DNA of 64,000 nt from [Bacillus] enclensis (GTDB taxonomy: Bacteria; Bacillota; Bacilli; Bacillales; Bacillaceae_B): NCBI RefSeq assembly GCF_001456935.1, contig NZ_KQ758483.1, forward strand, positions 620,001 to 684,000, read 5' to 3'. Shown here piece after piece: positions 1 through 64,000 of this stretch (position 1 is the first letter of the stretch; every line of letters starts with the position of its first letter). The notes beneath the pieces are model-generated. The model was not told where the DNA came from and did no database searches. It saw nothing but the letters and a program-made list of their open reading frames with translations. A program made the translations under genes and the position numbers.

Positions 1-2
1 GT

Positions 3-98
3 GCATGTCTGATAGATATTGATAATAAGACCGGTAAAGCCAAAAAGATAGAGCGGATCCTTATCAATCAGGATCATCCTTTCATGGCGGAATATTAA
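3..98 (+). CDS. ymdB: YmdB-family metallophosphoesterase, C-terminal end (partial)
   Basis: Only the last 31 codons lie in the window, read in frame 3 and ending at TAA 96-98. The tail reads IDIDNKTGKAKKIERILIN then QDHPF, which is the typical C-terminus of YmdB, a calcineurin-like phosphodiesterase that acts with RNase Y in biofilm and sporulation decisions. The position directly upstream of spoVS matches the B. subtilis order rny-ymdB-spoVS. The catalytic part is outside the window, so the call rests on the tail and on synteny. Confidence 0.8.
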   Translation, partial: ACLIDIDNKTGKAKKIERILINQDHPFMAEY

Positions 99-125
99 TG
101 TTTTTCGTTCCTTTTTCACCCATAC

Positions 126-153
126 CGGAATGAATTGTCCATTTCCTGAATAT
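126..153 (+). promoter_or_regulatory. Candidate SigH-type promoter of spoVS
   Basis: CGGAATG at 126-132 and CTGAATAT around 146-153 resemble the SigH -35 (RnAGGAwWW) and -10 (RnnGAATww) with about 12 bases between them. spoVS is SigH-dependent in B. subtilis. The match is imperfect and the assignment is inference. Confidence 0.35.
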
Positions 154-234
154 AGTAGCAGTGGAATCATTTATACCAAGTTTGTTCTTTACCACGGACA
201 TGCGGTATGGGGGAAATGACAAGGAGGAAAAGGA

Positions 235-495
235 ATGGAAATATTAAAAGTTTCAGCAAAATCTAATCCTAATTCTGTAGCTGGTGCACTCGCCGGTGTT
301 CTTCGTGAGAGAGGGGGAGCTGAGATTCAGGCAATCGGGGCAGGTGCTTTGAACCAGGCAGTAAAAGCAGTTGCGATTGCAAGAGGATTTGTGGCTCCCA
401 GTGGTTTAGATTTGATATGTATTCCTGCTTTCACAGACATACAGATTGATGGGGAAGAACGTACAGCGATCAAATTGATTGTGGAGCCCAGATAA
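235..495 (+). CDS. spoVS: Stage V sporulation protein S
   Basis: The 86-residue product (MEILKVSAKSNPNSVAGALA...) has the exact length and near-invariant sequence of SpoVS, a small Alba-like protein required for spore coat assembly and core dehydration and linked to septation control. The start ATG is preceded by a strong AAGGAGGAAAAGGA ribosome site. The gene stands alone, with its own candidate SigH promoter and its own terminator, and follows ymdB as in B. subtilis. Confidence 0.96.
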   Translation: MEILKVSAKSNPNSVAGALAGVLRERGGAEIQAIGAGALNQAVKAVAIARGFVAPSGLDLICIPAFTDIQIDGEERTAIKLIVEPR

Positions 496-558
496 TTAGT
501 CAGGTTGCAGTCAATGTGGATTATACGTTCTAACTTTTTATTCGGAAGTCCAAAAAAC

Positions 559-600
559 AAGGCTGTTCGTTAAAGATTTTCTTTAGTGGACAGCCTTTTT
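559..600 (+). terminator. Terminator after spoVS
   Basis: An 18-bp hairpin (AAGGCTGTTCGTTAAAGA paired with its complement through several G-U pairs) is followed by TTTTT. Confidence 0.85.
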
Positions 601-648
601 ATGTTTTATTATAGTACATATATGATTGAAGGAGGAATTGAATACTTT

Positions 649-1572
649 ATGATCTTTGACGCTCATTGTGATGTATTGATGAAACTGTATCTTGATCCCG
701 ATAAATTATCGTTTCAGTCAAAGGAAGATATGCATATAACATATCCTCAATTGAAAGAAAGAGGATCCAAAGTGCAATTATTTGCGATTTATATACCATC
801 CTATTTAAAACCGGGTCAAAGATTTCAGGCAGCTTTAAATATGGTGAATCTGTTTCACAAAAGGATCATTGAACCTCACCCGGATGTTAAGTTCGTCACA
901 TCCAAAGAGGATATCGATAATCTTCAAAAGCATGAAACTGGGGCAATGCTGACGCTTGAAGGAGCTGAAGCGGTAGAAGAAGACATAGGGAAATTGGAAA
1001 CGCTGTACCGCCTTGGTGTGCGTTCTGTGGGGCTGACGTGGAATTGGGCCAATGCAGCCGCTGATGGTGCACTTGAGCCGCGCGGCGGGGGGCTGACCAA
1101 TTTTGGATACGAAATGATTGATTTCCTGAATGAAAAGAGAATTTGGACTGATGTATCCCACTTATGCGAAAAATCATTTTGGGATACGCTTGAAGCAGCC
1201 CGATTTCCGATTGCATCACATTCAAATGCATATTCCATATGTCCAAGTCCAAGAAACTTGAAAAACGGACAAATAGAAGCTCTAATAAACAAAGACAGTG
1301 TAATAGGGGTTACTTTTGTCCCCCAGTTCCTAAATAAAACAGGCAGTGCGGAACTTACTGATATCATTAGGCATATTGAGCATATATGCAGCCTCGGAGG
1401 CGAGGAGCATGTTGGATTTGGATCTGATTTTGACGGGATCGATACGACAGTGAAAGGGTTATCCTTTTACAGGCAATATGATAATCTGATAGGAACCCTG
1501 CAGAGATATTATACCGATAAGCAAATTAAGAAATTCCTATATGGGAATTTCAATAGAAGGATTAAATGCTAG
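649..1572 (+). CDS. Membrane dipeptidase family (M19) zinc dipeptidase
   Basis: The 307-residue product belongs to the renal/membrane dipeptidase family M19, which hydrolyses dipeptides with a binuclear zinc centre. Visible metal-site motifs are the N-terminal DAHCD (His6, Asp8), LTLEGAE near residue 104 (bridging Glu), DVSHL near 172, the SHSNA histidine near 192 and GSDFDG near 263. No signal peptide or anchor is visible, so it is probably cytoplasmic. ATG 649 was chosen because MIFDAHCD is the natural start of the barrel and GGAGG lies at 631-635; an upstream ATG at 586 sits inside the spoVS terminator and is unlikely. It replaces tdh-kbl of B. subtilis. Substrate is unknown. Confidence 0.88.
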   Translation: MIFDAHCDVLMKLYLDPDKLSFQSKEDMHITYPQLKERGSKVQLFAIYIPSYLKPGQRFQAALNMVNLFHKRIIEPHPDVKFVTSKEDIDNLQKHETGAMLTLEGAEAVEEDIGKLETLYRLGVRSVGLTWNWANAAADGALEPRGGGLTNFGYEMIDFLNEKRIWTDVSHLCEKSFWDTLEAARFPIASHSNAYSICPSPRNLKNGQIEALINKDSVIGVTFVPQFLNKTGSAELTDIIRHIEHICSLGGEEHVGFGSDFDGIDTTVKGLSFYRQYDNLIGTLQRYYTDKQIKKFLYGNFNRRIKC

Positions 1573-1576
1573 AGTA

Positions 1577-1606
1577 AAAACCGGCCCTCGCACGGCCGGT
1601 TTTTAT
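1577..1606 (+). terminator. Terminator after dipeptidase gene
   Basis: Perfect 10-bp stem AAAACCGGCC / GGCCGGTTTT with loop CTCGCAC, followed by T-rich sequence. Confidence 0.9.
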
Positions 1607-1677
1607 TTATCACGGTTCAGGGAGTAGTGATTTAAAGCGAAAAGTGATAAACTTATTTAGTACGTATATATTAGAAA

Positions 1678-1701
1678 TCTTGAATTTTAATAAAATCAAG
1701 A
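1678..1701 (+). promoter_or_regulatory. Inverted repeat upstream of korA, possible operator
   Basis: TCTTGAATTTTAATAAAATCAAGA is a near-perfect 24-bp palindrome 31 bases before the korA start. It could be a regulator site or a leader hairpin. No regulator family is assigned. Confidence 0.35.
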
Positions 1702-1732
1702 AATCATAGACCTGTAAGAAGGGGTGTAATAT

Positions 1733-3475
1733 ATGAAGGAACAACTTTCATGGAAAGTTGGCGGTCAGCAGGGTGAAGGGATCGAAAGCACCGGTGAAAT
1801 TTTCTCCATTGCACTGAACCGCCTGGGCTATTATCTATATGGATATAGACATTTCTCCTCACGCATAAAGGGAGGACATACAAATAACAAGATACGGGTA
1901 AGCACGACCCAGGTCCGGGCAATTGCTGATGACCTGGATATTCTGGTGGCATTTGATCAAGAGACAATCGATGTGAACTATAAGGAACTGCATAATGACG
2001 GTGTCATCATTGCAGATGCTAAATTCAAGCCTGAAAAGCCAGAAGACACAGAAGCTTCATTGTACATAGTGCCTTTCACGGAATTGGCTTCGGAGCTTGG
2101 TACGTCCCTTATGAAAAATATGGTCGCTGTCGGCGCCACATGCGCTGTCCTTAACTTGGACCCTGAAGTATTCAAGGAAGTCGTTGAAGAAATTTTTGGA
2201 CGCAAAGGTGAAACCGTAGTAGAGAAGAACATGGAAGCGATCAGACAGGGATATCAAGTCATGAAAACAGAGCTGGGGGATAAAACAGGAGCCCTGCAGC
2301 TGAAAGAAGCTGATGGACAAAAACGGATGTTCATGATTGGAAATGATGCCATCGCACTCGGTGCATTGGCAGGCGGCGTCAGATTGATGGCAGCTTATCC
2401 GATCACACCTGCATCGGAGATCATGGAATACCTGATTAAGAAGTTACCGATGGTCGGAGGCACTGTCATCCAGACAGAGGATGAAATTGCAGCTGCCACG
2501 ATGGCGATTGGTGCGAATTATGGAGGAATACGTTCATTTACTGCGTCTGCAGGACCGGGTCTCTCTCTCATGATGGAAGCAATCGGTCTCTCAGGCATGA
2601 CCGAACAGCCCCTCGTAGTAGTCGATACACAGCGGGGAGGACCTTCTACAGGACTTCCTACTAAACAGGAACAATCTGATCTGATGGCCATGATTTATGG
2701 TACACACGGTGAAATACCTAAAATCGTGCTGGCACCAAGTACCGTTCAGGAAGCTTTCTACGACACAGTCGAGGCTTTCAATCTTGCCGAAGAGTATCAA
2801 TGTCCGGTCATCATTCTTTCTGACCTTCAGCTTTCCCTCGGAAAACAAACGGTTGAACCGCTAGATTACAGTAAAGTGGAGATTCGCAGAGGAAAACTGG
2901 TCAAAGAACAGGATCAATTGGAAGAACTGGAACCGAAGAAATATTTCAAGCGCTATGAAGTGACGCCTGATGGCGTTTCGCCGCGTGTAACGCCAGGGAT
3001 GAAAAACGGTATCCACCATGTGACCGGAGTAGAGCATGACGAAACAGGAAAGCCTTCCGAATCACCTGTGAACCGTCAGGCGCAGATGGACAAGCGCATG
3101 CGTAAAATCGAAAAAATCAACTTCAATAACCCGGTTCATATTCATGCGCCTCACGAAGAAGCCGATTTATTATTGATTGGTTTCAACTCCACAAGGGGTG
3201 TGATCGAGGAAGCGATGAACCGTCTGGAAGCGGACGGGTTGAAAGTGAATCACGCGCATATCAGGCTGATTCATCCTTTCCCTGCAGAAGAACTCGAACC
3301 ATTGATGCAAAAAACCAAAAAAGTGGCTGTCATCGAACATAATGCTACAGGACAGCTGGCAAGCATCATAAAGATGAATGTTGGCTACGGCAGTAAAATC
3401 AAGAATATGACGAAGTACGATGGAACTCCATTCTTGCCGCACGAAGTATATTCAAGATGTAAGGAGATGAACTAA
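1733..3475 (+). CDS. korA: 2-oxoacid:ferredoxin oxidoreductase, fused gamma-alpha subunit
   Basis: The 580-residue product is the fused gamma-alpha subunit of a 2-oxoacid (most likely 2-oxoglutarate):ferredoxin oxidoreductase, which makes acyl-CoA and reduced ferredoxin in the cytoplasm. The gamma domain occupies roughly residues 1-185 (VGGQQGEGIESTGE at the start). The alpha domain follows (NDAIALGALAGG, AAYPITPASEIMEYL, QRGGPSTGLPTKQEQSDL), with a C-terminal transketolase-like domain near 480-580. The ATG follows AAGAAGGGGTG. It lies 3 bases before korB and forms an operon with it. This two-subunit form is usual in aerobic Bacillaceae. Specificity for 2-oxoglutarate over pyruvate is inferred from family and not proven here. 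Confidence 0.92.
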   Translation: MKEQLSWKVGGQQGEGIESTGEIFSIALNRLGYYLYGYRHFSSRIKGGHTNNKIRVSTTQVRAIADDLDILVAFDQETIDVNYKELHNDGVIIADAKFKPEKPEDTEASLYIVPFTELASELGTSLMKNMVAVGATCAVLNLDPEVFKEVVEEIFGRKGETVVEKNMEAIRQGYQVMKTELGDKTGALQLKEADGQKRMFMIGNDAIALGALAGGVRLMAAYPITPASEIMEYLIKKLPMVGGTVIQTEDEIAAATMAIGANYGGIRSFTASAGPGLSLMMEAIGLSGMTEQPLVVVDTQRGGPSTGLPTKQEQSDLMAMIYGTHGEIPKIVLAPSTVQEAFYDTVEAFNLAEEYQCPVIILSDLQLSLGKQTVEPLDYSKVEIRRGKLVKEQDQLEELEPKKYFKRYEVTPDGVSPRVTPGMKNGIHHVTGVEHDETGKPSESPVNRQAQMDKRMRKIEKINFNNPVHIHAPHEEADLLLIGFNSTRGVIEEAMNRLEADGLKVNHAHIRLIHPFPAEELEPLMQKTKKVAVIEHNATGQLASIIKMNVGYGSKIKNMTKYDGTPFLPHEVYSRCKEMN

Positions 3476-3478
3476 TCC

Positions 3479-4345
3479 ATGGCTACTTTCAAAGATTTCA
3501 GAAATAATGTTAAACCCAACTGGTGTCCGGGATGCGGTGACTTCTCCGTACAGGCATCAATCCAGCGCGCAGCAGCAAATGTGGGTCTTGATCCAGAGAA
3601 TTTAGCGGTCGTTTCAGGGATAGGCTGCTCAGGACGTATTTCGGGTTACATCAATTCCTATGGTTTCCATGGAATTCACGGTCGATCCCTCCCTATTGCA
3701 CAAGGTTTGAAAATGGCAAACAGAGACCTTACCGTCATCGCATCCGGAGGGGACGGGGATGGATTCGCCATCGGACTCGGCCATACAATCCATGCCATCC
3801 GCCGAAATGTAGATATCACATACATTGTAATGGATAACCAAATCTATGGACTGACAAAGGGACAGACTTCACCGCGGTCCTCTTCAGGATTCAAAACGAA
3901 GTCAACCCCGCAAGGATCAATCGAACCGGCTCTTGCACCGATGGAAATGGCTTTGACAGCTGGCGCTACATTCGTCGCCCAAAGCTTTTCATCTGATTTG
4001 AAAGAACTGACTGCACTGATTGAAGCCGGTCTGAACCATAAAGGTTTTTCTTTGATCAACGTATTCAGTCCCTGCGTCACCTATAACAAGATAAACACAT
4101 ACGACTGGTTCAAAGAGAACCTGACGAAGCTTGCCGATGTGGAAGGCTATGACCCATCCAACCGCGAACAGGCGATGAATGTCCTGATGGAAAAAGAAGG
4201 GCTTGTGACAGGATTGATTTATCAGAATTCTGAACAGCCTTCTTATCAGGAACTGGTGGCCGGTTATTCGGAGGAGCCGTTGAACTCTCATGAATTAAAG
4301 CTTGATGATGAGACGTTTAATGGGTTGTTGAAGGAATTTATGTAA
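3479..4345 (+). CDS. korB: 2-oxoacid:ferredoxin oxidoreductase, beta subunit
   Basis: The 288-residue beta subunit binds thiamine diphosphate and one [4Fe-4S] cluster. Four conserved cysteines are visible: WCPGCG near residue 16-19, GIGCSG near 50 and SPCVTYN near 198. The ThDP motif is GGDGDGFAIG near residue 89 continuing to MDNQIYGLTKGQ. It starts at ATG 3479, just after the korA stop, with AAGGAGA upstream inside korA. It pairs with KorA to form the active enzyme. No ferredoxin gene is adjacent, so the electron acceptor must be encoded elsewhere. Confidence 0.93.
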   Translation: MATFKDFRNNVKPNWCPGCGDFSVQASIQRAAANVGLDPENLAVVSGIGCSGRISGYINSYGFHGIHGRSLPIAQGLKMANRDLTVIASGGDGDGFAIGLGHTIHAIRRNVDITYIVMDNQIYGLTKGQTSPRSSSGFKTKSTPQGSIEPALAPMEMALTAGATFVAQSFSSDLKELTALIEAGLNHKGFSLINVFSPCVTYNKINTYDWFKENLTKLADVEGYDPSNREQAMNVLMEKEGLVTGLIYQNSEQPSYQELVAGYSEEPLNSHELKLDDETFNGLLKEFM

Positions 4346-4355
4346 TTGAAAAGTA

Positions 4356-4397
4356 AAAGGCTGGTTTTCCGTATGGGAAGACCGGCCTTATTTTTTT
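4356..4397. terminator. Shared terminator between korB and the convergent coiled-coil gene
   Basis: AAGGCTGGTTTTCC pairs with GGAAGACCGGCCTT (some G-U pairs) and is followed by TATTTTTTT on the plus strand. Its position between convergent genes suggests use in both directions. Confidence 0.8.
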
Positions 4398-5451
4398 AAT
4401 TGTTTTTTGATTGTACATTTTCTTTTTCATAAGCTGCTTCTTGTGGAATATTATGGATTATATTAGGCTGAGTTCTCTTTTGTTTATCCACCATACGCTT
4501 CATATCGAATATATGGCCGGTCAGCTTTTTATGTGATTCTCTAAGCGATTCGATTTCTCCTATAAAGTGACTGAAGGTTTCTTCCACATCCTTGAATTTC
4601 GAGTTTATCATTTTGCTATGTTTTGAAATAAGAGAAGCATGAACGGTTTCGAGTTGTTCCATTTTTTCTTCCTGCTCATTTGCCCGTTTATCGATGTCGG
4701 CAAATTGGGATGAGAGCCACCATTCATTTTCTTCAATCGTCTTCTCATATTGCTGGAAGATTTCCTTGACAAATTGCATATTTTGTTTCTCTGCGGATAT
4801 AAGCTGTTCTTTGGATGATTCTAATGCAGCAAGTGTATGACTGCGTTCGGCTGTGAGCTTCTCCAGTTCCTCAGTTTGCGAGATCAAATTAAACAGGATT
4901 TCTTTTTTTGTTTCCTCCGAATGGCTTAATGCTTTATTCAGATCCTTTATATGATCTTTTTGGCTCTTAATTTGTGCTTTCATCGCATCGGATTTGCTTA
5001 CTAGGTTTTTATTATCATTCAAAAGCTGTTTGTTATGTGAAGACAGCTTATGATTGAGATCTTCAACCCTGGTCAAGGATGCTGAAAGGTTTTTTTGACT
5101 CAATTCATATTGAAGGAGCTCTTTACCCAATTTATTCAGTGCTTCTCCCTGCTCATCGATTGTGGCTTCTTTTTTGCGCAGAAGCATGTGCAGCTCCAGG
5201 ATCTCTTCTTCCAATCTTTCTTTGGCTTCTTGAAATCTGCTTCGATCACGGATCAGTTCATGTTCTGTCGTTTTATGTGTATTTATTTGAGAGTAAAGTT
5301 CCTTAATTTCTTCTTCCTTGTCGTTGAGAATATCTTTATAATGTTTGGCCTCCGCATATGAATAGCTTTCCTTTACCCTTTGAAGGGTCTTTTTTAATTG
5401 TTGAATTTCAGATTGAAGGTATAGGGTTTCCTGTTTCTCGATGTTGTACAT
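4396..5451 (-). CDS. Unrecognised coiled-coil protein
   Basis: The 351-residue product is almost entirely alpha-helical coiled coil (long stretches rich in E, K, Q, L with heptad-like spacing from about residue 5 to 335). It has no signal peptide, no membrane segment and no recognised domain. A conspicuous EENEWWLSSQFADIDKR lies near residues 237-253. It may be structural or a scaffold, in the cytoplasm. It is the only minus-strand gene in the first 9 kb. The first ATG (5451) has no ribosome site; a strong AAGGAGGAG lies about 30 bases further upstream, in the same open frame, with only ATT or ATA codons at usable distance. The true start may therefore be upstream and non-AUG. Confidence 0.75.
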   Translation of the reverse strand: MYNIEKQETLYLQSEIQQLKKTLQRVKESYSYAEAKHYKDILNDKEEEIKELYSQINTHKTTEHELIRDRSRFQEAKERLEEEILELHMLLRKKEATIDEQGEALNKLGKELLQYELSQKNLSASLTRVEDLNHKLSSHNKQLLNDNKNLVSKSDAMKAQIKSQKDHIKDLNKALSHSEETKKEILFNLISQTEELEKLTAERSHTLAALESSKEQLISAEKQNMQFVKEIFQQYEKTIEENEWWLSSQFADIDKRANEQEEKMEQLETVHASLISKHSKMINSKFKDVEETFSHFIGEIESLRESHKKLTGHIFDMKRMVDKQKRTQPNIIHNIPQEAAYEKENVQSKNN

Positions 5452-5651
5452 GGGAGGCGTTACTCTTTCTTCTATTTCAATCTCCTCCTTGGGTATTTGT
5501 CTTACTTTACGTTATGCGTTTAATTTGCTTGCAGTTCCTAAACTGGAGCCCATTTTTAAAATTGGGTCTCACCAGAGGCCCGGCTTGCTTCTCCTGCAAT
5601 TTTGATTCGGAAAATTAGTTGAGAACAAATTTCGACAGTTGGTGCTCTCTA

Positions 5652-5680
5652 TTGTGAAAGCCCCTAAAAACCTTTATACT
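5652..5680 (+). promoter_or_regulatory. SigA-type promoter of miaB-ymcA
   Basis: TTGTGA at 5652-5657 and TATACT at 5675-5680 are separated by exactly 17 bases, about 100 bases before miaB. Confidence 0.6.
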
Positions 5681-5784
5681 GTTATAATGTGAAAGTATAT
5701 TTGTATGCTTTACTAATACGGATTTTATAATAGAAGAAACCGGTCTATTTTCGTTTGTTATAGAGTTAGAAAGGGGAGTTTTTC

Positions 5785-7353
5785 ATGAACGAAGAGCAAC
5801 GCAAACACGGGCAGCAGGCGAAGTCAGATATTCCAACGGACCAAAAATCCGAAAAGGATTACAGTAAGTACTTCCAAAGTGTCTACATTCCGCCGTCATT
5901 GAAAGATGCGAAAAAACGCGGAAAAGAAGAAGTGAAATATCATAATGATTTTGCCATTGATGATCAGTATAGAGGATTGGGCGAAGGCAAGAAGTTCTAC
6001 ATCCGTACTTATGGCTGCCAGATGAATGAACATGACACAGAAGTCATGGCAGGGATTTTCATGGCCCTCGGCTATGAAGCGACATACACGACAGAAGATG
6101 CAGATGTCATCCTTTTGAATACATGTGCAATCCGGGAGAATGCTGAGAACAAGGTGTTCGGGGAACTCGGACATTTAAAGCACTTAAAGCGGGAAAAGCC
6201 TGACCTTTTGATCGGGGTTTGCGGCTGTATGTCCCAAGAAGAAGCGGTAGTAAATAAAATTTTGAAGACATATCAACAAGTGGATATGATTTTCGGGACC
6301 CACAATATCCACCGTCTTCCACAGATCTTATCAGATGCTTACATGTCTAAAGCCATGGTCGTCGAGGTCTGGTCCAAAGAAGGGGATGTTATCGAAAACC
6401 TTCCCAAGGTCCGCCGCGGCAACATCAAAGCGTGGGTGAACATTATGTACGGGTGCGATAAATTCTGTACATACTGTATCGTTCCTTATACGCGCGGAAA
6501 AGAACGGAGCAGACGTCCAGAAGAAATCATTGCCGAAGTTCGGCACCTGGCAGCACAGGGTTACCAGGAGATCACACTTCTTGGTCAGAATGTAAATGCG
6601 TACGGTAAAGATATCGAAGACCTTGATCATTATGGACTGGGTGACTTGATGGATGAACTGCGTAAGATCGATATCCCGCGTATCCGTTTCACAACCAGCC
6701 ACCCGAGGGATTTTGATGATCATTTGATTGAAATCCTTGCTAAGAAAGGGAACCTGGTGGAACATATACACTTACCGGTTCAATCAGGCTCGACACCTGT
6801 CCTGAAAATTATGGCACGTAAGTACAATCGTGAGCAGTTCCTTGAACTGGTCAGGAAAATTAAATTGGCCATGCCTGATGTTGCATTGACAACAGACATC
6901 ATTGTCGGTTACCCGAATGAAACGGAAGAGCAATTCGAAGAAACACTTTCACTTTACAGGGAAGTGGAATTCGAAGCGGCTTACACATATATTTACTCTC
7001 CTCGTGAAGGTACGCCGGCAGCCAAGATGAAAGACAATGTACCGATGGATGTCAAGAAAGACAGGTTAAGAAGACTGAATGCAGTCGTCCAGGAATGTTC
7101 GGCAAAAGCACTGAAGAAATATGAAGGTACAACGGTTGAAGTCCTGGTTGATGGGGAAAGCAAGAAAAACCCCGATATACTAGCAGGATATACAAGAAGA
7201 AACAAGCTGGTGAACTTTAAAGCACCGAAAACAGCAATCGGTAAGATTGTAAAAGTTAAAATCACAGATACAAAGTCCTGGTCATTAGATGGTGAAATGG
7301 TAGAGGTTGGCCAGATAGGTTCAGAATTTCAAGAAGCGGCAGAGGTGAAGTAA
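5785..7353 (+). CDS. miaB: tRNA-2-methylthio-N6-dimethylallyladenosine synthase
   Basis: The 522-residue radical-SAM methylthiotransferase converts i6A37 to ms2i6A37 in tRNAs that read UNN codons. The N-terminal UPF0004 domain has the first-cluster cysteines (YGCQMNEHD Cys78, NTCAIRE near 114, VCGCM near 148). The radical-SAM CxxxCxxC is Cys224, Cys228, Cys231 (GCDKFCTYC). A TRAM domain lies at the C-terminus. The first 65 residues are the charged extension typical of Bacillus MiaB. It starts at ATG with AAGGGGAG upstream and is followed one base after its stop by ymcA, so the two form an operon. The dimethylallyl-adding partner MiaA is encoded at 41.4 kb. Confidence 0.97.
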
Positions 7354-7354
7354 G

Positions 7355-7786
7355 ATGGCAAAATACACAAAAGACGATATCATGAAAAGAGCAGAAGAGC
7401 TGGCGGAAATGATCGCTGAAACAGAAGAAGTGGATTTCTTCAAGCGTGCTGAATCACAGATCCATGAAAATCAAAAAGTTCGTGAAATGATCGCAAGCAT
7501 CAAAAGTCTGCAAAAGCAAGCTGTAAACTTCCAACACTACGGTAAAATAGAAGCATTGAAAATGGTGGAAGCAAAAATCGAAAACCTTGAAAAAGAAATC
7601 GATGAGATTCCAGTCGTGCAGCAATTCAAGGAATCGCAGACAGACGTCAATGATCTGCTTCAAATCGTGGCTTCCGTTATTTCCAACAACGTAACGGATC
7701 ACATTATCGAATCAACAGGCGGAGACATTCTCCGCGGAGAAACCGGCTCCCAGGTTAAAAATTCAACCCCCGGAAGCTGCTCATAA
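7355..7786 (+). CDS. ymcA: RicA/YmcA, regulator of RNase Y activity and phosphorelay
   Basis: The 143-residue helical protein is YmcA (RicA) of the YlbF/YmcA family. It forms a complex with YlbF and YaaT that binds iron-sulphur clusters, directs RNase Y and speeds Spo0A phosphorylation. Length is the same as in B. subtilis, and the C-terminal tail keeps the cysteine (PGSCS) involved in cluster binding. Start ATG lies one base after the miaB stop; GAGGTGAA is inside miaB. Confidence 0.93.
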   Translation: MAKYTKDDIMKRAEELAEMIAETEEVDFFKRAESQIHENQKVREMIASIKSLQKQAVNFQHYGKIEALKMVEAKIENLEKEIDEIPVVQQFKESQTDVNDLLQIVASVISNNVTDHIIESTGGDILRGETGSQVKNSTPGSCS

Positions 7787-7816
7787 GCATTAAGGAAATA
7801 TAATTGTATGTTAAAC

Positions 7817-7864
7817 AAGACCAATGCCATGAAGAGAATTCTCTTCATGGCATTGGTCTTTCTT
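7817..7864 (+). terminator. Terminator after ymcA: 44-base perfect palindrome
   Basis: 7817-7860 is a perfect inverted repeat of 22 bases per arm (AAGACCAATGCCATGAAGAG followed by the central GAATTC and the mirror arm) ending in CTTTCTT. It also occupies the place of the leading hairpin of composite repeat copy A. Confidence 0.8.
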
Positions 7865-7880
7865 AATGAAAACCCTTTCT

Positions 7881-8239
7881 AGCGGTAAATTGGAGTGCAG
7901 GACGAAACCTCCCGACATTAGCAGAAGGGCTTAGAGGCGTGTGGCTTAAGGCAAATGGACCTGGAAAGCCCTCATTGCCTTCTTGGTCGGTTTGTCTTAT
8001 GACATGTGCCTCTAACCCCTGCAGCTAGACAAAAGAAAAGCGGAGGCGGCTTGCTCAGCCCCGACAAGCATAAGATGAATGGGCCGGAAAGGCGTTTTTT
8101 GCCTTTTTGGTCCATTTAGCTTATGACCTCGAGGGGCTAGCCGCCGGAGCTGGACAGGATCTGTCGCGAGAATGCGACGAGGAGGCTAACGGGCTACCCG
8201 TGGAAAGCTAAGTCTTGCACTGAAATCAGTAGCGGTGTT
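7881..8239 (+). repeat. Composite foldback repeat, copy A (two inner modules)
   Basis: The left arm begins AGCGGTAAATTGGAGTGCAG and the right arm ends GAAATCAGTAGCGGTGTT; both match copies C, D and E. Between them lie two different inner hairpin modules: one near 7926-8030 (AGGGCTTAGAGGC ... GCCTCTAACCCCTGCAGCT) and one near 8039-8155 (GCGGAGGCGGCTTG ... GGGGCTAGCCGCCGGAGC). The block fills most of the 640-base gap between ymcA and cotE. No protein is supported here. Confidence 0.8.
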
Positions 8240-8295
8240 AAAAAGTTGGTTTAAGTAACATAGGCGCCATTATTAATGTCCCTATACCTTTTAGG

Positions 8296-8323
8296 GAACA
8301 TTCAATAGGTATTCGCATACAAT
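8296..8323 (+). promoter_or_regulatory. Candidate SigE promoter of cotE
   Basis: GAACATT at 8296-8302 and CATACAAT at 8316-8323 with 13 bases between them fit the SigE consensus (KmATATT, CATACAmT). cotE is first transcribed by SigE in B. subtilis. A second weaker CATAAGAT near 8387 may be another start. Confidence 0.55.
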
Positions 8324-8425
8324 ACATTATCTCGCAACAATCCCATTATGCAATAAAATTTTCTCGCACAAACACCTAGACAGTCGCATAAGATGAATTG
8401 AAAATGAATGAGGAGGTTCGCTCGA

Positions 8426-8962
8426 ATGGCAGAATATAGAGAGATTATTACAAAAGCGGTCGTAGCGAAGGGACGTAAATTCACACAATCCCATCATACG
8501 ATTAGCCCGCCGCATAATCCATCGAGCATTTTAGGCTGCTGGATCATCAACCACAAGTATGAAGCACACAAAGTAGGCAAGAAGGTGGAAATACACGGTT
8601 CATTTGAAGTAAACGTATGGTACTCTCACAGTGACAATACGAAAACATCCGTAGTAACTGAAAGAGTCGATTACTGTGATGAAATCAAACTCAAATACCG
8701 TGATCCGGATGTCCTCGATGATATCGAAGTTTGTGCGCGCGTACTTCAACAGCCGAATTGCTGCGAAGCGGTGATTTCACCAAACGGTAATAAAATCATT
8801 GTTCATGTTGAACGGGAGATCCTGGTAGAAGTTATCGGGGAAACCAAGGTCTGTGTGCTTGTTAATCCTGAAGGCTGCGATGATGATGACTGGGATTGCG
8901 ATCTAGATGATGAAGAATTCGAAGAGCTAGACCCAGACTTCTTAGAGGGAGTAGAAGAATAG
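8426..8962 (+). CDS. cotE: Outer spore coat morphogenetic protein CotE
   Basis: The 178-residue product matches CotE (181 residues in B. subtilis), which forms a shell around the inner coat in the mother cell and recruits outer-coat proteins. It starts [19 protein letters not shown] and ends in the typical acidic tail, here [18 protein letters not shown]. The start was set at ATG 8426 because GAGGAGG lies at 8409-8416; the upstream in-frame ATG at 8408 overlaps that ribosome site. In B. subtilis mutS follows directly; here about 23 kb of accessory genes intervene. Confidence 0.96.
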
Positions 8963-8968
8963 CATGTG

Positions 8969-8997
8969 CTAGGAAGACGGCCTCTTCCTAGTTTTTC
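8969..8997 (+). terminator. Terminator after cotE
   Basis: Perfect stem CTAGGAAGA / TCTTCCTAG with loop CGGCC, followed by TTTTT. Confidence 0.9.
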
Positions 8998-9075
8998 TTC
9001 TGCAATACTCAAAAAAGAGATGACTCATTTCCAAACTTCTAACCATACATGATGGAATAATGATGAATATCTTAC

Positions 9076-9106
9076 AAGAGCGTCTCATGGATGCTCTTTT
9101 TTATTT
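9076..9106 (+). terminator. Second terminator-like hairpin downstream of cotE
   Basis: AAGAGCGTC / GGATGCTCTT hairpin followed by a T6 run, with no gene of its own between it and the cotE terminator. Confidence 0.6.
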
Positions 9107-9296
9107 TTATAAAAGGCTGTTTTCTAAAAGTTTGTTGCTTTTCGTACATTGGTCAGTAGTTGGGATGCAGCTTGTGAACGTGCTCTTTTCGAACTCAAGC
9201 TTAAACAAAAAACAGGCGTACCACTCGAAAATACCCAAGTTCCGGTATTTTCTTGCGTGTAAAGCAACAAAGTATGCGAAAAGAGCTTTATAAAAC
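9105..9296. mobile_element. 192-bp MITE-like foldback element
   Basis: The two ends are inverted repeats of about 40 bases. The left end begins TTTTATAAAAGGCTGTTTTC and contains TTTGTTGCTTT. The complement of the right end begins GTTTTATAAAGCTCTTTTC and contains the same TTTGTTGCTTT at the same distance. It lies between cotE and the minus-strand yeiH. It encodes no credible protein, so any movement would need a transposase in trans. The autonomous parent is unknown. Confidence 0.65.
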
Positions 9297-9321
9297 TAAA
9301 AGGCAGCTGTTTGCAAGCTGC
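9297..9321 (-). terminator. Terminator of the yeiH-like gene
   Basis: On the minus strand GGCAGCTTGCAAACAGCTGCC is followed by TTTTAGTTTTAT. Confidence 0.8.
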
Positions 9322-9333
9322 CAATCTGGTGAT

Positions 9334-10320
9334 TTATAAAATGAAAAAAAGACTGATCACAGCACAGGTAACAGAGGCAATCAATCCAGTCAGCAATGGT
9401 TTAAAACCAAGCTGAGATAAATCTTTCAGCCTGACCCCAAGTCCGACCGCAGCCATCACCATGATGATCATGAACTTCGAAAGTGAATTAAGGGTTTCTT
9501 CTACAAATACTGGTATGACTCCAATGGTATGAAGTATCGATACTCCGAGAAAAAGGAAGATGAACCACGGAAAAGCTTTCTTTAATGATACTGCACCAGC
9601 AGAAGCCTCGTCCCTTAACATAAATGGGAGAAGAAACATGACAGGGATTAAAAAGAGGGTACGGGCCAGTTTCACAGTAGTGGCAACCTCACCCGAAATA
9701 TCACCATAACTGTAACCGACAGCTACGGCGGAGGATGTGTCATGAACGGCAGTCCCAGCCCATATCCCGAATGCTTGCTGGGATAATCCCAGCAGATGTC
9801 CGATAATCGGATAAAAAATGAATGCAATGATATTGAAGAAAACGATAGTGGACAATGCGTATGCTGTTTCATTCTCTTTTGCCCCGATGATTCCCTTTAC
9901 AGCAGAAATAGCAGTGGCTCCGCAGATGCTCGTTCCTATCCCGATCAATAGACTCAGCCTGGTGTTGATGCCCAGTAACCTGCCCACTGCATAGGTGACA
10001 CTGATGCCAACGGTGACCGAAATAAAAATGATCCATAATGCCGATTGTCCGATTTTCATAATTTCCAAGAGGCTCAACCCCACTCCAAGGAATACAATGG
10101 CCACTTTTAACAGCTTCTTTAACGTGAATTGTATGCCGGGGTCCCACGAGCTTGGAAGATTGATTGCATTCCGCAGAATCATTCCGATGATAATGGCGAA
10201 TAAAAGGCTTCCGGCCAGTGGAAACCACGAGCCTAATACTTTTGAAATCATACTGATTATTAAAATGAAAACAATCCCGATCGTTTCCTTAGGGAGGAAT
10301 TTCTTTAATTGTTTATGCAC
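9334..10320 (-). CDS. YeiH-family integral membrane protein (putative sulfate exporter)
   Basis: The 328-residue protein belongs to the YeiH/UPF0324 family (Pfam Cons_hypoth698), with about 10 predicted membrane helices. Signature motifs are IGTSICGATAI near residue 131 and WAGTAVHDTSSAVAVG near 189. Members are annotated as putative sulfate exporters, but the substrate is not well proven. It starts with GTG at 10320, preceded on the minus strand by AAGAAGGAG. It is transcribed away from topB. No LysR-type regulator, often found beside yeiH, is adjacent. Confidence 0.85.
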   Translation of the reverse strand: MHKQLKKFLPKETIGIVFILIISMISKVLGSWFPLAGSLLFAIIIGMILRNAINLPSSWDPGIQFTLKKLLKVAIVFLGVGLSLLEIMKIGQSALWIIFISVTVGISVTYAVGRLLGINTRLSLLIGIGTSICGATAISAVKGIIGAKENETAYALSTIVFFNIIAFIFYPIIGHLLGLSQQAFGIWAGTAVHDTSSAVAVGYSYGDISGEVATTVKLARTLFLIPVMFLLPFMLRDEASAGAVSLKKAFPWFIFLFLGVSILHTIGVIPVFVEETLNSLSKFMIIMVMAAVGLGVRLKDLSQLGFKPLLTGLIASVTCAVISLFFIL

Positions 10321-10452
10321 TGTTGCAGCTCCTTCTTTAAAAATCCATTTTCTAAGTATAATATATTATGAGAGTAAAGGGGAACCAAAACCGTAGACTT
10401 TTTATGTTACTATAGAAAGATACTCAAAGTTTTTCGTTGAAAGGATTTTATT

Positions 10453-12618
10453 ATGAAAAAGACATTAGTGCTTGCAGAAAAACCTTCTGTGGGCAGAGAT
10501 ATTGCAAGGGTGCTGAATTGCACGAAAAAGGGTAATGGATTTATTGAAGGAAATAAATATATCGTGACCTGGGCACTGGGGCATCTTGTCACACTCGCAG
10601 ATCCAGAGACTTATGATGACAAATACAAATCATGGAATCTGGAAGATCTGCCTATGATGCCTGCAGCATTGAAACTTGTGGTGATCAAGAAAACCGGAAA
10701 GCAGTTCAATGCAGTAAAATCGCAGATGAACCGTCAGGATGTCGGTGAAATTGTCATTGCCACGGATGCGGGACGGGAAGGGGAACTCGTTGCACGCTGG
10801 ATCATCGAAAAAGCGAGAGTGCAAAAACCTCTTAAACGGCTTTGGATCTCTTCCGTGACGGATAAAGCGATTAAAGAAGGATTCAATAAGCTCAAGGACG
10901 CAAAAGGTTATGAAAATTTATATCAGGCTGCCCAGGCAAGGTCAGAAGCAGACTGGTATGTAGGCATGAACGCAACAAGGGCATTGACGACCAAGTATAA
11001 TGCTCAGCTTTCCTGCGGGCGGGTGCAGACCCCCACATTGAGTATAATCGAACAGAGGGAAGAGGAAATCAAGAAGTTCAATCCTAAGACGTATTACGGC
11101 ATTAAAGCGGTTACGGATAAAGGCACCTTTCTATGGACTAACTCAAAAGGGGATACAAAAACGTTCTCCCAAGATGAAATCAATAGTATCCTGACGTCAC
11201 TGAAAAATGTGAAAAGCGGCACTGTCCATTCAGTGAAAACGACGTTGAAAAAACAATATGCACCGTCACTCTATGACTTGACGGAATTACAAAAAGATGC
11301 CTATAAGATCTATGGGTTCGGTGCCAAAGAAACACTGTCGATCATGCAAAAGCTTTATGAACAGCATAAACTCGTAACCTATCCGCGTACCGACAGTAAG
11401 CATCTGTCATCTGATATTACAGATACACTAAAGGACCGTCTGAAGGCAGTCAACGTCCAGCCTTACCGCCCTGCTGTAAATAAAGCTCTGCAAAGCTCCA
11501 TGAAGCTGTCTAACGCATATGTAGATGACCGGAAAGTAAGTGATCACCATGCGATTATCCCCACTGAGGAGACCGCTTTCTTTGGAAAGCTTTCTGACAG
11601 GGAAGCAAAAATTTATGACTTGATCGTGAAACGTTTTCTCGCGATATTCCTGCCTCCATATCAATATGAACAGACGAGAGTTGAAATGACTGTCGGCAAG
11701 GTGCATTTCCATACAAAAGGCAAAAGGGTAAAAGAAAAAGGCTGGAAAGATGTATATGGATTTGAAACGGATGAAGATCAGTTACTGGGGAAAATGGAAA
11801 AAGGGACTGAACTCAGACTGCTTTCTATAAGCGAAACGGAAGGGCAGACCACTCCTCCTGGCCGTTTTAATGAGGGGACGCTGCTTGCCGCGATGGAAAA
11901 TCCAGCAGGATTCATGAAAGAAAGCAACAAGGAGCTTTTGGAAACGATAGGGGAGACAGGCGGCCTTGGAACGGTTGCAACCCGCGCCGACATCATTGAT
12001 AAGCTCTTTAACTCAGGCTCGATGGAACAAAGAGGGAAAGAAATCCACCTTACTTCCAAAGGAAAGCAATTACTGGACCTGGCGCCTGAAGAGCTGCGTT
12101 CACCTTCCCTCACAGCCGAGTGGGAGCTGAAACTGGATAAAATCGCGAAAGGGTCCATGAAAAAACGAGAATTTATTGAAGAAATAAAAACATATACGAA
12201 AAAGTCCGTTCATGAAATTAAAAATTCCAATAAAAAATTCTCACATGATAACCTGACCGGAACAAAATGTCCTGATTGCGGAAACCTCATGCTTGAGATT
12301 AAAAATAAAAACGGAAAGAAATTGGTTTGCCAGGACCGGGAATGCGGTCATCGTAAAAATATCAGCAAGAAAACAAATGCACGTTGCCCGAATTGTCATA
12401 AACGTTTAGAACTTCGCGGAGAAGGAGACGGCCAGCTGTTCGTGTGCGTATGCGGCCATAAAGAAAAACTTTCAACCTTCAATGAGCGGAGAAAGAAAGA
12501 GAAGCACAATAAGGCAAGTAAGCGGGATGTAAATCAATACTTAAAGACGCAGCAAAAAGATGAACCGGTGAACACGGCCCTCGCCGATGCTCTCGCAAAA
12601 TTAAAACTTGATCAATAG
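10453..12618 (+). CDS. topB: DNA topoisomerase III (type IA)
   Basis: The 721-residue enzyme (727 in B. subtilis) relaxes and decatenates DNA. The TOPRIM domain begins KTLVLAEKPSVGRDIA with ATDAGREGELVARW near residue 105. The catalytic tyrosine lies in TYPRTDSKHL near residue 310. The C-terminus carries CPDCGNLM...CQDRECGHRK and CPNCHKR...CVCGHK cysteine pairs, i.e. zinc-ribbon-like repeats. ATG 10453 follows AAAGGATTTT. It is a monocistronic gene with its own terminator. Confidence 0.96.
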   Translation: MKKTLVLAEKPSVGRDIARVLNCTKKGNGFIEGNKYIVTWALGHLVTLADPETYDDKYKSWNLEDLPMMPAALKLVVIKKTGKQFNAVKSQMNRQDVGEIVIATDAGREGELVARWIIEKARVQKPLKRLWISSVTDKAIKEGFNKLKDAKGYENLYQAAQARSEADWYVGMNATRALTTKYNAQLSCGRVQTPTLSIIEQREEEIKKFNPKTYYGIKAVTDKGTFLWTNSKGDTKTFSQDEINSILTSLKNVKSGTVHSVKTTLKKQYAPSLYDLTELQKDAYKIYGFGAKETLSIMQKLYEQHKLVTYPRTDSKHLSSDITDTLKDRLKAVNVQPYRPAVNKALQSSMKLSNAYVDDRKVSDHHAIIPTEETAFFGKLSDREAKIYDLIVKRFLAIFLPPYQYEQTRVEMTVGKVHFHTKGKRVKEKGWKDVYGFETDEDQLLGKMEKGTELRLLSISETEGQTTPPGRFNEGTLLAAMENPAGFMKESNKELLETIGETGGLGTVATRADIIDKLFNSGSMEQRGKEIHLTSKGKQLLDLAPEELRSPSLTAEWELKLDKIAKGSMKKREFIEEIKTYTKKSVHEIKNSNKKFSHDNLTGTKCPDCGNLMLEIKNKNGKKLVCQDRECGHRKNISKKTNARCPNCHKRLELRGEGDGQLFVCVCGHKEKLSTFNERRKKEKHNKASKRDVNQYLKTQQKDEPVNTALADALAKLKLDQ

Positions 12619-12629
12619 TAAATGGAAAA

Positions 12630-12663
12630 GATAGGGACCACTGATAAAGTCCCTATCTTTTTT
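12630..12663 (+). terminator. Terminator after topB
   Basis: Perfect stem GATAGGGAC / GTCCCTATC followed by TTTTTT. Confidence 0.92.
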
Positions 12664-12712
12664 ATGATTATATTGATAGAATATTCATAATAATATAAAG
12701 ATTGAGGTGAGC

Positions 12713-13234
12713 ATGATGACGCCTGTTACTGTAAAAGGTTTCTTCACAGCCATACAAGAAGGTAACGCTGAAGTTGTAGAAAAGTCATTACAAGCAGATA
12801 CTAATCTATGTAATGCAGAGGACGAAAACGGGTTGATTGCACTCGGGGTTGCAGCACACTATGGACAGCTGGAGATTGTCCGGCTATTAATGAATTACGG
12901 GGCAGATATTAATTCTGCTTCAAATTCAAAAGTTTCATATATTCCTTCCAATAGTGCCCTGCACGCAGCAATAGCTGGGAAAGCACCTAATGAAATGATA
13001 GAGTTCCTGCTGCTCGAAGGCGCAGATATCAACAGCATTGACTCAGCTGGTTATTCTCCTATGCATATCGCAGCTTTTGACGGGGATGAAGACTTAGTCT
13101 TGCTGCTTCTGAAATTCAAGGGTGACCCAGAGAGCAGGAATGCAGTCAGTCAGAAATCACCTTATGAAATCGCACATGATAGAGGGAACAGCGGTTTCAT
13201 AAACGCATGTGAGAGCTACTCAAATCAAATTTAA
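12713..13234 (+). CDS. Ankyrin-repeat protein
   Basis: The 173-residue soluble protein is built of ankyrin repeats: GLIALGVAAHYGQLEIVRLL near residues 35-55, ALHAAIAGKAPNEMIEFLL near 78-97, and PMHIAAFDGDEDLVLLLL near 113-130, with degenerate caps at both ends. Ankyrin repeats mediate protein binding and the partner is unknown. The ribosome site is TTGAGGTGA; ATG 12713 or 12716 is more likely than the GTG at 12707 that lies inside it. It sits alone between two terminators. Confidence 0.88.
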   Translation: MMTPVTVKGFFTAIQEGNAEVVEKSLQADTNLCNAEDENGLIALGVAAHYGQLEIVRLLMNYGADINSASNSKVSYIPSNSALHAAIAGKAPNEMIEFLLLEGADINSIDSAGYSPMHIAAFDGDEDLVLLLLKFKGDPESRNAVSQKSPYEIAHDRGNSGFINACESYSNQI

Positions 13235-13252
13235 TTTAGCCCGTTTACCCAT

Positions 13253-13275
13253 GAAGCCAGCCGGCTTCTTTTTTT
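13253..13275 (+). terminator. Terminator after ankyrin gene
   Basis: GAAGCC AGCC GGCTTC followed by a T8 run. Confidence 0.88.
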
Positions 13276-13433
13276 ATTGTGAAAAAGCACCCAGGATCCA
13301 AGTTTTTATAGGGGTAAAATCGAAAAATTTTTTCCGATCAATGTAATCCCTTACATCATTGGTGCATAGGGAAATTTAAGAACACTTAATTAGTATATAT
13401 TATCTGAAAAAATAATCTTTTTAGAAAATTCTG

Positions 13434-13462
13434 TTGTTATTTGTCGTCTGACGTATTACAAT
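13434..13462 (+). promoter_or_regulatory. SigA-type promoter of the cstA-like gene
   Basis: TTGTTA at 13434-13439 and TACAAT at 13457-13462 with a 17-base spacer, about 34 bases before the start codon. Confidence 0.6.
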
Positions 13463-13495
13463 GAATCTTAATTTCATCGAGGGGAGGACATCTAG

Positions 13496-14944
13496 ATGCT
13501 GACATTTCTTGCATCAGTCTGTATTTTAGTAGCTGGTTATTTTATTTATTCAAAGGTGGTAGAAAAGATTTTCGGTATTGATGACGGGAATGTCACACCT
13601 GCCTATGCAAGTAAAGACGGATTTGATTACATGCCGATGAGCTGGTGGAAGGCAAGCCTGGTCCAATTACTGAATATCGCAGGGCTTGGTCCGATTTTTG
13701 GTGCCATACTCGGTGCTTTGTATGGACCGGTTGCATTCATTTGGATCGTTATCGGTACACTTTTTGCAGGAGCTGTCCATGATTATTTCTCCGGCATGTT
13801 GTCACTGCGTCATAATGGAGCTCAATTTCCTTCATTGGTAGGCAGATACTTGGGGAGACATGTTCGGTCAGTAATGAATATTCTTTCAATCATCTTGATG
13901 ATATTGGTTGCAGCAGCATTTACTTCAGGACCTGCTCAATTGATGGCCGAAGTGACACCTTTATCATTCATGGCATCATTAATAATCATTTTTACATATT
14001 TCATTCTTGCCACAGTGCTGCCAATCAACAAAATTATCGGAAAGATTTACCCGATTTTCGGTGCAGTCCTGGTATTCATGGCCTTGGCAATCGGGATAGG
14101 ATTGTTCTTCTTTGAACACCCCGTTCCCAACCTTACATTTGCCAACTTGCATCCTCAGGAGCTTCCATTATGGCCATTGTTGATGGTAACTGTTTCGTGC
14201 GGTGCGATTTCAGGTTTTCACTCCACACAAAGTCCGATCCTGGCAAGGACGCTTAAGAAGGAAAGCGAAGGGCGAAAAGTATTCTATGGAGCAATGGTTG
14301 CAGAGGGGATCATCGCATTAATCTGGGCTGCTGCCGGGATGGCTTTCTTCAATGGGACGGGAGGACTTCAGGAAGCACTTGCTGCAGGGGGCCCTGCAGG
14401 AGTTGTAAATGAAATCAGCAAAACGACTCTTGGAACATTGGGCGGCATTCTTGCGGTACTGGGTGTCATCATCCTCCCGATCACAACCGGAGATACTGCA
14501 CTGCGTTCCTCGAGAATGATGCTTGCAGATCTATTATTTGATTGGAGAAAGGAAGAATTGAAAGGGAAATGGCTGCCGGGGCTGCTCGTTATCCCTGTAG
14601 CACTTCCCACTTTCCTGCTGACTCAGATTGATTATACATTCCTTTGGAGATATGTCGGCTGGTCGAACCAAGTAGTGGCGACTGTCATGTTATGGACGGC
14701 AGCTGTTTATCTGCTTCAAAATCAGAAGTTTCATTGGATCTGCAGTCTCCCGGCTCTGTTCATGACAGCTGTGGTAAGCTCATATATCTTTTACGCACCG
14801 GAAGGTTTCCACCTTCCTTACAAAGAATCCATGATCATAGGAGCCGTCATCTGGACAGCCGTCCTCATCTGGTTCATCCGCCAGCTCCTGAAATATCGTC
14901 CAATCGGACAGAAGTCGTTAAACGTAAAATCAGTAAACTCATAA
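13496..14944 (+). CDS. CstA-family carbon starvation transporter
   Basis: The 482-residue membrane protein belongs to the CstA family, whose members take up peptides or pyruvate under carbon limitation. It has about 12-14 hydrophobic helices. Family motifs include FDYMPMSWW near residue 43, NIAGLGPIFGAILGALYGP near 59, and SGFHSTQSPILARTL near 240. It is the short form, since E. coli CstA is about 700 residues. ATG 13496 follows GAGGGGAGG. It is monocistronic, ending at the leading hairpin of repeat copy B. Confidence 0.9.
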   Translation: MLTFLASVCILVAGYFIYSKVVEKIFGIDDGNVTPAYASKDGFDYMPMSWWKASLVQLLNIAGLGPIFGAILGALYGPVAFIWIVIGTLFAGAVHDYFSGMLSLRHNGAQFPSLVGRYLGRHVRSVMNILSIILMILVAAAFTSGPAQLMAEVTPLSFMASLIIIFTYFILATVLPINKIIGKIYPIFGAVLVFMALAIGIGLFFFEHPVPNLTFANLHPQELPLWPLLMVTVSCGAISGFHSTQSPILARTLKKESEGRKVFYGAMVAEGIIALIWAAAGMAFFNGTGGLQEALAAGGPAGVVNEISKTTLGTLGGILAVLGVIILPITTGDTALRSSRMMLADLLFDWRKEELKGKWLPGLLVIPVALPTFLLTQIDYTFLWRYVGWSNQVVATVMLWTAAVYLLQNQKFHWICSLPALFMTAVVSSYIFYAPEGFHLPYKESMIIGAVIWTAVLIWFIRQLLKYRPIGQKSLNVKSVNS

Positions 14945-14948
14945 CTTA

Positions 14949-15711
14949 TTGAGGCTGGAACAAAAGTATTTTAATTAAAAACCGAACGAATTTGCCTGGG
15001 ATGCAAACTCGTTCGGTTTTTTTTGATGTTCACATATGATATTTACTAGTCTCAGCTCTTTCCAGAGGTTGATTGGAATGGTTTAAGATATAAGATACGA
15101 AAAAAAATAGAAGCCTAAGAATATGACTTGAAGGCAAACCGGAAAGGAAAATCCACTTGCCTCCTGTGTGATATATCTAAATAGATTAAATCACGTTCCG
15201 AGTTAGTGGATCAGACCTTTATACGGAAAGATAAAATGTGAAAACCCACGAATATCAGAGTGTTAACCGCAGTAGAGACTTTTGCCTTCGTGCCGTGTTC
15301 TTATCTTCTGTTCCATCAAAGAAAAAGGAGGATCAAGAAGAACTATAATAAGTTTCAATCCATTTATTCAGGATGGAAATGTGTAGACTTATTCATATTC
15401 AAAACCGGTTCCAGCGATTGATTGGAGTGCAAAACGTAGACTCCTAACAGAAATGCGGAAGGGCTTTGCTTAGAGGCGTGTGCATAAGGCGAATCGGCCA
15501 CGAAGGCGTTCTTTGCCTTCTTGGGCGGTTTGACTTATGTCAAGTGCCTCTAAGCCCTGCAGCTGGACAGTTCCCCACTGGAAATTAAGAGGAGGCTCAC
15601 CAACCGCCCGCGGAAAGCGAAGTTTTGCGCGGAAATCAATAGCGGAATAAAGAACCTATACTAATATTGTCAGTCTTTATAGGGTAGCATTTTAATTCTG
15701 TCCCAGTCTTA
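14949..15711 (+). repeat. Composite foldback repeat, copy B (long, with terminal inverted ends)
   Basis: The left end TTGAGGCTGGAACAAAAG and the right end AATTCTGTCCCAGTCTTA (complement TAAGACTGGGACAGAATT) form degenerate terminal inverted repeats. Next comes a terminator-like hairpin (14977-15024), then a first left arm near 15058 (TTCCAGAGGTTGATTGG), then about 330 bases without match to the other copies, then a complete foldback from TCCAGCGATTGATTGGAGTG near 15405 to GAAATCAATAGCGG near 15650. The inner module at 15474-15565 contains CGTGTGCATAAGGC and GACTTATGTCAAGTGCCTC. It fills most of the 1.1-kb gap. No ORF is supported. Confidence 0.75.
14977..15024 (+). terminator. Terminator after the cstA-like gene (leading hairpin of repeat B)
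   Basis: AAAACCGAACGAATTTGC pairs with GCAAACTCGTTCGGTTTT and is followed by TTTT. Confidence 0.9.
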
Positions 15712-15970
15712 TTTTTGTTTCTAATAATTTCTGAATATTTTGTCGATAATTAACGAAGTTTTCCAAAGAGAAACCCTGATTATTTTACAAAATTCGCAGA
15801 ACGCTTATGCTAACGTTATATCAACTCCTATAAATAGTTTATTCTATTTTTAGAATATACATAATGACCAATAGTCAAAGGAGCTGATTTTACATAGTGT
15901 ATAGTGCAATTACTTTTTGTACAAGTTAAAATGAGTTGAAAAGACAAAATATTCAGACATTACTAAATCC

Positions 15971-15999
15971 GTGAAAATCAGTAAGCGTGCTTCTATAAT
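15971..15999 (+). promoter_or_regulatory. Promoter of the pyrimidine-degradation operon
   Basis: GTGAAA at 15971-15976 and TATAAT at 15994-15999 with a 17-base spacer. The -35 is weak, as expected for a promoter needing an activator such as the PucR-type protein. Confidence 0.5.
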
Positions 16000-16008
16000 C
16001 AACAAAGC

Positions 16009-16022
16009 TGTAAGCGCTTACT
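16009..16022 (+). promoter_or_regulatory. cre site (CcpA operator)
   Basis: TGTAAGCGCTTACT is a near-perfect match to the palindromic cre consensus (TGTAAGCGCTTACA ideal). It lies just downstream of the predicted transcription start, a position at which CcpA normally represses. This implies carbon catabolite repression of the operon. Confidence 0.8.
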
Positions 16023-16057
16023 ATTTTATTTAATCTATCAGTCTAGGAGGAATAGGG

Positions 16058-16948
16058 ATGTCAGACAAAGTGAAAATTGGTCTTATTCAAGCTTCTCATG
16101 ATGTGGACGGAAGCGAACCGGTAGAGGTCCATAAAGAAGAATCAACTAAAAAACACATTCAGTTGGTAAGGGACGCAGCAAAAAAAGGTGCTCAAATCAT
16201 TTGTCTGCAGGAGATTTTCTACGGACCGTATTTTTGCTCGGAACAAAATCCCAAATGGTATGATTCTGCAGAGGAAATTCCAAATGGCCCTACTACGAAA
16301 CGCTTTCAGGATCTTGCAAAGGAACTGAATGTCGTTATCGTCCTGCCAATCTATGAAAGAGAAGGGATAGCTACCTATTACAATACAGCTGCCGTGATTG
16401 ATGCAGACGGATCATATCTGGGCAAATACCGGAAACAGCATATCCCGCACGTTGCAGTCGGCAGTGAAGGGTATGGCTTCTGGGAGAAATACTATTTTAA
16501 GCCGGGAAATCTTGGCTATCCGGTATTTGATACGGCTTATGCCAAAGTGGGTGTTTACATCTGTTATGACCGCCACTTCCCTGAAGGTGCCAGATTATTA
16601 GGGTTAAAGGGAGCCGAAGTCGTTTTTAATCCGTCTGCGACAGTGGCGGGGCTTTCTGAATATTTATGGAAGCTGGAGCAGCCCGCACATGCGGTTGCGA
16701 ACGGTTATTATCTTGGGGCAATCAACCGGGTAGGTTATGAGGGGCCATGGAAGATGGGTGAATTTTATGGACAGTCCTATCTGGTAGATCCCCGCGGAGG
16801 ATTTGTCTCAATCGGGAGCAGGGATAAGGATGAAGTGATAATCGGGGAAATGGACAAGAAAATGATCCGGGAGGTAAGGGATACCTGGCAGTTTTACCGG
16901 GACAGAAGACCTGAGACATATAACGAAATGACAGCATTGCTGCCTTAA
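16058..16948 (+). CDS. Beta-ureidopropionase (N-carbamoyl-beta-alanine amidohydrolase), nitrilase superfamily
   Basis: The 296-residue cytoplasmic enzyme is a carbon-nitrogen hydrolase of the nitrilase superfamily. The Glu-Lys-Cys triad is visible: CLQEIFYGPYF near residue 49, GKYRKQHIPH near 126-135, and YICYDRHFPEG near 168-178. In this cluster it should hydrolyse N-carbamoyl-beta-alanine (or the 2-methyl form from thymine) to beta-alanine, CO2 and ammonia, the third step of reductive pyrimidine breakdown. N-carbamoylputrescine amidase is a close relative and the main alternative, but the neighbours decide for ureidopropionase. It is the first gene of the operon, with AGGAGG eight bases before ATG. 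Confidence 0.88.
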   Translation: MSDKVKIGLIQASHDVDGSEPVEVHKEESTKKHIQLVRDAAKKGAQIICLQEIFYGPYFCSEQNPKWYDSAEEIPNGPTTKRFQDLAKELNVVIVLPIYEREGIATYYNTAAVIDADGSYLGKYRKQHIPHVAVGSEGYGFWEKYYFKPGNLGYPVFDTAYAKVGVYICYDRHFPEGARLLGLKGAEVVFNPSATVAGLSEYLWKLEQPAHAVANGYYLGAINRVGYEGPWKMGEFYGQSYLVDPRGGFVSIGSRDKDEVIIGEMDKKMIREVRDTWQFYRDRRPETYNEMTALLP

Positions 16949-17067
16949 GTACTGCTGCTTCTTTTGAAAATAAGGCTGACATCGACACGCTCTTAGCATG
17001 TATTCTTTGTCGGCCTGCATTTATTTGTTCAGTGAATTCATTACAGGGTGAATAGGGGGAAACTATT

Positions 17068-18423
17068 TTGTCCAAAGCATTATCACTGTTGAATCTTGAA
17101 GAGAATTTCCAGGAGGCCCATGAAGGTTTATCCAAAAGGGATGCCTTGGAAGAAGCGAATCGATGTTTGTACTGCTATGATGCACCTTGTATACAAGCAT
17201 GTCCAACCGGAATTGATATTCCTTCTTTCATAAAGAAGATAGCATCAGGGAACCTAAAAGGTTCTGCAAGAACGATCATGAGTTCGAATCCAGTCGGAGC
17301 AAGTTGTTCAAGGGTGTGCCCGACTGAAGAATTATGCGAAGGCGCATGTGTTCTCAATCACTCCACAAAACCGATCATGATCGGTGATCTGCAGCGGTAC
17401 GCCACCGACTGGGCCCGGCATAATGAAGCTGTCTTATTTGAAGCTGGGGAGCCGAACGGCAAGAAGGTCGGAATTGTCGGCGGGGGCCCGGCAGGTCTTT
17501 CGGCAGCAAGGGAATTGGCGCGCTTTGGTTATGGAGTGACGATCTACGAAGCTGCGGAAGAAGCCGGGGGATTGAATACTTATGGCATTGTTTCTTTCCG
17601 GCTGCCTCAAAGCATCTCGTTCTGGGAAGTAGATCAAGTCCGAAAGTTAAATGTGGAAATACGGACAAATACAAAGGTCGGGAAAGATATTTCTGCAGAA
17701 GAAATACTCGACAGTCATGACTATGTCATCCTCGCGGCAGGCATGTCCCATGTTCCGCCGCTTGGTATTGAAGGGGAACACCTTGATGGGGTGTACGATG
17801 CGATCGAATTTGTGAAATCAACAAAAAGCGGTGAGATTTCAAAAGAGTATGTAGGGAAGAAAGTTGTTGTCATAGGGGCAGGAAATACAGCCATAGACGG
17901 CGCGACATGCTCAGTCCGGCTCGGAGCGGAAAATGTAAAAATTCTGTACCGCCGTACGCTTGAAGAGATGACTGCTTATGATTTCGAGTATGAGTTTGCC
18001 AAACAGGACGGGGTTGAATTCCGCTGGCTGACGGCCCCTAAGAGAATAATCGGAAACGAAGAAGGCAGGGTCATCGGAATCGAATGCTTGAAAATGAAAC
18101 TTGGTGAGCCGGGAGAAGATGGACGACGGCGTCCTGTCCAGGTAGAAGGGTCGGAGTTCACATTGCCGGTAGATGCTGTCATTAAGGCGATCGGGCAGAC
18201 AAGGCATAATTCCTTAATCCAACAATTTAAATTAGAGCATAAGGACGGCGTTGTGAAAGTCGATAAAGAGACACTTCAAACGTCCAATCCGAAGGTGCTT
18301 GCCTGTGGAGATGTGATATTCGGTAAAGGTATAGGGGAAGCGATGGTCGTTACAGCCGCGGAACAAGGAAAGCGGGCTGCTTATCATCTGCACAGTAAAC
18401 TGACGTCTCTTCAGGTGAATTAA
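17068..18423 (+). CDS. preT: Dihydropyrimidine dehydrogenase (NAD(P)H), PreT-type electron-transfer subunit
   Basis: The 451-residue protein resembles PreT and the small subunit of glutamate synthase. The N-terminal domain carries cysteine motifs for iron-sulphur clusters (CLYCYDAPCIQACPTG near residues 33-48, then CSRVCPTEELCEGAC near 76-90). An FAD-binding GGGPAGLSAARELA lies near residue 140 and an NAD(P)H-binding VVVIGAGNTAIDGA near 272. It passes electrons between pyridine nucleotide and PreA, which reduces uracil or thymine. Start is TTG 17068 after AGGGGGAAA. preA follows 24 bases later. Confidence 0.9.
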   Translation: MSKALSLLNLEENFQEAHEGLSKRDALEEANRCLYCYDAPCIQACPTGIDIPSFIKKIASGNLKGSARTIMSSNPVGASCSRVCPTEELCEGACVLNHSTKPIMIGDLQRYATDWARHNEAVLFEAGEPNGKKVGIVGGGPAGLSAARELARFGYGVTIYEAAEEAGGLNTYGIVSFRLPQSISFWEVDQVRKLNVEIRTNTKVGKDISAEEILDSHDYVILAAGMSHVPPLGIEGEHLDGVYDAIEFVKSTKSGEISKEYVGKKVVVIGAGNTAIDGATCSVRLGAENVKILYRRTLEEMTAYDFEYEFAKQDGVEFRWLTAPKRIIGNEEGRVIGIECLKMKLGEPGEDGRRRPVQVEGSEFTLPVDAVIKAIGQTRHNSLIQQFKLEHKDGVVKVDKETLQTSNPKVLACGDVIFGKGIGEAMVVTAAEQGKRAAYHLHSKLTSLQVN

Positions 18424-18446
18424 GATTTGTTACAGGGGGGAAACAC

Positions 18447-19733
18447 ATGGCAAATTTAAGTATTGACTTAGCAGGGATTAAATCACCCAATCCTTTTTGG
18501 CTGGCCTCGGCACCACCGACAAACTCGGGCTATCAGGTGCAGCGGGCGTTTGAAGCCGGATGGGGAGGGGCAGTATGGAAAACGCTCGGGGAACCGATCA
18601 TCAACGTCTCGTCAAGGTTTGCCGCAGTAGGTTTTAACGGTCAGCGTGTTGCGGGCTTCAACAACATCGAGCTCATTACGGACCGGCCGTTGGAAGTGAA
18701 TCTAAAGGAAATATACGAAACAAAAAAGCGTTTTCCGAATCATGCCATCATCGCTTCCCTCATGGTCGAGCCAAAGCAGGAGAAATGGCATGAAATCGTA
18801 AAAAAAGTGGAGGACATCGGGGTAGACGGATTAGAGCTTAACTTCGGCTGTCCGCACGGAATGGCTGAGAGAGGAATGGGCGCTGCGTCAGGACAGGTGC
18901 CAGAGCTGGTCGAAAAACAGACGTATTGGGTAAAAGAGGTTGCCAAAACGCCTGTCATTGTTAAATTGACTCCGAATATCACAGATATAACCGTTACGGC
19001 AGAATCAGCGGTGAAAGGCGGCGCTGATGCTGTGAGCATGATCAATACGATCAACAGCCTGGCCGGGGTCGACCTTGACAGCTGGAATACCATTCCTCAT
19101 GTTGCCGGAAAAGGCGCTCACGGTGGCTACTGCGGTCCTGCTGTCAAGCCGATTGCCCTGAATATGGTGGCAGAATGCGCTCGGAATCCCCGCATTAATG
19201 TACCCATTTCAGGAATGGGAGGCGTTTCAAATTGGCAGGACGCCGTTGAATATATGCTGATGGGAGCGACAGGAGTACAGGTTTGTACTGCAGCCATGCA
19301 TCATGGTTTCAGAATAGTTGAAGACATGCTTGATGGATTGAATAATTATCTTGACGAAAAAGGTATAGCATCCGTTCAGGAGCTGGTAGGGAAATCAGTT
19401 CCGAAATATTCTGATTGGGGGAATTTAGACCTTAACTACAGCATCGTGGCAAAAATCAACAATGATGTATGCATCAATTGCAATAAATGCCATATCGCCT
19501 GCGAAGATACCTCGCATCAATGCATCGACATGCTTAAAGATCCTCATGGAAACAGTTATTTAAAAGTACGCGAAGAAGATTGTGTCGGATGTAATTTATG
19601 CTCGATCGTCTGTCCGGTTGATGGAGCGATCGATATGGTCGAAGTACCAAGCGGACATATGCCGATGACATGGAATGAACGCCAGGCTGCCGTCGGGAAG
19701 TTAACGCAGTGTGAAACGAATGCAGTGAAATAA
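18447..19733 (+). CDS. preA: Dihydropyrimidine dehydrogenase (NAD(P)H), PreA-type catalytic subunit
   Basis: The 428-residue protein is the FMN-containing TIM-barrel subunit, homologous to dihydroorotate dehydrogenase, that reduces uracil/thymine to the 5,6-dihydro form. FMN-site motifs include NFGCPHGMAERGMG near residue 132. The active-site cysteine is in HGGYCGPAVKP near residue 228. The C-terminus has two [4Fe-4S] motifs, CINCNKCHIAC near 346 and CVGCNLCSIVCPVDG near 383. ATG 18447 follows ACAGGGGGG. It works with PreT encoded just upstream. Confidence 0.93.
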   Translation: MANLSIDLAGIKSPNPFWLASAPPTNSGYQVQRAFEAGWGGAVWKTLGEPIINVSSRFAAVGFNGQRVAGFNNIELITDRPLEVNLKEIYETKKRFPNHAIIASLMVEPKQEKWHEIVKKVEDIGVDGLELNFGCPHGMAERGMGAASGQVPELVEKQTYWVKEVAKTPVIVKLTPNITDITVTAESAVKGGADAVSMINTINSLAGVDLDSWNTIPHVAGKGAHGGYCGPAVKPIALNMVAECARNPRINVPISGMGGVSNWQDAVEYMLMGATGVQVCTAAMHHGFRIVEDMLDGLNNYLDEKGIASVQELVGKSVPKYSDWGNLDLNYSIVAKINNDVCINCNKCHIACEDTSHQCIDMLKDPHGNSYLKVREEDCVGCNLCSIVCPVDGAIDMVEVPSGHMPMTWNERQAAVGKLTQCETNAVK

Positions 19734-19745
19734 TCGGGAGGGTGA

Positions 19746-21176
19746 ATGATGAAAAAAATCATTAAAAACGGAACAATTGTCACAGCAGCAGATATGTATA
19801 AGGCAGATGTCCTTATAAAAGGAGAAAAAATCATTAGTATAGGAAAAGATTTCGATGAGAATGATGCAGAAATCATTGATGCAGAAGGGAAGTATATCTT
19901 TCCCGGTGGAATTGACCCGCATACCCATTTGGAAATGCCGTTCGGCGGAACCGTCTCTAAAGATGATTTTGAAACAGGAACGATTGCTGCTGCCTTCGGC
20001 GGGACGACGACCCTCATTGATTTCTGTCTGACTGATAAAGGAAAGCCGCTTCAAAATGCGATCGACACCTGGCACGCAAAGTCTAAAGATAAGGCAGTGA
20101 TTGATTACAGCTTTCACTTGATGATCGGAGAGATCAATGATGAAGTATTAAGACAGCTTCCGCAGGTGATTGAAAATGAGGGAATTACTTCCTTTAAAGT
20201 GTTCATGGCATATAAAAATGTGTTCCAGGCTGATGATGAGACATTGTTCCGTACGCTCGTGGCGGCAAAAGAACTTGGTGCCCTTGTAATGGTGCATGCG
20301 GAAAACGGGGACGTCATCGAGTATTTAACTGAAAAAGCACTTGCAGAAGGAAAAACAGACCCAATTTATCATGCTTTGACAAGGCCGCCTGAGCTGGAAG
20401 GGGAAGCTACGGGGAGAGCAGCCAAGCTGACAGGGCTTGCTGATTCACAACTGTATGTAGTACATGTATCCTGTTCGGAAGCGGTAAAGCAAATCGCCGA
20501 AGCCAGAAGCAAGGGGTTGAACGTATGGGGAGAAACCTGCCCTCAATATCTGGTGCTCGATCAATCTTACTTGGAACGTCCTAATTTCGAAGGTGCGAAG
20601 TATGTATGGTCCCCTCCGCTCCGCGAAAAGTGGAACCAGGAAGTATTATGGAACGCCCTTAAAAGCGGTGAGCTCCAGACTCTGGGGTCAGATCAATGTT
20701 CTTTCGACTTCAAAGGCCAAAAAGAATTGGGACTCGGGGATTTTACGAAAATACCAAATGGCGGGCCGATCATCGAGGACCGTGTATCCATCTTATTTTC
20801 GGAAGGAGTGGAAAAAGGGAGAATCACATTAAATCAGTTCGTAGATATCATGTCCACGAGGAGTGCGAAGCTATTTGGACTTTATCCGCAGAAAGGAACC
20901 ATTGCTGCAGGATCAGATGCTGATGTGGTGATTTTCGATCCGGATGCGGAGCGTGTCATTTCTGCTGAGAACCACCATATGGCAGCAGACTATAACCCGT
21001 TTGAAGGGATGAAGGTCAAAGGTGAAGCTGTCTCTGTTCTATCCAGAGGTGAATTCGTCATCAAAGATAAAGAGTTTGTGGGCAAATTGGGGAAAGGAAA
21101 GTATATCAAGAGAGCCAGATACGGTACTCAGCTTTCAAGGGAAGAGAGAGAAAACTTGCAGCCTTCTAAATCCTAG
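19746..21176 (+). CDS. hydA: Dihydropyrimidinase (D-hydantoinase)
   Basis: The 476-residue amidohydrolase opens dihydrouracil or dihydrothymine to the N-carbamoyl-beta-amino acid. Metal ligands are seen in GIDPHTHLEMPFGG near residue 58, the carboxylated lysine in SFKVFMAYKN near 151, the histidines in VHAENGD near 182 and HVSCSE near 239, and the aspartate of LGSDQCSF near 317. ATG 19746 follows GGGAGGGTG and overlaps a second ATG; either could be used. It is the third pyrimidine gene of the operon. Confidence 0.93.
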   Translation: MMKKIIKNGTIVTAADMYKADVLIKGEKIISIGKDFDENDAEIIDAEGKYIFPGGIDPHTHLEMPFGGTVSKDDFETGTIAAAFGGTTTLIDFCLTDKGKPLQNAIDTWHAKSKDKAVIDYSFHLMIGEINDEVLRQLPQVIENEGITSFKVFMAYKNVFQADDETLFRTLVAAKELGALVMVHAENGDVIEYLTEKALAEGKTDPIYHALTRPPELEGEATGRAAKLTGLADSQLYVVHVSCSEAVKQIAEARSKGLNVWGETCPQYLVLDQSYLERPNFEGAKYVWSPPLREKWNQEVLWNALKSGELQTLGSDQCSFDFKGQKELGLGDFTKIPNGGPIIEDRVSILFSEGVEKGRITLNQFVDIMSTRSAKLFGLYPQKGTIAAGSDADVVIFDPDAERVISAENHHMAADYNPFEGMKVKGEAVSVLSRGEFVIKDKEFVGKLGKGKYIKRARYGTQLSREERENLQPSKS

Positions 21177-21221
21177 CAGCACTCTACTATTGAATTTTGC
21201 TTAATCGCAGAACAGCTCCTG

Positions 21222-21262
21222 CATGAGAAGGGGAGGAGAAATTCCTCCCGTGTCCCATGCCT
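21222..21262 (+). other. Intercistronic hairpin between hydA and the permease gene
   Basis: GGGAGGA GAAAT TCCTCCC forms a stable stem without a T-run in the 130-base gap. It may stabilise or partly separate the two transcript segments. Confidence 0.45.
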
Positions 21263-21315
21263 CTCTTAATGCGTTTGGTTTTGCCATTTGAAGCAAACAA
21301 AAAGGAGTGTTCAAT

Positions 21316-22767
21316 TTGAAAACAAGCTATTTAAAGTCACCTGATCTACTGCCGGTAAAAGAAAATGAAAGAAAAATCACGGGACTGGGCTATTCATTCA
21401 TGTGGGTCGGCATGGTCGTAGTGCTCGCAACCTTTGCCATCGGGGGCGCAGGAGTCATGTCTTTACCCCTCCCCCTTGTCCTGCTGGCTACTTTGATCGG
21501 CTCTCTGGCCATTGGGCTGTTCATCACCCTTACAGGGGACATAGGTGTTGAACATGGATTGTCATTTCCTGTATACATGCGGGCTCCTTTTGGAACGATT
21601 GGCACTCATATTCCTTCATTAGTCAGAGGTGTTGCTGCATCCATGTGGTTTGGGATCAATACCTATTTCGGTGCAACCGCGATGAATGGCATTTTAAATC
21701 TCCTATACGGATTCGATAACTGGTTTGTATGTTTCCTTATTTTTGCATTATTGCAGCTCGTCAATACCGCACTTGGAATCAAAGCGGTCGAAAGGTTTGC
21801 AGATCTTGCAGCTCCGGTCATCATTCTGATTTCTGTATGGATGTATTCTTCTTTATCAGATACAGCAGCAGTGCAAGGGAGGGATATCTGGGGATGGGTG
21901 GAGAGTCCTGTAACAGGAGGAGCAGCTGTTACTGCATTTCTTGTAGTCATTTTCAGCAATATGGGTTTCTGGGCGACTTTGGCAGCGGATATTCCCTCGA
22001 TTTCAAGGTTTATGAAAGCACCTCGAAATGAGAAAAACTGGTTTAAGCGAAATAAGAATCCATTGATTGGAAATCTGATCACTTTGCCGATTACGCAGAC
22101 ATTCATGGTATTAATTGGAGCTGTATCATATATCGCAGTCCTGAATTATGACCCTGTCATAGCCCTTCAGGAAGCAGCCGGCGGATTGGTTCTGGGCATC
22201 CTGCTGCTTATGATTGTGCTGGCACAATGGTCAACTAATATTGCTGCAAATGTTGTTCCTGCTGCGACCATTTTTTCAAACGTAGGAGGACCTAAGTTTC
22301 CATTCTGGGCAGGTGTGTTTACTGCGGGAGTTGTCGGTACGCTAGTACAGCCTTGGAATCTATTTGGAGTCATCATTCCGGTCCTGCTTTTCATAGGGGG
22401 GATTTTATCCGCGATTGTGGGGATACTTGTAGCTGACTATTATTTAATCAGGAAGCGACGGGTGAATGTCCCTGCTTTATATGAAGATCATGGTCAATAT
22501 AAATATATGAACGGGGTAAACCTGGCTGGCTTTATTGCCTGGATTATCGGAGCAGTCGCCTCTTATTTTGTTCCAAGCTTTTCATTTCTGGTTGGTTTTG
22601 GTGCAGGGGCAATCTTCTACTATGTCCTGGCAAAGTATTGGTGGTTCAAAAAGTACGAACAGGCTGAACTGCTTGACCCGGATGATGATAAGTATTTAGG
22701 CATCTCTGCAGGGAGAGATTGGGAGATTGATAGTGAGAGTGACAAGTCCGTTGAAGAAGCAGGATGA
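21316..22767 (+). CDS. NCS1-family nucleobase permease (probable uracil/hydantoin uptake)
   Basis: The 483-residue membrane protein has the features of nucleobase:cation symporter-1 transporters: about 12 helices, an N-terminal motif LKSPDLLPVKENERKITG and a helix-1 segment SFMWVGMVVVLATFAIGG. Position in the operon indicates uptake of uracil, thymine, dihydropyrimidine or hydantoin. TTG 21316 is chosen because AAAGGAG (21301-21307) lies at the right distance; the GTG at 21307 overlaps it. Confidence 0.88.
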   Translation: MKTSYLKSPDLLPVKENERKITGLGYSFMWVGMVVVLATFAIGGAGVMSLPLPLVLLATLIGSLAIGLFITLTGDIGVEHGLSFPVYMRAPFGTIGTHIPSLVRGVAASMWFGINTYFGATAMNGILNLLYGFDNWFVCFLIFALLQLVNTALGIKAVERFADLAAPVIILISVWMYSSLSDTAAVQGRDIWGWVESPVTGGAAVTAFLVVIFSNMGFWATLAADIPSISRFMKAPRNEKNWFKRNKNPLIGNLITLPITQTFMVLIGAVSYIAVLNYDPVIALQEAAGGLVLGILLLMIVLAQWSTNIAANVVPAATIFSNVGGPKFPFWAGVFTAGVVGTLVQPWNLFGVIIPVLLFIGGILSAIVGILVADYYLIRKRRVNVPALYEDHGQYKYMNGVNLAGFIAWIIGAVASYFVPSFSFLVGFGAGAIFYYVLAKYWWFKKYEQAELLDPDDDKYLGISAGRDWEIDSESDKSVEEAG

Positions 22768-22797
22768 CGAATAATAATATAGCTGGGGGGTTCGCCT

Positions 22798-23001
22798 ATG
22801 TCGGAATACCAGGAATTCTTAAATGAACGGGATAAAATAGACTTTCTATTACAAAAAGGGTTCAGGATAGAAAAAGTGACCGAAAATCTGAGCGGGGCAT
22901 TTGTCGTATTTAAACATAAAGAGAATAAGAGAAGTGCGACACTTCATATCAAGACAGCGAATGCCAGGAAGTACTTTTCCAATCTATTAATTCAATCATA
23001 A
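22798..23001 (+). CDS. Small protein of unknown function in the pyrimidine operon (67 aa)
   Basis: I do not recognise this protein. It is short and charged, with a predicted helix (EYQEFLNERDKIDFLLQKG) followed by a likely beta-rich part (FRIEKVTENLSGAFVVFKH). It has no signal peptide or membrane segment. ATG 22798 follows GGGGGG, 30 bases after the permease stop, and another small gene follows 19 bases later, so it is part of the operon. It could be an accessory or regulatory subunit of the pathway. Confidence 0.7.
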   Translation: MSEYQEFLNERDKIDFLLQKGFRIEKVTENLSGAFVVFKHKENKRSATLHIKTANARKYFSNLLIQS

Positions 23002-23020
23002 TTTCGAAAGGGGGATTTGA

Positions 23021-23206
23021 ATGGAGAACCTGCCTGAACATGAAGCAGACAATGATGGTCTGATGAAACTTCCTGCAATCATGCACACGCCGGAAGACCT
23101 GGTGGAATGGATGTTATCTTTTTTGACTTCAACCGATAAGCCGGTTGATGAATGGGAGCGGATCTGCCACTCAGAGGTTCACATTTTGATCCCAGGAAAT
23201 GAGTAA
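23021..23206 (+). CDS. Small acidic protein of unknown function in the pyrimidine operon (61 aa)
   Basis: I do not recognise this protein. It is acidic and tryptophan-containing (HTPEDLVEWMLSFL, VDEWERICHSEVHILIP). GAAAGGGGG precedes ATG 23021. It ends at an operon terminator that begins at its stop codon, which supports its being a genuine last gene. A helix DLVEWMLSFL could be a binding surface. Function is unknown. Confidence 0.65.
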   Translation: MENLPEHEADNDGLMKLPAIMHTPEDLVEWMLSFLTSTDKPVDEWERICHSEVHILIPGNE

Positions 23207-23232
23207 AGGGTTGGTTCAGCCAATCCTTTTTA
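23206..23232 (+). terminator. Terminator of the first pyrimidine operon
   Basis: AAGGGTTGG TTCAG CCAATCCTT hairpin followed by TTTTAT. Confidence 0.8.
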
Positions 23233-23277
23233 TCTTTTGATCTTGAATCCACAATACTTGAAGAGAAGGAGAAACAG

Positions 23278-24876
23278 ATGAAAAGTCTTTACTACCTTTC
23301 AGTTGAATCGATCCTAACAAGACCTTCCTTCGCACATTCACGTGTAATTGCAGGACACAAAGGTTTGCATCGGCAAGTGAAGTGGGTCCATGTAGTGGAA
23401 GTCACCGCCATTAAGAATCTGCTGAACGGCAATGAAATGATTCTTACTACAGGACTGGCTTTGAAGGAAGAAGCTGCGTTCATCAGCTTACTCAATCAGC
23501 TCATCCAAAGCGAAACTGCTGCCCTTTGTATCGAACTGGATACAAACATTTCAACCATACCCCACTCGATCACCCGAATAGCTGATGAATGTGACTTTCC
23601 GATAATTGTCTTTGAAAAAGAGGTCCCATTTGTCAGAATTACACAAGATATTCATTCAATCCTTATCAATCAGCAATATGAAATAATGAAGAAATTAGAT
23701 GATTTTGCCCAAGTGCTTAACAGAAAGTTACTTACAGTGAATCATTCCGGAGAAATTTTGAATGTTCTGCAAAAAGAATTGGACGTACCAGTCATTTTTC
23801 AGATAAAAGAACAAGAGCCGCATTTCTATCCTTCTATGCGGCGTTCTGAAGAAGTGAATATAAAGAACAGATACATTGAACATTTAAAGGATACAAGTAA
23901 TGATTTCGTATCAGCAAAGGTCCTTCTCTTTGATCAGGAGTATGCAGAGCTGTTCCTATTCAGGGGTGACCATCCATTCAGTGAATATGAAATGCTGCTC
24001 CTGGACAGGACGGCTACAGCGCTTGCACAGTTTTTAATGAGGGAACTTTACTTTAATGAAAAAAAGCGTATTGAAGAATCCAAGTGGATCATGTCCTGGC
24101 TCAAAGGGGAGCAGACGAGTGAAAGATTGTCGGCTTATTTAAGGAGCTTAAGAATGAATTTTCACGGAGGGGTCGTATGTGTGTTTGGAGATATGACTCA
24201 GCAGGAAACGCAAGATGTTACATACTTTAATCTGGTGGCAAGAAGTATCTTTGAACAGCAGGGATTCCATGCATTACCTGAAAAAGATGGAAATGACCTT
24301 CTATTCATCCTGCTTGATACAAGGAAACAAACAGACTGGAAATATCGGATAAAAAGGGCCCTGGATAAGATACATGAATCCAATTTTAATAGGAGAGATA
24401 TAGATTCGGCCGTTTCTATAGGTAATTACCAAAATGAGATGATGAATATCCATTTGAGTTATAAATCTGCTGTGGAAAGCATGTTGCTGCGAGCGAAGGT
24501 CATGGATGATCAACGATACTATTTCTTCGATGATTTACATCTATACCGGTTGATTTCCATCGTGAACAATAATGTGAATCTCAACGGGATGATAGAAGAA
24601 TATCTGAAACCACTGATTACGTATGATGAAAAACATGATGGCAGTCTTATGCTGACACTGAAAGTATTTCTAGGCTGCCAAGGTTCCAAGCAGGAAACAG
24701 CAAAAAAATTGTATATTGTCAGGCAAACACTTTATCATCGCCTCAAGAAAATTGAGGAATTGTTAGGTGAAGACTACATGAACCCCGAGAAAAGGCTGGC
24801 TATAGAGTTTTTGCTTGCAGCCCATGATTATCTGAACCCGGTGAAGAACGGAATGAAGCAATCGGCTGTCAAATAA
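23278..24876 (+). CDS. PucR-family transcriptional regulator
   Basis: The 532-residue cytoplasmic protein has the PucR architecture: an N-terminal purine-catabolism ligand domain (YYLSVESILTRPSFAHSRV; KWVHVVEVTAI near residue 38), a middle GGDEF-like region, and a C-terminal PucR-type helix-turn-helix (GCQGSKQETAKKLYIVRQ, then TLYHRLKKIEELLG) near residues 465-500. PucR is the activator of purine degradation in B. subtilis. Here the location between the two pyrimidine operons points to control of pyrimidine breakdown. ATG 23278 follows GAAGGAG. Confidence 0.9.
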   Translation: MKSLYYLSVESILTRPSFAHSRVIAGHKGLHRQVKWVHVVEVTAIKNLLNGNEMILTTGLALKEEAAFISLLNQLIQSETAALCIELDTNISTIPHSITRIADECDFPIIVFEKEVPFVRITQDIHSILINQQYEIMKKLDDFAQVLNRKLLTVNHSGEILNVLQKELDVPVIFQIKEQEPHFYPSMRRSEEVNIKNRYIEHLKDTSNDFVSAKVLLFDQEYAELFLFRGDHPFSEYEMLLLDRTATALAQFLMRELYFNEKKRIEESKWIMSWLKGEQTSERLSAYLRSLRMNFHGGVVCVFGDMTQQETQDVTYFNLVARSIFEQQGFHALPEKDGNDLLFILLDTRKQTDWKYRIKRALDKIHESNFNRRDIDSAVSIGNYQNEMMNIHLSYKSAVESMLLRAKVMDDQRYYFFDDLHLYRLISIVNNNVNLNGMIEEYLKPLITYDEKHDGSLMLTLKVFLGCQGSKQETAKKLYIVRQTLYHRLKKIEELLGEDYMNPEKRLAIEFLLAAHDYLNPVKNGMKQSAVK

Positions 24877-25053
24877 ATAACTCTGCTGATTATAAAAAAA
24901 CGAAATGTCAAATGCACCTGCACAGTTGCTTTACATTATGTCTAATGAAAGCCCTTACCACATCTCTCATAATGAATGTAAATACTTCATGACGCTTACT
25001 TACTTCCAGGAGAAAATCAGCCCAACTCTATTGGGTACAAGGAGGAGTTAAAA

Positions 25054-26520
25054 TTGTCGGTTATAAAAAATGAAGCAGCTGTATTAAAAAATTACATTGG
25101 CGGGAGCTGGGTGGATTCACTCAGTTCACAAACCATGCAAGTATTAAACCCTGCTACTAATGAAGAGCTGGCCAGAGTCCCTATCTCTACCAAAGAAGAT
25201 GTAGACCGGGCAGTCCAATCAGCCAAGGAAGCATTGAAAACCTGGAAGAAAACTCCTGTTCCAAAGAGGGCAAGGATCCTTTATAAATATCATACTCTCT
25301 TATCTGACAATCATGAAGAGCTTGCAAAACTTGTCGTACAAGAGAATGGGAAAGCTTTTAAGGAAGCTTATGGAGAGGTTCAGAGGGGACTTGAGTGTGT
25401 AGAATTTGCCTGCGGGGCACCGACACTGATGATGGGGGAGACCCTCAGCGGAATTGCAGAAGAGATTGATTCCGAAATGTTCCGCTACCCTCTAGGGGTG
25501 GTTGGAGGGATTACACCTTTCAATTTTCCGATGATGGTTCCGCTCTGGATGTTCCCTCTCGCCGTTGCCTGCGGGAATACATTTGTTCTTAAGCCATCCG
25601 AGAGAACACCGCTTCTTGCCAACCGGCTAGCTGAACTATTCACAGAAGCCGGCATACCCCAGGGAGTCCTTAACGTGGTGCACGGGGCACATGACGTGGT
25701 TAACGGACTGATTGAACACAAAGATATTGCAGCCATCTCTTTTGTGGGATCCCAGCCAGTTGCAAAGTATGTGTATGAAAAATCAGCTTCAAACGGGAAG
25801 CGTGTCCAGGCCCTTTCAGGTGCCAAGAATCATCATGTGGTCATGCCGGATGCGGATATGGACAAGGCAGCTGACCACATCATCAGTTCGGCATTCGGAA
25901 GTGCCGGCCAGCGGTGCATGGCGTGCAGTGCAGTAGTCGTAGTCGGGGATAATGAGCCGTTTGTCAATGCATTAAAAAAGAAAGCGGATGAACTTTTTAT
26001 CGGCAGCGGAATGGAAGATGAAGTGCTGCTGACCCCGGTAATCAGAAACGAACACCGTGACCGTACCCTCAAATATATTGAAAAAGGCCTCGAGGAAGGT
26101 GCTTCCTTGATCCGGGACGGAAGAAAGGAAATGGATGAATTCAACGAAGGGAACTTTTTGGGAGCGACGATATTTGATCATGTCACACCTGATATGACGA
26201 TCGCAAGAGAAGAGATGTTTGCACCTGTTTTGAGCCTGCTGCGTGCAAAAGACTTAGATGAGGGACTAGAATATATACGTAAATCCCGTTTTGGAAATGG
26301 GGCTACTCTATATACAAAGGATGCGAAAGCAGTCAGGCAGTTCAGAGAAGAAGCGGATGCAGGGATGTTGGGGATCAATGTCGGAGTACCTGCCACAATG
26401 GCTTTCTTCCCATTTTCGGGATGGAAGGATTCTTTCTACGGAGACATGCATGTTAACGGGAAAGACGGAGTAAATTTCTATACTAGGAAGAAAATGATCA
26501 CCTCAAGGTTCGATTTCTAA
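25054..26520 (+). CDS. mmsA: CoA-acylating (methyl)malonate-semialdehyde dehydrogenase
   Basis: The 488-residue aldehyde dehydrogenase belongs to the MmsA/IolA family, which converts malonate semialdehyde or methylmalonate semialdehyde to acetyl-CoA or propionyl-CoA with loss of CO2. The family catalytic cysteine is in GQRCMACSAV near residue 287, and SFVGSQPVAKYVYE near 229 is the nucleotide region. In this cluster it should finish the breakdown of beta-alanine (from uracil) and beta-aminoisobutyrate (from thymine). Start is TTG 25054 with AAGGAGGAG at 25038-25047. The aminotransferase gene begins 17 bases after it. Confidence 0.92.
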   Translation: MSVIKNEAAVLKNYIGGSWVDSLSSQTMQVLNPATNEELARVPISTKEDVDRAVQSAKEALKTWKKTPVPKRARILYKYHTLLSDNHEELAKLVVQENGKAFKEAYGEVQRGLECVEFACGAPTLMMGETLSGIAEEIDSEMFRYPLGVVGGITPFNFPMMVPLWMFPLAVACGNTFVLKPSERTPLLANRLAELFTEAGIPQGVLNVVHGAHDVVNGLIEHKDIAAISFVGSQPVAKYVYEKSASNGKRVQALSGAKNHHVVMPDADMDKAADHIISSAFGSAGQRCMACSAVVVVGDNEPFVNALKKKADELFIGSGMEDEVLLTPVIRNEHRDRTLKYIEKGLEEGASLIRDGRKEMDEFNEGNFLGATIFDHVTPDMTIAREEMFAPVLSLLRAKDLDEGLEYIRKSRFGNGATLYTKDAKAVRQFREEADAGMLGINVGVPATMAFFPFSGWKDSFYGDMHVNGKDGVNFYTRKKMITSRFDF

Positions 26521-26537
26521 AAAAGAGTAAGGAGGGA

Positions 26538-27890
26538 TTGCACATGGTGAAAACTGGTCAGGATACGTGGCTAAAACAGGATGAACAATTTGTCTGGCAT
26601 TCGATGAAGCCGTATAATCCCGCTGGGACGATGGTAGTAACGGAATCCAACGGATCATGGGTGACCGATCATGAGGGGAAGAAATATTTGGACGGTATGG
26701 CCGGTTTATGGTGCGTGAACGTCGGTTATGGGAGACAGGAGCTTGCTGAAGCTGCATATGAACAACTTAAAAAAATGGCTTACTTCCCGTTGACACAGAG
26801 TCATCAGCCGGCGATTCAGCTTGCTGAAAAACTGAACGGGCTTCTGGGGGATGATTATGTCATCTTTTTCTCAAACAGCGGTTCTGAAGCAAATGAGACG
26901 GCATTTAAAATCGCCCGTCAATATCATCAGCAAAAAGGTGAAGGGGAACGTTATAAGATTGTTTCCAGATATCGCGCTTATCATGGAAACTCAATGGGAG
27001 CACTGGCTGCAACGGGGCAGGCGCAAAGGAAATACAAGTACGAACCACTTGCTCCCGGCTTCATCCATGTTGCCCCTCCGGACTCCTACCGGGATGACGC
27101 GAATGGGAAATCCCCGCATGAACTGCCCGGGGTCAAGGCCATCGATCAAGCAATGACCTGGGAGCTCAGTGAAACGGTTGCCGCTGTCATTATGGAACCA
27201 ATCATCACCGGCGGAGGAATTTTGGTACCGCAAGAGGGATATATGAAAGCAGTCAAGGAAGTGTGCGAAAATCATGGTGCCCTGTTGATCGTCGATGAGG
27301 TGATATGTGGTTTCGGGCGAACAGGCAAGCCATTCGGTTTCATGAATTATGATGTGAAACCGGACATCATCACAATGGCAAAAGGAATTACATCTGCGTA
27401 CCTGCCGTTATCAGCAACAGCAGTGAAACGTGAGATCTATGAGGCTTTCAAAGGCTCTGAAGAATATGATTACTTCCGGCATATCAATACGTTCGGAGGG
27501 AATCCGGCAGCTTGTGCACTGGCTGTCAAGAACATTGAAATCATGGAGAATGAAGATCTCTTCGCAAGGTCGGCTGAACTCGGTGAAACAGCGATCAATA
27601 CATTGAAAAACCAACTGCAGGATCATCCATTGGTCGGTGACGTAAGAGGGAAAGGACTACTAATAGGAATAGAAATGGTAAAGGATAGACAATCGAAAGA
27701 ACCATTGGAAGTGGATGTAGTGAACAAAGTCATTTCCTATTGCAAGCAAAACGGCGTCATCATCGGAAAAAACGGAGCCACTGTCGCCGGATACAACAAT
27801 GTCTTGACACTTTCCCCTCCGCTTACGATCGATGTCGAGGATCTTGAACTTTTACTCTCAACTGTCATTGAAGGAATAAAACAAGTGTAA
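26538..27890 (+). CDS. Class-III omega-aminotransferase (beta-alanine/beta-aminoisobutyrate)
   Basis: The 450-residue PLP enzyme is a class-III aminotransferase. Family landmarks are GLWCVNVGYGR near residue 57, SNSGSEANETAFK near 114, EPIITGGGILVP near 221, VDEVICGFGRTG near 253 and the PLP lysine in ITMAKGITSAYLP near 283. It should move the amino group of beta-alanine to pyruvate or 2-oxoglutarate, giving malonate semialdehyde for the dehydrogenase encoded just upstream. The amino acceptor cannot be told from sequence. Start ATG 26538 follows GTAAGGAGG. Confidence 0.9.
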   Translation: MHMVKTGQDTWLKQDEQFVWHSMKPYNPAGTMVVTESNGSWVTDHEGKKYLDGMAGLWCVNVGYGRQELAEAAYEQLKKMAYFPLTQSHQPAIQLAEKLNGLLGDDYVIFFSNSGSEANETAFKIARQYHQQKGEGERYKIVSRYRAYHGNSMGALAATGQAQRKYKYEPLAPGFIHVAPPDSYRDDANGKSPHELPGVKAIDQAMTWELSETVAAVIMEPIITGGGILVPQEGYMKAVKEVCENHGALLIVDEVICGFGRTGKPFGFMNYDVKPDIITMAKGITSAYLPLSATAVKREIYEAFKGSEEYDYFRHINTFGGNPAACALAVKNIEIMENEDLFARSAELGETAINTLKNQLQDHPLVGDVRGKGLLIGIEMVKDRQSKEPLEVDVVNKVISYCKQNGVIIGKNGATVAGYNNVLTLSPPLTIDVEDLELLLSTVIEGIKQV

Positions 27891-27980
27891 TGAAAGATGA
27901 GCAGCTTCAATCATAGAAGCTGCTCGTTGATTCATAACTGGTTAACTTCGGAAGAACAAACAAGTGAATATCAAATCAAA

Positions 27981-28020
27981 AACGCACTGTATCTCACAAT
28001 GGAATCACTGTGTGTTTTTT
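27981..28020 (+). terminator. Candidate terminator of the mmsA-aminotransferase operon
   Basis: AACGCAC pairs with GTGTGTT (one G-U) around a long loop and ends in TTTTTT. A second stem without a T-run (GAGCAGCTTC / GAAGCTGCTC, 27899-27925) lies just after the gene. Confidence 0.5.
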
Positions 28021-28232
28021 ATTGTTATTAAGGTGTTATAAACGTTTTGGTTGATGAATCTTATGGGGGTGCACATTCCACTACTATATAAATAACTTTT
28101 GGAATTAGTGGTAGTTAATATGCTTAAAAACCTGACTGACGAAGAAACAGTTAAGTGTTAAGTTTTAGCTAATAACTTCTTGGCCTTTCTCTTGATTTTT
28201 TATTGACGCGGTAACCAAAGCGTTTAATAACT

Positions 28233-28603
28233 GAGGCTGGGATTAAAAGGTTTTAGTCTATGCAAAGTCCGATAATTTTCGTATTAAGAGGAAAATTATT
28301 TCGGGCTTTAATTTGTTTAAATGTTCATTTAGATTTAGCTCTCTTCAGCGGTTGATTGGAGTGCAAGACGAAGACTCCTGCGGGAAGAGTAGCTTATGTG
28401 AGACTTGTCTAGCTGCGGGGCTTAGAGGCACATGTCATAAGTCAAATCGGCCAAGAAGGCAAAGTACGCCTTCGTGGCCGATTCGCCTTATGCCAACCGC
28501 CTCTTTTCAATGCCCCTCCGCTTTTCTTCCCGCAGGCTTGCCGAGGAGGCTCACGGGCTACCCGCGGAAAGCGTAGTCTTGCACGGAAATCATTAGCGGT
28601 GTT
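28233..28603 (+). repeat. Composite foldback repeat, copy C
   Basis: The end motif GAGGCTGGGATTAAAAGG (28233-28250) is followed by a hairpin (AAAGTCCGATAATTTTC / GAAAATTATTTCGGGCTTT, 28264-28309) and the foldback 28346-28603. The foldback begins CAGCGGTTGATTGGAGTGCA and ends GGAAATCATTAGCGGTGTT. One inner module carries AGAGGCACATGTCATAAG and its mirror CTTATGCCAACCGCCTC. An 87-codon ORF across it is a by-product. The rest of the 27.9-28.7 kb gap shows no gene. Confidence 0.8.
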
Positions 28604-28742
28604 GAGAGTCCACTTATACATTTAAATCTATCTTTTGAAAGTTTGCTCCTCTCAAGTAACCCGTTGATTTATTTCATTATTCACCTTTATTAAAAAATAA
28701 TGGTAAAATTAATTTATCGCACAAAGGATAGGAGAGGGACGA

Positions 28743-29111
28743 ATGACTGTAACATTTAAAGGAATTGATCACATTCAATTGGCCGCACCTGAAGACTGTG
28801 AAAAAGAAGCAAGAAGGTTCTATGGCGAAATGATAGGATTAAAGGAAATCCCCAAGCCGGAAAACCTCCAGGGGAGAGGGGGCTGCTGGTTTCAATTTGG
28901 TTCCCAGGAAGTTCATATTGGCGTACAGCAGGCTTTTGTACCGGCGACTAAAGCTCATCCCGGATTGCTTGTCGAAGGATTAGAAGAATTCCGCAGTTCT
29001 TTGATTGAAAAAGGAATTGAAATCAAAGAAGATACACCTATAAACGGCAGGTGCCGATTCTTTGTATCCGATCCCTTTGGAAATCGGATTGAGTTTCTTG
29101 AATACAATTGA
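28743..29111 (+). CDS. VOC-family (glyoxalase/bleomycin-resistance fold) protein
   Basis: The 122-residue protein is a single vicinal-oxygen-chelate unit. It has an N-terminal GIDHIQLAAP (His10, likely metal ligand), RFYGEMIGL near residue 27, and the C-terminal SDPFGNRIEFLE (Glu ligand). Family members are dioxygenases, glyoxalases, or fosfomycin/bleomycin-resistance proteins; the substrate cannot be told. ATG 28743 follows ATAGGAGAGGG. Confidence 0.88.
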   Translation: MTVTFKGIDHIQLAAPEDCEKEARRFYGEMIGLKEIPKPENLQGRGGCWFQFGSQEVHIGVQQAFVPATKAHPGLLVEGLEEFRSSLIEKGIEIKEDTPINGRCRFFVSDPFGNRIEFLEYN

Positions 29112-29119
29112 TTACTGAA

Positions 29120-29154
29120 ATAGAAGGCATCCCGCTCCGGTGAGATGCCTCTAT
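29120..29154. terminator. Hairpin between convergent VOC and VanW genes
   Basis: ATAGAAGGCATC pairs with GATGCCTCTAT around a 12-base loop. The T-run is poor, so termination in either direction is likely but not certain. Confidence 0.5.
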
Positions 29155-30074
29155 TAGCGTTGCCGTATTTCTTGTGGTAAATCATTGGATGCAGGGGGCA
29201 CATCTCTTTTTTTGACAAGGATGGATTCGGAAGAATATATCGAGACAATCAACTGGCCGCCATATATTTTTGCTCGAATCAAAAGGGGCTGGTTATAGAT
29301 GTTCCGAAAAATGAAATCCGGGCCGTACCAACTTACAGTTGCATCCCTTCCCTTGGGTACATATGGGACTCTTTTACTGTGATGATACCGTTCCATAATT
29401 TCTACCCCCGCAAGGTCCACTGCATTGAACAGAGTCGAAGAGACCTGACAAATCCCCCCGCCGATATCTTCGGAAAGTTCCCCTCTCACAATGACTGGAG
29501 CCTTTTTATATCCTTTCTCCCTGGTTCTTTTACCGACCACTTTATTAAATGAGAATGTTTCACCAGGAAAAACAACCGTATTGTCGACCTCTTTGACAGC
29601 AAGGCTGATATTATGGGAGCGTTCAACATTGCGTTGATTGAAATAAGTGACATATTGTCCTATTTTCTTGTCTCGGATTGAAGATAGTAACTCGCTGTCC
29701 ACACGGGGATAGATGACTTGTAATGGAACATCGATGGAAGCTGTACCTTTAGAGAATAAAGCTTCTATAAGCTGTTTCTGGAATTTCCTCCGGTGCAACG
29801 TATAGCCATTTTCATGTTCGACTATATGGTTGTGCTCATCAAGGTACGCATCTTGAGGAGGGACCGACACTTTCTTTTGAATGTCTTCCATGAGGTTTTC
29901 AGTTATGGCCGGGTTTAATAGTGGCTCATCAATCACATTATAGGTAAGATCTGTTTTTGAATAAGAGGAAAGATGGCTATCCTGGAAGAAGATTTCTATT
30001 TGATCCGCATGTCCAGCTTTCAGGCCGGGTAATGCAAGAAGACTGATAAGAGTTAGTTTTGATAATAACTGCAT
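29154..30074 (-). CDS. VanW-family secreted protein
   Basis: The 306-residue protein has an N-terminal signal-like segment (LLSKLTLISLLALPGLKAGHA) and a VanW domain in its second half (VFPGETFSFNKVVGKRT near 186, GGGICQVSSTLFNAVDLAG near 222, then YHHSKRVPYVPKGRDATVSW). VanW domains occur in cell-envelope proteins and in some vancomycin-resistance clusters, but their activity is unknown. B. subtilis YoaR is of this family. The minus-strand start follows AAGAAGGGA. It is divergent from the next gene, also secreted. Confidence 0.88.
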   Translation of the reverse strand: MQLLSKLTLISLLALPGLKAGHADQIEIFFQDSHLSSYSKTDLTYNVIDEPLLNPAITENLMEDIQKKVSVPPQDAYLDEHNHIVEHENGYTLHRRKFQKQLIEALFSKGTASIDVPLQVIYPRVDSELLSSIRDKKIGQYVTYFNQRNVERSHNISLAVKEVDNTVVFPGETFSFNKVVGKRTREKGYKKAPVIVRGELSEDIGGGICQVSSTLFNAVDLAGVEIMERYHHSKRVPYVPKGRDATVSWYGPDFIFRNIYNQPLLIRAKIYGGQLIVSIYSSESILVKKRDVPPASNDLPQEIRQR

Positions 30075-30216
30075 CGTTCATCATTCCCTTCTTAAAATAG
30101 TATAGGTATGAAATGAACTTTCATGTAACTCATGAACGAGTTTACAGTTACCAATAATTTCAGCTTATTCATTTTCCGTTCAATCAGAAACTATTTAAAA
30201 AAAGGTATGGTTTTTG

Positions 30217-31074
30217 ATGCATATTCAAATGAAAATCTTCATCATTATTCTTTTGCTTTTGTTACTTAGCGGCAGAGTTGAAGCCGAGACGGTTGGGGGA
30301 GATGAACAAACGATAGATGCCCCGCGTCCTTCTTTTTCAGTCGAAATTCTTCCGTGGGAAACAGTAAAAGAATTGATCCCGAATAAATCTTATTTTACGA
30401 TCATTGACGTCCAAACCGGTCTGAGTTTTCACGTGCAGAGGCGTGCAGGAAGCAAACATGCGGATGTACAGCCGCTTACAAATAAAGATACAAAAGTAAT
30501 GAAAAAAATTTATGGAGGGGCATGGAGCTGGGACAGAAGAGCGATACTGGTTCAGTATGATGATCGTTTAATACCAGGCTCTATGAATGGAATGCCTCAT
30601 GGTGCAGGAGCACTTAAGAATGGATTTCCCGGACACTTTTGTGTACATTTTTATGGCAGTACCACCCATAAAACCCCTACACCTGATTTCGCACATAAAT
30701 TGATGATTTTAAGGGCCGGGGGAGAACTGAAAAGGTATGTATACCATATGGATCCATATGAAAGCCTCCACATCCTGGAGGTGGCAATCAATCAACATGA
30801 CGAAGATTTACTTGCATTGATTCTTTCAGGCGGAGAGAGGGGTATTGCAAAAAAAATGATCCATCACGTTAAACACATAGACATTTCGGATTTATCATTG
30901 CTGCCATCAGAAGACATACACCCGATCTTTGGCCTGGTTGTACATGCAAGGTTGAAATGGATCACGGGAGAACAGGAACAAAATGTGAAAAAGGGTGAAA
31001 TGATCATTCGCAGAAACAGTCCTGAAGATCAGTGGGCACTTGATGCCAAGGTACTGGCTGCACTGCTGGAGTGA
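30217..31074 (+). CDS. Secreted protein with YkuD-like HFCVHF signature
   Basis: The 285-residue protein has a clear signal peptide (IFIIILLLLLLSGRVEA, cleavage near residue 22-26). Motifs are FHVQRRAGSKHADVQPLT near residue 72, YGGAWSWDRRAILV near 97, and MPHGAGALKNGFPGHFCVHF near 129-148. The H...G-H-F-C-V-H pattern resembles the SHGCxR active site of L,D-transpeptidases, and related secreted Firmicute proteins carry the same VQR / HADVEPLT / GHFCIHF set. A role in cell-wall chemistry is inference. ATG 30217 and TTG 30214 are both possible; AAAGG lies at 30201-30205. Confidence 0.75.
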   Translation: MHIQMKIFIIILLLLLLSGRVEAETVGGDEQTIDAPRPSFSVEILPWETVKELIPNKSYFTIIDVQTGLSFHVQRRAGSKHADVQPLTNKDTKVMKKIYGGAWSWDRRAILVQYDDRLIPGSMNGMPHGAGALKNGFPGHFCVHFYGSTTHKTPTPDFAHKLMILRAGGELKRYVYHMDPYESLHILEVAINQHDEDLLALILSGGERGIAKKMIHHVKHIDISDLSLLPSEDIHPIFGLVVHARLKWITGEQEQNVKKGEMIIRRNSPEDQWALDAKVLAALLE

Positions 31075-31190
31075 TCATTAACCCTTGGAAAATACTGCGG
31101 AAAATGTATGTAAAAAATGATGCAGCTGAGTTTTTTTCATTCATAAAGAGGGAAAAGGTGCTTTAAACAAATTGTGGAGGGTAAAAACTC

Positions 31191-31829
31191 ATGCTGGAGT
31201 TCATAATAAATGTTATTAAAGAAATAGGAATGTGGGGGCTATTTGCAGGAAATGCAATAGAAGCATCATCTTTACCTTTTCCTGGAGTGCTTGTCACACT
31301 CACATATGGATACCTTCTTGACCCGTCCTGGGGGAAGCTGATCGGCCTGGCTGTTATTAGCAGCGTGATTTATACGGTGTTCAGCTATATCCCATATGGA
31401 ATCGGGTTTAAGATTAAACATACGATCAAGGAAAAGACAAACAGCAAAAATACAAGAAAAGTTGAAAAAGCTCAAAAGTGGTTCAGGAAATACGGGATAT
31501 GGAGCATCGCCCTCTCGCGCCCTCTTGGAATCGGGAACTATATCTCATATGCATCCGGGATCAGTAAAGTAAATAAGATAAAGTTTGGTATGCTTACATT
31601 CATCGGGATTTTCCCAGTCACCTTCATCATGCTCATTGTAGGGAAAAATGGAAATTTGAAGTCGGTACAGGCATTGATGAGCAATGTTCAGAACTATATC
31701 TTTATTGGAGGGGCCGCCGTGCTCATCATTTATATTGCGTATAAATTTTTCTATACCGCCGGAAAGAAAAAGAACAAGGATTCTTCTAACAATGAATCAC
31801 CTAAAGTGGCTAAACAAGGTGATTCATAA
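31191..31829 (+). CDS. DedA/VTT-family membrane protein
   Basis: The 212-residue protein has about five membrane segments and the DedA (SNARE-associated, VTT) pattern: GLFAGNAIEASSLPFPGVLV near residue 16, a loop ending FRKYGIWSIALSRPLGIGNYIS near 98-118, and ASGISKVNKIKFGML. Some DedA proteins are lipid-carrier flippases that recycle undecaprenyl phosphate. The lysine-rich tail is cytoplasmic. ATG 31191 follows GTGGAGGG. Confidence 0.85.
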   Translation: MLEFIINVIKEIGMWGLFAGNAIEASSLPFPGVLVTLTYGYLLDPSWGKLIGLAVISSVIYTVFSYIPYGIGFKIKHTIKEKTNSKNTRKVEKAQKWFRKYGIWSIALSRPLGIGNYISYASGISKVNKIKFGMLTFIGIFPVTFIMLIVGKNGNLKSVQALMSNVQNYIFIGGAAVLIIYIAYKFFYTAGKKKNKDSSNNESPKVAKQGDS

Positions 31830-31834
31830 TCGCA

Positions 31835-31867
31835 AAACGCTGCTCCTTTCATGAGCGGCGTTTTTTT
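31835..31867 (+). terminator. Terminator after dedA-like gene
   Basis: AAACGCTGCTC CTTTCAT GAGCGGCGTTT followed by T-run. Confidence 0.88.
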
Positions 31868-31914
31868 GCCTGCGTTTTACTATTTTCTTCTATGTGCTTC
31901 TTTTTGAGTCGATA

Positions 31915-31923
31915 TGATATAAT
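31915..31923 (+). promoter_or_regulatory. Extended -10 promoter of mutS
   Basis: TGATATAAT at 31915-31923 fits an extended -10 (TGnTATAAT). The transcript would start near 31930, leaving a short leader. Confidence 0.55.
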
Positions 31924-31970
31924 GAGGAGTCGAAATTAGTAGAATTAGCATGAAAGGTTTGATTCGAACC

Positions 31971-34610
31971 ATGACTCAATATACGCCGATGATCAGGCAA
32001 TATTTACAAGTAAAGGCAGATTATCAGGATGCCTTTTTATTTTTTCGTTTAGGTGATTTTTATGAAATGTTCTTTGATGATGCAATTACGGCCTCACAGG
32101 AACTTGAAATAACATTAACAAGCCGTGATGGAGGGGGAGAGGAAAGAATCCCTATGTGCGGGGTCCCTTATCACTCCGCTTCCAATTACATAGAACAGCT
32201 GATCAACAAAGGATTCAAAGTGGCCATTTGTGAACAGACTGAAGACCCGAAGCAGGCAAAGGGGGTCGTTAAGAGGGAAGTTGTTCAGCTGATCACTCCT
32301 GGAACTGTAATGGACGGGAAGGGTTTGAATGATAAAGAAAACAATTATATTGCATCCGTGACTCCGTTTGACGATGAAACGTTCGGGCTCGCATACAGTG
32401 ACCTTACCACTGGTGAATCCAAAGTCACCCTTGTAACAGGCGGCCTTCAAAACTTACTGAATGAACTGGCGACAATCGAGGCAAAAGAAGTGGTGCTTCC
32501 CCCGGATGTAGATAAAGAAACCCAAAGAAGAATCAACGAGAGAAGTGACCTTACACTTTCATATGAAAATGAGACAAGTCTGGATCCTTCATTCTCACAT
32601 CTTGTAGAAGCTCTCGACCAGGAAAAATTGAAGGTAAGTACAGCGAGGCTGTTTCAATATTTATTCCGAACCCAGAAAAGAAGTCTCGATCACTTGCAAG
32701 AAGCAGAGACGTATCATATCTACCAATATATGAAAATGGATTATTATTCTAAAAGGAATCTCGAATTGACAGAGACGATCCGCTCCAAAGGGAAAAAAGG
32801 GTCACTCCTATGGCTGCTGGATGAAACCATGACGGCAATGGGGGCACGCCTCCTTAAACAATGGATCGACCGTCCGCTTATTCAAGTGAAAGAAATACAG
32901 AAACGTCAGACCGTGGTGGAAGTCCTCTTGGAGAGATTTTTCGAAAGGCAGGATTTAAGGGAACGACTTAAAGAAGTGTACGATTTGGAACGATTGGCGG
33001 GAAGGGTAGCCTTCGGTAATGTGAATGCACGTGATCTGATTCAACTGAAAAAATCGCTGCAGCAAGTCCCTGTTTTAAAACATCTGGTGGAGACAATGGG
33101 CAATGAAGCTACTGATGCACTCGTGTCGGACCTGGATCCTTGTGAGGATCTGACAGATTTACTGGAGCAGGCATTGGTCGAAAATCCGCCTCTTTCCATT
33201 AAAGAAGGCAGCCTCTTAAGGGACGGCTACCATGAAGAACTGGATCAGTACCGTGATGCAAGCAAGAACGGGAAGAGCTGGATTGCAGAGCTTGAACGGA
33301 AAGAACGGGAGCGTACCGGAATACGCTCATTGAAGGTCGGATTCAACCGGGTATTCGGTTATTATATCGAAGTCACCAAAGCGAACCTTCATCATCTGGA
33401 AGAAGGCAGATACGAAAGAAAACAAACGTTGACGAATGCTGAGCGTTTCATCACCCCTGAATTAAAGGAGAAAGAATCCATCATTCTTCAGGCTAATGAG
33501 AAATCTGTTGAATTGGAGTATGAACTTTTCATCGGAATCAGGGAAACTGTAAAAGAGTTCATTCCGCGTCTCCAAAAGTTGGCAAGGCTCGTGAGTGAGC
33601 TGGACGTACTTCAATGTTTTGCTACTGTAAGCGAAAAAAGGCATTATACGAAGCCAGCATTCAATGAGGAACGCCGGATCATCCTGCATGATGGACGCCA
33701 TCCAGTGGTTGAGAAGGTAATGGGTGCCCAGGAGTATGTGCCAAATGACTGTTTCATGGATGCAGAACGGGAAATGCTCCTTATTACAGGGCCAAATATG
33801 TCCGGTAAGAGTACCTATATGAGGCAGATAGCACTTACGTCCATCCTGGCCCAGATCGGTTGTTATGTACCTGCAAGCAGGGCGGACCTCCCTGTGTTCG
33901 ATCAGGTATTTACACGTATAGGAGCGGCTGATGACTTGATTTCCGGACAGAGTACATTCATGGTCGAAATGCTCGAGGCGAAGAATGCAATCGTCAATGC
34001 GACACAGCAGAGCTTGATCCTTTTCGATGAAATCGGACGGGGTACATCCACATATGACGGAATGGCCCTCGCCCAGGCGATCATTGAATACATCCATGAA
34101 AATATCGGGGCAAAAACCCTGTTCTCCACCCATTATCATGAACTGACAACTCTTGAAGAAGAATTAATCAAGGTCAAAAATGTACATGTCAGCGCAATGG
34201 AGCAAAATGGAAAGCTTGTCTTTCTTCACAAGATCAAAGAAGGGGCTGCAGATAAGAGTTACGGTATTCATGTGGCTGAACTGGCAGATCTACCTCAGGA
34301 GCTGATCCGGCGGGCGAACGAAATATTAACGCATCTTGAAAGAGAGGAAACTGAGTCTTCAGTATCCCGGTCGAAGGCAGAAGCTGCAAGTACGAAAGAG
34401 AAGACGAAAGAGAAGACAAATGATGAGCTCAATGAGGAACTCGCACAGCTTTCCTTTTTCCAGACAGAGGAAACTGCAGCCAAAGAGTCAACACCCACAT
34501 CAAAGGAAAAGAAACTGCTGGATGAATTGAAGAAACTCGATATCCTTGAAATGACACCACTTGATGCGATGAATACTTTATACGGAATACAAAAAAAGCT
34601 AAAAAAATAA
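31971..34610 (+). CDS. mutS: DNA mismatch repair protein MutS
   Basis: The 879-residue protein recognises mismatches and works with MutL. The N-terminal mismatch-binding domain contains the family Phe-x-Glu region near [11 protein letters not shown]. The ATPase has Walker [14 protein letters not shown] near residue 607, the Walker B region [14 protein letters not shown] and STHYHELT. Near the C-terminus QLSFF is the usual sliding-clamp binding motif, after a Lys/Glu-rich linker. ATG 31971 gives the expected [12 protein letters not shown] and has AAAGG upstream; the in-frame ATG 31950 has no ribosome site and lies close to the predicted transcript start. mutL begins 14 bases later. Confidence 0.96.
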
Positions 34611-34623
34611 AGGCGGTGTAATC

Positions 34624-36522
34624 GTGGCAAAGATCTTTCAGCTTGATGACTCGCTTTCCAACAAAATAGCAGCGGGCGAGGTTGTTGAAAGGCCAGCTTC
34701 AGTCGTAAAAGAGCTCTTGGAAAATAGTATCGATGCCAACGGTGATGTGATCGAAATTCACATAGAAGAAGCGGGCCTTAATTCGATCCGCATCATCGAT
34801 AATGGGGACGGTATCGAAGAGGAAGATGTTAAGACGGCTTTCAGGAGGCATGCAACAAGTAAGATTAAAGATGAGAATGATCTTTTCAGGATCCGTACCC
34901 TGGGATTCAGGGGGGAGGCACTGCCGAGTATCGCGTCTGTTTCGTACTTTACCATGAGCACAAGTACAGGCGAGGGACCAGGTACATTTATCGAACTTCA
35001 TGGCGGTGTGATCAAAAAGCTCGAAAAGACTTCTTCAAGAAAAGGAACGGATATAACGGTTTCACAAATTTTCTATAACACTCCTGCCCGTTTAAAGTAC
35101 TTGAAGACCATCCATACAGAGCTCGGAAACATCAGTGATGTGGTGAATCGAATCGCACTTGCTCATCCGGAAGTATCAATCAGGCTCCTGCATAATGGGA
35201 AGCCGCTCCTTCATACAAATGGAAGCGGTGATGTGCGTCAAGTCCTCGCTGCTATCTATGGTATCGGTATTGCAAAGAAAATGGTTCCCATTGAAGTGAG
35301 TACGCTGGATTTCCGGGTCAGCGGATATGTTTCCCTTCCTGAGATCACCCGGGCATCGAGGAATTATATATCGACGATGATCAATGGAAGATTCATAAAA
35401 AATTATGCGCTTGCTAAAGCGATAGGGGAGGGATACCATACCCTCCTGCCGATAGGAAGGCATCCAATTGTATTATTGAACATTGATATGGATCCTGTCC
35501 TCATTGATGTGAATGTTCACCCTTCCAAAATGGAAGTTCGTATAAGTAAAGAAAATGAATTGAATTCACTTGTGACCGAGGGTATCAAGGCAGTCTTTAA
35601 ACAAAAAGAGCTTATTCCTTCAGGAACATCTGCAGCAAGACCTGTCAAACCTAAGTCTGAGCAAACGTACATGAGCCTGGATCACAGCCCTGCTCCAACA
35701 AATATAAGTCCAGGCTCATGGACGACAATGCCCGGAGAAGCACTTCCCAAAGAGAAGGCAGGGGAGAATGCGGCCAGAGAGTTTCCGCAAATGGCAGCGG
35801 AAGAGAGAAGGCCTTTTCAGGCTGAAACTCCATCAGACGATAGTTATCATGAAGAAGAAATGTCCGTTGAGCAAGCTGAAGATGCTGCGATTGATCATAG
35901 AGTAATGGCTGAAGACCCGGACAAAGAAACAGAAGCACTCAGGGTGCCTCCGCTTTATCCGGTGGGGCAAATGCACGGAACATACCTTTTTGCTCAAAAT
36001 GACCAAGGGCTGTACATCATTGATCAGCACGCTGCACAGGAACGCATCAAATATGAATTCTTCAAAGAAAAAGTGGGACAGGTTGCGAAAGAGCTGCAAG
36101 AACTGCTGGTGCCGCTGACACTGGAATATTCGATGGATGAATATATCAAAATTAATGAAAACCGGTCTGCACTTGAAGAAGTCGGGGTTTTTCTGGAAGA
36201 GTTCGGACAGAACAGTTTTATTGTCCGTTCACATCCTCAATGGTTTCCCCCAGGTGAAGAAAAGGAAACGATAGAAGATATGATCCAACAAGTTCTTAAA
36301 ATGAACCGTGTGGACATCCGAAAGCTACGCGAGGAAGCAGCAATCATGATGAGCTGCAAGGGATCCATCAAGGCAAACCACCATTTAAGGAATGACGAGA
36401 TCCTTGCACTGCTGGATGAATTGAGAAGGACCAACGACCCTTTCACTTGTCCGCACGGCCGTCCGATCATCATCCATTACTCTACCTATGAGATGGAAAA
36501 AATGTTTAAACGGATAATGTAA
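34624..36522 (+). CDS. mutL: DNA mismatch repair protein MutL
   Basis: The 632-residue GHKL ATPase and endonuclease is the partner of MutS. ATP-site motifs are [11 protein letters not shown] near residue 28, DNGDGI near 60 and [11 protein letters not shown] near 93. The C-terminal endonuclease site is present: [12 protein letters not shown] near residue 468 and CPHGRP near 613, as expected in bacteria without MutH. The linker near 330-440 is acidic and variable. GTG 34624 follows AAAGGCGGTG; it is co-transcribed with mutS. Confidence 0.96.
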
Positions 36523-36529
36523 CCAATAA

Positions 36530-36565
36530 AAACGAAGTCTGGTATACCCAGGCTTCGTTTTTTTT
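36530..36565 (+). terminator. Terminator of mutSL
   Basis: AAACGAAGTCTGG TATA CCCAGGCTTCGTTT followed by T-run. Confidence 0.92.
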
Positions 36566-36695
36566 CTATATAAGAATACAAGAATATTATTATGTAAACC
36601 AAATGTCCGATTTAAACGAATTTAAAAATATTAATTGAAATATTTCATCTTTAGTGTAAAATTACACTAAAAGGATTGAATTGGGGGATATGTAA

Positions 36696-38147
36696 ATGAT
36701 TGTTAAAACAGTAACGAAAAAGAGCATACTAATCGTTCTTGTTCTCTTACTCGCATACTCTTCATTATTTATCTATCTCACAACTGAGAAAGATGAAGAC
36801 AATATCATGACAGACGTAGGACGGTTGATGCCGACTAAAATCAAACAAGTAGTGAAAGGGCAGGAAGAAAATAGTTTGATTGATACCGTCATGGATGCGA
36901 ATGAACAGGATTTGAAGCTGTCGATCGCCGGCAAGCGCCACAGCCAGGGTGGACATACTTACTACCCTGATGGAGTTGTATTGGATATGACTGATTATAA
37001 TAAAATTCTTCATGTCGACCCTGAAAGAATGACCATTCATGTTCAAAGCGGAGCAACATGGGATGATGTTCAGCGGGCTGTTAACCCCTATGGACTGGCG
37101 GTAAAAGTCATGCAGTCACAAAATATATTCACTATAGGAGGTTCTCTGTCCGTTAATGTCCACGGCAGGGATATACGCCACGGGTCGTTGATTGAAACCG
37201 TGAACTGGTTCAGGTTATTGAAGCCTGACGGTACAGTGGTAAAGGTGTCAAGAACAGAAAACAGCGAATATTTCCCCCTGGTGATCGGAGGATACGGCTT
37301 GTTCGGTGTCATACTGGATGTGGAACTTCAACTGGCAGAAGATGAATTGTACAAAACAAGAACAAAAGAAATGTCTTTCAAAGAGTATACAGGATACTTC
37401 AATAATCATGTATTGGCAGATGAGGGGGTAAAGATGCATCTTGCCAGAATATCGACCGCCCCGGATTCATTTTTGAAGGAAATGTATGTTACAGATTATA
37501 TGCTTAGTGAGACCCGTGAAGATTACAGTTCTCACAGTAAACTTAATGAAGAAAGGTTCACATTTTTAACAAAGTTCCTTCTCGGATTATCTCGTGATTT
37601 CGATTGGGGAAAAAATGCGTTCTGGAAAATGCAGAAGTCATTTTTCCTGCACAGGAGCGGTAATACCGTGACGAGGAACAATGTCATGCGCTCAGAATCT
37701 GAGTTTCTGGAATATGAGGCGAAAAACGACACCGATATCTTACAGGAATATTTTGTGCCTGTAGATGAGTATGAAGCGTATATAGATGATTTGAGGGTGT
37801 ATCTTGAGGACCGGGATTTGAACTTGATCAACATTACAGTCAGGTACGTGGGTCGAAACAATGATGCACTGATGTCTTTTGCGAAAGAAGATATGTTTGC
37901 ACTGGTACTTCTCATCAATCAGGGGATGGATGAAGAAGATATATCAGCAACTGGTGAAACGGTCAGGGGGATGATCGACATTACGCTGGATCACAGAGGC
38001 AGTTATTATCTGCCTTATTTCGAGTATCCGACAAAAGAACAGTTAAAAGAGGCGTATCCTGCAAGTGAAATGTTTTTTAAAGAGAAAAGAAGACTTGATC
38101 CCGACGAAAGATTCATCAATCAATTTTATGAGGAGTACGGCTTATGA
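36696..38147 (+). CDS. Membrane-anchored FAD-dependent oxidoreductase (FAD_binding_4 type)
   Basis: The 483-residue protein begins with a single N-terminal membrane segment ([18 protein letters not shown]) and continues with a PCMH-type FAD-binding domain: [18 protein letters not shown] near residue 74, [16 protein letters not shown] near 113, [18 protein letters not shown] near 141. This resembles aldonolactone or alditol oxidases and other VAO-family enzymes, where the His of the GKRHSQGG region may carry FAD. The substrate is unknown. ATG 36696 follows TTGGGGG. It overlaps the next gene by 4 bases (ATGA), so they are translationally coupled. Confidence 0.85.
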
Positions 38148-38671
38148 AGTGGTTCATTTTTTCGCAAAGTTTTGCTTTGACTGCCGCCAGTGTTTCGTTT
38201 CCTTTTTATTTGCTCTTCATTCAGAATATCGGCCGTTCGTTTTCTTCATTTGGCTTTGCTTATGGGTTATTCACACTGAGTGCGGCGCTCAGCCAGCGCC
38301 TGATAGGGAAGTGGGCTGATCGATCAGGGGGAGTGAAGCTCCTGATCTTTTATGCTGTCGGAATGAGTTTTATCTTCCTTCTCATACCATCTGTCAACAC
38401 TATAGAGAAAGTCTATTTCATTCAAGTGGTCCTCGGCATCCTGGGTGCAATACAAAAGACTAGCGAAAAGCTCGTACTCAGCGAAATGCCTTATAGGGGA
38501 AGAAGAGGGAAGATGATAGGAAATTATCATTTCTGGACTTCTTTATGTTCCAGTCTCGCCGTCATGGGAACGGGACTGTTGTTGAATTATTTTGCCATAA
38601 GCTATATTTTCTATGGCTGCTCCATATTCTTTCTTGTAAGCGGCATCGTATTGATTATGAGCAGGACTTGA
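38144..38671 (+). CDS. Half-length MFS transporter (about six helices)
   Basis: The 175-residue hydrophobic protein matches the N-terminal half of a major-facilitator transporter. It has about six membrane helices and the motif-A loop [13 protein letters not shown] near residue 52 between helices 2 and 3. Full MFS proteins have about 400 residues and twelve helices. No second half follows in any frame before the next gene, so it is either a truncated relic or a true six-helix protein that works as a dimer. The ATGA overlap with the FAD oxidase gene argues for a kept function. The ribosome site (GAGGAG) lies inside the upstream gene. Confidence 0.75.
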
Positions 38672-38793
38672 GCGCTTTCTCTCTCTTATTCTTCCATTTA
38701 TTGAAATGAAGAAGGATTATTTAACCAAATCATCTAATACTAATAAAGAAGTATTTTTCGGAATTTTCAATAATAAATTACAGGGGGATTCAG

Positions 38794-41193
38794 ATGAATG
38801 GAGGAACCGATCTACAACCGTTGAAGATAAAGAGAAAGAAACGGACAATCGTTTTACTGTGGTCGCTTGGAGTGCTTGGGTTCCTGCTCGTCGGGGGGCT
38901 AATCGCGGCGGATTTTTATGTGGAAAGGTCATTACCCGTGATTTCCGGAACGATCTCTTTGAATGGGTTGTCTCATGATGTGGAAGTGACGAAAGATGAT
39001 CAGGGCGTTCCGCATCTATCGGCGAAATCGGAAAAGGACTTATTCATTGCCCAAGGATATGTTCAGGCCCAGGATCGTCTATTCCAGATGGACTTAAGCA
39101 GAAGACAGGCATCCGGCCGGTTAAGTGAAGTCATCGGGGAAAAAACCGTAGAAAGGGATAAGTTTTTCCGGACGCTCGGCCTGAGAAGGGCTGCAGAAGT
39201 CTCGTATACAGCTTATCCTGATGAAACCAAGCAGATACTTGAATGGTATGCAGAAGGGGTCAATGCATACATGGATCAAGCAAAGGAGAAAGGAAGACTG
39301 CCTGTAGAATTCACCCTTTTGGGATACAAACCGGAAGAGTGGACACCGGTTGATTCATTGACCATTGGAAAGTATATGGCATTTGATCTGGGGGGGCACT
39401 GGCAGGGCCAGGCCTTCAGATACTGGGCAATGAAGAATCTTCCCGAGGAAAAGGCATACGATCTGTTCCCCTCATATCCTGAAGATGCCCCTGAGATTCT
39501 TGCATCAGTAGGTGATTCTGGTTTAGACATTGAAGCCTCTTTTGCATCTTCGGTAATACCCCCTGAATATAACGGCAGCAATAACTGGGTCGTGAGCGGG
39601 GAGAAAACGGCAAACGGAAAACCGCTTCTTGCGGATGATCCCCATTTGTCGCTGGGCACACCTTCGATTTGGTATCAAATGCATTTAAATGCACCGGATT
39701 TGAATGTGAGCGGAGTTATATTTGCGGGTATTCCGGGTATTATTCTCGGTCATAACGAAGAAATCGCCTGGGGTGTGACAAACACCGGCCCGGATGTCCA
39801 GGATTTGTATGTGGAGAAAAGGAACCGTAAGGACCCATCATTATTTCTTTACGATAATAATTGGGAAGAAGCGACTATCATTAAGGAACCGATTGCTGTC
39901 AAGGGCGGGGAAGATATTCCTTATAGAGTCACCATTACAAGACATGGACCTGTCATTTCCGAACGCGCCTCTCAATCAGATGATGATGGTCAGGTGCTTT
40001 CACTCAGGTGGACCGCCTTAGATCCGAGCCTTGAGCTGCAGGCAATCCTGAATATGAATAAAGCAGGTAATTGGGAAGAATTCGAGACTGCCCTGGAGGA
40101 TTTTCATACGCCAACCCAAAATTTCGTATTTGCATCTAATGACGGAACAATCGCATATAAAGCAAATGGAAAGATACCTGTACGGAATAAAGGAGACGGA
40201 CTTCTTCCTGTTCCGGGATGGGAGCCGGAATACGAATGGCAGGGGTTCATTCCTTTTGACGAACTGCCTGTGACTGTAAACCCTGCCAGCGGATTCATCG
40301 CCACAGCAAATAATAAAGTGATCGATGATAGTTATCCTTATCATATCAGCAACCACTGGGCCCAGCCGTACAGGTATATGAGAATCGCTCAATATCTTGA
40401 GCAACAGGATAACTTGACAATTGATGATATGAAAACTCTTCAGATGGACAAGGTCAATCTACATGCTGCCGAATTTCTGCCCTTTCTTTTAGAAGATCTA
40501 AAAGTACTGGAGTTGACAGCAGAACAAAAGGAAGCTGTCAAACTGCTTGAGGAGTGGGACTACGAAGATGATAAATCACGTGCGGCACCTTTATTGTTTC
40601 ACTCCTGGATGGATACCTTATCGAAAGATATGTTCAAGAAAGAGATTCCGGACACCATGATGGACCTTTTTGAAGGGCGGCAGGGTATTGTGGATGAAAT
40701 GCTCCGTAATGCGCATAAAGGGGAAGAATCGAATTGGTTTGAACCTTTTGGGGGATATAAAGCATATTTAAATGGTACTTTGAAAAAAGCCTTAAAAGAA
40801 TTAGAGGAATCTTATGGGACTTCCATGAATGATTGGAAGTGGGGCGAATACCACAAAGTGTACTTTGAGCATCCCGTTTCAAGTGCGTCGCCGTTGTTAA
40901 AATGGTTTTTCAACAGAAAAGATCCCATTCCTGTAGGGGGGAGCAGGGTGACTGTTCAGGCAGCCAGCTATAATAATGAAGGAATTGTCAACCATGGCGG
41001 TTCATGGAGGTTTGTAATTGATACTGCCGATATGAATGAAGGATACCATATTGTCGGTCCAGGCCAGGCAGGTCACTTCAAGAGTGAATGGTATGACAAT
41101 CAAATCGAAGCATGGGTAAAAGGAGAGTACCACTCGACTCATTTAAATGATGAGATGGAAGGCATGAATAAATTAGTATTGAAAGCTGAATGA
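38794..41193 (+). CDS. Penicillin acylase (penicillin amidase) family N-terminal-nucleophile hydrolase
   Basis: The 799-residue precursor starts with a cationic segment and one membrane helix (TIVLLWSLGVLGFLLVGGLIAA), followed by an A-chain, a spacer, and the B-chain that begins at the nucleophile serine. NGSNNWVVSG places this at Ser262. It would be exported and cut autocatalytically to give the active heterodimer. Family members hydrolyse penicillins, N-acyl-homoserine lactones or other acyl amides; the substrate here is unknown. ATG 38794 follows CAGGGGGATT. It lies 120 bases after the half-MFS gene with no clear terminator between them. Confidence 0.92.
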   Translation: MNGGTDLQPLKIKRKKRTIVLLWSLGVLGFLLVGGLIAADFYVERSLPVISGTISLNGLSHDVEVTKDDQGVPHLSAKSEKDLFIAQGYVQAQDRLFQMDLSRRQASGRLSEVIGEKTVERDKFFRTLGLRRAAEVSYTAYPDETKQILEWYAEGVNAYMDQAKEKGRLPVEFTLLGYKPEEWTPVDSLTIGKYMAFDLGGHWQGQAFRYWAMKNLPEEKAYDLFPSYPEDAPEILASVGDSGLDIEASFASSVIPPEYNGSNNWVVSGEKTANGKPLLADDPHLSLGTPSIWYQMHLNAPDLNVSGVIFAGIPGIILGHNEEIAWGVTNTGPDVQDLYVEKRNRKDPSLFLYDNNWEEATIIKEPIAVKGGEDIPYRVTITRHGPVISERASQSDDDGQVLSLRWTALDPSLELQAILNMNKAGNWEEFETALEDFHTPTQNFVFASNDGTIAYKANGKIPVRNKGDGLLPVPGWEPEYEWQGFIPFDELPVTVNPASGFIATANNKVIDDSYPYHISNHWAQPYRYMRIAQYLEQQDNLTIDDMKTLQMDKVNLHAAEFLPFLLEDLKVLELTAEQKEAVKLLEEWDYEDDKSRAAPLLFHSWMDTLSKDMFKKEIPDTMMDLFEGRQGIVDEMLRNAHKGEESNWFEPFGGYKAYLNGTLKKALKELEESYGTSMNDWKWGEYHKVYFEHPVSSASPLLKWFFNRKDPIPVGGSRVTVQAASYNNEGIVNHGGSWRFVIDTADMNEGYHIVGPGQAGHFKSEWYDNQIEAWVKGEYHSTHLNDEMEGMNKLVLKAE

Positions 41194-41200
41194 TAACCAG

Positions 41201-41246
41201 CGTCTTATATCTTCCTTGTATGCAGTGAGGATATAAGGCGTTTTTA
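41201..41246 (+). terminator. Terminator after penicillin acylase gene
   Basis: CGTCTTATATC / GGATATAAGGCG hairpin followed by TTTTT. Confidence 0.85.
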
Positions 41247-41367
41247 AAATCTGCCTTCAAAAACTGTGTAAAAAAACTGAAATGGGGTATACTATCAAGA
41301 TGTGATTTTATAAACTATTATGGTACGATAATATGTAAAGGAGAATTACATAGAAAGCAGTGAAAGT

Positions 41368-42324
41368 ATGGCTCATACTACAAAAGAAAAGCTGATTGTG
41401 CTGATCGGTCCGACAGCTGTCGGAAAAACCAAAACCAGTATCCATCTGGCCAAGTCATTTAACGCAGAGATCATCAGCGGGGATTCCATGCAGATTTATA
41501 AAGGAATGGACATAGGCACAGCGAAAATCACCATTGAAGAAATGGAAGGGGTGCCTCATCATTTAATTGATATTAAAGACCCGAAGGAATCGTTTTCTGC
41601 TGCCGAGTTTCAACAGCTGGTAAGGGAAAAAATTTCAGAAATTCACTCGCGCGGGAAAATACCGATGATTGTTGGCGGGACGGGATTGTATATTCAATCC
41701 GTCATTTATGATTATCAATTTACCGATTCACCTGGAGATGCTGAATATAGGTGTACACTCGAAGAGAGGGTGAAGGATGAAGGAATCGGTCCCCTTTATG
41801 ACGAACTGCAGCGTATTGATCCCTCAGCAGCAAAAAATATTCACCCAAATAACACAAGGAGGGTGATCCGGGCGCTGGAGATTTTTCACTGTACAGGTGA
41901 AACGATGACCGATTATCAATCAAGTCAGATAGATGATCCCCTGTATGAAACAGCTCTGCTTGGTCTTACCATGGATAGGGATAAGCTCTATGACCGCATA
42001 AATAAGAGGGTGGATATCATGGTGGAAGAAGGTCTCATCGAAGAAGTTAAAACGCTGTATAATCAAGGCGTTCATAATGTCCAATCTGTACAGGCCATCG
42101 GTTATAAAGAAATCTATGAGTACCTGGAGGGGAGAATAAGCTTTGACCGGGCGATTGAGACCCTGAAACAGAATTCCCGCAGATATGCAAAGAGACAGCT
42201 GACCTGGTTCCGTAATAAAATGGATGTAACCTGGTTTGATATGACACCAGAAGAGGACCACGATAAAATAATCAGCGGGATTTCTGAATTTATTGCAGGA
42301 AAGCTTGAACTAAAGTCGAATTAG
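41368..42324 (+). CDS. miaA: tRNA dimethylallyltransferase
   Basis: The 318-residue enzyme adds the dimethylallyl group to A37 of tRNAs, producing the substrate of MiaB (encoded at 5.8 kb). The P-loop is LIGPTAVGKTKTS near residue 11, and SGDSMQIYKGMDIGTAK near 37 is the family signature. ATG 41368 is in MAHTTKEKLI. hfq follows 30 bases later, the common miaA-hfq order. Confidence 0.97.
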   Translation: MAHTTKEKLIVLIGPTAVGKTKTSIHLAKSFNAEIISGDSMQIYKGMDIGTAKITIEEMEGVPHHLIDIKDPKESFSAAEFQQLVREKISEIHSRGKIPMIVGGTGLYIQSVIYDYQFTDSPGDAEYRCTLEERVKDEGIGPLYDELQRIDPSAAKNIHPNNTRRVIRALEIFHCTGETMTDYQSSQIDDPLYETALLGLTMDRDKLYDRINKRVDIMVEEGLIEEVKTLYNQGVHNVQSVQAIGYKEIYEYLEGRISFDRAIETLKQNSRRYAKRQLTWFRNKMDVTWFDMTPEEDHDKIISGISEFIAGKLELKSN

Positions 42325-42354
42325 TTAAGTAGAGATAGAGGAGGAGGACTAAAC

Positions 42355-42588
42355 ATGAAACAATCCATTAATATTCAAGATCAATTTCTCAACCAGTTGC
42401 GTAAAGATAATTCACTATGTACGGTATTCCTATTGAATGGCTTCCAAATCCGCGGCCATGTAAAGGGATTTGATAATTTCACCGTCCTGTTTGAATGTGA
42501 AGGGAAACAGCAGTTGGTTTATAAGCATGCAATTTCTACATTCGCTCCTCAGCGGAATGTGCAAATAAATTTTGAAGAGAGCAATTAA
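42355..42588 (+). CDS. hfq: RNA chaperone Hfq
   Basis: The 77-residue protein has the Sm1 motif ([15 protein letters not shown]) and the Sm2 motif (YKHAISTF) of Hfq, which forms hexamers that bind small RNAs and mRNA. The C-terminal tail is short, as in other Bacillus. ATG 42355 follows GAGGAGGAC. Confidence 0.97.
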
Positions 42589-42624
42589 TCGTTTAGTTCC
42601 AGTACTAATGAATTGAAATTGACA

Positions 42625-42657
42625 AAGCTGCCAGATCTATTTTCAGGCAGCTTTTTT
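42625..42657 (+). terminator. Terminator after hfq
   Basis: AAGCTGCC / GGCAGCTT stem followed by TTTTT. Confidence 0.9.
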
Positions 42658-42932
42658 ATATGCTCACCCATATTCTTGATACTTTTGATAATGAAAAATG
42701 AAAAGGTTGAATAGAATGATATGAGAATCAATTTGAATCCTTAACTTGAAATCTAATAAGGATGAAGCCGGGATGCATTTCAACAGTCTGAACGTCAATG
42801 ATTCTGTATATTTCTCGGGAAAGCGCATGATATGACAGGATTCTGCGTTTTTTTCATTTATTCTTTATAGGCATTTGTCTCCCAAAAAGGCCTCTATGTA
42901 TTAACTGTCTGCAGAATGGTGAGGTGAAATAA

Positions 42933-43901
42933 GTGGAACAGCAACCAATGAGAATGAAAAATAACGGGCAAATCAGTATTGTCCTGAATTCCCAAAAACG
43001 CAATTCGGTGAGGGATACCCTGAAGCCCGATAGCCTGCCTCAATCACAACCACTCCCTCAAGAGCATGTGGCTCTAAAGGAGATTGAAGAAGAGTTAGGG
43101 GCTCTTGTCGGGATGGAAGAAATGAAAAAGATGGTCAAAGAAATTTATGCATGGATTTATGTAAATAAAAAACGGGAAGCCATGGGGTTAAAAGCTGGAA
43201 AACAAGCTCTTCATATGATGTTCAAAGGTAATCCCGGAACCGGGAAGACCACTGTTGCAAGAATTATCGGGAAATTATTTTTAAAGATGAATGTTTTGTC
43301 GAAGGGCCATCTGATCGAAGCGGAAAGAGCGGATCTGGTCGGTGAGTACATTGGACATACCGCCCAAAAGACGAGGGATTTAATCAAAAAATCCCTTGGA
43401 GGAATATTATTCATCGATGAAGCGTATTCGCTCGGCAGGGGCGGGGAAAAAGACTTTGGTAAAGAAGCAATCGATACCCTGGTCAAACATATGGAAGATA
43501 AACAGCATGAGTTTATATTGATACTTGCGGGTTATTCAAAGGAAATGGATCATTTTCTAACGTTGAATCCCGGTCTTCAATCTAGATTTCCTCTGGTCTT
43601 TCATTTTCCGGATTATTCGGTGGATCAACTGATGGAAATAGGAAAAAGAATGCTGGACGAAAAACAATATGTATTGAGTTCAGATGCTGAGAGAAAAATC
43701 AGGGATCACTTACACTCTGCTAAAAATTCTTTATCGCCCATGGCATTTTCCAATGGAAGATACGTGAGGAATATACTGGAAAAATCAATCAGGACGCAAG
43801 CGATGAGACTGCTGCTTGAGAATTGTTACAGCAAGAATGATTTAATTACCATCAGAAGTAATGACCTAATCTTTTCAAAAGGGAATATCGAATCATTATG
43901 A
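42933..43901 (+). CDS. spoVK: Stage V sporulation protein K (AAA ATPase)
   Basis: The 322-residue protein is the CbxX/CfqX-type AAA ATPase SpoVK, needed for spore maturation in the mother cell. Its length is identical to B. subtilis. Walker A is FKGNPGTGKTTVAR near residue 97, Walker B is GGILFIDEAYSLGRGG near 158, and sensor/arginine-finger residues lie in LNPGLQSRFP near 211. The first 45 residues are variable. GTG 42933 follows GAGGTGAAAT. Position between hfq and hflX matches B. subtilis. No clear SigE promoter could be fixed. Confidence 0.95.
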   Translation: MEQQPMRMKNNGQISIVLNSQKRNSVRDTLKPDSLPQSQPLPQEHVALKEIEEELGALVGMEEMKKMVKEIYAWIYVNKKREAMGLKAGKQALHMMFKGNPGTGKTTVARIIGKLFLKMNVLSKGHLIEAERADLVGEYIGHTAQKTRDLIKKSLGGILFIDEAYSLGRGGEKDFGKEAIDTLVKHMEDKQHEFILILAGYSKEMDHFLTLNPGLQSRFPLVFHFPDYSVDQLMEIGKRMLDEKQYVLSSDAERKIRDHLHSAKNSLSPMAFSNGRYVRNILEKSIRTQAMRLLLENCYSKNDLITIRSNDLIFSKGNIESL

Positions 43902-43913
43902 CGGATGAACAGT

Positions 43914-43947
43914 AAAACCAGCATTCTATGAGAATGCTGGTTTTTTG
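43914..43947. terminator. Shared terminator between spoVK and the convergent TRIC gene
   Basis: Perfect stem AAAACCAGCATTCT ATG AGAATGCTGGTTTT with T-runs usable in both directions. Confidence 0.92.
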
Positions 43948-43952
43948 TGGTT

Positions 43953-44561
43953 TCAACCATGTGCCCTGAGGCTTCTATTGGGCAGCCGCCACTTGTACAA
44001 GTATGACAGGACACGCAGGGAGGTGGTCAGTATAAATAAAGTATAAAGTTCAAACGGTGAACTTGTAATACCCAGACCAACTGCCACTCCGCACATGACT
44101 GCCCAGACAGCATAAATTTCAGAGCGCAGTACTAGGGGCTTTCTTCCGGCTAACAGATCACGGATGATCCCCCCGCCGCTTCCGGTCAATACGGCTGCCA
44201 CGATGACGGCTGAAAGAGGATGATTCATCTCATATGCGTACAGGGCTCCCTGTATCGCAAAGGCAGAAAGACCTACTGCGTCAAAGAAGTTCCCCCATCG
44301 GCGCCAATGTTTTAATAGATTATTAGGGAAAATAAAAACGGCAGTAATGGCCAAGAGAGCAATTTGAAACAACATTCCCTGTTCCCATAAGGCCGAAACA
44401 GGCACCCCGATAAGCAGGTTCCTGATGGCCCCTCCGCCAAAGGCAGTGACGATGCCTAAAATGTAAACTCCCAATATATCATATTCTTCTTCCATTGCAA
44501 TGATCGCCCCGGATACTGCAAATGCAACCGTGCCGATGATGCTTAGTACTTCCCAGGTCAT
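43953..44561 (-). CDS. TRIC-type cation channel family membrane protein (UPF0126)
   Basis: The 202-residue protein has seven membrane segments in two similar halves of the UPF0126/TRIC family. Each half carries the glycine-rich GGGAIRNLLIG (near residue 41) or GGGIIRDLLAG (near 128) kink motif. Prokaryotic TRIC proteins are trimeric potassium or sodium channels. A glycine-linked role has been suggested for some members. It lies on the minus strand between spoVK and hflX, an insertion relative to B. subtilis. Confidence 0.9.
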   Translation of the reverse strand: MTWEVLSIIGTVAFAVSGAIIAMEEEYDILGVYILGIVTAFGGGAIRNLLIGVPVSALWEQGMLFQIALLAITAVFIFPNNLLKHWRRWGNFFDAVGLSAFAIQGALYAYEMNHPLSAVIVAAVLTGSGGGIIRDLLAGRKPLVLRSEIYAVWAVMCGVAVGLGITSSPFELYTLFILTTSLRVLSYLYKWRLPNRSLRAHG

Positions 44562-44748
44562 GTTATCCCCTCCTTGCCAGGTCTGTCATCCTATGTAATT
44601 AATAAGAGTTCGTTTATTCAAACATACTGATTTTAACACGAAAAAATACATTTGCAATCATTTTTGGTTACTTTAAAAATAGAGTTTGTATATCACTTTT
44701 GATAAGATGGAATTTATACAACTAATTCAGAAGAAAGAAGGGCGCTTA

Positions 44749-46017
44749 TTGCAACGAGATGTGAAAGAAAAAATCCTATTGACCGGTTGTCAGCTGGATG
44801 AAGATGATCTCCGTTTTCAATATAGTATGAAAGAACTTGAAGAATTGGCAAAGACAGCACAGGGTGAAGTAATGGCGGTGCTGTCTCAAAAACGGGACCG
44901 GATCGATCCCGGTACATACATAGGGAAAGGGAAGGTCGACGAGTTAAAGGCGTTGGAAGAACAATTCGACCCAGACATCATTATCTTTAACGATGAGCTT
45001 TCGCCAAGTCAGGTAAGGAATCTTTCAAAAATACTTGACGCCAGGGTAATCGACAGAACACAGTTAATCTTGGATATTTTTGCTCAGCGTGCAAGATCCC
45101 GGGAAGGAAAACTTCAGGTGGAACTTGCCCAGCTTCAGTATCTGCTTCCCCGTTTGATCGGAAAAGGCACTTCACTTTCAAGGCTTGGCGGCGGAATCGG
45201 GACCAGGGGACCGGGAGAAACAAAGCTTGAAAGTGACAGAAGGCATATTCATCGCAGAATCGATGATATTAAGAAGCAGCTTCAGACTATCGTGGAGCAT
45301 CGAGAAAGGTATCGTGAAAGACGGAAGAAAAATAATACCTTCCAGGCAGCCCTGGTGGGTTACACGAACGCAGGGAAATCTACATTATTCAACCGGCTTT
45401 CCACCGCAGAATCATACGAAGAGAATCAACTGTTTGCCACATTGGATCCGATGACACGGAAAATGGCTCTGCCGAGTGGTTACTTCACTTTACTGACTGA
45501 TACTGTCGGCTTTATACAAGATCTTCCCACCTCTCTGATAGCAGCCTTTCGCTCTACCCTTGAAGAAGTAAAAGAAGCGGATCTTCTATTACATGTTGTG
45601 GATAGTTCTAATCCAGATTATCATCAGCATGAAGAAACCGTTCAGTCACTGCTTGAAGAGCTGGGGATGGATGGGATGCCGATGCTGACCGTGTACAACA
45701 AGCGTGATATCATCCATCCGGAGTTTGTGCCTGTTAGCGGGGCAAATCAGATTTTGATCAGTGCGATTGACAGCGAAGACCGAAGGCAGCTTTTATTGAG
45801 GATAGAGGATATGGTAAAAAAACAAATGGATAAATATCAAGTACAGGTACCTTCAAATGAAGGGAAGGTTCTTTCCCAGCTCAAGAATGATACCATTTTA
45901 TTGAATCTGTACTTCGATGAGGATACCCAATTGTATGAAGCGGAAGGATATCATTTGAAAGACCATCAGATAAGCGGAAGCATCAAGAAATTTCAAAAGC
46001 AGAAGGGAAGCAAGTAA
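44749..46017 (+). CDS. hflX: GTPase HflX (YnbA)
   Basis: The 422-residue GTPase binds and splits stalled or hibernating ribosomes. The N-terminal HflX domain ends with GGGIGTRGPGETKLESDRR near residue 170. The G domain follows with VGYTNAGKSTLFNR near 203 (G1), DTVGF near 250 (G3) and NKRD near 315 (G4). TTG 44749 was chosen because AGAAGGG precedes it by six bases and the resulting length fits the family (420 in B. subtilis); upstream TTG 44686 lies in promoter-like DNA. The stop overlaps the ynbB start (TAATG). Confidence 0.93.
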   Translation: MQRDVKEKILLTGCQLDEDDLRFQYSMKELEELAKTAQGEVMAVLSQKRDRIDPGTYIGKGKVDELKALEEQFDPDIIIFNDELSPSQVRNLSKILDARVIDRTQLILDIFAQRARSREGKLQVELAQLQYLLPRLIGKGTSLSRLGGGIGTRGPGETKLESDRRHIHRRIDDIKKQLQTIVEHRERYRERRKKNNTFQAALVGYTNAGKSTLFNRLSTAESYEENQLFATLDPMTRKMALPSGYFTLLTDTVGFIQDLPTSLIAAFRSTLEEVKEADLLLHVVDSSNPDYHQHEETVQSLLEELGMDGMPMLTVYNKRDIIHPEFVPVSGANQILISAIDSEDRRQLLLRIEDMVKKQMDKYQVQVPSNEGKVLSQLKNDTILLNLYFDEDTQLYEAEGYHLKDHQISGSIKKFQKQKGSK

Positions 46018-47294
46018 TGTTAGAACAACTCAATCATGGGCAGATTCTAAAACCTGTCGTTAATAAAGTAGAAAACTTAATTCAATCAACTCATAGGGAA
46101 ATCGATGAAAGATCAGAGAAGAACCAGTTTAAAGTTCTTCAATCTTTTCAAAAACACAAAGTCAGTGACTCCCACTTCATCCCGTCCACAGGATACGGTT
46201 ATGACGATGCAGGCAGGGACACACTCGAAAAAATATATGCAGATGTATTTGGCGGTGAAGCAGGGTTGGTCAGGCCGCAGATCATCTCAGGCACCCATGC
46301 GATCTCAATCGCTTTATTCGGTATATTAAGACCCGGTGATGAACTTGTGTATATCACTGGTAGACCATATGATACCCTGGAAGAAATCGTAGGGATAAGA
46401 GGCGAAGGGAACGGATCGCTCAAAGATTTCAACATTTCATATAAATGTGTTGATCTGGATGAAACCGGCAAGGTGGATTTTACAAACGTCCAAAAGGCCA
46501 TCTCCCCTAAAACAAAAATGATCGGTATCCAGCGTTCGAAAGGATATGCAAACCGGCCTTCTTTTACTATAGAAGAAATCCGGGATATGATTGCTTTTGT
46601 TAAGGAAATCAATCCTCATATTGTTGTATTTGTAGACAATTGCTACGGTGAATTCGTTGAGGATATAGAACCTTGCCATGCTGGAGCTGATCTGATGGCT
46701 GGTTCACTTATCAAGAATCCGGGCGGAGGCCTTGCCAAGACAGGCGGTTACATAGTAGGGAAAAAGGAACTGGTTGATAGCTGTTCCTATAGAATGACCT
46801 CTCCGGGGATAGGGGCAGAAGCGGGTGCCTCACTTTATAGCTTACAGGAGATGTACCAAGGCTTCTTCCTTGCTCCCCACGTAGTGGCGCAATCTTTGAA
46901 AGGAGCTGTATTCACTTCTGCCATGCTGACCGAGATGGGAATGAATACAAACCCTGGTCCTCTTGAAAAGCGAACAGATCTAATTCAATCAGTGCAATTT
47001 AATGATAAGGAAAAGATGATCGCTTTTTGTCAGGCCATTCAATTTGCTTCTCCAATTAATTCTCATTTTACGCCGTACCCAAATTATATGCCCGGCTATG
47101 AGGATGATGTCATCATGGCGGCAGGTACTTTTATCCAGGGTTCAAGTATTGAATTATCTGCAGATGGCCCGATCAGACCTCCTTATACAGCTTTTGTACA
47201 GGGTGGCCTGACATATTCTCATGTCAAAATTGCAGTATGCACGGCACTGAATCATTTAATTGAAAAAGGTTTACTAAACGTTAAAAAGGGATAA
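46017..47294 (+). CDS. ynbB: YnbB, PLP-dependent methionine gamma-lyase-like protein
   Basis: The 425-residue protein belongs to the aluminium-resistance / Met_gamma_lyase PLP family. PLP-site features are SGTHAISIALFGIL near residue 91, VVFVDNCYGEF near 204, and the putative PLP lysine in GSLIKNPGGGLAKTGGY near 230-246. The reaction in Bacillus is not established. Its ATG overlaps the hflX stop by one base, showing coupling as in the B. subtilis ynbA-ynbB operon. Confidence 0.92.
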   Translation: MLEQLNHGQILKPVVNKVENLIQSTHREIDERSEKNQFKVLQSFQKHKVSDSHFIPSTGYGYDDAGRDTLEKIYADVFGGEAGLVRPQIISGTHAISIALFGILRPGDELVYITGRPYDTLEEIVGIRGEGNGSLKDFNISYKCVDLDETGKVDFTNVQKAISPKTKMIGIQRSKGYANRPSFTIEEIRDMIAFVKEINPHIVVFVDNCYGEFVEDIEPCHAGADLMAGSLIKNPGGGLAKTGGYIVGKKELVDSCSYRMTSPGIGAEAGASLYSLQEMYQGFFLAPHVVAQSLKGAVFTSAMLTEMGMNTNPGPLEKRTDLIQSVQFNDKEKMIAFCQAIQFASPINSHFTPYPNYMPGYEDDVIMAAGTFIQGSSIELSADGPIRPPYTAFVQGGLTYSHVKIAVCTALNHLIEKGLLNVKKG

Positions 47295-47348
47295 TAGAAA
47301 GGTAATTGGATAGTCTAAAATCGACTATCCTTTCCTTTTGAAACTTCA

Positions 47349-47365
47349 TGTAAGTTTTTCTAACA
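47349..47365 (+). promoter_or_regulatory. GlnR/TnrA box upstream of glnRA
   Basis: TGTAAGTTTTTCTAACA matches TGTNA-N7-TNACA exactly and lies just upstream of the -35 region. A degenerate second box, TGACAGAATACTTAACA (47372-47388), overlaps the promoter. The two-operator arrangement is that of the autoregulated B. subtilis glnRA operon. Confidence 0.85.
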
Positions 47366-47370
47366 TTTCA

Positions 47371-47399
47371 TTGACAGAATACTTAACATTACATATAAT
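47371..47399 (+). promoter_or_regulatory. SigA promoter of glnRA
   Basis: Consensus TTGACA (47371-47376), 17-base spacer and TATAAT (47394-47399). Confidence 0.92.
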
Positions 47400-47435
47400 G
47401 ATACCATGAAGGAAAAGAAAAGGAGGGTATCGCAG

Positions 47436-47852
47436 ATGAGTGGAAGTGAAATTCGTCGAACGATGGCATTGTTTCCTATCAGTATTGTCATGCAGCTCAC
47501 GGACTTAACGGCTCGTCAAATCCGATACTACGAAGAGCACGGGTTGATAACCCCTGCGCGCACAGAGGGGAATCGCAGACTCTTTTCCTTGAATGACATT
47601 GATAAACTGTTGGAAGTTAAGGATTTGTTAGATCAAGGGGTGAACATGGCGGGAATCAAGAAAATTTTCTCGGTTAATGCCGTGGACGAAAAGAAAGTAG
47701 TATCTGAAACAAGCAAGCAGGAGGAAGGAAAAGCAAGGCAGGATCTATCTGACGAACAGCTTCGTAAATTACTCCGGAATGAATTGATGCATTCAGGGAA
47801 ATTTAACCGGGCTTCCTTGCGTCAGGGAGATATGTCCCGCTTTTTTCATTAA
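47436..47852 (+). CDS. glnR: Glutamine synthetase repressor GlnR
   Basis: The 138-residue MerR-type regulator represses glnRA when nitrogen is plentiful, by interaction with feedback-inhibited glutamine synthetase. The helix-turn-helix is in [18 protein letters not shown] near residues 22-39, followed by [15 protein letters not shown]. The C-terminal autoinhibitory tail ends [13 protein letters not shown] 47436 was selected because AAGGAGGG precedes it; the upstream ATG 47406 lies too close to the -10 box. glnA follows after 39 bases. Confidence 0.96.
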
Positions 47853-47891
47853 TAAATAACCTTAAATGAATCTGAGGAGGAATTACAACAA

Positions 47892-49226
47892 ATGGCAAAG
47901 TATACTCGTGACGATGTGATCAGATTAGCGAATGAGGAGGGTGTTAAATTCATCCGTCTGCAATTCACAGACATTTTAGGGACAATCAAAAATGTTGAGA
48001 TCCCTTTCAGTCAGCTTGAGAAAGCATTGGATAATAAAATGATGTTTGACGGATCTTCAATTGAAGGCTTCGTACGAATCGAAGAATCAGATATGTATCT
48101 ATTCCCTGACCTGGACACATGGCTTGTATTCCCATGGACTGCAGAAAAAGGGAAAGTTGCACGCTTGATCTGTGATATTTACAATCCGGATGGGACACCT
48201 TTCGAAGGTGATCCGCGTAACAACCTGAAGCGAGTATTGAAAGAAATGGAAGAGCTTGGATTCTCTGATTTCAATCTTGGGCCTGAACCGGAATTCTTCC
48301 TTTTCAAGCTGGATGTAAATGGTGAACCTACACTTGAGCTGAATGATAATGGGGGTTATTTCGACCTTGCACCTACAGACCTGGGTGAAAACTGCCGCCG
48401 TGATATCGCCCTTGAGTTAGAAGAAATGGGCTTTGAAATCGAAGCTTCCCACCATGAGGTAGCGCCTGGGCAGCATGAAATCGACTTTAAATATGCAAGT
48501 GCCCTTAAAGCTTGTGATGATATCCAGACATTTAAATTGGTTGTAAAAACAATTGCACGTAAACACGGACTTCATGCAACGTTTATGCCGAAACCTTTAT
48601 TCGGTGTGAATGGTTCCGGGATGCACTGTAATATGTCGTTATTTAAGGATGGCAAAAATGCATTCTTTGATGAAAAAGGAGACCTTCAATTAAGTGAGAC
48701 AGCTCGTCAATTCCTTGCAGGTACAATCAAGCATGCCACTGCATTTACGGCGATCACGAATCCGACGGTAAACTCCTATAAACGATTGGTTCCTGGATAC
48801 GAAGCTCCATGTTACGTAGCGTGGTCTGCTCAAAATAGAAGTCCTTTAATCCGTATCCCGGCTTCCCGCGGAATCAGTACACGTGTTGAAGTCAGAAGTG
48901 TCGATCCGGCAGCTAACCCATATCTGGCTATGTCTGTCCTTCTTGCGGCTGGTCTGGATGGAATCAAAAATAATCTTGATGCACCGGCTCCGATTGACCG
49001 CAATATCTATGTAATGGATAAAAAGGAACGTGAAGAAGCGGGTATCATTGATCTACCTGCTACTTTATATGCAGCATTGGAAGAACTGAAAAAAGACGAA
49101 GTAATCATCAAATCCCTTGGGGGGCACATCTTCGAACACTTTGTGGAAGCGAAGGAGATCGAATGGGATATGTTCCGTACTCAAGTTCACCCTTGGGAAA
49201 GAGAACAGTATATCCAAATGTACTAA
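47892..49226 (+). CDS. glnA: Glutamine synthetase type I
   Basis: The 444-residue enzyme makes glutamine from glutamate, ammonia and ATP, and also signals to GlnR and TnrA. Family signatures are [19 protein letters not shown] near residue 52, [12 protein letters not shown] near 241 (ATP region) and [19 protein letters not shown] near 319. It has the short alpha-form without the adenylylation loop. GAGGAGGA precedes ATG. Confidence 0.98.
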
Positions 49227-49245
49227 GATGGACTTTTATAGCATT

Positions 49246-49278
49246 AAAGCCAGCGCATTCTTCAGCGCTGGCTTTTTT
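49246..49278 (+). terminator. Terminator of glnRA
   Basis: AAAGCCAGCGC ATTCTTCA GCGCTGGCTTT followed by T-run. Confidence 0.92.
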
Positions 49279-49297
49279 TTGCGTATGGCGGACAAAA

Positions 49298-49330
49298 CAA
49301 AAAAAACGCTGATTCCAGCGTTTTTTTTTG
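49298..49330 (-). terminator. Terminator of lexA
   Basis: AAACGCTG ATTC CAGCGTTT hairpin with A-runs and T-runs on both sides; on the minus strand it follows the lexA stop closely. Confidence 0.8.
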
Positions 49331-49334
49331 ATAA

Positions 49335-49955
49335 TTAATGAACCTGGCGATAAACACCAATAACTTTACCTAGGATAGAAACATTTCGTAATATGATTGG
49401 ACCCATTGTCGAGTTTTCCGGCTGGAGTCTGACATAATCCTTTTCTTTGAAGAAGCGTTTTACTGTCGCTTCGTCTTCTTCCGTCATGGCGACGACGATA
49501 TCTCCGTTGTTGGCCGTCTGCTGTTGTCTTACAATGACGAAGTCCCCGTCGAGAATTCCGGCTTCTATCATACTGTCCCCCATGATTTCGAGCATGAAAA
49601 CCTGCTCATCTGAAGGAGCCAGACGTTCGGGAAGAGGAAAGAATTCCTCAACGTTTTCGACAGCCGTAATCGGCTGTCCGGCAGTTACCTTACCGATCAA
49701 GGGCACGTTTACAACTTTCTGGCGTGGAATTGTATCTTCTTCCAGATCAAGTATCTCTATTGCCCTTGGCTTGGTGGGATCACGCCGGATAAGCCCTTTG
49801 CTCTCGAGCCTTGCAAGATGACCGTGGACCGTTGAACTTGAAGCCAAACCGACAGCTTCACCTATTTCCCGGACTGATGGCGGATAACCTTTTTCTTTAA
49901 CAGATACTTTAATGTATTGAAGTATGTCTTGCTGTCGTTTAGACAATTTAGTCAT
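49335..49955 (-). CDS. lexA: SOS repressor LexA
   Basis: The 206-residue repressor has an N-terminal winged helix ([32 protein letters not shown]) and a C-terminal S24 self-cleavage domain. The scissile bond is Ala92-Gly93 (VTAGQP), the nucleophile Ser128 (GDSMIEAG) and the general base Lys166 (TVKRFF). ATG 49955 gives MTKLSKRQ as in other Bacillus and has GAGGTG upstream; the GTG at 49961 adds two residues. It is divergent from the SOS operon yneA-yneB-ynzC. Confidence 0.97.
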
Positions 49956-49989
49956 GTACACGCACCTCTATTATCGATCTTATGTTCCC

Positions 49990-50018
49990 ATTATAGCATG
50001 TCTTTCCAACTGATACAA
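49990..50018 (-). promoter_or_regulatory. lexA promoter
   Basis: On the minus strand TTGTAT (50018-50013), 17 bases, then TATAAT (49995-49990) with an extended TGC before it. Confidence 0.65.
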
Positions 50019-50029
50019 ACATAAGTTCG
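50016..50029. promoter_or_regulatory. LexA box 1
   Basis: CAAACATAAGTTCG; the complement CGAACTTATGTTTG differs from CGAACRNRYGTTYG at one position. It overlaps the lexA -35. Confidence 0.8.
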
Positions 50030-50039
50030 AATTTTTCGG

Positions 50040-50069
50040 TTGACACCAAACGGATGTTCGTATTACAAT
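50040..50069 (+). promoter_or_regulatory. yneA promoter
   Basis: TTGACA (50040-50045) and TACAAT (50064-50069), spacer 18, enclosing LexA box 2. Confidence 0.7.
50047..50060. promoter_or_regulatory. LexA box 2
   Basis: CAAACGGATGTTCG; the complement CGAACATCCGTTTG differs from the consensus at one position and lies in the yneA promoter spacer. Confidence 0.85.
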
Positions 50070-50085
50070 CTAGTTACAAACAAAC

Positions 50086-50099
50086 AGAACAAACATTCG
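50086..50099. promoter_or_regulatory. LexA box 3
   Basis: AGAACAAACATTCG fits the SOS consensus at 12 of 14 positions, between the yneA promoter and its ribosome site. Confidence 0.6.
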
Positions 50100-50115
50100 T
50101 ATGGAGGTCATTTAT

Positions 50116-50442
50116 ATGTTAACACAAATTTGGAATCGTTTTTCTTATATAATCATTCTTTTTGTATTATCTTTTTTATCAGCGGGTTACTTAGTGGTAT
50201 CGGGGGGGAGCGATCCTTCATATGAGACGGTCACCGTCAATAAGGGGGATACTCTCTGGACGATTGCTGAGAAGTTTGAAGGGGAATACAATATGACGAG
50301 GGAAGAGTTCATCGAATGGGTGGGACATGAAAATGATTTAATCTCCTTCGCGATAGAGCCTGGGATGTCATTGATTTTGCCGGTCGAAGCATCTTCATAT
50401 TCCACCCAATCCGATATACAGCTTGCGATAAATAATAAGTAG
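50116..50442 (+). CDS. yneA: SOS cell-division inhibitor YneA
   Basis: The 108-residue protein blocks division during DNA damage. One N-terminal membrane segment (FSYIIILFVLSFLSAGYLVV) is followed by an extracytoplasmic LysM domain (TVNKGDTLWTIAEKF ... PGMSLILPV). ATG 50116 follows GGAGG at the right distance; the ATG 50101 overlaps it. It is the first gene of the LexA-controlled operon yneA-yneB-ynzC. Confidence 0.95.
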   Translation: MLTQIWNRFSYIIILFVLSFLSAGYLVVSGGSDPSYETVTVNKGDTLWTIAEKFEGEYNMTREEFIEWVGHENDLISFAIEPGMSLILPVEASSYSTQSDIQLAINNK

Positions 50443-51108
<666 letters not shown>

Positions 51109-51197
51109 CCCTTGTCAATGAAGCTCTTATCTAGTAACATATCGGTATATTTATTGAAGCAATGTACTGGATAAAAGCTGTAAAGGAGTTTTCATAG

Positions 51198-51431
51198 ATG
51201 CTATCTAAGAAAAAGATGAACAGGATAAATGAACTTGCCAAGAAGTCAAAAGAGAGCGGACTGACTGACAGTGAAGCGAAAGAACAAACAAAATTAAGAA
51301 AAGAATATCTTGAAACATTCCGTCAGTCAATGAAAGGCACCATCGAGAACACACGCATTTTCGACACCGACGGCAATGAAGTCACTCCCAAAAAAATTAA
51401 AGACATCCAAAACAAACGCAAAATGCATTAG
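51198..51431 (+). CDS. ynzC: YnzC, DUF896 family protein
   Basis: The 77-residue protein has the length and sequence of YnzC (DUF896): two helices in NRINELAKKSKESGLTDSEA, then EQTKLRKEYLETFRQSMKG. It is the third gene of the SOS operon in B. subtilis. Its function is unknown. AAAGGAG precedes ATG. Confidence 0.94.
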   Translation: MLSKKKMNRINELAKKSKESGLTDSEAKEQTKLRKEYLETFRQSMKGTIENTRIFDTDGNEVTPKKIKDIQNKRKMH

Positions 51432-51461
51432 TGCAATGGAAAGATAAAAAATATGTTAAAA

Positions 51462-51517
51462 GATCCGAACAAATGTTGAAGTTTCTTTAATTGTACTTCT
51501 TATTAGTTCGGATTTTG
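51462..51517 (+). terminator. Terminator-like hairpin after ynzC (leading hairpin of repeat D)
   Basis: ATCCGAAC / GTTCGGAT stem with a long loop, followed by TTTG. Confidence 0.6.
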
Positions 51518-51558
51518 TTATTTTGAAATATTAAATTCAAATTTTTTTCTGCATGTTT

Positions 51559-51741
51559 CAGCTTTTGATTGGAGTGGAAGACGAAGACTCCTGCGGGAGA
51601 AGTGGCCAATGTGAGACCCCGGAGGCGAAGCCGAGGAGGCTCAAGGGTCACCCGCGGAAAGCGAAGTCTTCCCACGGAAATCAAAAGCGTTGTTAGGATT
51701 GATATGTGCATTTTAATCCTTTTAATCCCTTTAATCCCTGG
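51559..51741 (+). repeat. Composite foldback repeat, copy D (short form)
   Basis: The minimal form, from CAGCTTTTGATTGGAGTGG to GGAAATCAAAAGCGTTGTTA (51559-51694), without the inner hairpin module. The arms pair over most of their length (GAAGACTCCTGCGGGA with CCGCGGAAAGCGAAGTCTTC). The centre is CCCCGGAGGCGAAGCCGAGG. After it come three TTTAATCC units (51711-51741) whose complement matches the GGGATTAAAAGG end motif of copy C. No ORF here is credible. Confidence 0.82.
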
Positions 51742-51903
51742 ATTTGTAAGAAAACACTAAAAACATAACGAAAATCCCGAACATCAAAGGTTTTTATTTT
51801 CCAACAAAACAAAGTCATGTTATCATTCAAGTTAGTTGTATAAACTACCCAAGAAGATTAATATTAATAATAAGCAAGTATGAAAAGGAAGGATGTCTGA
51901 CCA

Positions 51904-53907
51904 ATGTTTGATAATACAGATCAATTAGCAATTAATACAATTCGAACTTTATCAATCGATGCAATCGAAAAAGCAAATTCGGGTCACCCGGGTATGCCTA
52001 TGGGTGCAGCTCCAATGGCGTATGCACTATGGACACGCTTTATGAACCATAACCCTAAAAACCCTGAATGGTTTAACAGGGACCGCTTTGTTCTTTCTGC
52101 TGGACACGGTTCAATGCTTTTATACAGCATGCTTCACTTATCTGGATATGATGTTTCCATGGATGATCTTAAAGGATTCCGTCAATGGGGAAGCAAAACT
52201 CCGGGACACCCTGAGTACGGCCACACTCCAGGGGTAGAAGCAACAACCGGACCACTTGGTCAAGGGATTGCAATGTCAGTAGGTATGGCACTGGCAGAAC
52301 GACATTTAGCTGCAACATACAACAAAGACAACTATAACTTAGTGGACCATTATACATACTCGATCTGTGGTGATGGTGACTTGATGGAGGGTGTATCTTC
52401 CGAGGCAGCTTCATTGGCCGCTCACCTTAAACTTGGCCGCCTGGTCGTTTTATACGATTCCAACGATATCTCACTTGATGGTGAGTTGGATAAATCATTC
52501 TCTGAAAGTGTGAAAGGCCGTTTTGAATCATATGGCTGGCAGTATATCAGGGTTGAAGATGGAAATGATCTCGACGAAATCTCCAAGGCGATCGAAGAGG
52601 CTAAAGCCGATACTTCACGTCCTACAATGATTGAAGTGAAAACAGTCATCGGTTACGGTGCTCCAAATAAATCAGGAAAGTCGGATGTTCACGGTGCACC
52701 TCTTGGTGAAGAGGAAATGAAGCTTACGAAAGAAGCTTACAAGTGGACATTTGACCAGGATTTCCATGTTCCGGATGAAGTGTACAGCCGTTTTGAAGAG
52801 AAGATTCAGCAAACTGGCTCTCAGAAGGAAGAAGAATGGGCAAGTCAATTTATAAAATATAAAGAAGAATATCCTGAATTAGCAGTTCAATTGGAAGCTG
52901 CTATCAAAGGTGAGCTTCCTGAGGGCTGGGACAGTGAAATTCCTGTATATGAAGAAGGCAAGTCACTTGCCAGCCGTGCCTCTTCTGGTGAAGTATTGAA
53001 TGCCATTGCGAAAAATCTTCCTTCCTTCATCGGTGGATCTGCTGATTTAGCCGGTTCGAATAAAACGATGATCAAGGGAGCTTCAGATTTCACTCCTGAG
53101 TCCTACGAAGGGAAGAACATCTGGTTCGGTGTCCGTGAATTCGGTATGGGTGCAGCAATGAACGGGATGGCTTTACATGGCGGCCTTAAAGTATTCGGTG
53201 GAACATTCTTCGTATTCAGCGATTATTTAAGACCTGCTATCCGCCTTGCAGCGCTTATGGGTCTTCCTGTGACTTATGTATTCACTCATGACAGTATTGC
53301 AGTAGGGGAAGACGGCCCGACTCATGAGCCTGTTGAACAACTTGCGTCCCTGCGTGCAATGCCTAACTTATGTGTAATCCGACCTGCTGACGGTAACGAA
53401 GTAGCGGCTGCATGGAAGCTTTCCATGGAAAATACTGAGCAGCCGACGATGCTTGTATTATCACGTCAAAATCTCCCTACTTTAAAGGGAACTGCAGACA
53501 AGGCTTATAATGGAGTGGCTAAAGGTGCATACGTAGTTTCACCTGCTGGTAAAGAGCAGCCGGATGCATTGCTGCTTGCTACAGGTTCTGAAGTGAGCCT
53601 GGCAGTAGAAGCACAAAATGCCCTAGAGAAAGATGGTATCAGTGTTTCTGTTGTAAGTATGCCATCATGGGACCGTTTCGAAAAGCAGTCTAAAGAATAT
53701 AAGGATTCAATCCTGCCTAAGGGAGTAACGAAACGTCTTGCCATTGAAATGGGTTCACCTCTTGGATGGGACCGTTATACTGGTCCGGACGGAGATATCC
53801 TGGCCATCAATGGATACGGTGCTTCAGCTCCTGGTGAAAAAGTTCTTGAGGAATATGGTTTTACTACTGATAATGTGGTTTCAAGAATCAAAGCTTTACT
53901 TCAATAA
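51904..53907 (+). CDS. tkt: Transketolase
   Basis: The 667-residue ThDP enzyme of the pentose phosphate pathway. Family signatures are [20 protein letters not shown] near residue 14, [18 protein letters not shown] near 156 (ThDP/Mg) and [18 protein letters not shown] near 463. The start is ATG 51904 after AAAGGAAGG. Position after ynzC matches B. subtilis. Confidence 0.98.
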
Positions 53908-53924
53908 GGTTTGAGGCTCACACT

Positions 53925-53957
53925 GGCTGACTCCTTTTACGGGAGTCAGCCTTTTTA
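53925..53957 (+). terminator. Terminator after tkt
   Basis: GGCTGACTCC TTTTAC GGGAGTCAGCC followed by TTTTT. Confidence 0.93.
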
Positions 53958-53978
53958 CTTTTCTTCATGGAACTCCAC

Positions 53979-53987
53979 TTCGACAAA
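53979..53987. promoter_or_regulatory. Spo0A box upstream of sirA
   Basis: TTCGACAAA is the exact complement of the 0A box TTTGTCGAA, 97 bases before the sirA start. sirA is a direct Spo0A~P target in B. subtilis. Confidence 0.75.
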
Positions 53988-54075
53988 ACTAGAGCAATTT
54001 CTCAACAATTTATGACATGGTGCTCTTCTATCTTCCTTTATACTTAATAGAAGGAAATGTAGGGGGGATCATAAG

Positions 54076-54513
54076 GTGAGAAATTATCAAATCTATTGGA
54101 TTGAAGAATCGTTTGCCAACCACTACTATGGACGTGAAAGAATGTTTTTTGGGCTTTTCTCTGATTGGGAAAGAAGCTCAGGTGATCTGAATAAAATCAT
54201 ATCCAAGCAAGTGGAATTCATCACTAAACCCATTCCTTACCTTCCTACACACAGAATCCTGCAGCATGAACTGGTTAAGGTTGAGGGAGCGAAGTGGATT
54301 GATACTACTGCAATCATCGAGGGAGAAGATTCAGGCGCAAATCTGTTGATGAATGAAAGAAGCATTTCGATAGAGGCATGGGGCCCCAATGACTGCGAGT
54401 ATTTATTTTTCGAAATCCTAAGAAGGAATATGGGGCAGCTGCTTGCCATCGACCTGGATAACGAGAGATACGGCTGGCTGAAGCCTATAAAACAAAGAAA
54501 ATTTATATATTAA
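54076..54513 (+). CDS. sirA: Sporulation inhibitor of replication SirA (YneE)
   Basis: The 145-residue protein matches SirA (148 in B. subtilis), which binds domain I of DnaA at the start of sporulation and blocks new replication rounds. Family features are the N-terminal YWIEESFANHYYGRERMFF and the C-terminal YGWLKPIKQRKFIY. GTG 54076 follows AGGGGGG. It is monocistronic, between tkt and yneF as in B. subtilis, and has a perfect Spo0A box upstream. Confidence 0.93.
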   Translation: MRNYQIYWIEESFANHYYGRERMFFGLFSDWERSSGDLNKIISKQVEFITKPIPYLPTHRILQHELVKVEGAKWIDTTAIIEGEDSGANLLMNERSISIEAWGPNDCEYLFFEILRRNMGQLLAIDLDNERYGWLKPIKQRKFIY

Positions 54514-54597
54514 TAAGAAATTATGACAGAAATATTGTATAATGTTCTTTGGTTTAGTACACTTTTATAAGGACAACATGAAGGAGGAAGTAAGAAC

Positions 54598-54816
54598 ATG
54601 TCAACTTGGCTAGTTGTTCTAGTGGCAGTTATAGCATTACTTGCAGGAATTGCACTAGGATTTTTCATTGCTCGCAAATACATGATGAGCTACCTAAAGA
54701 AAAACCCGCCTATTAATGAACAAATGCTTCGCATGATGATGATGCAGATGGGACAGAAACCATCACAAAAGAAAATCAATCAAATGATGAATGCAATGAA
54801 CAAAAATATGAAGTAA
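54598..54816 (+). CDS. yneF: YneF, UPF0154 membrane protein
   Basis: The 72-residue protein has one N-terminal membrane helix ([20 protein letters not shown]) and a cationic, methionine-rich tail ([15 protein letters not shown]). It is the UPF0154 protein YneF, of unknown function, widely conserved in Firmicutes. GAAGGAGGAAG precedes ATG. Confidence 0.95.
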
Positions 54817-54824
54817 TAGAACAG

Positions 54825-54851
54825 AGCACTCACCGAGCTGAGTGCTTTTTC
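54825..54851 (+). terminator. Terminator after yneF
   Basis: AGCACTCA CCGAGC TGAGTGCT followed by TTTT. Confidence 0.92.
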
Positions 54852-54928
54852 TATTTAAGAGAAAAACTTCAACATTTTATTCAGTATAAAAATAAAATTA
54901 TGATAGAATAGGGTGCGGAGGGAGTCAA

Positions 54929-56053
54929 ATGAAAAAATGGATGATTGCTTCTCTTTCACTTTTCGTCTTTTTAGCCGGATGTAATAAAGATCCACAAGAA
55001 GTGATTGATGAAGATACGCTCGAAATACAAGACAGTGCTGCAAGTGATGCACGGGAATATTTAACCTATAAGGTCGATAAGCAGAAAAAATCAGTCAACC
55101 GTGGTTTGATAACGATGATGATTAATAACCGGAGTGATATGGATGAAATTGAGACGGGCCTAATGTCATTATCAACCGACCACTTTTCACCCGATGACTA
55201 TGTATACCAAGAGGGACAGTATCTGACAAAAATCAACTCTTGGTTAGGAAGAGAATCGAAAGATAACAAAGAAGGTTTGAATCCGTCCATAAAAATTACA
55301 GAAGGAATGGGCTGGGAAGAAAGAATCGAAAGAGAGAAGAAAGACCCAATGTACCTTGCTTATATACATGAGCAGAACTATGTTGATTCAAAAGGGAAAA
55401 TCCAGGGAATCTCTCTCGGATTCGCAATGAATAAGATAGACTACATACGGGTAAAAGATTCCAAGGGGCTGATGCATTTTGATGAAAGTGTCATTGATGA
55501 CAAAACCTTGGAGAAATACGGTAAAGAAGCTGCCAAAAAGGTAGTGAGCAGAATACGCTCCACGAAAGAATTGAAAAATGTACCGATCTTCATTTCACTT
55601 TATAAACTGCAGCCCTTGAACAGTGTGGTGCCGGGTAATTATTTCACCAGTACATTCGTTGATGATAATGAAAACGGGATAAAAAAGTGGGAAGACATAA
55701 AAGAAAAGTATTATTACTTTCCAAGCAAGGAAGGGGAAGAAAAGGACCGCGACCTCTATAACCGGATCAGGGATCTTGAGGATTATGTTGCACAATACTT
55801 CTCCCATCAGGATATTGAATTTGTAGGTAAAGCGTTATACAAAAAAGAAAATGTGAACCAACTGGTCATCGATGTTCATACCGGTATGGTCAAAGATACC
55901 GAACTTATTGGGTTTGCCCAGGCAATCGGACCGGAGATTGTCGACTACTTCCCTCATATGCCCGTGTATTTATACGTGAAAACGCCGAAAGGGCTGAAAG
56001 CAACCATTGTAAAAGAAGTAGACCAAGAACCTTTTGTAGAAATTCATGAATGA
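54929..56053 (+). CDS. CamS-family sex-pheromone-type lipoprotein
   Basis: The 374-residue lipoprotein has a signal peptide MKKWMIASLSLFVFLAG and a lipobox LAGC (lipidated Cys18). The body resembles the CamS family (YerH in B. subtilis), with a YLYVKTPKGL...EVDQEPFVEIHE C-terminus. In enterococci and staphylococci the signal-peptide remnants of such lipoproteins act as conjugation pheromones; the family's own function is unknown. The usual CamS gene is beside ligA-pcrA, so this location is unusual and may indicate a second copy. GGAGGGAG precedes ATG. Confidence 0.85.
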   Translation: MKKWMIASLSLFVFLAGCNKDPQEVIDEDTLEIQDSAASDAREYLTYKVDKQKKSVNRGLITMMINNRSDMDEIETGLMSLSTDHFSPDDYVYQEGQYLTKINSWLGRESKDNKEGLNPSIKITEGMGWEERIEREKKDPMYLAYIHEQNYVDSKGKIQGISLGFAMNKIDYIRVKDSKGLMHFDESVIDDKTLEKYGKEAAKKVVSRIRSTKELKNVPIFISLYKLQPLNSVVPGNYFTSTFVDDNENGIKKWEDIKEKYYYFPSKEGEEKDRDLYNRIRDLEDYVAQYFSHQDIEFVGKALYKKENVNQLVIDVHTGMVKDTELIGFAQAIGPEIVDYFPHMPVYLYVKTPKGLKATIVKEVDQEPFVEIHE

Positions 56054-56077
56054 TATTTTGATCAATAGAGAACGAAG

Positions 56078-56478
56078 TTGAGACAATATTGATTTATTCT
56101 AAGTAAAACTCGAACAAATTTGTTCGAGTTTTTTATTGTACTTTTAGGAGTTTAGCTATTAACAGCGTTTGATTGGATTGCAAGAGGAAGACTCCTGCGG
56201 GAAGAGTAGTTTATGTGAGACTTGTCTAGCTCCAGGGCTTAGAGGCACATGTCATAAGTCAAACCGCCCAAGAAGGCAAAGAACGCCTTCGTGGTCGATT
56301 CGTCTTATGCCACACGCCTCTCTTCAAAGCCCTTCCGCTTTTCTTCCCGCAGGCTTGCCAAGGAGGCTCACGGGCTACCCGCGGAAAGCGAAGTCTTGCG
56401 CGGAAATCATTAGCGTGGTATAAAGTCTCCACTAAAATGTAAAGATTTAGACCTTGGCTATAAAGTTTTGTCTCCCCC
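56078..56478 (+). repeat. Composite foldback repeat, copy E
   Basis: The left end TTGAGACAATATTG (56079-) and the right end GTTTTGTCTCCCCC (56465-56478) are degenerate inverted ends. Inside lie a perfect 28-base palindrome (56105-56132) and the foldback 56163-56419, CAGCGTTTGATTGGATTGCA to GGAAATCATTAGCGTGG. Its inner module carries AGAGGCACATGTCATAAG with mirror CTTATGCCACACGCCTC. An 84-codon ORF in it is a by-product. Confidence 0.82.
56105..56135 (+). terminator. Terminator after the CamS-like gene (leading hairpin of repeat E)
   Basis: AAAACTCGAACAAA and its exact complement TTTGTTCGAGTTTT, followed by TT. Confidence 0.88.
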
Positions 56479-56572
56479 ATGGTTTTTATGTTGGAAATGA
56501 AAAAATGATTTCTCAATATTAGAAAATTTGGTAAAATAAAGAGTCATTTACTTTTACTTCGGAGGATTTCGT

Positions 56573-58321
56573 ATGAGGGTCTTTTTGGATTTAAAATGGT
56601 TCTTTATTCAAGAAAGGAAGTCTTACTTAACGGGGATTGTTATCCTCTTATTTGTTGCCTTGCTTCAGCTGATTCCCCCAAAAATCGTGGGAATTGTCGT
56701 GGATAATGTGAAAAACAATAATCTGACTGCGGACCAATTGATGAAATGGATGGTTATCCTCATGGGTTCGGCAGTCTCCATGTATGGACTGCGATACGTA
56801 TGGCGCATCATGATTTTTGGTTCTGCTACCAAGTTATCCAGACTGCTCAGAAATCGGCTGTATCGTCATTTTACTAAAATGTCACCGTCATTTTATCAAA
56901 AAAAGAGAGTCGGTGATCTAATAGCTCATGCGAGCAATGATTTACAGGCCATTCAGCAGACGGCAGGTTCCGGTGTTCTGACTCTGGTTGACTCCCTTGC
57001 AACGGGGGGATTTGTCATAATCGCCATGGCTTTTACGATTAGCTGGAAGCTCACATTGATTGCACTTATTCCTATGCCTTTTATGGCGCTGTTGACAAAT
57101 TATTACGGTACGCTTCTTCATAAACGTTTCAATAAAGCGCAAGAGGCCTTTTCCAGCCTTAATGACAAAACCCAGGAGAGTGTTTCAGGAATAAAGGTTG
57201 TGAAGACTTTTGGCCAGGAAAAAGAGGATATTGAATCATTCAAAAAAGAATCAAGTGATGTTGTGGAAAAAAATATGGCGGTGGCAAGAGTGGACTCACT
57301 GTTCGATCCAACCATTTCCATCATTGTGGGCCTATCCTTCTTATTATCCATCGTTTTTGGTTCCCGTCTGGTTGTGAATGGAGAATTAACAATAGGGCAA
57401 TTGATCTCCTTCACTACCTATCTTGGGTTATTGATATGGCCGATGCTTGCATTCGGCTGGCTCTTTAATATCGTTGAGCGGGGCAGGGCTTCCTATGATC
57501 GTGTAGCCAGCTTATTAAGTGAAGAGGTAGAAATCAAAGAGGAAGAAGACGCCATTCCTGCCATTCCTGCAGGGGATATTGAGTACAGAGTGAATATGTT
57601 CAACTACCCTGCTGAAGAAAAAAGTTCGTTGAAAAACATCCACATAATGATTGAAAAAGGCAGTACGGTTGGGATAGTCGGAAAAACCGGTTCGGGTAAA
57701 ACTACTCTGCTCCGTCTGCTCTTAAGGGAATTTGAAGGGTATGAAGGAGAAATTTTGATGGCAGGCCATTCAATTAAGGAATATAAACTCTCGGCTTTGC
57801 GTGAAGCATTCGGATACGTACCTCAAGATCATTTCTTGTTTTCAACAACCATTTTTGACAATATCGCCTTTGCGAACCCACAGATTGACCGCTGCCGGGT
57901 GGAAGAGGCTGCAAGGCTTGCCCATATCCATGATGATATCAAAGACTTCACATTTGGGTATGAGACAATAGTGGGGGAAAGGGGTGTATCCTTGTCGGGA
58001 GGTCAGAAACAGAGGATTTCAATCGCCAGGGCACTCTTGATGGATCCGGAAGTACTGCTTCTTGACGATTCGCTGTCTGCAGTGGATGCGAAAACGGAAG
58101 AAGCCATTTTATCTTCACTCAGAAAAAATAGAAATGGAAAGACGACCATTATTACAGCTCACAGGCTGAGTGCAATCCAGCATGCTGATCTCATTGTTGT
58201 CCTTGATGAAGGAAAGATCGTTGAACGGGGCACACATGCAGAGCTGATGGCCAATAAAGGAAAGTATAGGGAAATGTATATCAGACAGCAGTTAGAAGAA
58301 CTAGTGGAGCACGGGGGGTGA
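56573..58321 (+). CDS. ABC exporter half-transporter 1 (heterodimer, degenerate catalytic Glu)
   Basis: The 582-residue protein has six membrane helices (residues about 15-320) and an ATPase domain: Walker A GKTGSGKTT near 371, Q-loop VPQDHF, signature LSGGQKQR near 477, Walker B VLLLDDSLSAVD near 499 and H-loop TAHRLS. The residue after the Walker B Asp is Asp instead of the catalytic Glu. Sizes fit YknU/YknV or YheI(BmrC)/YheH(BmrD)-type multidrug or peptide exporters; the substrate is unknown. It overlaps the next gene (GTGA) or is coupled to it. Confidence 0.9.
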   Translation: MRVFLDLKWFFIQERKSYLTGIVILLFVALLQLIPPKIVGIVVDNVKNNNLTADQLMKWMVILMGSAVSMYGLRYVWRIMIFGSATKLSRLLRNRLYRHFTKMSPSFYQKKRVGDLIAHASNDLQAIQQTAGSGVLTLVDSLATGGFVIIAMAFTISWKLTLIALIPMPFMALLTNYYGTLLHKRFNKAQEAFSSLNDKTQESVSGIKVVKTFGQEKEDIESFKKESSDVVEKNMAVARVDSLFDPTISIIVGLSFLLSIVFGSRLVVNGELTIGQLISFTTYLGLLIWPMLAFGWLFNIVERGRASYDRVASLLSEEVEIKEEEDAIPAIPAGDIEYRVNMFNYPAEEKSSLKNIHIMIEKGSTVGIVGKTGSGKTTLLRLLLREFEGYEGEILMAGHSIKEYKLSALREAFGYVPQDHFLFSTTIFDNIAFANPQIDRCRVEEAARLAHIHDDIKDFTFGYETIVGERGVSLSGGQKQRISIARALLMDPEVLLLDDSLSAVDAKTEEAILSSLRKNRNGKTTIITAHRLSAIQHADLIVVLDEGKIVERGTHAELMANKGKYREMYIRQQLEELVEHGG

Positions 58322-58326
58322 AGGGA

Positions 58327-60135
58327 ATGGAAAAAGATCCAACCATGACGAAAGCCGGACAGCGAAAAGTATTTTTGCGATTAATGGGATATGCAAAACC
58401 CCATAAAAAGAAAATCATCGTTGCTTTTTTACTGTTATTATTAACGACGATCGGAGATGTACTCGGACCGATCATCATAAAAGTCTTCATTGATGATTAC
58501 TTGACGCCCAGGGATTTTCCTTATGGGCCGCTTGCTGCGTTGGGGTCAGCCTATCTACTTATTCAAATCGGAAATGTGTTGATTTCTTATTTTCAATTAT
58601 TGAAGTTCCAGGAGATTGCATTAAATATCATTCAGCAGCTCAGGGTGGATGTCTTTTCAAAGGTGCAGAGCCTTGGAATGAAATATTTTGATCAGACCCC
58701 TGCGGGCAGCATCGTCTCACGGGTGACAAATGACACTGAAGCAATCAAGGATATGTTTGTAAGCGTAATGGTATCCTTTATACAGGGAGCCTTTTTGCTG
58801 TCGGGTATATTTATCGCGATGTTTCTCCTTGATCCGAAGCTGGCGCTTTTTTGTTTGTTCATCGTCCCTCTCATTCTTTATATCATGGTTCTTTATCGTA
58901 AGTACAGCTCGGTATTTTATCAGGATATGAGGGAACGACTTAGTCAATTGAATGCAAAATTGAGTGAATCACTGCAGGGAATGTCAATCATTCAAGTGTT
59001 CAGGCAGGAGCAAAGACTGCAAAAAGAATTTGGAGAAATCAATGAGAAGCATTACATGGCCGGAATGAAAAATATTAAAGTGGACGGACTGCTGTTGAGG
59101 CCGGCAATTGACCTTGTTTATGCAGCCGCATTGATTGTCGTTCTGAGTTTCTTTGGCATTACATCTTTCAGTGAACCGGTAGAGATAGGTGTACTGTATG
59201 CTTTTGTTAATTATCTGGACCGTTTTTTTGAACCTGTCAATCAGATCATGATGCGCCTCTCGATGTTTCAGCAGGCAATCGTTGCTTCATCAAGGGTATT
59301 TACATTATTGGATGAAAAGGAAGTATCGCCGGGTCAAACGGACTGTAAAGAAGAAAATCAACAGATTCAAAAAGGGGAAATTACATTTAAGGATGTTACT
59401 TTTTCCTACGATGGTCAAAAGGATGTTCTGAGAAATATCTCATTTACGGCCAGGCCGGGGGGGACTGTAGCGCTGGTAGGGCATACCGGAAGCGGTAAGA
59501 GTTCGATTATCAACCTTTTGATGCGCTTCTATGATTACTCGGCAGGGGAGATTTTAATTGATGGGAAATCCCTTAAATCCTTCCCCTTGAATGAGCTAAG
59601 GTCCAAGATGGGGCTTGTACTTCAGGATCCATTTCTATTTTACGGAACGATTAAAGATAATATTAAACTTCATAACGATACAATGAGTGATGAAGAAATC
59701 ATGGAGGCGGCAAGGTTTGTTCAAGCGGACGTGTTTATAGAAAAGCTGGAAGATGGTTATTCCAGCAAAGTGGTTGAAAGGGGAGCAACTTTGTCGTCGG
59801 GGCAGCGTCAGCTGATCGCTTTCGCCCGGACGATTGCAGCTAAACCAAAAATCCTCATCTTGGATGAAGCAACAGGGAATATCGATACTGAGACAGAAGA
59901 AGCGATCCAGACTGCTTTAGCTAAGATGAGAAAAGGCAGGACCACCATTGCAATCGCTCACAGGTTATCAACCATTCAGGATGCAGAGCTTATTCTGGTA
60001 TTGCACAAGGGTGAGATTGCGGAAAAGGGGACACATCAGGAATTACTTGCAAAAAAAGGTATTTATCATAAGATGTTCTTATTGCAGAATGGACTTGTCG
60101 AAGGCATGGAGGATGTAGTATCAAAAGGTGTATGA
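58327..60135 (+). CDS. ABC exporter half-transporter 2 (heterodimer, canonical catalytic Glu)
   Basis: The 602-residue partner has six membrane helices and an ATPase domain with Walker A GHTGSGKSS near residue 384, Q-loop VLQDPF, signature LSSGQRQL near 488 and Walker B ILILDEATGNID near 510. The second signature residue is Ser, not Gly. ATG 58327 was chosen because GGGGGGTGA precedes it; a GTG at 58318 overlapping the upstream stop is the alternative. Together the two genes encode one exporter in the cell membrane. Confidence 0.92.
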   Translation: MEKDPTMTKAGQRKVFLRLMGYAKPHKKKIIVAFLLLLLTTIGDVLGPIIIKVFIDDYLTPRDFPYGPLAALGSAYLLIQIGNVLISYFQLLKFQEIALNIIQQLRVDVFSKVQSLGMKYFDQTPAGSIVSRVTNDTEAIKDMFVSVMVSFIQGAFLLSGIFIAMFLLDPKLALFCLFIVPLILYIMVLYRKYSSVFYQDMRERLSQLNAKLSESLQGMSIIQVFRQEQRLQKEFGEINEKHYMAGMKNIKVDGLLLRPAIDLVYAAALIVVLSFFGITSFSEPVEIGVLYAFVNYLDRFFEPVNQIMMRLSMFQQAIVASSRVFTLLDEKEVSPGQTDCKEENQQIQKGEITFKDVTFSYDGQKDVLRNISFTARPGGTVALVGHTGSGKSSIINLLMRFYDYSAGEILIDGKSLKSFPLNELRSKMGLVLQDPFLFYGTIKDNIKLHNDTMSDEEIMEAARFVQADVFIEKLEDGYSSKVVERGATLSSGQRQLIAFARTIAAKPKILILDEATGNIDTETEEAIQTALAKMRKGRTTIAIAHRLSTIQDAELILVLHKGEIAEKGTHQELLAKKGIYHKMFLLQNGLVEGMEDVVSKGV

Positions 60136-60163
60136 TACTGGGTGAAAAGAGGGAGTATCAACA

Positions 60164-60196
60164 GAAAGCAGACCGGACAAAGGTCTGCTTTCATTA
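60164..60196. terminator. Shared terminator between ABC operon and ynzD
   Basis: GAAAGCAGACC GGACAAA GGTCTGCTTTC stem between convergent genes; the T-run is weak on both strands. Confidence 0.75.
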
Positions 60197-60213
60197 TGTA
60201 GTTCATTCGAGTA

Positions 60214-60390
60214 TCAGCTTACTTGGGACGTGAAATTTTTTATGTAGTCCGAATTATAACTGTTTAATAATAAGTCCAATTCTTGACTGTATTGAATGGC
60301 TTGTGGAGAGGTTAATCCATTTTTCGCAACGATATCAATCAGTTGAGCGCGTTTTTTTTCAATGCGGTCCAGAAGCTCTTGTTTAGACAC
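60214..60390 (-). CDS. ynzD: Spo0E-family aspartyl-phosphate phosphatase (58 aa)
   Basis: A 58-residue product read on the minus strand from GTG 60390: MSKQELLDRIEKKRAQLIDI and so on to TSQVS. It contains SQELDLLLNSY near residues 35-45, the active motif of the Spo0E family, which removes phosphate from Spo0A~P and delays sporulation. AAAGGA lies nine bases before the start. In B. subtilis ynzD lies at the same place before ccdA. The gene is short and easily missed. Confidence 0.9.
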   Translation of the reverse strand: MSKQELLDRIEKKRAQLIDIVAKNGLTSPQAIQYSQELDLLLNSYNSDYIKNFTSQVS

Positions 60391-60587
60391 GGCTGTTTCC
60401 TTTCTTTTGTAGTTCCTTACAGAAGGAATACAAAACTAGTAATAACTGTAACTTTTTATTAGTATAACGAAAATGTGGGCGTTTTTCAAAACAAAAATAC
60501 TTTTTTAAAAGCTTTGACACAAGATTGGAATGAATCAAATCGTATTGTAAATGAATGGTCACAAATCGTTCACAGAATAGGTTCTCA

Positions 60588-60620
60588 TAGTTTGTTCAAA
60601 TGTTTGATAGAATAGATAAT
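60588..60620 (+). promoter_or_regulatory. Candidate SigA promoter of ccdA
   Basis: TTGTTC and GATAAT with a 17-base spacer, just before the ccdA ribosome site. The gap 60391-60587 shows no gene. Confidence 0.45.
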
Positions 60621-60647
60621 AATAAACACTATACAGGAGTTGAAATT

Positions 60648-61355
60648 ATGGCAGATATTAATCTATTTCTTGCTTTTGGAGCGGGTTTTTTAAGTTTTAT
60701 TTCTCCATGCTGCCTTCCTTTATATCCGGCATTCTTGTCCTATATAACGGGGATGAGTGTAAGTGAGTTAAAATCGGATAACGCTATGCTGCAAAGAAGG
60801 AGCCTTTTACATACTTTATTCTTTCTCTTGGGCTTCTCAGCCATTTTCATTGCCATTGGGTTCGGTACTTCGTTTATCGGAGAGTTCTTTCTTGACTATA
60901 AGGATTTAATCCGTCAGCTTGGAGCGATCTTTATCGTTATATTCGGATTAGTGGTAATAGGGATTTTCACTCCGGAAATGCTGATGAAGGAGCGCCGTAT
61001 TGAATTTAAGAACAAACCATCTGGATTCATAGGTTCAGTCTTGATCGGGATGGCATTTGCTGCAGGATGGACACCCTGTACCGGACCGATCCTCGCTTCA
61101 GTACTTGCACTTGCAGCCACGAATCCGGGTTCGGGTGTATTGTATATGACCGCCTATGTCCTTGGGTTTGCCATTCCTTTCTTTATACTGTCGTTCTTTA
61201 TCGGGAAAATGCAGTGGATCAGGAAAAACAGTGCAAAAATCGTCAAAATCGGCGGATACATTATGATTGTTGTCGGAATCATGCTGTTCTTTGATTGGAT
61301 GACCGTCATCCTTTCCTATTTCACTTCTATCTTCGGGGGATTCCAAGGGTTCTAG
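60648..61355 (+). CDS. ccdA: Cytochrome c biogenesis / thiol-disulfide membrane protein CcdA
   Basis: The 235-residue protein has six membrane helices and carries reducing power from thioredoxin across the membrane, for cytochrome c maturation and spore development. Redox cysteines are in [11 protein letters not shown] (Cys21/22) and [10 protein letters not shown] (Cys144). ATG 60648 follows CAGGAG; the upstream ATG 60600 lies in the promoter region. Confidence 0.95.
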
Positions 61356-61477
61356 GAATGCTTGAGAGAATAATATAAATTGAAAAAATCTTACAATTAA
61401 TGTTATAGTAAGAATATAAATAGGACTAAAGTATGATGAAGTGGATGCAGCAATAGCTTTTACAAGGAGGAACACCT

Positions 61478-61840
61478 GTGGCAACAATACTTGTAGTGGA
61501 TGATGCAAAATTTATGAGATTGACACTTGGCAACATGCTGACATCCAGCGGACACACTGTAGTAGGTGAAGCGGAAAATGGGGAAGAAGCCGTAAGGAAA
61601 TATGGTGAGCTTCAGCCTAATCTCGTTACGATGGATATTACGATGCCTGTGATGGATGGCATAGAAGCTGTGAAGACCATTCTATCTGATTATCCGACAG
61701 CTAAAGTGATAATGTGCTCGGCCATGGGACAGCAGAGAATCGTAGTAGAGGCGATTGAAAGCGGTGCAAAGGATTTTATCGTGAAACCATTTGATGAGGT
61801 TCGGGTTGTCGATGCAATTAAGAGAGTACTGGGTTCTTAA
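61478..61840 (+). CDS. yneI: YneI, stand-alone CheY-like response regulator
   Basis: The 120-residue receiver domain has VVDDAKFMR near residue 6, the phospho-acceptor Asp53 (TMDITMP), Ser/Thr switch SAMGQQ near 83 and Lys near 104 (VKPFD). It has no output domain. It sits between ccdA and ccdC as in B. subtilis. The partner kinase is unknown. GTG 61478 follows AAGGAGGAA. Confidence 0.95.
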   Translation: MATILVVDDAKFMRLTLGNMLTSSGHTVVGEAENGEEAVRKYGELQPNLVTMDITMPVMDGIEAVKTILSDYPTAKVIMCSAMGQQRIVVEAIESGAKDFIVKPFDEVRVVDAIKRVLGS

Positions 61841-61845
61841 ATGAA

Positions 61846-61873
61846 GGGGCTGCCTGCAGCCTCATTTTTTTTT
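61846..61873 (+). terminator. Terminator after yneI
   Basis: GGCTG CCTG CAGCC stem followed by a T9 run. Confidence 0.85.
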
Positions 61874-61947
61874 GCCTGTTTTCGTTTTCATGTGAAATAG
61901 GCTATAATAGTAATGAAAATAAGTAGAGAGTTAAAGGATGATCGTTT

Positions 61948-62427
61948 ATGATGATTGCTTCATCCATCGTAGCAATATGTATGGGATTTTTTGTTTTGTT
62001 TATCCGAATGAAGGCACAGAAAAAGCCGGTAAGCGGTAAGAAAATCATTTTACCGCCAATCTTTATGAGTACCGGTGCGCTGATGTTTTTATTCCCTTTC
62101 TTTCGGGTGACGCTCGGCGAGCTGTTGGAAGCACTTACTGTGGGAATGTTGTTTTCCATATTACTCATAAAAACGTCTAAATTCGAAGTAAGGGATCATG
62201 ACATTTATTTAAAACGATCTAAAGCATTTGCATTTATCCTTATTGGGCTTTTGATAGTCAGGATAGTTGCTAAATCCATACTGAGTGCCACGATCGATTA
62301 TGGTGCCCTTAGCGGGATGTTCTGGATCCTTGCATTTGGTATGATCGTACCCTGGAGAATCGCCATGTATATTCAGTATCGCAGACTTCATCAAGAAAAC
62401 AGCGACCTTACCACAAATTCCATATAA
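61948..62427 (+). CDS. yneJ: CcdC (YneJ) membrane protein
   Basis: The 159-residue protein has four to five membrane helices and the CcdC pattern (KPVSGKKIILPPIFMSTGALM near residues 27-47, GMIVPWRIAMYIQYRR near 132). CcdC is encoded with ccdA but is not needed for cytochrome c in B. subtilis; its function is unknown. Two adjacent ATG codons (61948 and 61951) follow AAAGGATG. Confidence 0.92.
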   Translation: MMIASSIVAICMGFFVLFIRMKAQKKPVSGKKIILPPIFMSTGALMFLFPFFRVTLGELLEALTVGMLFSILLIKTSKFEVRDHDIYLKRSKAFAFILIGLLIVRIVAKSILSATIDYGALSGMFWILAFGMIVPWRIAMYIQYRRLHQENSDLTTNSI

Positions 62428-62438
62428 ACAGAATGAGC

Positions 62439-62482
62439 AAAAAAGCGGGACAATTGATAAACAATTATTCCGCTTTTTTTGT
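62439..62482 (+). terminator. Terminator after yneJ
   Basis: AAAAAAGCGGGACAATTG / CAATTATTCCGCTTTTTTT hairpin with T-run. Confidence 0.85.
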
Positions 62483-62625
62483 TTTTATTTAAAGAAGTAA
62501 CCTTAAAAGGTTCAAAAGATAAGATGCTTGTTACGTTTTTCTTACAAATCATAAAAAAATGAGTAACGATTACTTGTCAGGGGAAACACGGAGAGAAACA
62601 AATATACTATAAAGGGGTTTTCGCG

Positions 62626-63105
62626 TTGTTCACTCTCCATGATATCTGGACGTTTTTTCTGGCATTTTTCTTAACGCTGCCACTTGTGACAATTGTTCAC
62701 GAAGCAGGGCATGTACTGGTGGCCAGAATTTTTGGAGCAAAGATAAAATTTGCGATTGGAACTGGAAAGACATTATTCAATATAGGACCCCTTGAAGTCA
62801 ACAGGATGTATTTCATGGAGGGATGGTGTCAATACACCGAACTAAAATATAATACAGTATGGTCACATGTTCTGATTTATTTATCCGGCAGCCTGTTTAA
62901 TCTGATTGTGATTTTACTAATGAATTTTCTTATCTATCAAGGAGTATTTCCGGTTCATATCTTTTTCTATCAATTTGTTTATTTTTCGGTCTATTTTATC
63001 TTTTTTTCCCTTTTTCCATATCGTAACGGTGAAGGGAAGCCAAGTGATGGACAAGCCATTTATGATGTAATCAAATACGGAAAGGCAGAAGATCCCATAG
63101 ATTGA
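62626..63105 (+). CDS. Small M50-type (site-2 protease-like) membrane protein
   Basis: The 159-residue protein has about four membrane segments and a zinc motif HEAGH (His25, Glu26, His29) at the end of the first one, followed by LVARIFGAKIKF. A later SDGQAIYDVI near residue 139 resembles the DG motif that supplies the third zinc ligand in M50 proteases. It is shorter than SpoIVFB or RseP and has no PDZ domain. The target is unknown. TTG 62626 follows AAAGGGG. It is an insertion between yneJ and yneK relative to B. subtilis. Confidence 0.82.
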   Translation: MFTLHDIWTFFLAFFLTLPLVTIVHEAGHVLVARIFGAKIKFAIGTGKTLFNIGPLEVNRMYFMEGWCQYTELKYNTVWSHVLIYLSGSLFNLIVILLMNFLIYQGVFPVHIFFYQFVYFSVYFIFFSLFPYRNGEGKPSDGQAIYDVIKYGKAEDPID

Positions 63106-63120
63106 TCCAATCGTAATCAA

Positions 63121-63156
63121 AAAAGGTAAACGATGTGAATCGTCTACCTTTTTTTG
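63121..63156. terminator. Shared terminator between M50 gene and the minus-strand genes
   Basis: AAAAGGTAAACGAT GTGA ATCGTCTACCTTTT with T-run; on the minus strand it overlaps the stop of the 32-codon ORF. Confidence 0.88.
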
Positions 63157-63242
63157 GTCTTTTTCCATTTCATGAACAGGAACACAGCAGCTGCTGTAAA
63201 GATAATGTATAGAATAATTGGAATTACCAGGATCGATCCCAT
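63144..63242 (-). CDS. Possible 32-residue membrane peptide downstream of yneK
   Basis: An ATG-started minus-strand ORF encodes MGSILVIPIILYIIFTAAAV followed by FLFMKWKKTKKR. This is one hydrophobic helix and a cationic tail. It lies 20 bases after the yneK stop, in the same frame, and its own stop is inside the terminator. The ribosome site is weak (AAATGGG). It could be a real small membrane protein or a chance ORF. Confidence 0.45.
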   Translation of the reverse strand: MGSILVIPIILYIIFTAAAVFLFMKWKKTKKR

Positions 63243-63262
63243 TTTTTTAACCCATTTCTCTT

Positions 63263-63691
63263 TTAGAATAAATGCTCATATGGAGCCGCATCGATCTTCA
63301 TATCATCCAGCTTTTTACGGAGAAATTTATGGTCGCGCTTAGGGGTAGCCATAATATACCCTCTTATCACCAATTCCTCAGAAATGGAAGGGGCTTTCTC
63401 TTTTAAGGCCAACTCACCGATTTTCCCGGCAATTTTTTGCTTTGCCACATCCCTGAATAACTCTGGAACGGGAGTGACCAATTCATTCAGCATTTTCTTC
63501 TCAGGATCATGCCAAAGATGAAGCGTTTCATTTACATAATACTCTTCCCAGTCCATATCTGATTTCCCATCTTCTTTCGGAAACCTTTTCAGGAATTTCC
63601 GAAACATAAAGAAGCCGCCGATGGCAAAGGAAGCCATTAAGAAAACAACCCAAAAAAGGATAAAATATAAAAACCATCCGTCTAGCTGCAT
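63263..63691 (-). CDS. yneK: YneK, DUF2621 membrane-anchored protein
   Basis: The 142-residue protein has an N-terminal membrane helix (WFLYFILFWVVFLMASFAIG) and a soluble domain rich in charged residues (KSDMDWEEYYVNETLHLWHD near 45-64; IRGYIMATPKRDHKFLRKKL near 110-129). It corresponds to YneK (149 residues, DUF2621). ATG 63691 was chosen because GAGGTGA lies before it. Function is unknown. Confidence 0.88.
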   Translation of the reverse strand: MQLDGWFLYFILFWVVFLMASFAIGGFFMFRKFLKRFPKEDGKSDMDWEEYYVNETLHLWHDPEKKMLNELVTPVPELFRDVAKQKIAGKIGELALKEKAPSISEELVIRGYIMATPKRDHKFLRKKLDDMKIDAAPYEHLF

Positions 63692-63906
63692 GCTATCACC
63701 TCTAAGTATTTCGATAAACGAATATGTATCGTCTTTCATTATAGACAACGTCAATCGATGTGACAAGAATATCATAATAAATATAAAAGATATCTATACT
63801 GTTCTTAATAAGAAATGATATACTAATAAATAACAAATATCGTGAAAATTCATTCTTTTTCGATAATCATCTATTTCTAGCTGTCTTGGAAGGACGGGGA
63901 AGTCAC

Positions 63907-64000
63907 ATGACGAAATATAAGGGCAGAATCTTGTTTATTGCCGCAGGTGCTCTATTGATCATTATCTGGGATTTCATTTACTATTTTGTTCTTCACTACT
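63907..64000 (+). CDS. Unidentified membrane protein, N-terminal start (partial)
   Basis: ATG 63907 follows GGAAGGACGGGGA and opens a frame to the window edge. It encodes MTKYKGRILFIAAGALLII then WDFIYYFVLHY, i.e. a cationic start and one membrane segment. The rest is outside the window, so no function is given. Confidence 0.65.
   Translation, partial: MTKYKGRILFIAAGALLIIIWDFIYYFVLHY

Follow-up and report, generated by a model that had tools for sequence, protein, structure and literature searches.

Composite foldback repeats behind genes of [Bacillus] enclensis and their probable link to IS1182-type, terminator-carrying cassettes

Five foldback repeats in the window

The window, a 64,000-nt stretch of the genome of [Bacillus] enclensis (a Rossellomorea genome), contains five copies (A to E) of an imperfect foldback core of ~130 nt, whose arms we located by nhmmer. 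A first-pass annotation had described five repeats, all in the orientation of transcription, and we recovered each of them on the + strand at closely similar coordinates and between co-directional predicted genes, with gene positions here and below taken from our own hexamer gene caller rather than from annotation. As that annotation had proposed, the arms are inverted relatives that would fold into one imperfect hairpin. Folding of the whole copy, performed for C and D, gave -123.8 kcal/mol (z -6.2) and -59.6 kcal/mol (z -3.9), respectively, relative to shuffles. The description of the repeats as lying directly after an upstream gene held for A, D, and E (90-125 nt) but not for the cores of B and C, which lie 464 nt and 453 nt, respectively, behind the nearest predicted stop; the long unit of B starts 5 nt behind the stop codon at 14942-14944. 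Three components had been missed: a hairpin that separates the core from its gene in each of the five copies; outer inverted ends, which are present in B and decayed in C (left only) and E; and a second, nested element. The features are as follows.

7811..7866, +, terminator-like hairpin on the 3' side of the upstream gene, before A (28-nt arms 93% complementary, -37.1 kcal/mol)
7877..8236, +, copy A: core arms holding a pair of reversed nested elements of ~123 nt (nhmmer and sequence reading)
7925..8156, -, the two reversed nested elements in A, the first truncated (inverted with respect to those inside C and E; limits set by eye)
14950..15711, +, long unit of copy B, 762 bp (left end TGAGGCTGGAACAAAA at 14950-14965, right end at 15696-15711)
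14977..15021, +, terminator-like hairpin inside unit B, AAAAACCGAACG..CGTTCGGTTTTTTTT (inverted arms, fold -22.5)
15409..15645, +, core of B with a reversed nested element at ~15450-15571 (nhmmer and inverted-repeat comparison)
28232..28247, +, left IS1182-type end of C, TGAGGCTGGGATTAAA, with 3 mismatches (end search)
28266..28309, +, terminator-like hairpin of C (fold -17.4)
28344..28600, +, core of C with a forward nested element at 28405-28528 (nhmmer and sequence)
51462..51513, +, hairpin before D (fold -19.5; by eye it resembles a decayed cassette terminator)
51557..51691, +, copy D: bare ~130-nt core (nhmmer; fold z as above)
56073..56088, +, decayed left end of E, 5/16 mismatches (end search; cassette HMM 37.8 bits)
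56105..56132, +, terminator-like hairpin of E (perfect 14-bp arms, fold -14.3)
56163..56416, +, core of E with a forward nested element at 56222-56345 (nhmmer and sequence)
56466..56481, +, possible decayed right end of E, 6/16 mismatches (end search)

The copies differ in length because all but D host an element of ~123 nt within the core: it points forward in C and E, is reversed in A and B, and occurs twice in A. We found no acceptable pair of terminal inverted repeats in A or D and no acceptable outer IS1182-type ends in A, and a search for a right end in C found none. The hairpin before D scored only 0.9 with the cassette HMM by which we told cassettes from plain cores, and so went unrecognised by it. 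In copy A the core follows a native terminator, and copy D may be a decayed cassette.

Cassette ends, stem-loop replacement, and an IS1182-family relative

The ends of the long unit of B differ from an IS1182-type end at 2 and 4 of 16 positions, a clear match, and the end matches of C and E are weak. When the B site was compared with that of a close relative, R. aquimaris SAMM (G002), alignment of the flanks reached each end of the unit. In its place, G002 has TATAGACCCTTC-ATTT-GAAGGGTCTATA, a perfect 28-bp hairpin with a 12-bp stem (-17.8 kcal/mol) and the same T-tract behind it, and relative to G002 a stem-loop at the B site was replaced without target duplication. Hairpins in G002 also stand in place of cassettes 277392 and 67673 and, by alignment reading only, of cassettes 258081 (reversed) and 60416. 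Eight presence/absence sites gave three clean swaps by script, the latter two by reading, and three ambiguous cases, comprising a partial swap at C138:36373 and sites without a clear outcome at copy C and C138:22255. Within the window, a hairpin swap was seen for B only; copy E is common to G002 and hence has no empty site there. In a hand tally on which we do not rely, with B counted as plain, 5 of 9 cassettes were absent in G002 versus 6 of 33 plain cores.

By the model, 22 of the 80 complete cores in the 1.6 Mb of this genome that we covered belong to cassettes, five of which have both ends at ≤2 mismatches. Among the 13 left-type ends that lie outside genes and have a same-strand upstream gene, 11 lie 4-21 nt behind the stop codon and the other two at -16 and 407 nt relative to it; the end search, which flagged hairpins permissively, gave 44 matches, 15 of them within genes and probably due to chance. 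Judged by these sequence features, at least one copy, B, appears to be an IS1182-type MITE with a putatively portable terminator, the core, and a second mobile element of ~123 nt, and the decayed ends of C and E indicate that these copies are probably IS1182-type MITEs too. A clean insertion of the nested element without duplication was seen when C1b 109786 was compared with C95 51048.

The genome of a sister species (G032) contains a 1,822-bp insertion sequence (C1:1570257-1572078) with 17-bp ends AAGAGG(T/C)TGGGACAAAA and, immediately inside each of them, a perfect 19-bp hairpin; its 522-aa transposase scored 426.8 bits against the NCBIfam IS1182 model (NF033551; cut-off 270). The left end lies ~7 nt behind an apparent stop codon, and the homologous gene in the [Bacillus] enclensis genome has a plain hairpin with a T-tract, as judged by reading; the right flank was not found in the blocks of that genome examined. 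PF13751 matched in 17 of 36 Rossellomorea genomes, and only 1 of 23 matches in G032, G013, and G002 was bracketed by cassette-type ends (≤1 mismatch), this one being in G032. PF13751 had no match in the [Bacillus] enclensis assembly (18 contigs, from which repeats may be missing), which gives no indication of present mobility in this genome; no transposase was found between paired ends in the stretches examined.

We consider it likely that IS1182-type MITE cassettes replace stem-loops, carry a terminator with them, and bring the foldback core along as cargo. The long copies (B and probably C and E) would be non-autonomous relatives of an IS1182-family insertion sequence, composed of inverted ends (A)AGAGGCTGGGACAAAA, a terminator hairpin ~30 nt inside the left end, and the ~130-nt core. 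An IS1182-type transposase would have moved them so that they took the place of a stem-loop, for instance the native terminator of a gene, with no target duplication, and the gene would then rely on the cassette hairpin, which is predicted to terminate transcription. A forward insertion would place this hairpin close behind the stop codon and a reverse one would place it behind the rest of the unit. Forward insertions may have been kept more often because the cassette terminator then adjoins the stop codon, and selection would in this way have caused the orientation of cassettes. The ~123-nt element would invade the core in either orientation, at a small number of fixed points, making the copies composite.

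Orientation and structure of the cores

None of the 80 complete cores overlaps a predicted gene. Tabulation of the 61 that lie between tandem genes, the five in the window included, gave 55 on the strand of the genes and 6 on the opposite strand, and R. aquimaris showed the same bias (30:1). The strong genome-wide bias for which the first-pass annotation had called was therefore found in the two genomes of Rossellomorea that were covered in depth but not outside the genus, where the bias was weak (27:15, from 116 other-genus loci, replacing an earlier 18:10 on 80 loci). The expectation that mobile DNA must occur in both orientations does not hold for elements whose targets are polar, terminators among them, and the accompanying suggestion of integration tied to transcription units came close to what we observed for the cassettes and the nested element. 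Cassettes in tandem gaps were oriented 11:3 and plain cores 44:3, and the cassette bias is thus not stronger than that of plain cores. Cassettes taking over terminators account for part of the shared direction, and the plain-core bias is outside the reach of this explanation.

IS200/IS605 elements typically have their orientation set by the replication strand, and most predicted genes here lie on the strand marked as leading by GC skew, so that an element of this kind could mimic a transcription bias. However, in three blocks of negative skew, gene direction was matched by all five cores that lie between tandem genes of the lagging strand, and the split was 10:8 for cores in convergent or divergent gaps. 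The bias follows transcription rather than replication on these small counts, and we rejected a replication-strand explanation as highly improbable.

An RNA-level role in the 3' UTR, as originally proposed, was not supported. In such a reading, the core would be a structured RNA that stabilizes mRNA 3' ends, takes part in processing, or provides a further stop for read-through, with sense orientation selected and mobility secondary, and we regard this as unlikely. The orientation counts for all cores and for plain cores are in its favor, as is the position of cores in divergent gaps, where 7 of 9 in this genome and 10 of 12 in others lie closer to the co-directional gene. The arms also covary strongly, with 68 double-change Watson-Crick cells in 72 own copies, where shuffles reached at most 27, and 223 against 105 in 91 copies from other genera, although the shuffles ignore the relatedness of copies, and helices were counted by anchors with copies lacking anchors dropped (11 of 119 complete elements in this genome and relatives and 16 of 117 in other genera). 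Two internal loops, GGA/GGA and GACTCCT../..GGAAAGCG, are unpaired yet nearly constant. Covariation would also be expected from DNA-level constraint or hairpin-templated repair, and the ratio of G-U to A-C cells (11:6 in own copies, 9:5 in relatives, 31:44 in other genera) gave no clear RNA-strand signal in a test that cannot tell RNA from DNA, because control terminator stems gave the same balance (15:17). RNAalifold recovered two outer helices only from the Rossellomorea set and almost no structure from the pooled cross-genus alignment. Furthermore, of 65 cores whose upstream gene is on the same strand, 54 are located past a predicted intrinsic terminator, but control gaps without elements have a terminator as often (191/231), and we discarded terminator presence as an enrichment. 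The weak bias outside the genus disfavors a general 3' UTR function, and Rfam gave no match at the gathering threshold anywhere in the window.

Somewhat more credible, though still short of likely, is that the core is itself a foldback mobile element with a fixed insertion polarity relative to terminators or transcription, orientation then reflecting targeting and not function. Terminators within ≤150 nt point at the 80 own cores from the 5' side only in 38 cases, the 3' side only in 3, both sides in 7, and neither in 32. The nested element, when outside cores in tandem gaps, likewise lies on the gene strand (19:2 in this genome and 27:2 in relatives, counts inflated by arrays), and at least 6 of the 55 copies listed lie directly behind a T-tract. 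Weighing against such targeting, terminators around 94 other-genus cores fall nearly evenly on the two sides (26 and 20), the spacing between terminator and core ranges from 17 to >400 nt, nested copies within cores are 35 same and 40 opposite, and no transposase is tied to the core. We offer with considerable reserve the suggestion that the core is more than cargo and that, in Rossellomorea, its placement or retention depends on a process that senses transcription polarity just beyond terminators. It might be a non-autonomous element with a fixed orientation of insertion behind termination complexes, or an RNA element whose action is confined to read-through transcripts, with the unpaired conserved loops as a recognition site.

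Implications and relation to known systems

Stem-loop replacement by IS1182-type cassettes, the reading that we favor, points to a mobile element able, in a single step, to strip a gene of its terminator hairpin and provide another, which would allow low-cost spread behind genes. It also cautions that polar targets, instead of RNA function, can give rise to a strong same-strand bias among intergenic repeats. The filled and empty sites, together with the candidate transposase in a sister species, provide material with which structure-replacing transposition could be tested outside Staphylococcus. The core family is present in many Bacillaceae genera without an Rfam entry at threshold; it matched 8 plasmid records and no phage record, and a literature search by sequence string returned nothing relevant by title.

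The Rfam family tsr24 (RF02577, an S. aureus small RNA) shares AGACUCCUG.GGGAG ... CACCC..GGAAAGCGAAG with core D at 28.3 bits. We rejected an Rfam identity and regard tsr24 as a weak lead only: this score is below the gathering score of 50 and D was the only match among 6 own loci, with none among 7 other-genus loci; a search for tsr24 with S. aureus found no paper. Bcr1 of B. anthracis and Bhal-1 and Bhal-2 of B. halodurans are also short Bacillus stem-loop families, likened here by description only, as far as the parts of the source consulted go (PMC2267715). The SPRITE, BOX, and RUP repeats of Streptococcus pneumoniae are short, clustering intergenic repeats, SPRITE being terminator-like and near gene 3' ends. 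Unlike the cores, in the sections of the source available to us they mirror the coding bias (60.8-63.3%) and are overrepresented in convergent gaps, and those sections make no mention of hairpin replacement (PMC3049150).

The insertion sequence of G032 resembles the cassettes in its ends, in the hairpins inside them, and in its start just behind an apparent stop codon; it differs in its 1.8-kb length and its transposase, and we noticed no core in it. IS1272 and TnSha1, IS1182-family elements of Staphylococcus, are described in the portions consulted as targeting stem-loops, often terminators, with the hairpin wholly or partly lost and no duplication (PMC5678879, PMC4923244). The cassettes are similar in having inverted ends, a lost stem-loop target, and no target duplication. 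In contrast, they lack a transposase, carry their own terminator-like hairpin and the foldback core as cargo, and lie mostly in one orientation, whereas TnSha1 is reported in both orientations within one terminator in the same portions of these sources (PMC5678879, PMC4923244), a point against our preferred explanation.

Architecture and orientation of the cores

One block of the [Bacillus] enclensis genome matched R. aquimaris SAMM at 90.5% across 6.4 kb, and the window is part of a Rossellomorea species genome. The foldback repeat occurs in five copies (A to E), all on the + strand, which have in common a core of ~130 nt; copy D consists of the bare core. The core arms pair imperfectly, and the fold energies of copies C and D were better than those of 200/200 shuffles. 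A second, nested element of ~123 nt, TTGTCCAGCT ... CCGCTTTTCT, lies forward in the cores of copies C and E and reversed in those of A and B, with two copies in A. In all five copies, a hairpin separates the upstream gene from the core.

Orientation was tabulated with nhmmer in four blocks of this genome totaling 1.6 Mb (C1 1-400 kb and 1.15-1.55 Mb, C4 80-480 kb, and C2 455-855 kb, the last containing the window), with genes positioned by our own gene-calling script. Besides 20 single arms, which were excluded from orientation counts, we detected 80 complete cores, none of which overlapped a predicted gene in these blocks. Between tandem genes, 55 cores were on the same strand as the genes and 6 were opposite (n = 61; binomial p = 5e-11); other cores occupied convergent (10) or divergent (9) gaps. 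The first-pass annotation had claimed that the five copies follow the orientation of their upstream genes, which holds for all five, each counted among the 55, and the wider tabulation that it proposed is not 50:50 in this genome. R. aquimaris (0.8 Mb) gave a tandem count of 30:1, a non-independent sample because many sites are common to both genomes by descent, and another genome, G006 (0.4 Mb), gave 2:0. GC skew was negative in three of the four blocks, where cores between lagging-strand tandem genes followed the genes in 5/5 cases and a 10:8 split was seen among the 18 located in convergent and divergent gaps. Therefore, the bias tracks transcription rather than replication, albeit on small numbers.

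An exact pattern matched at least 116 stretches from many Bacillaceae genera. Among the matches listed, 33 that were not flanked by genes on both sides were left out, as were 8 from loci taken as Rossellomorea; the 77 kept include a few 'Bacillus' loci resembling this genome (e.g., L209 and L215). Tandem pairs among the matches listed held 27 same-strand and 15 opposite-strand cores (p = 0.09), with 23 further cores in convergent and 12 in divergent gaps. The 27:15 count among the matches listed departs from 55:6 (Fisher p = 0.002). As far as sampled, a strong bias is therefore particular to the Rossellomorea lineage, and the orientation claim carries beyond the genus only as a weak same-strand excess. 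Core relatives were also found on plasmids in eight Bacillaceae records, including NZ_CP102590.1 (Niallia taxi, 1.44 Mb; 11 places). The S. aureus small RNA tsr24 of Rfam gave a below-threshold match to core D (window 51462-51711) through a common motif, and by sequence likeness the core family may reach Staphylococcus.

Cassettes, hairpin replacement, and a candidate transposase

A 5'-leader model placed 22 of the 80 cores within a longer unit, the cassette, with left end (A)AGAGGCTGGGACAAAA and a hairpin of the type AACCCGAACTAATTTGC..GCAAATTAGTTCGGGTT; copies C and E scored 32.6 and 37.8 bits, respectively. Copy B was missed because its core is farther from the hairpin than the model expects, and it was tallied as a plain core, outside such a unit. 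An inverted end on the opposite side (≤2 mismatches) was present in five cases in this genome, including copy B:

14950-14965 and 15696-15711, ends of the copy B unit

Convergent gaps hold 8 of the 22 cassettes, and one report lists IS1182 among the IS families overrepresented in such gaps (PMC9208149). Upstream of several cores lies yet another repeat, TTTTGCCTTCGTGCCGTGTTCTTA ... CATATTCAAAACCGG, found before the core of copy B at window 15280-15408 and, in similar form, at C1b 225358, C1b 70761, and C4 317867 (block coordinates); it may be a portion of an older long cassette.

At the copy B site, the R. aquimaris flanks align right to both unit ends, enclosing a single perfect hairpin, TATAGACCCTTC-ATTT-GAAGGGTCTATA, followed by the same T-tract. 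R. aquimaris also has a hairpin where this genome has a cassette at sites 277392 and 67673, and reading of the alignments placed a hairpin in the cassette's place at sites 258081 (reversed) and 60416. The swap is partial at C138:36373, and C138:22255 and copy C gave no clear swap call. At C4 273898, this genome has a core and R. aquimaris (C138 96869) a short remnant resembling both core ends, as if a hairpin had been deleted.

PF13751 had no match in this genome and was present in 17 of 36 genomes of the genus. We searched for the cassette end motif in three of the bearers (G032, G013, and R. aquimaris). Together, these three have 23 PF13751 matches, of which a single one, in G032, lies between inverted copies of the motif; none of the remaining 22 is so flanked at ≤1 mismatch. 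The G032 IS spans 1,822 bp, with 17-bp ends, perfect 19-bp hairpins just within both ends, and a 522-aa transposase scoring 426.8 bits against the IS1182 model (cut-off, 270). Its left end lies ~7 nt past an apparent stop codon, and the homologue of the adjacent gene in this genome has, by reading, a plain hairpin and T-tract at that place; the right flank had no counterpart in the sampled blocks of this genome. An IS of the G032 type probably mobilized the cassettes.

Targeting and RNA selection as possible sources of core orientation

In tandem gaps, plain cores split 44:3 and cassettes 11:3, so the cassette account covers the lesser share of the orientation bias. Of the 65 cores in this genome's sample that follow a gene on the same strand, 54 lie past a predicted intrinsic terminator, a feature equally frequent in control tandem gaps of ≥200 bp without elements (191/231); the figure therefore bears on core position, not terminator enrichment. 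Terminators within 150 nt pointing at the core were 5' only for 38, 3' only for 3, on both sides for 7, and on neither for 32 of the 80 cores; counts for 5' only and 3' only were 18 and 2 among relatives' cores (n = 39) and 26 and 20 among other-genus cores (n = 94). By reading, at least one core (C1b 267064) apparently lies between promoter-like sequence and a start codon. The nested element bears on targeting as well. Comparison of C1b 109786 with R. aquimaris C95 51048 revealed a 125-nt insertion at GTGAGAC^CCCGCAGG without duplication. Within cores, 35 copies of this element have the same orientation as the core and 40 the opposite; outside cores, tandem gaps gave 19:2 in this genome and 27:2 in relatives, counts inflated by head-to-tail arrays, and at least 6 of 55 copies listed lie, by reading, immediately behind a terminator T-tract. 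Thus, a polar target can yield strand bias without an RNA function. Targeting is a possible, if doubtful, source of core orientation. Examples of nested-element copies outside cores, arrayed head to tail and immediately following terminator T-tracts, are C2 43292-43788, C2 164059, and R. aquimaris C138 117174-117789 (block coordinates). The 3' end of the nested element resembles a stem and T-run, and every copy may therefore regenerate the target that it uses.

Covariation of the arms, in keeping with the hairpin first proposed, was present: 72 cores of this genome had 68 double-change Watson-Crick cells (shuffle maximum, 27), and 91 other-genus cores had 223 (shuffle maximum, 105). Between the two species, a number of orthologous cores show paired block differences in both arms, with flanks of compared shared sites mostly 84-98% identical; these differences suggest gene conversion or replacement among core copies. 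G-U:A-C cells numbered 11:6 in this genome (four outermost pairs excluded), 9:5 in relatives, and 31:44 in other genera, with a balanced 15:17 in the control cassette terminator stem, which must act as RNA if it terminates. Possible constraints on the core are RNA selection, hairpin-DNA selection, or hairpin-templated repair, and the near constancy of the unpaired loops favors some form of recognition. As the source of core orientation, RNA selection seems to us unlikely.

Relation to known elements

Titles and abstract openings of the literature covered, with most subscription journals outside it, included none describing the core or an IS1182 MITE that carries a terminator. Terminator-like repeats are known from two reports (PMC3049150, PMC10969869), and stem-loop replacement by IS1182-family elements is likewise already known. 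According to the reports on IS1272 and TnSha1, both of the IS1182 family, these elements target hairpins, often terminators, and their insertion removes hairpin sequence without duplicating the target (PMC5678879, PMC4923244). The transposition mode so reported is the pattern of the cassette swaps here, in which the hairpin is replaced.
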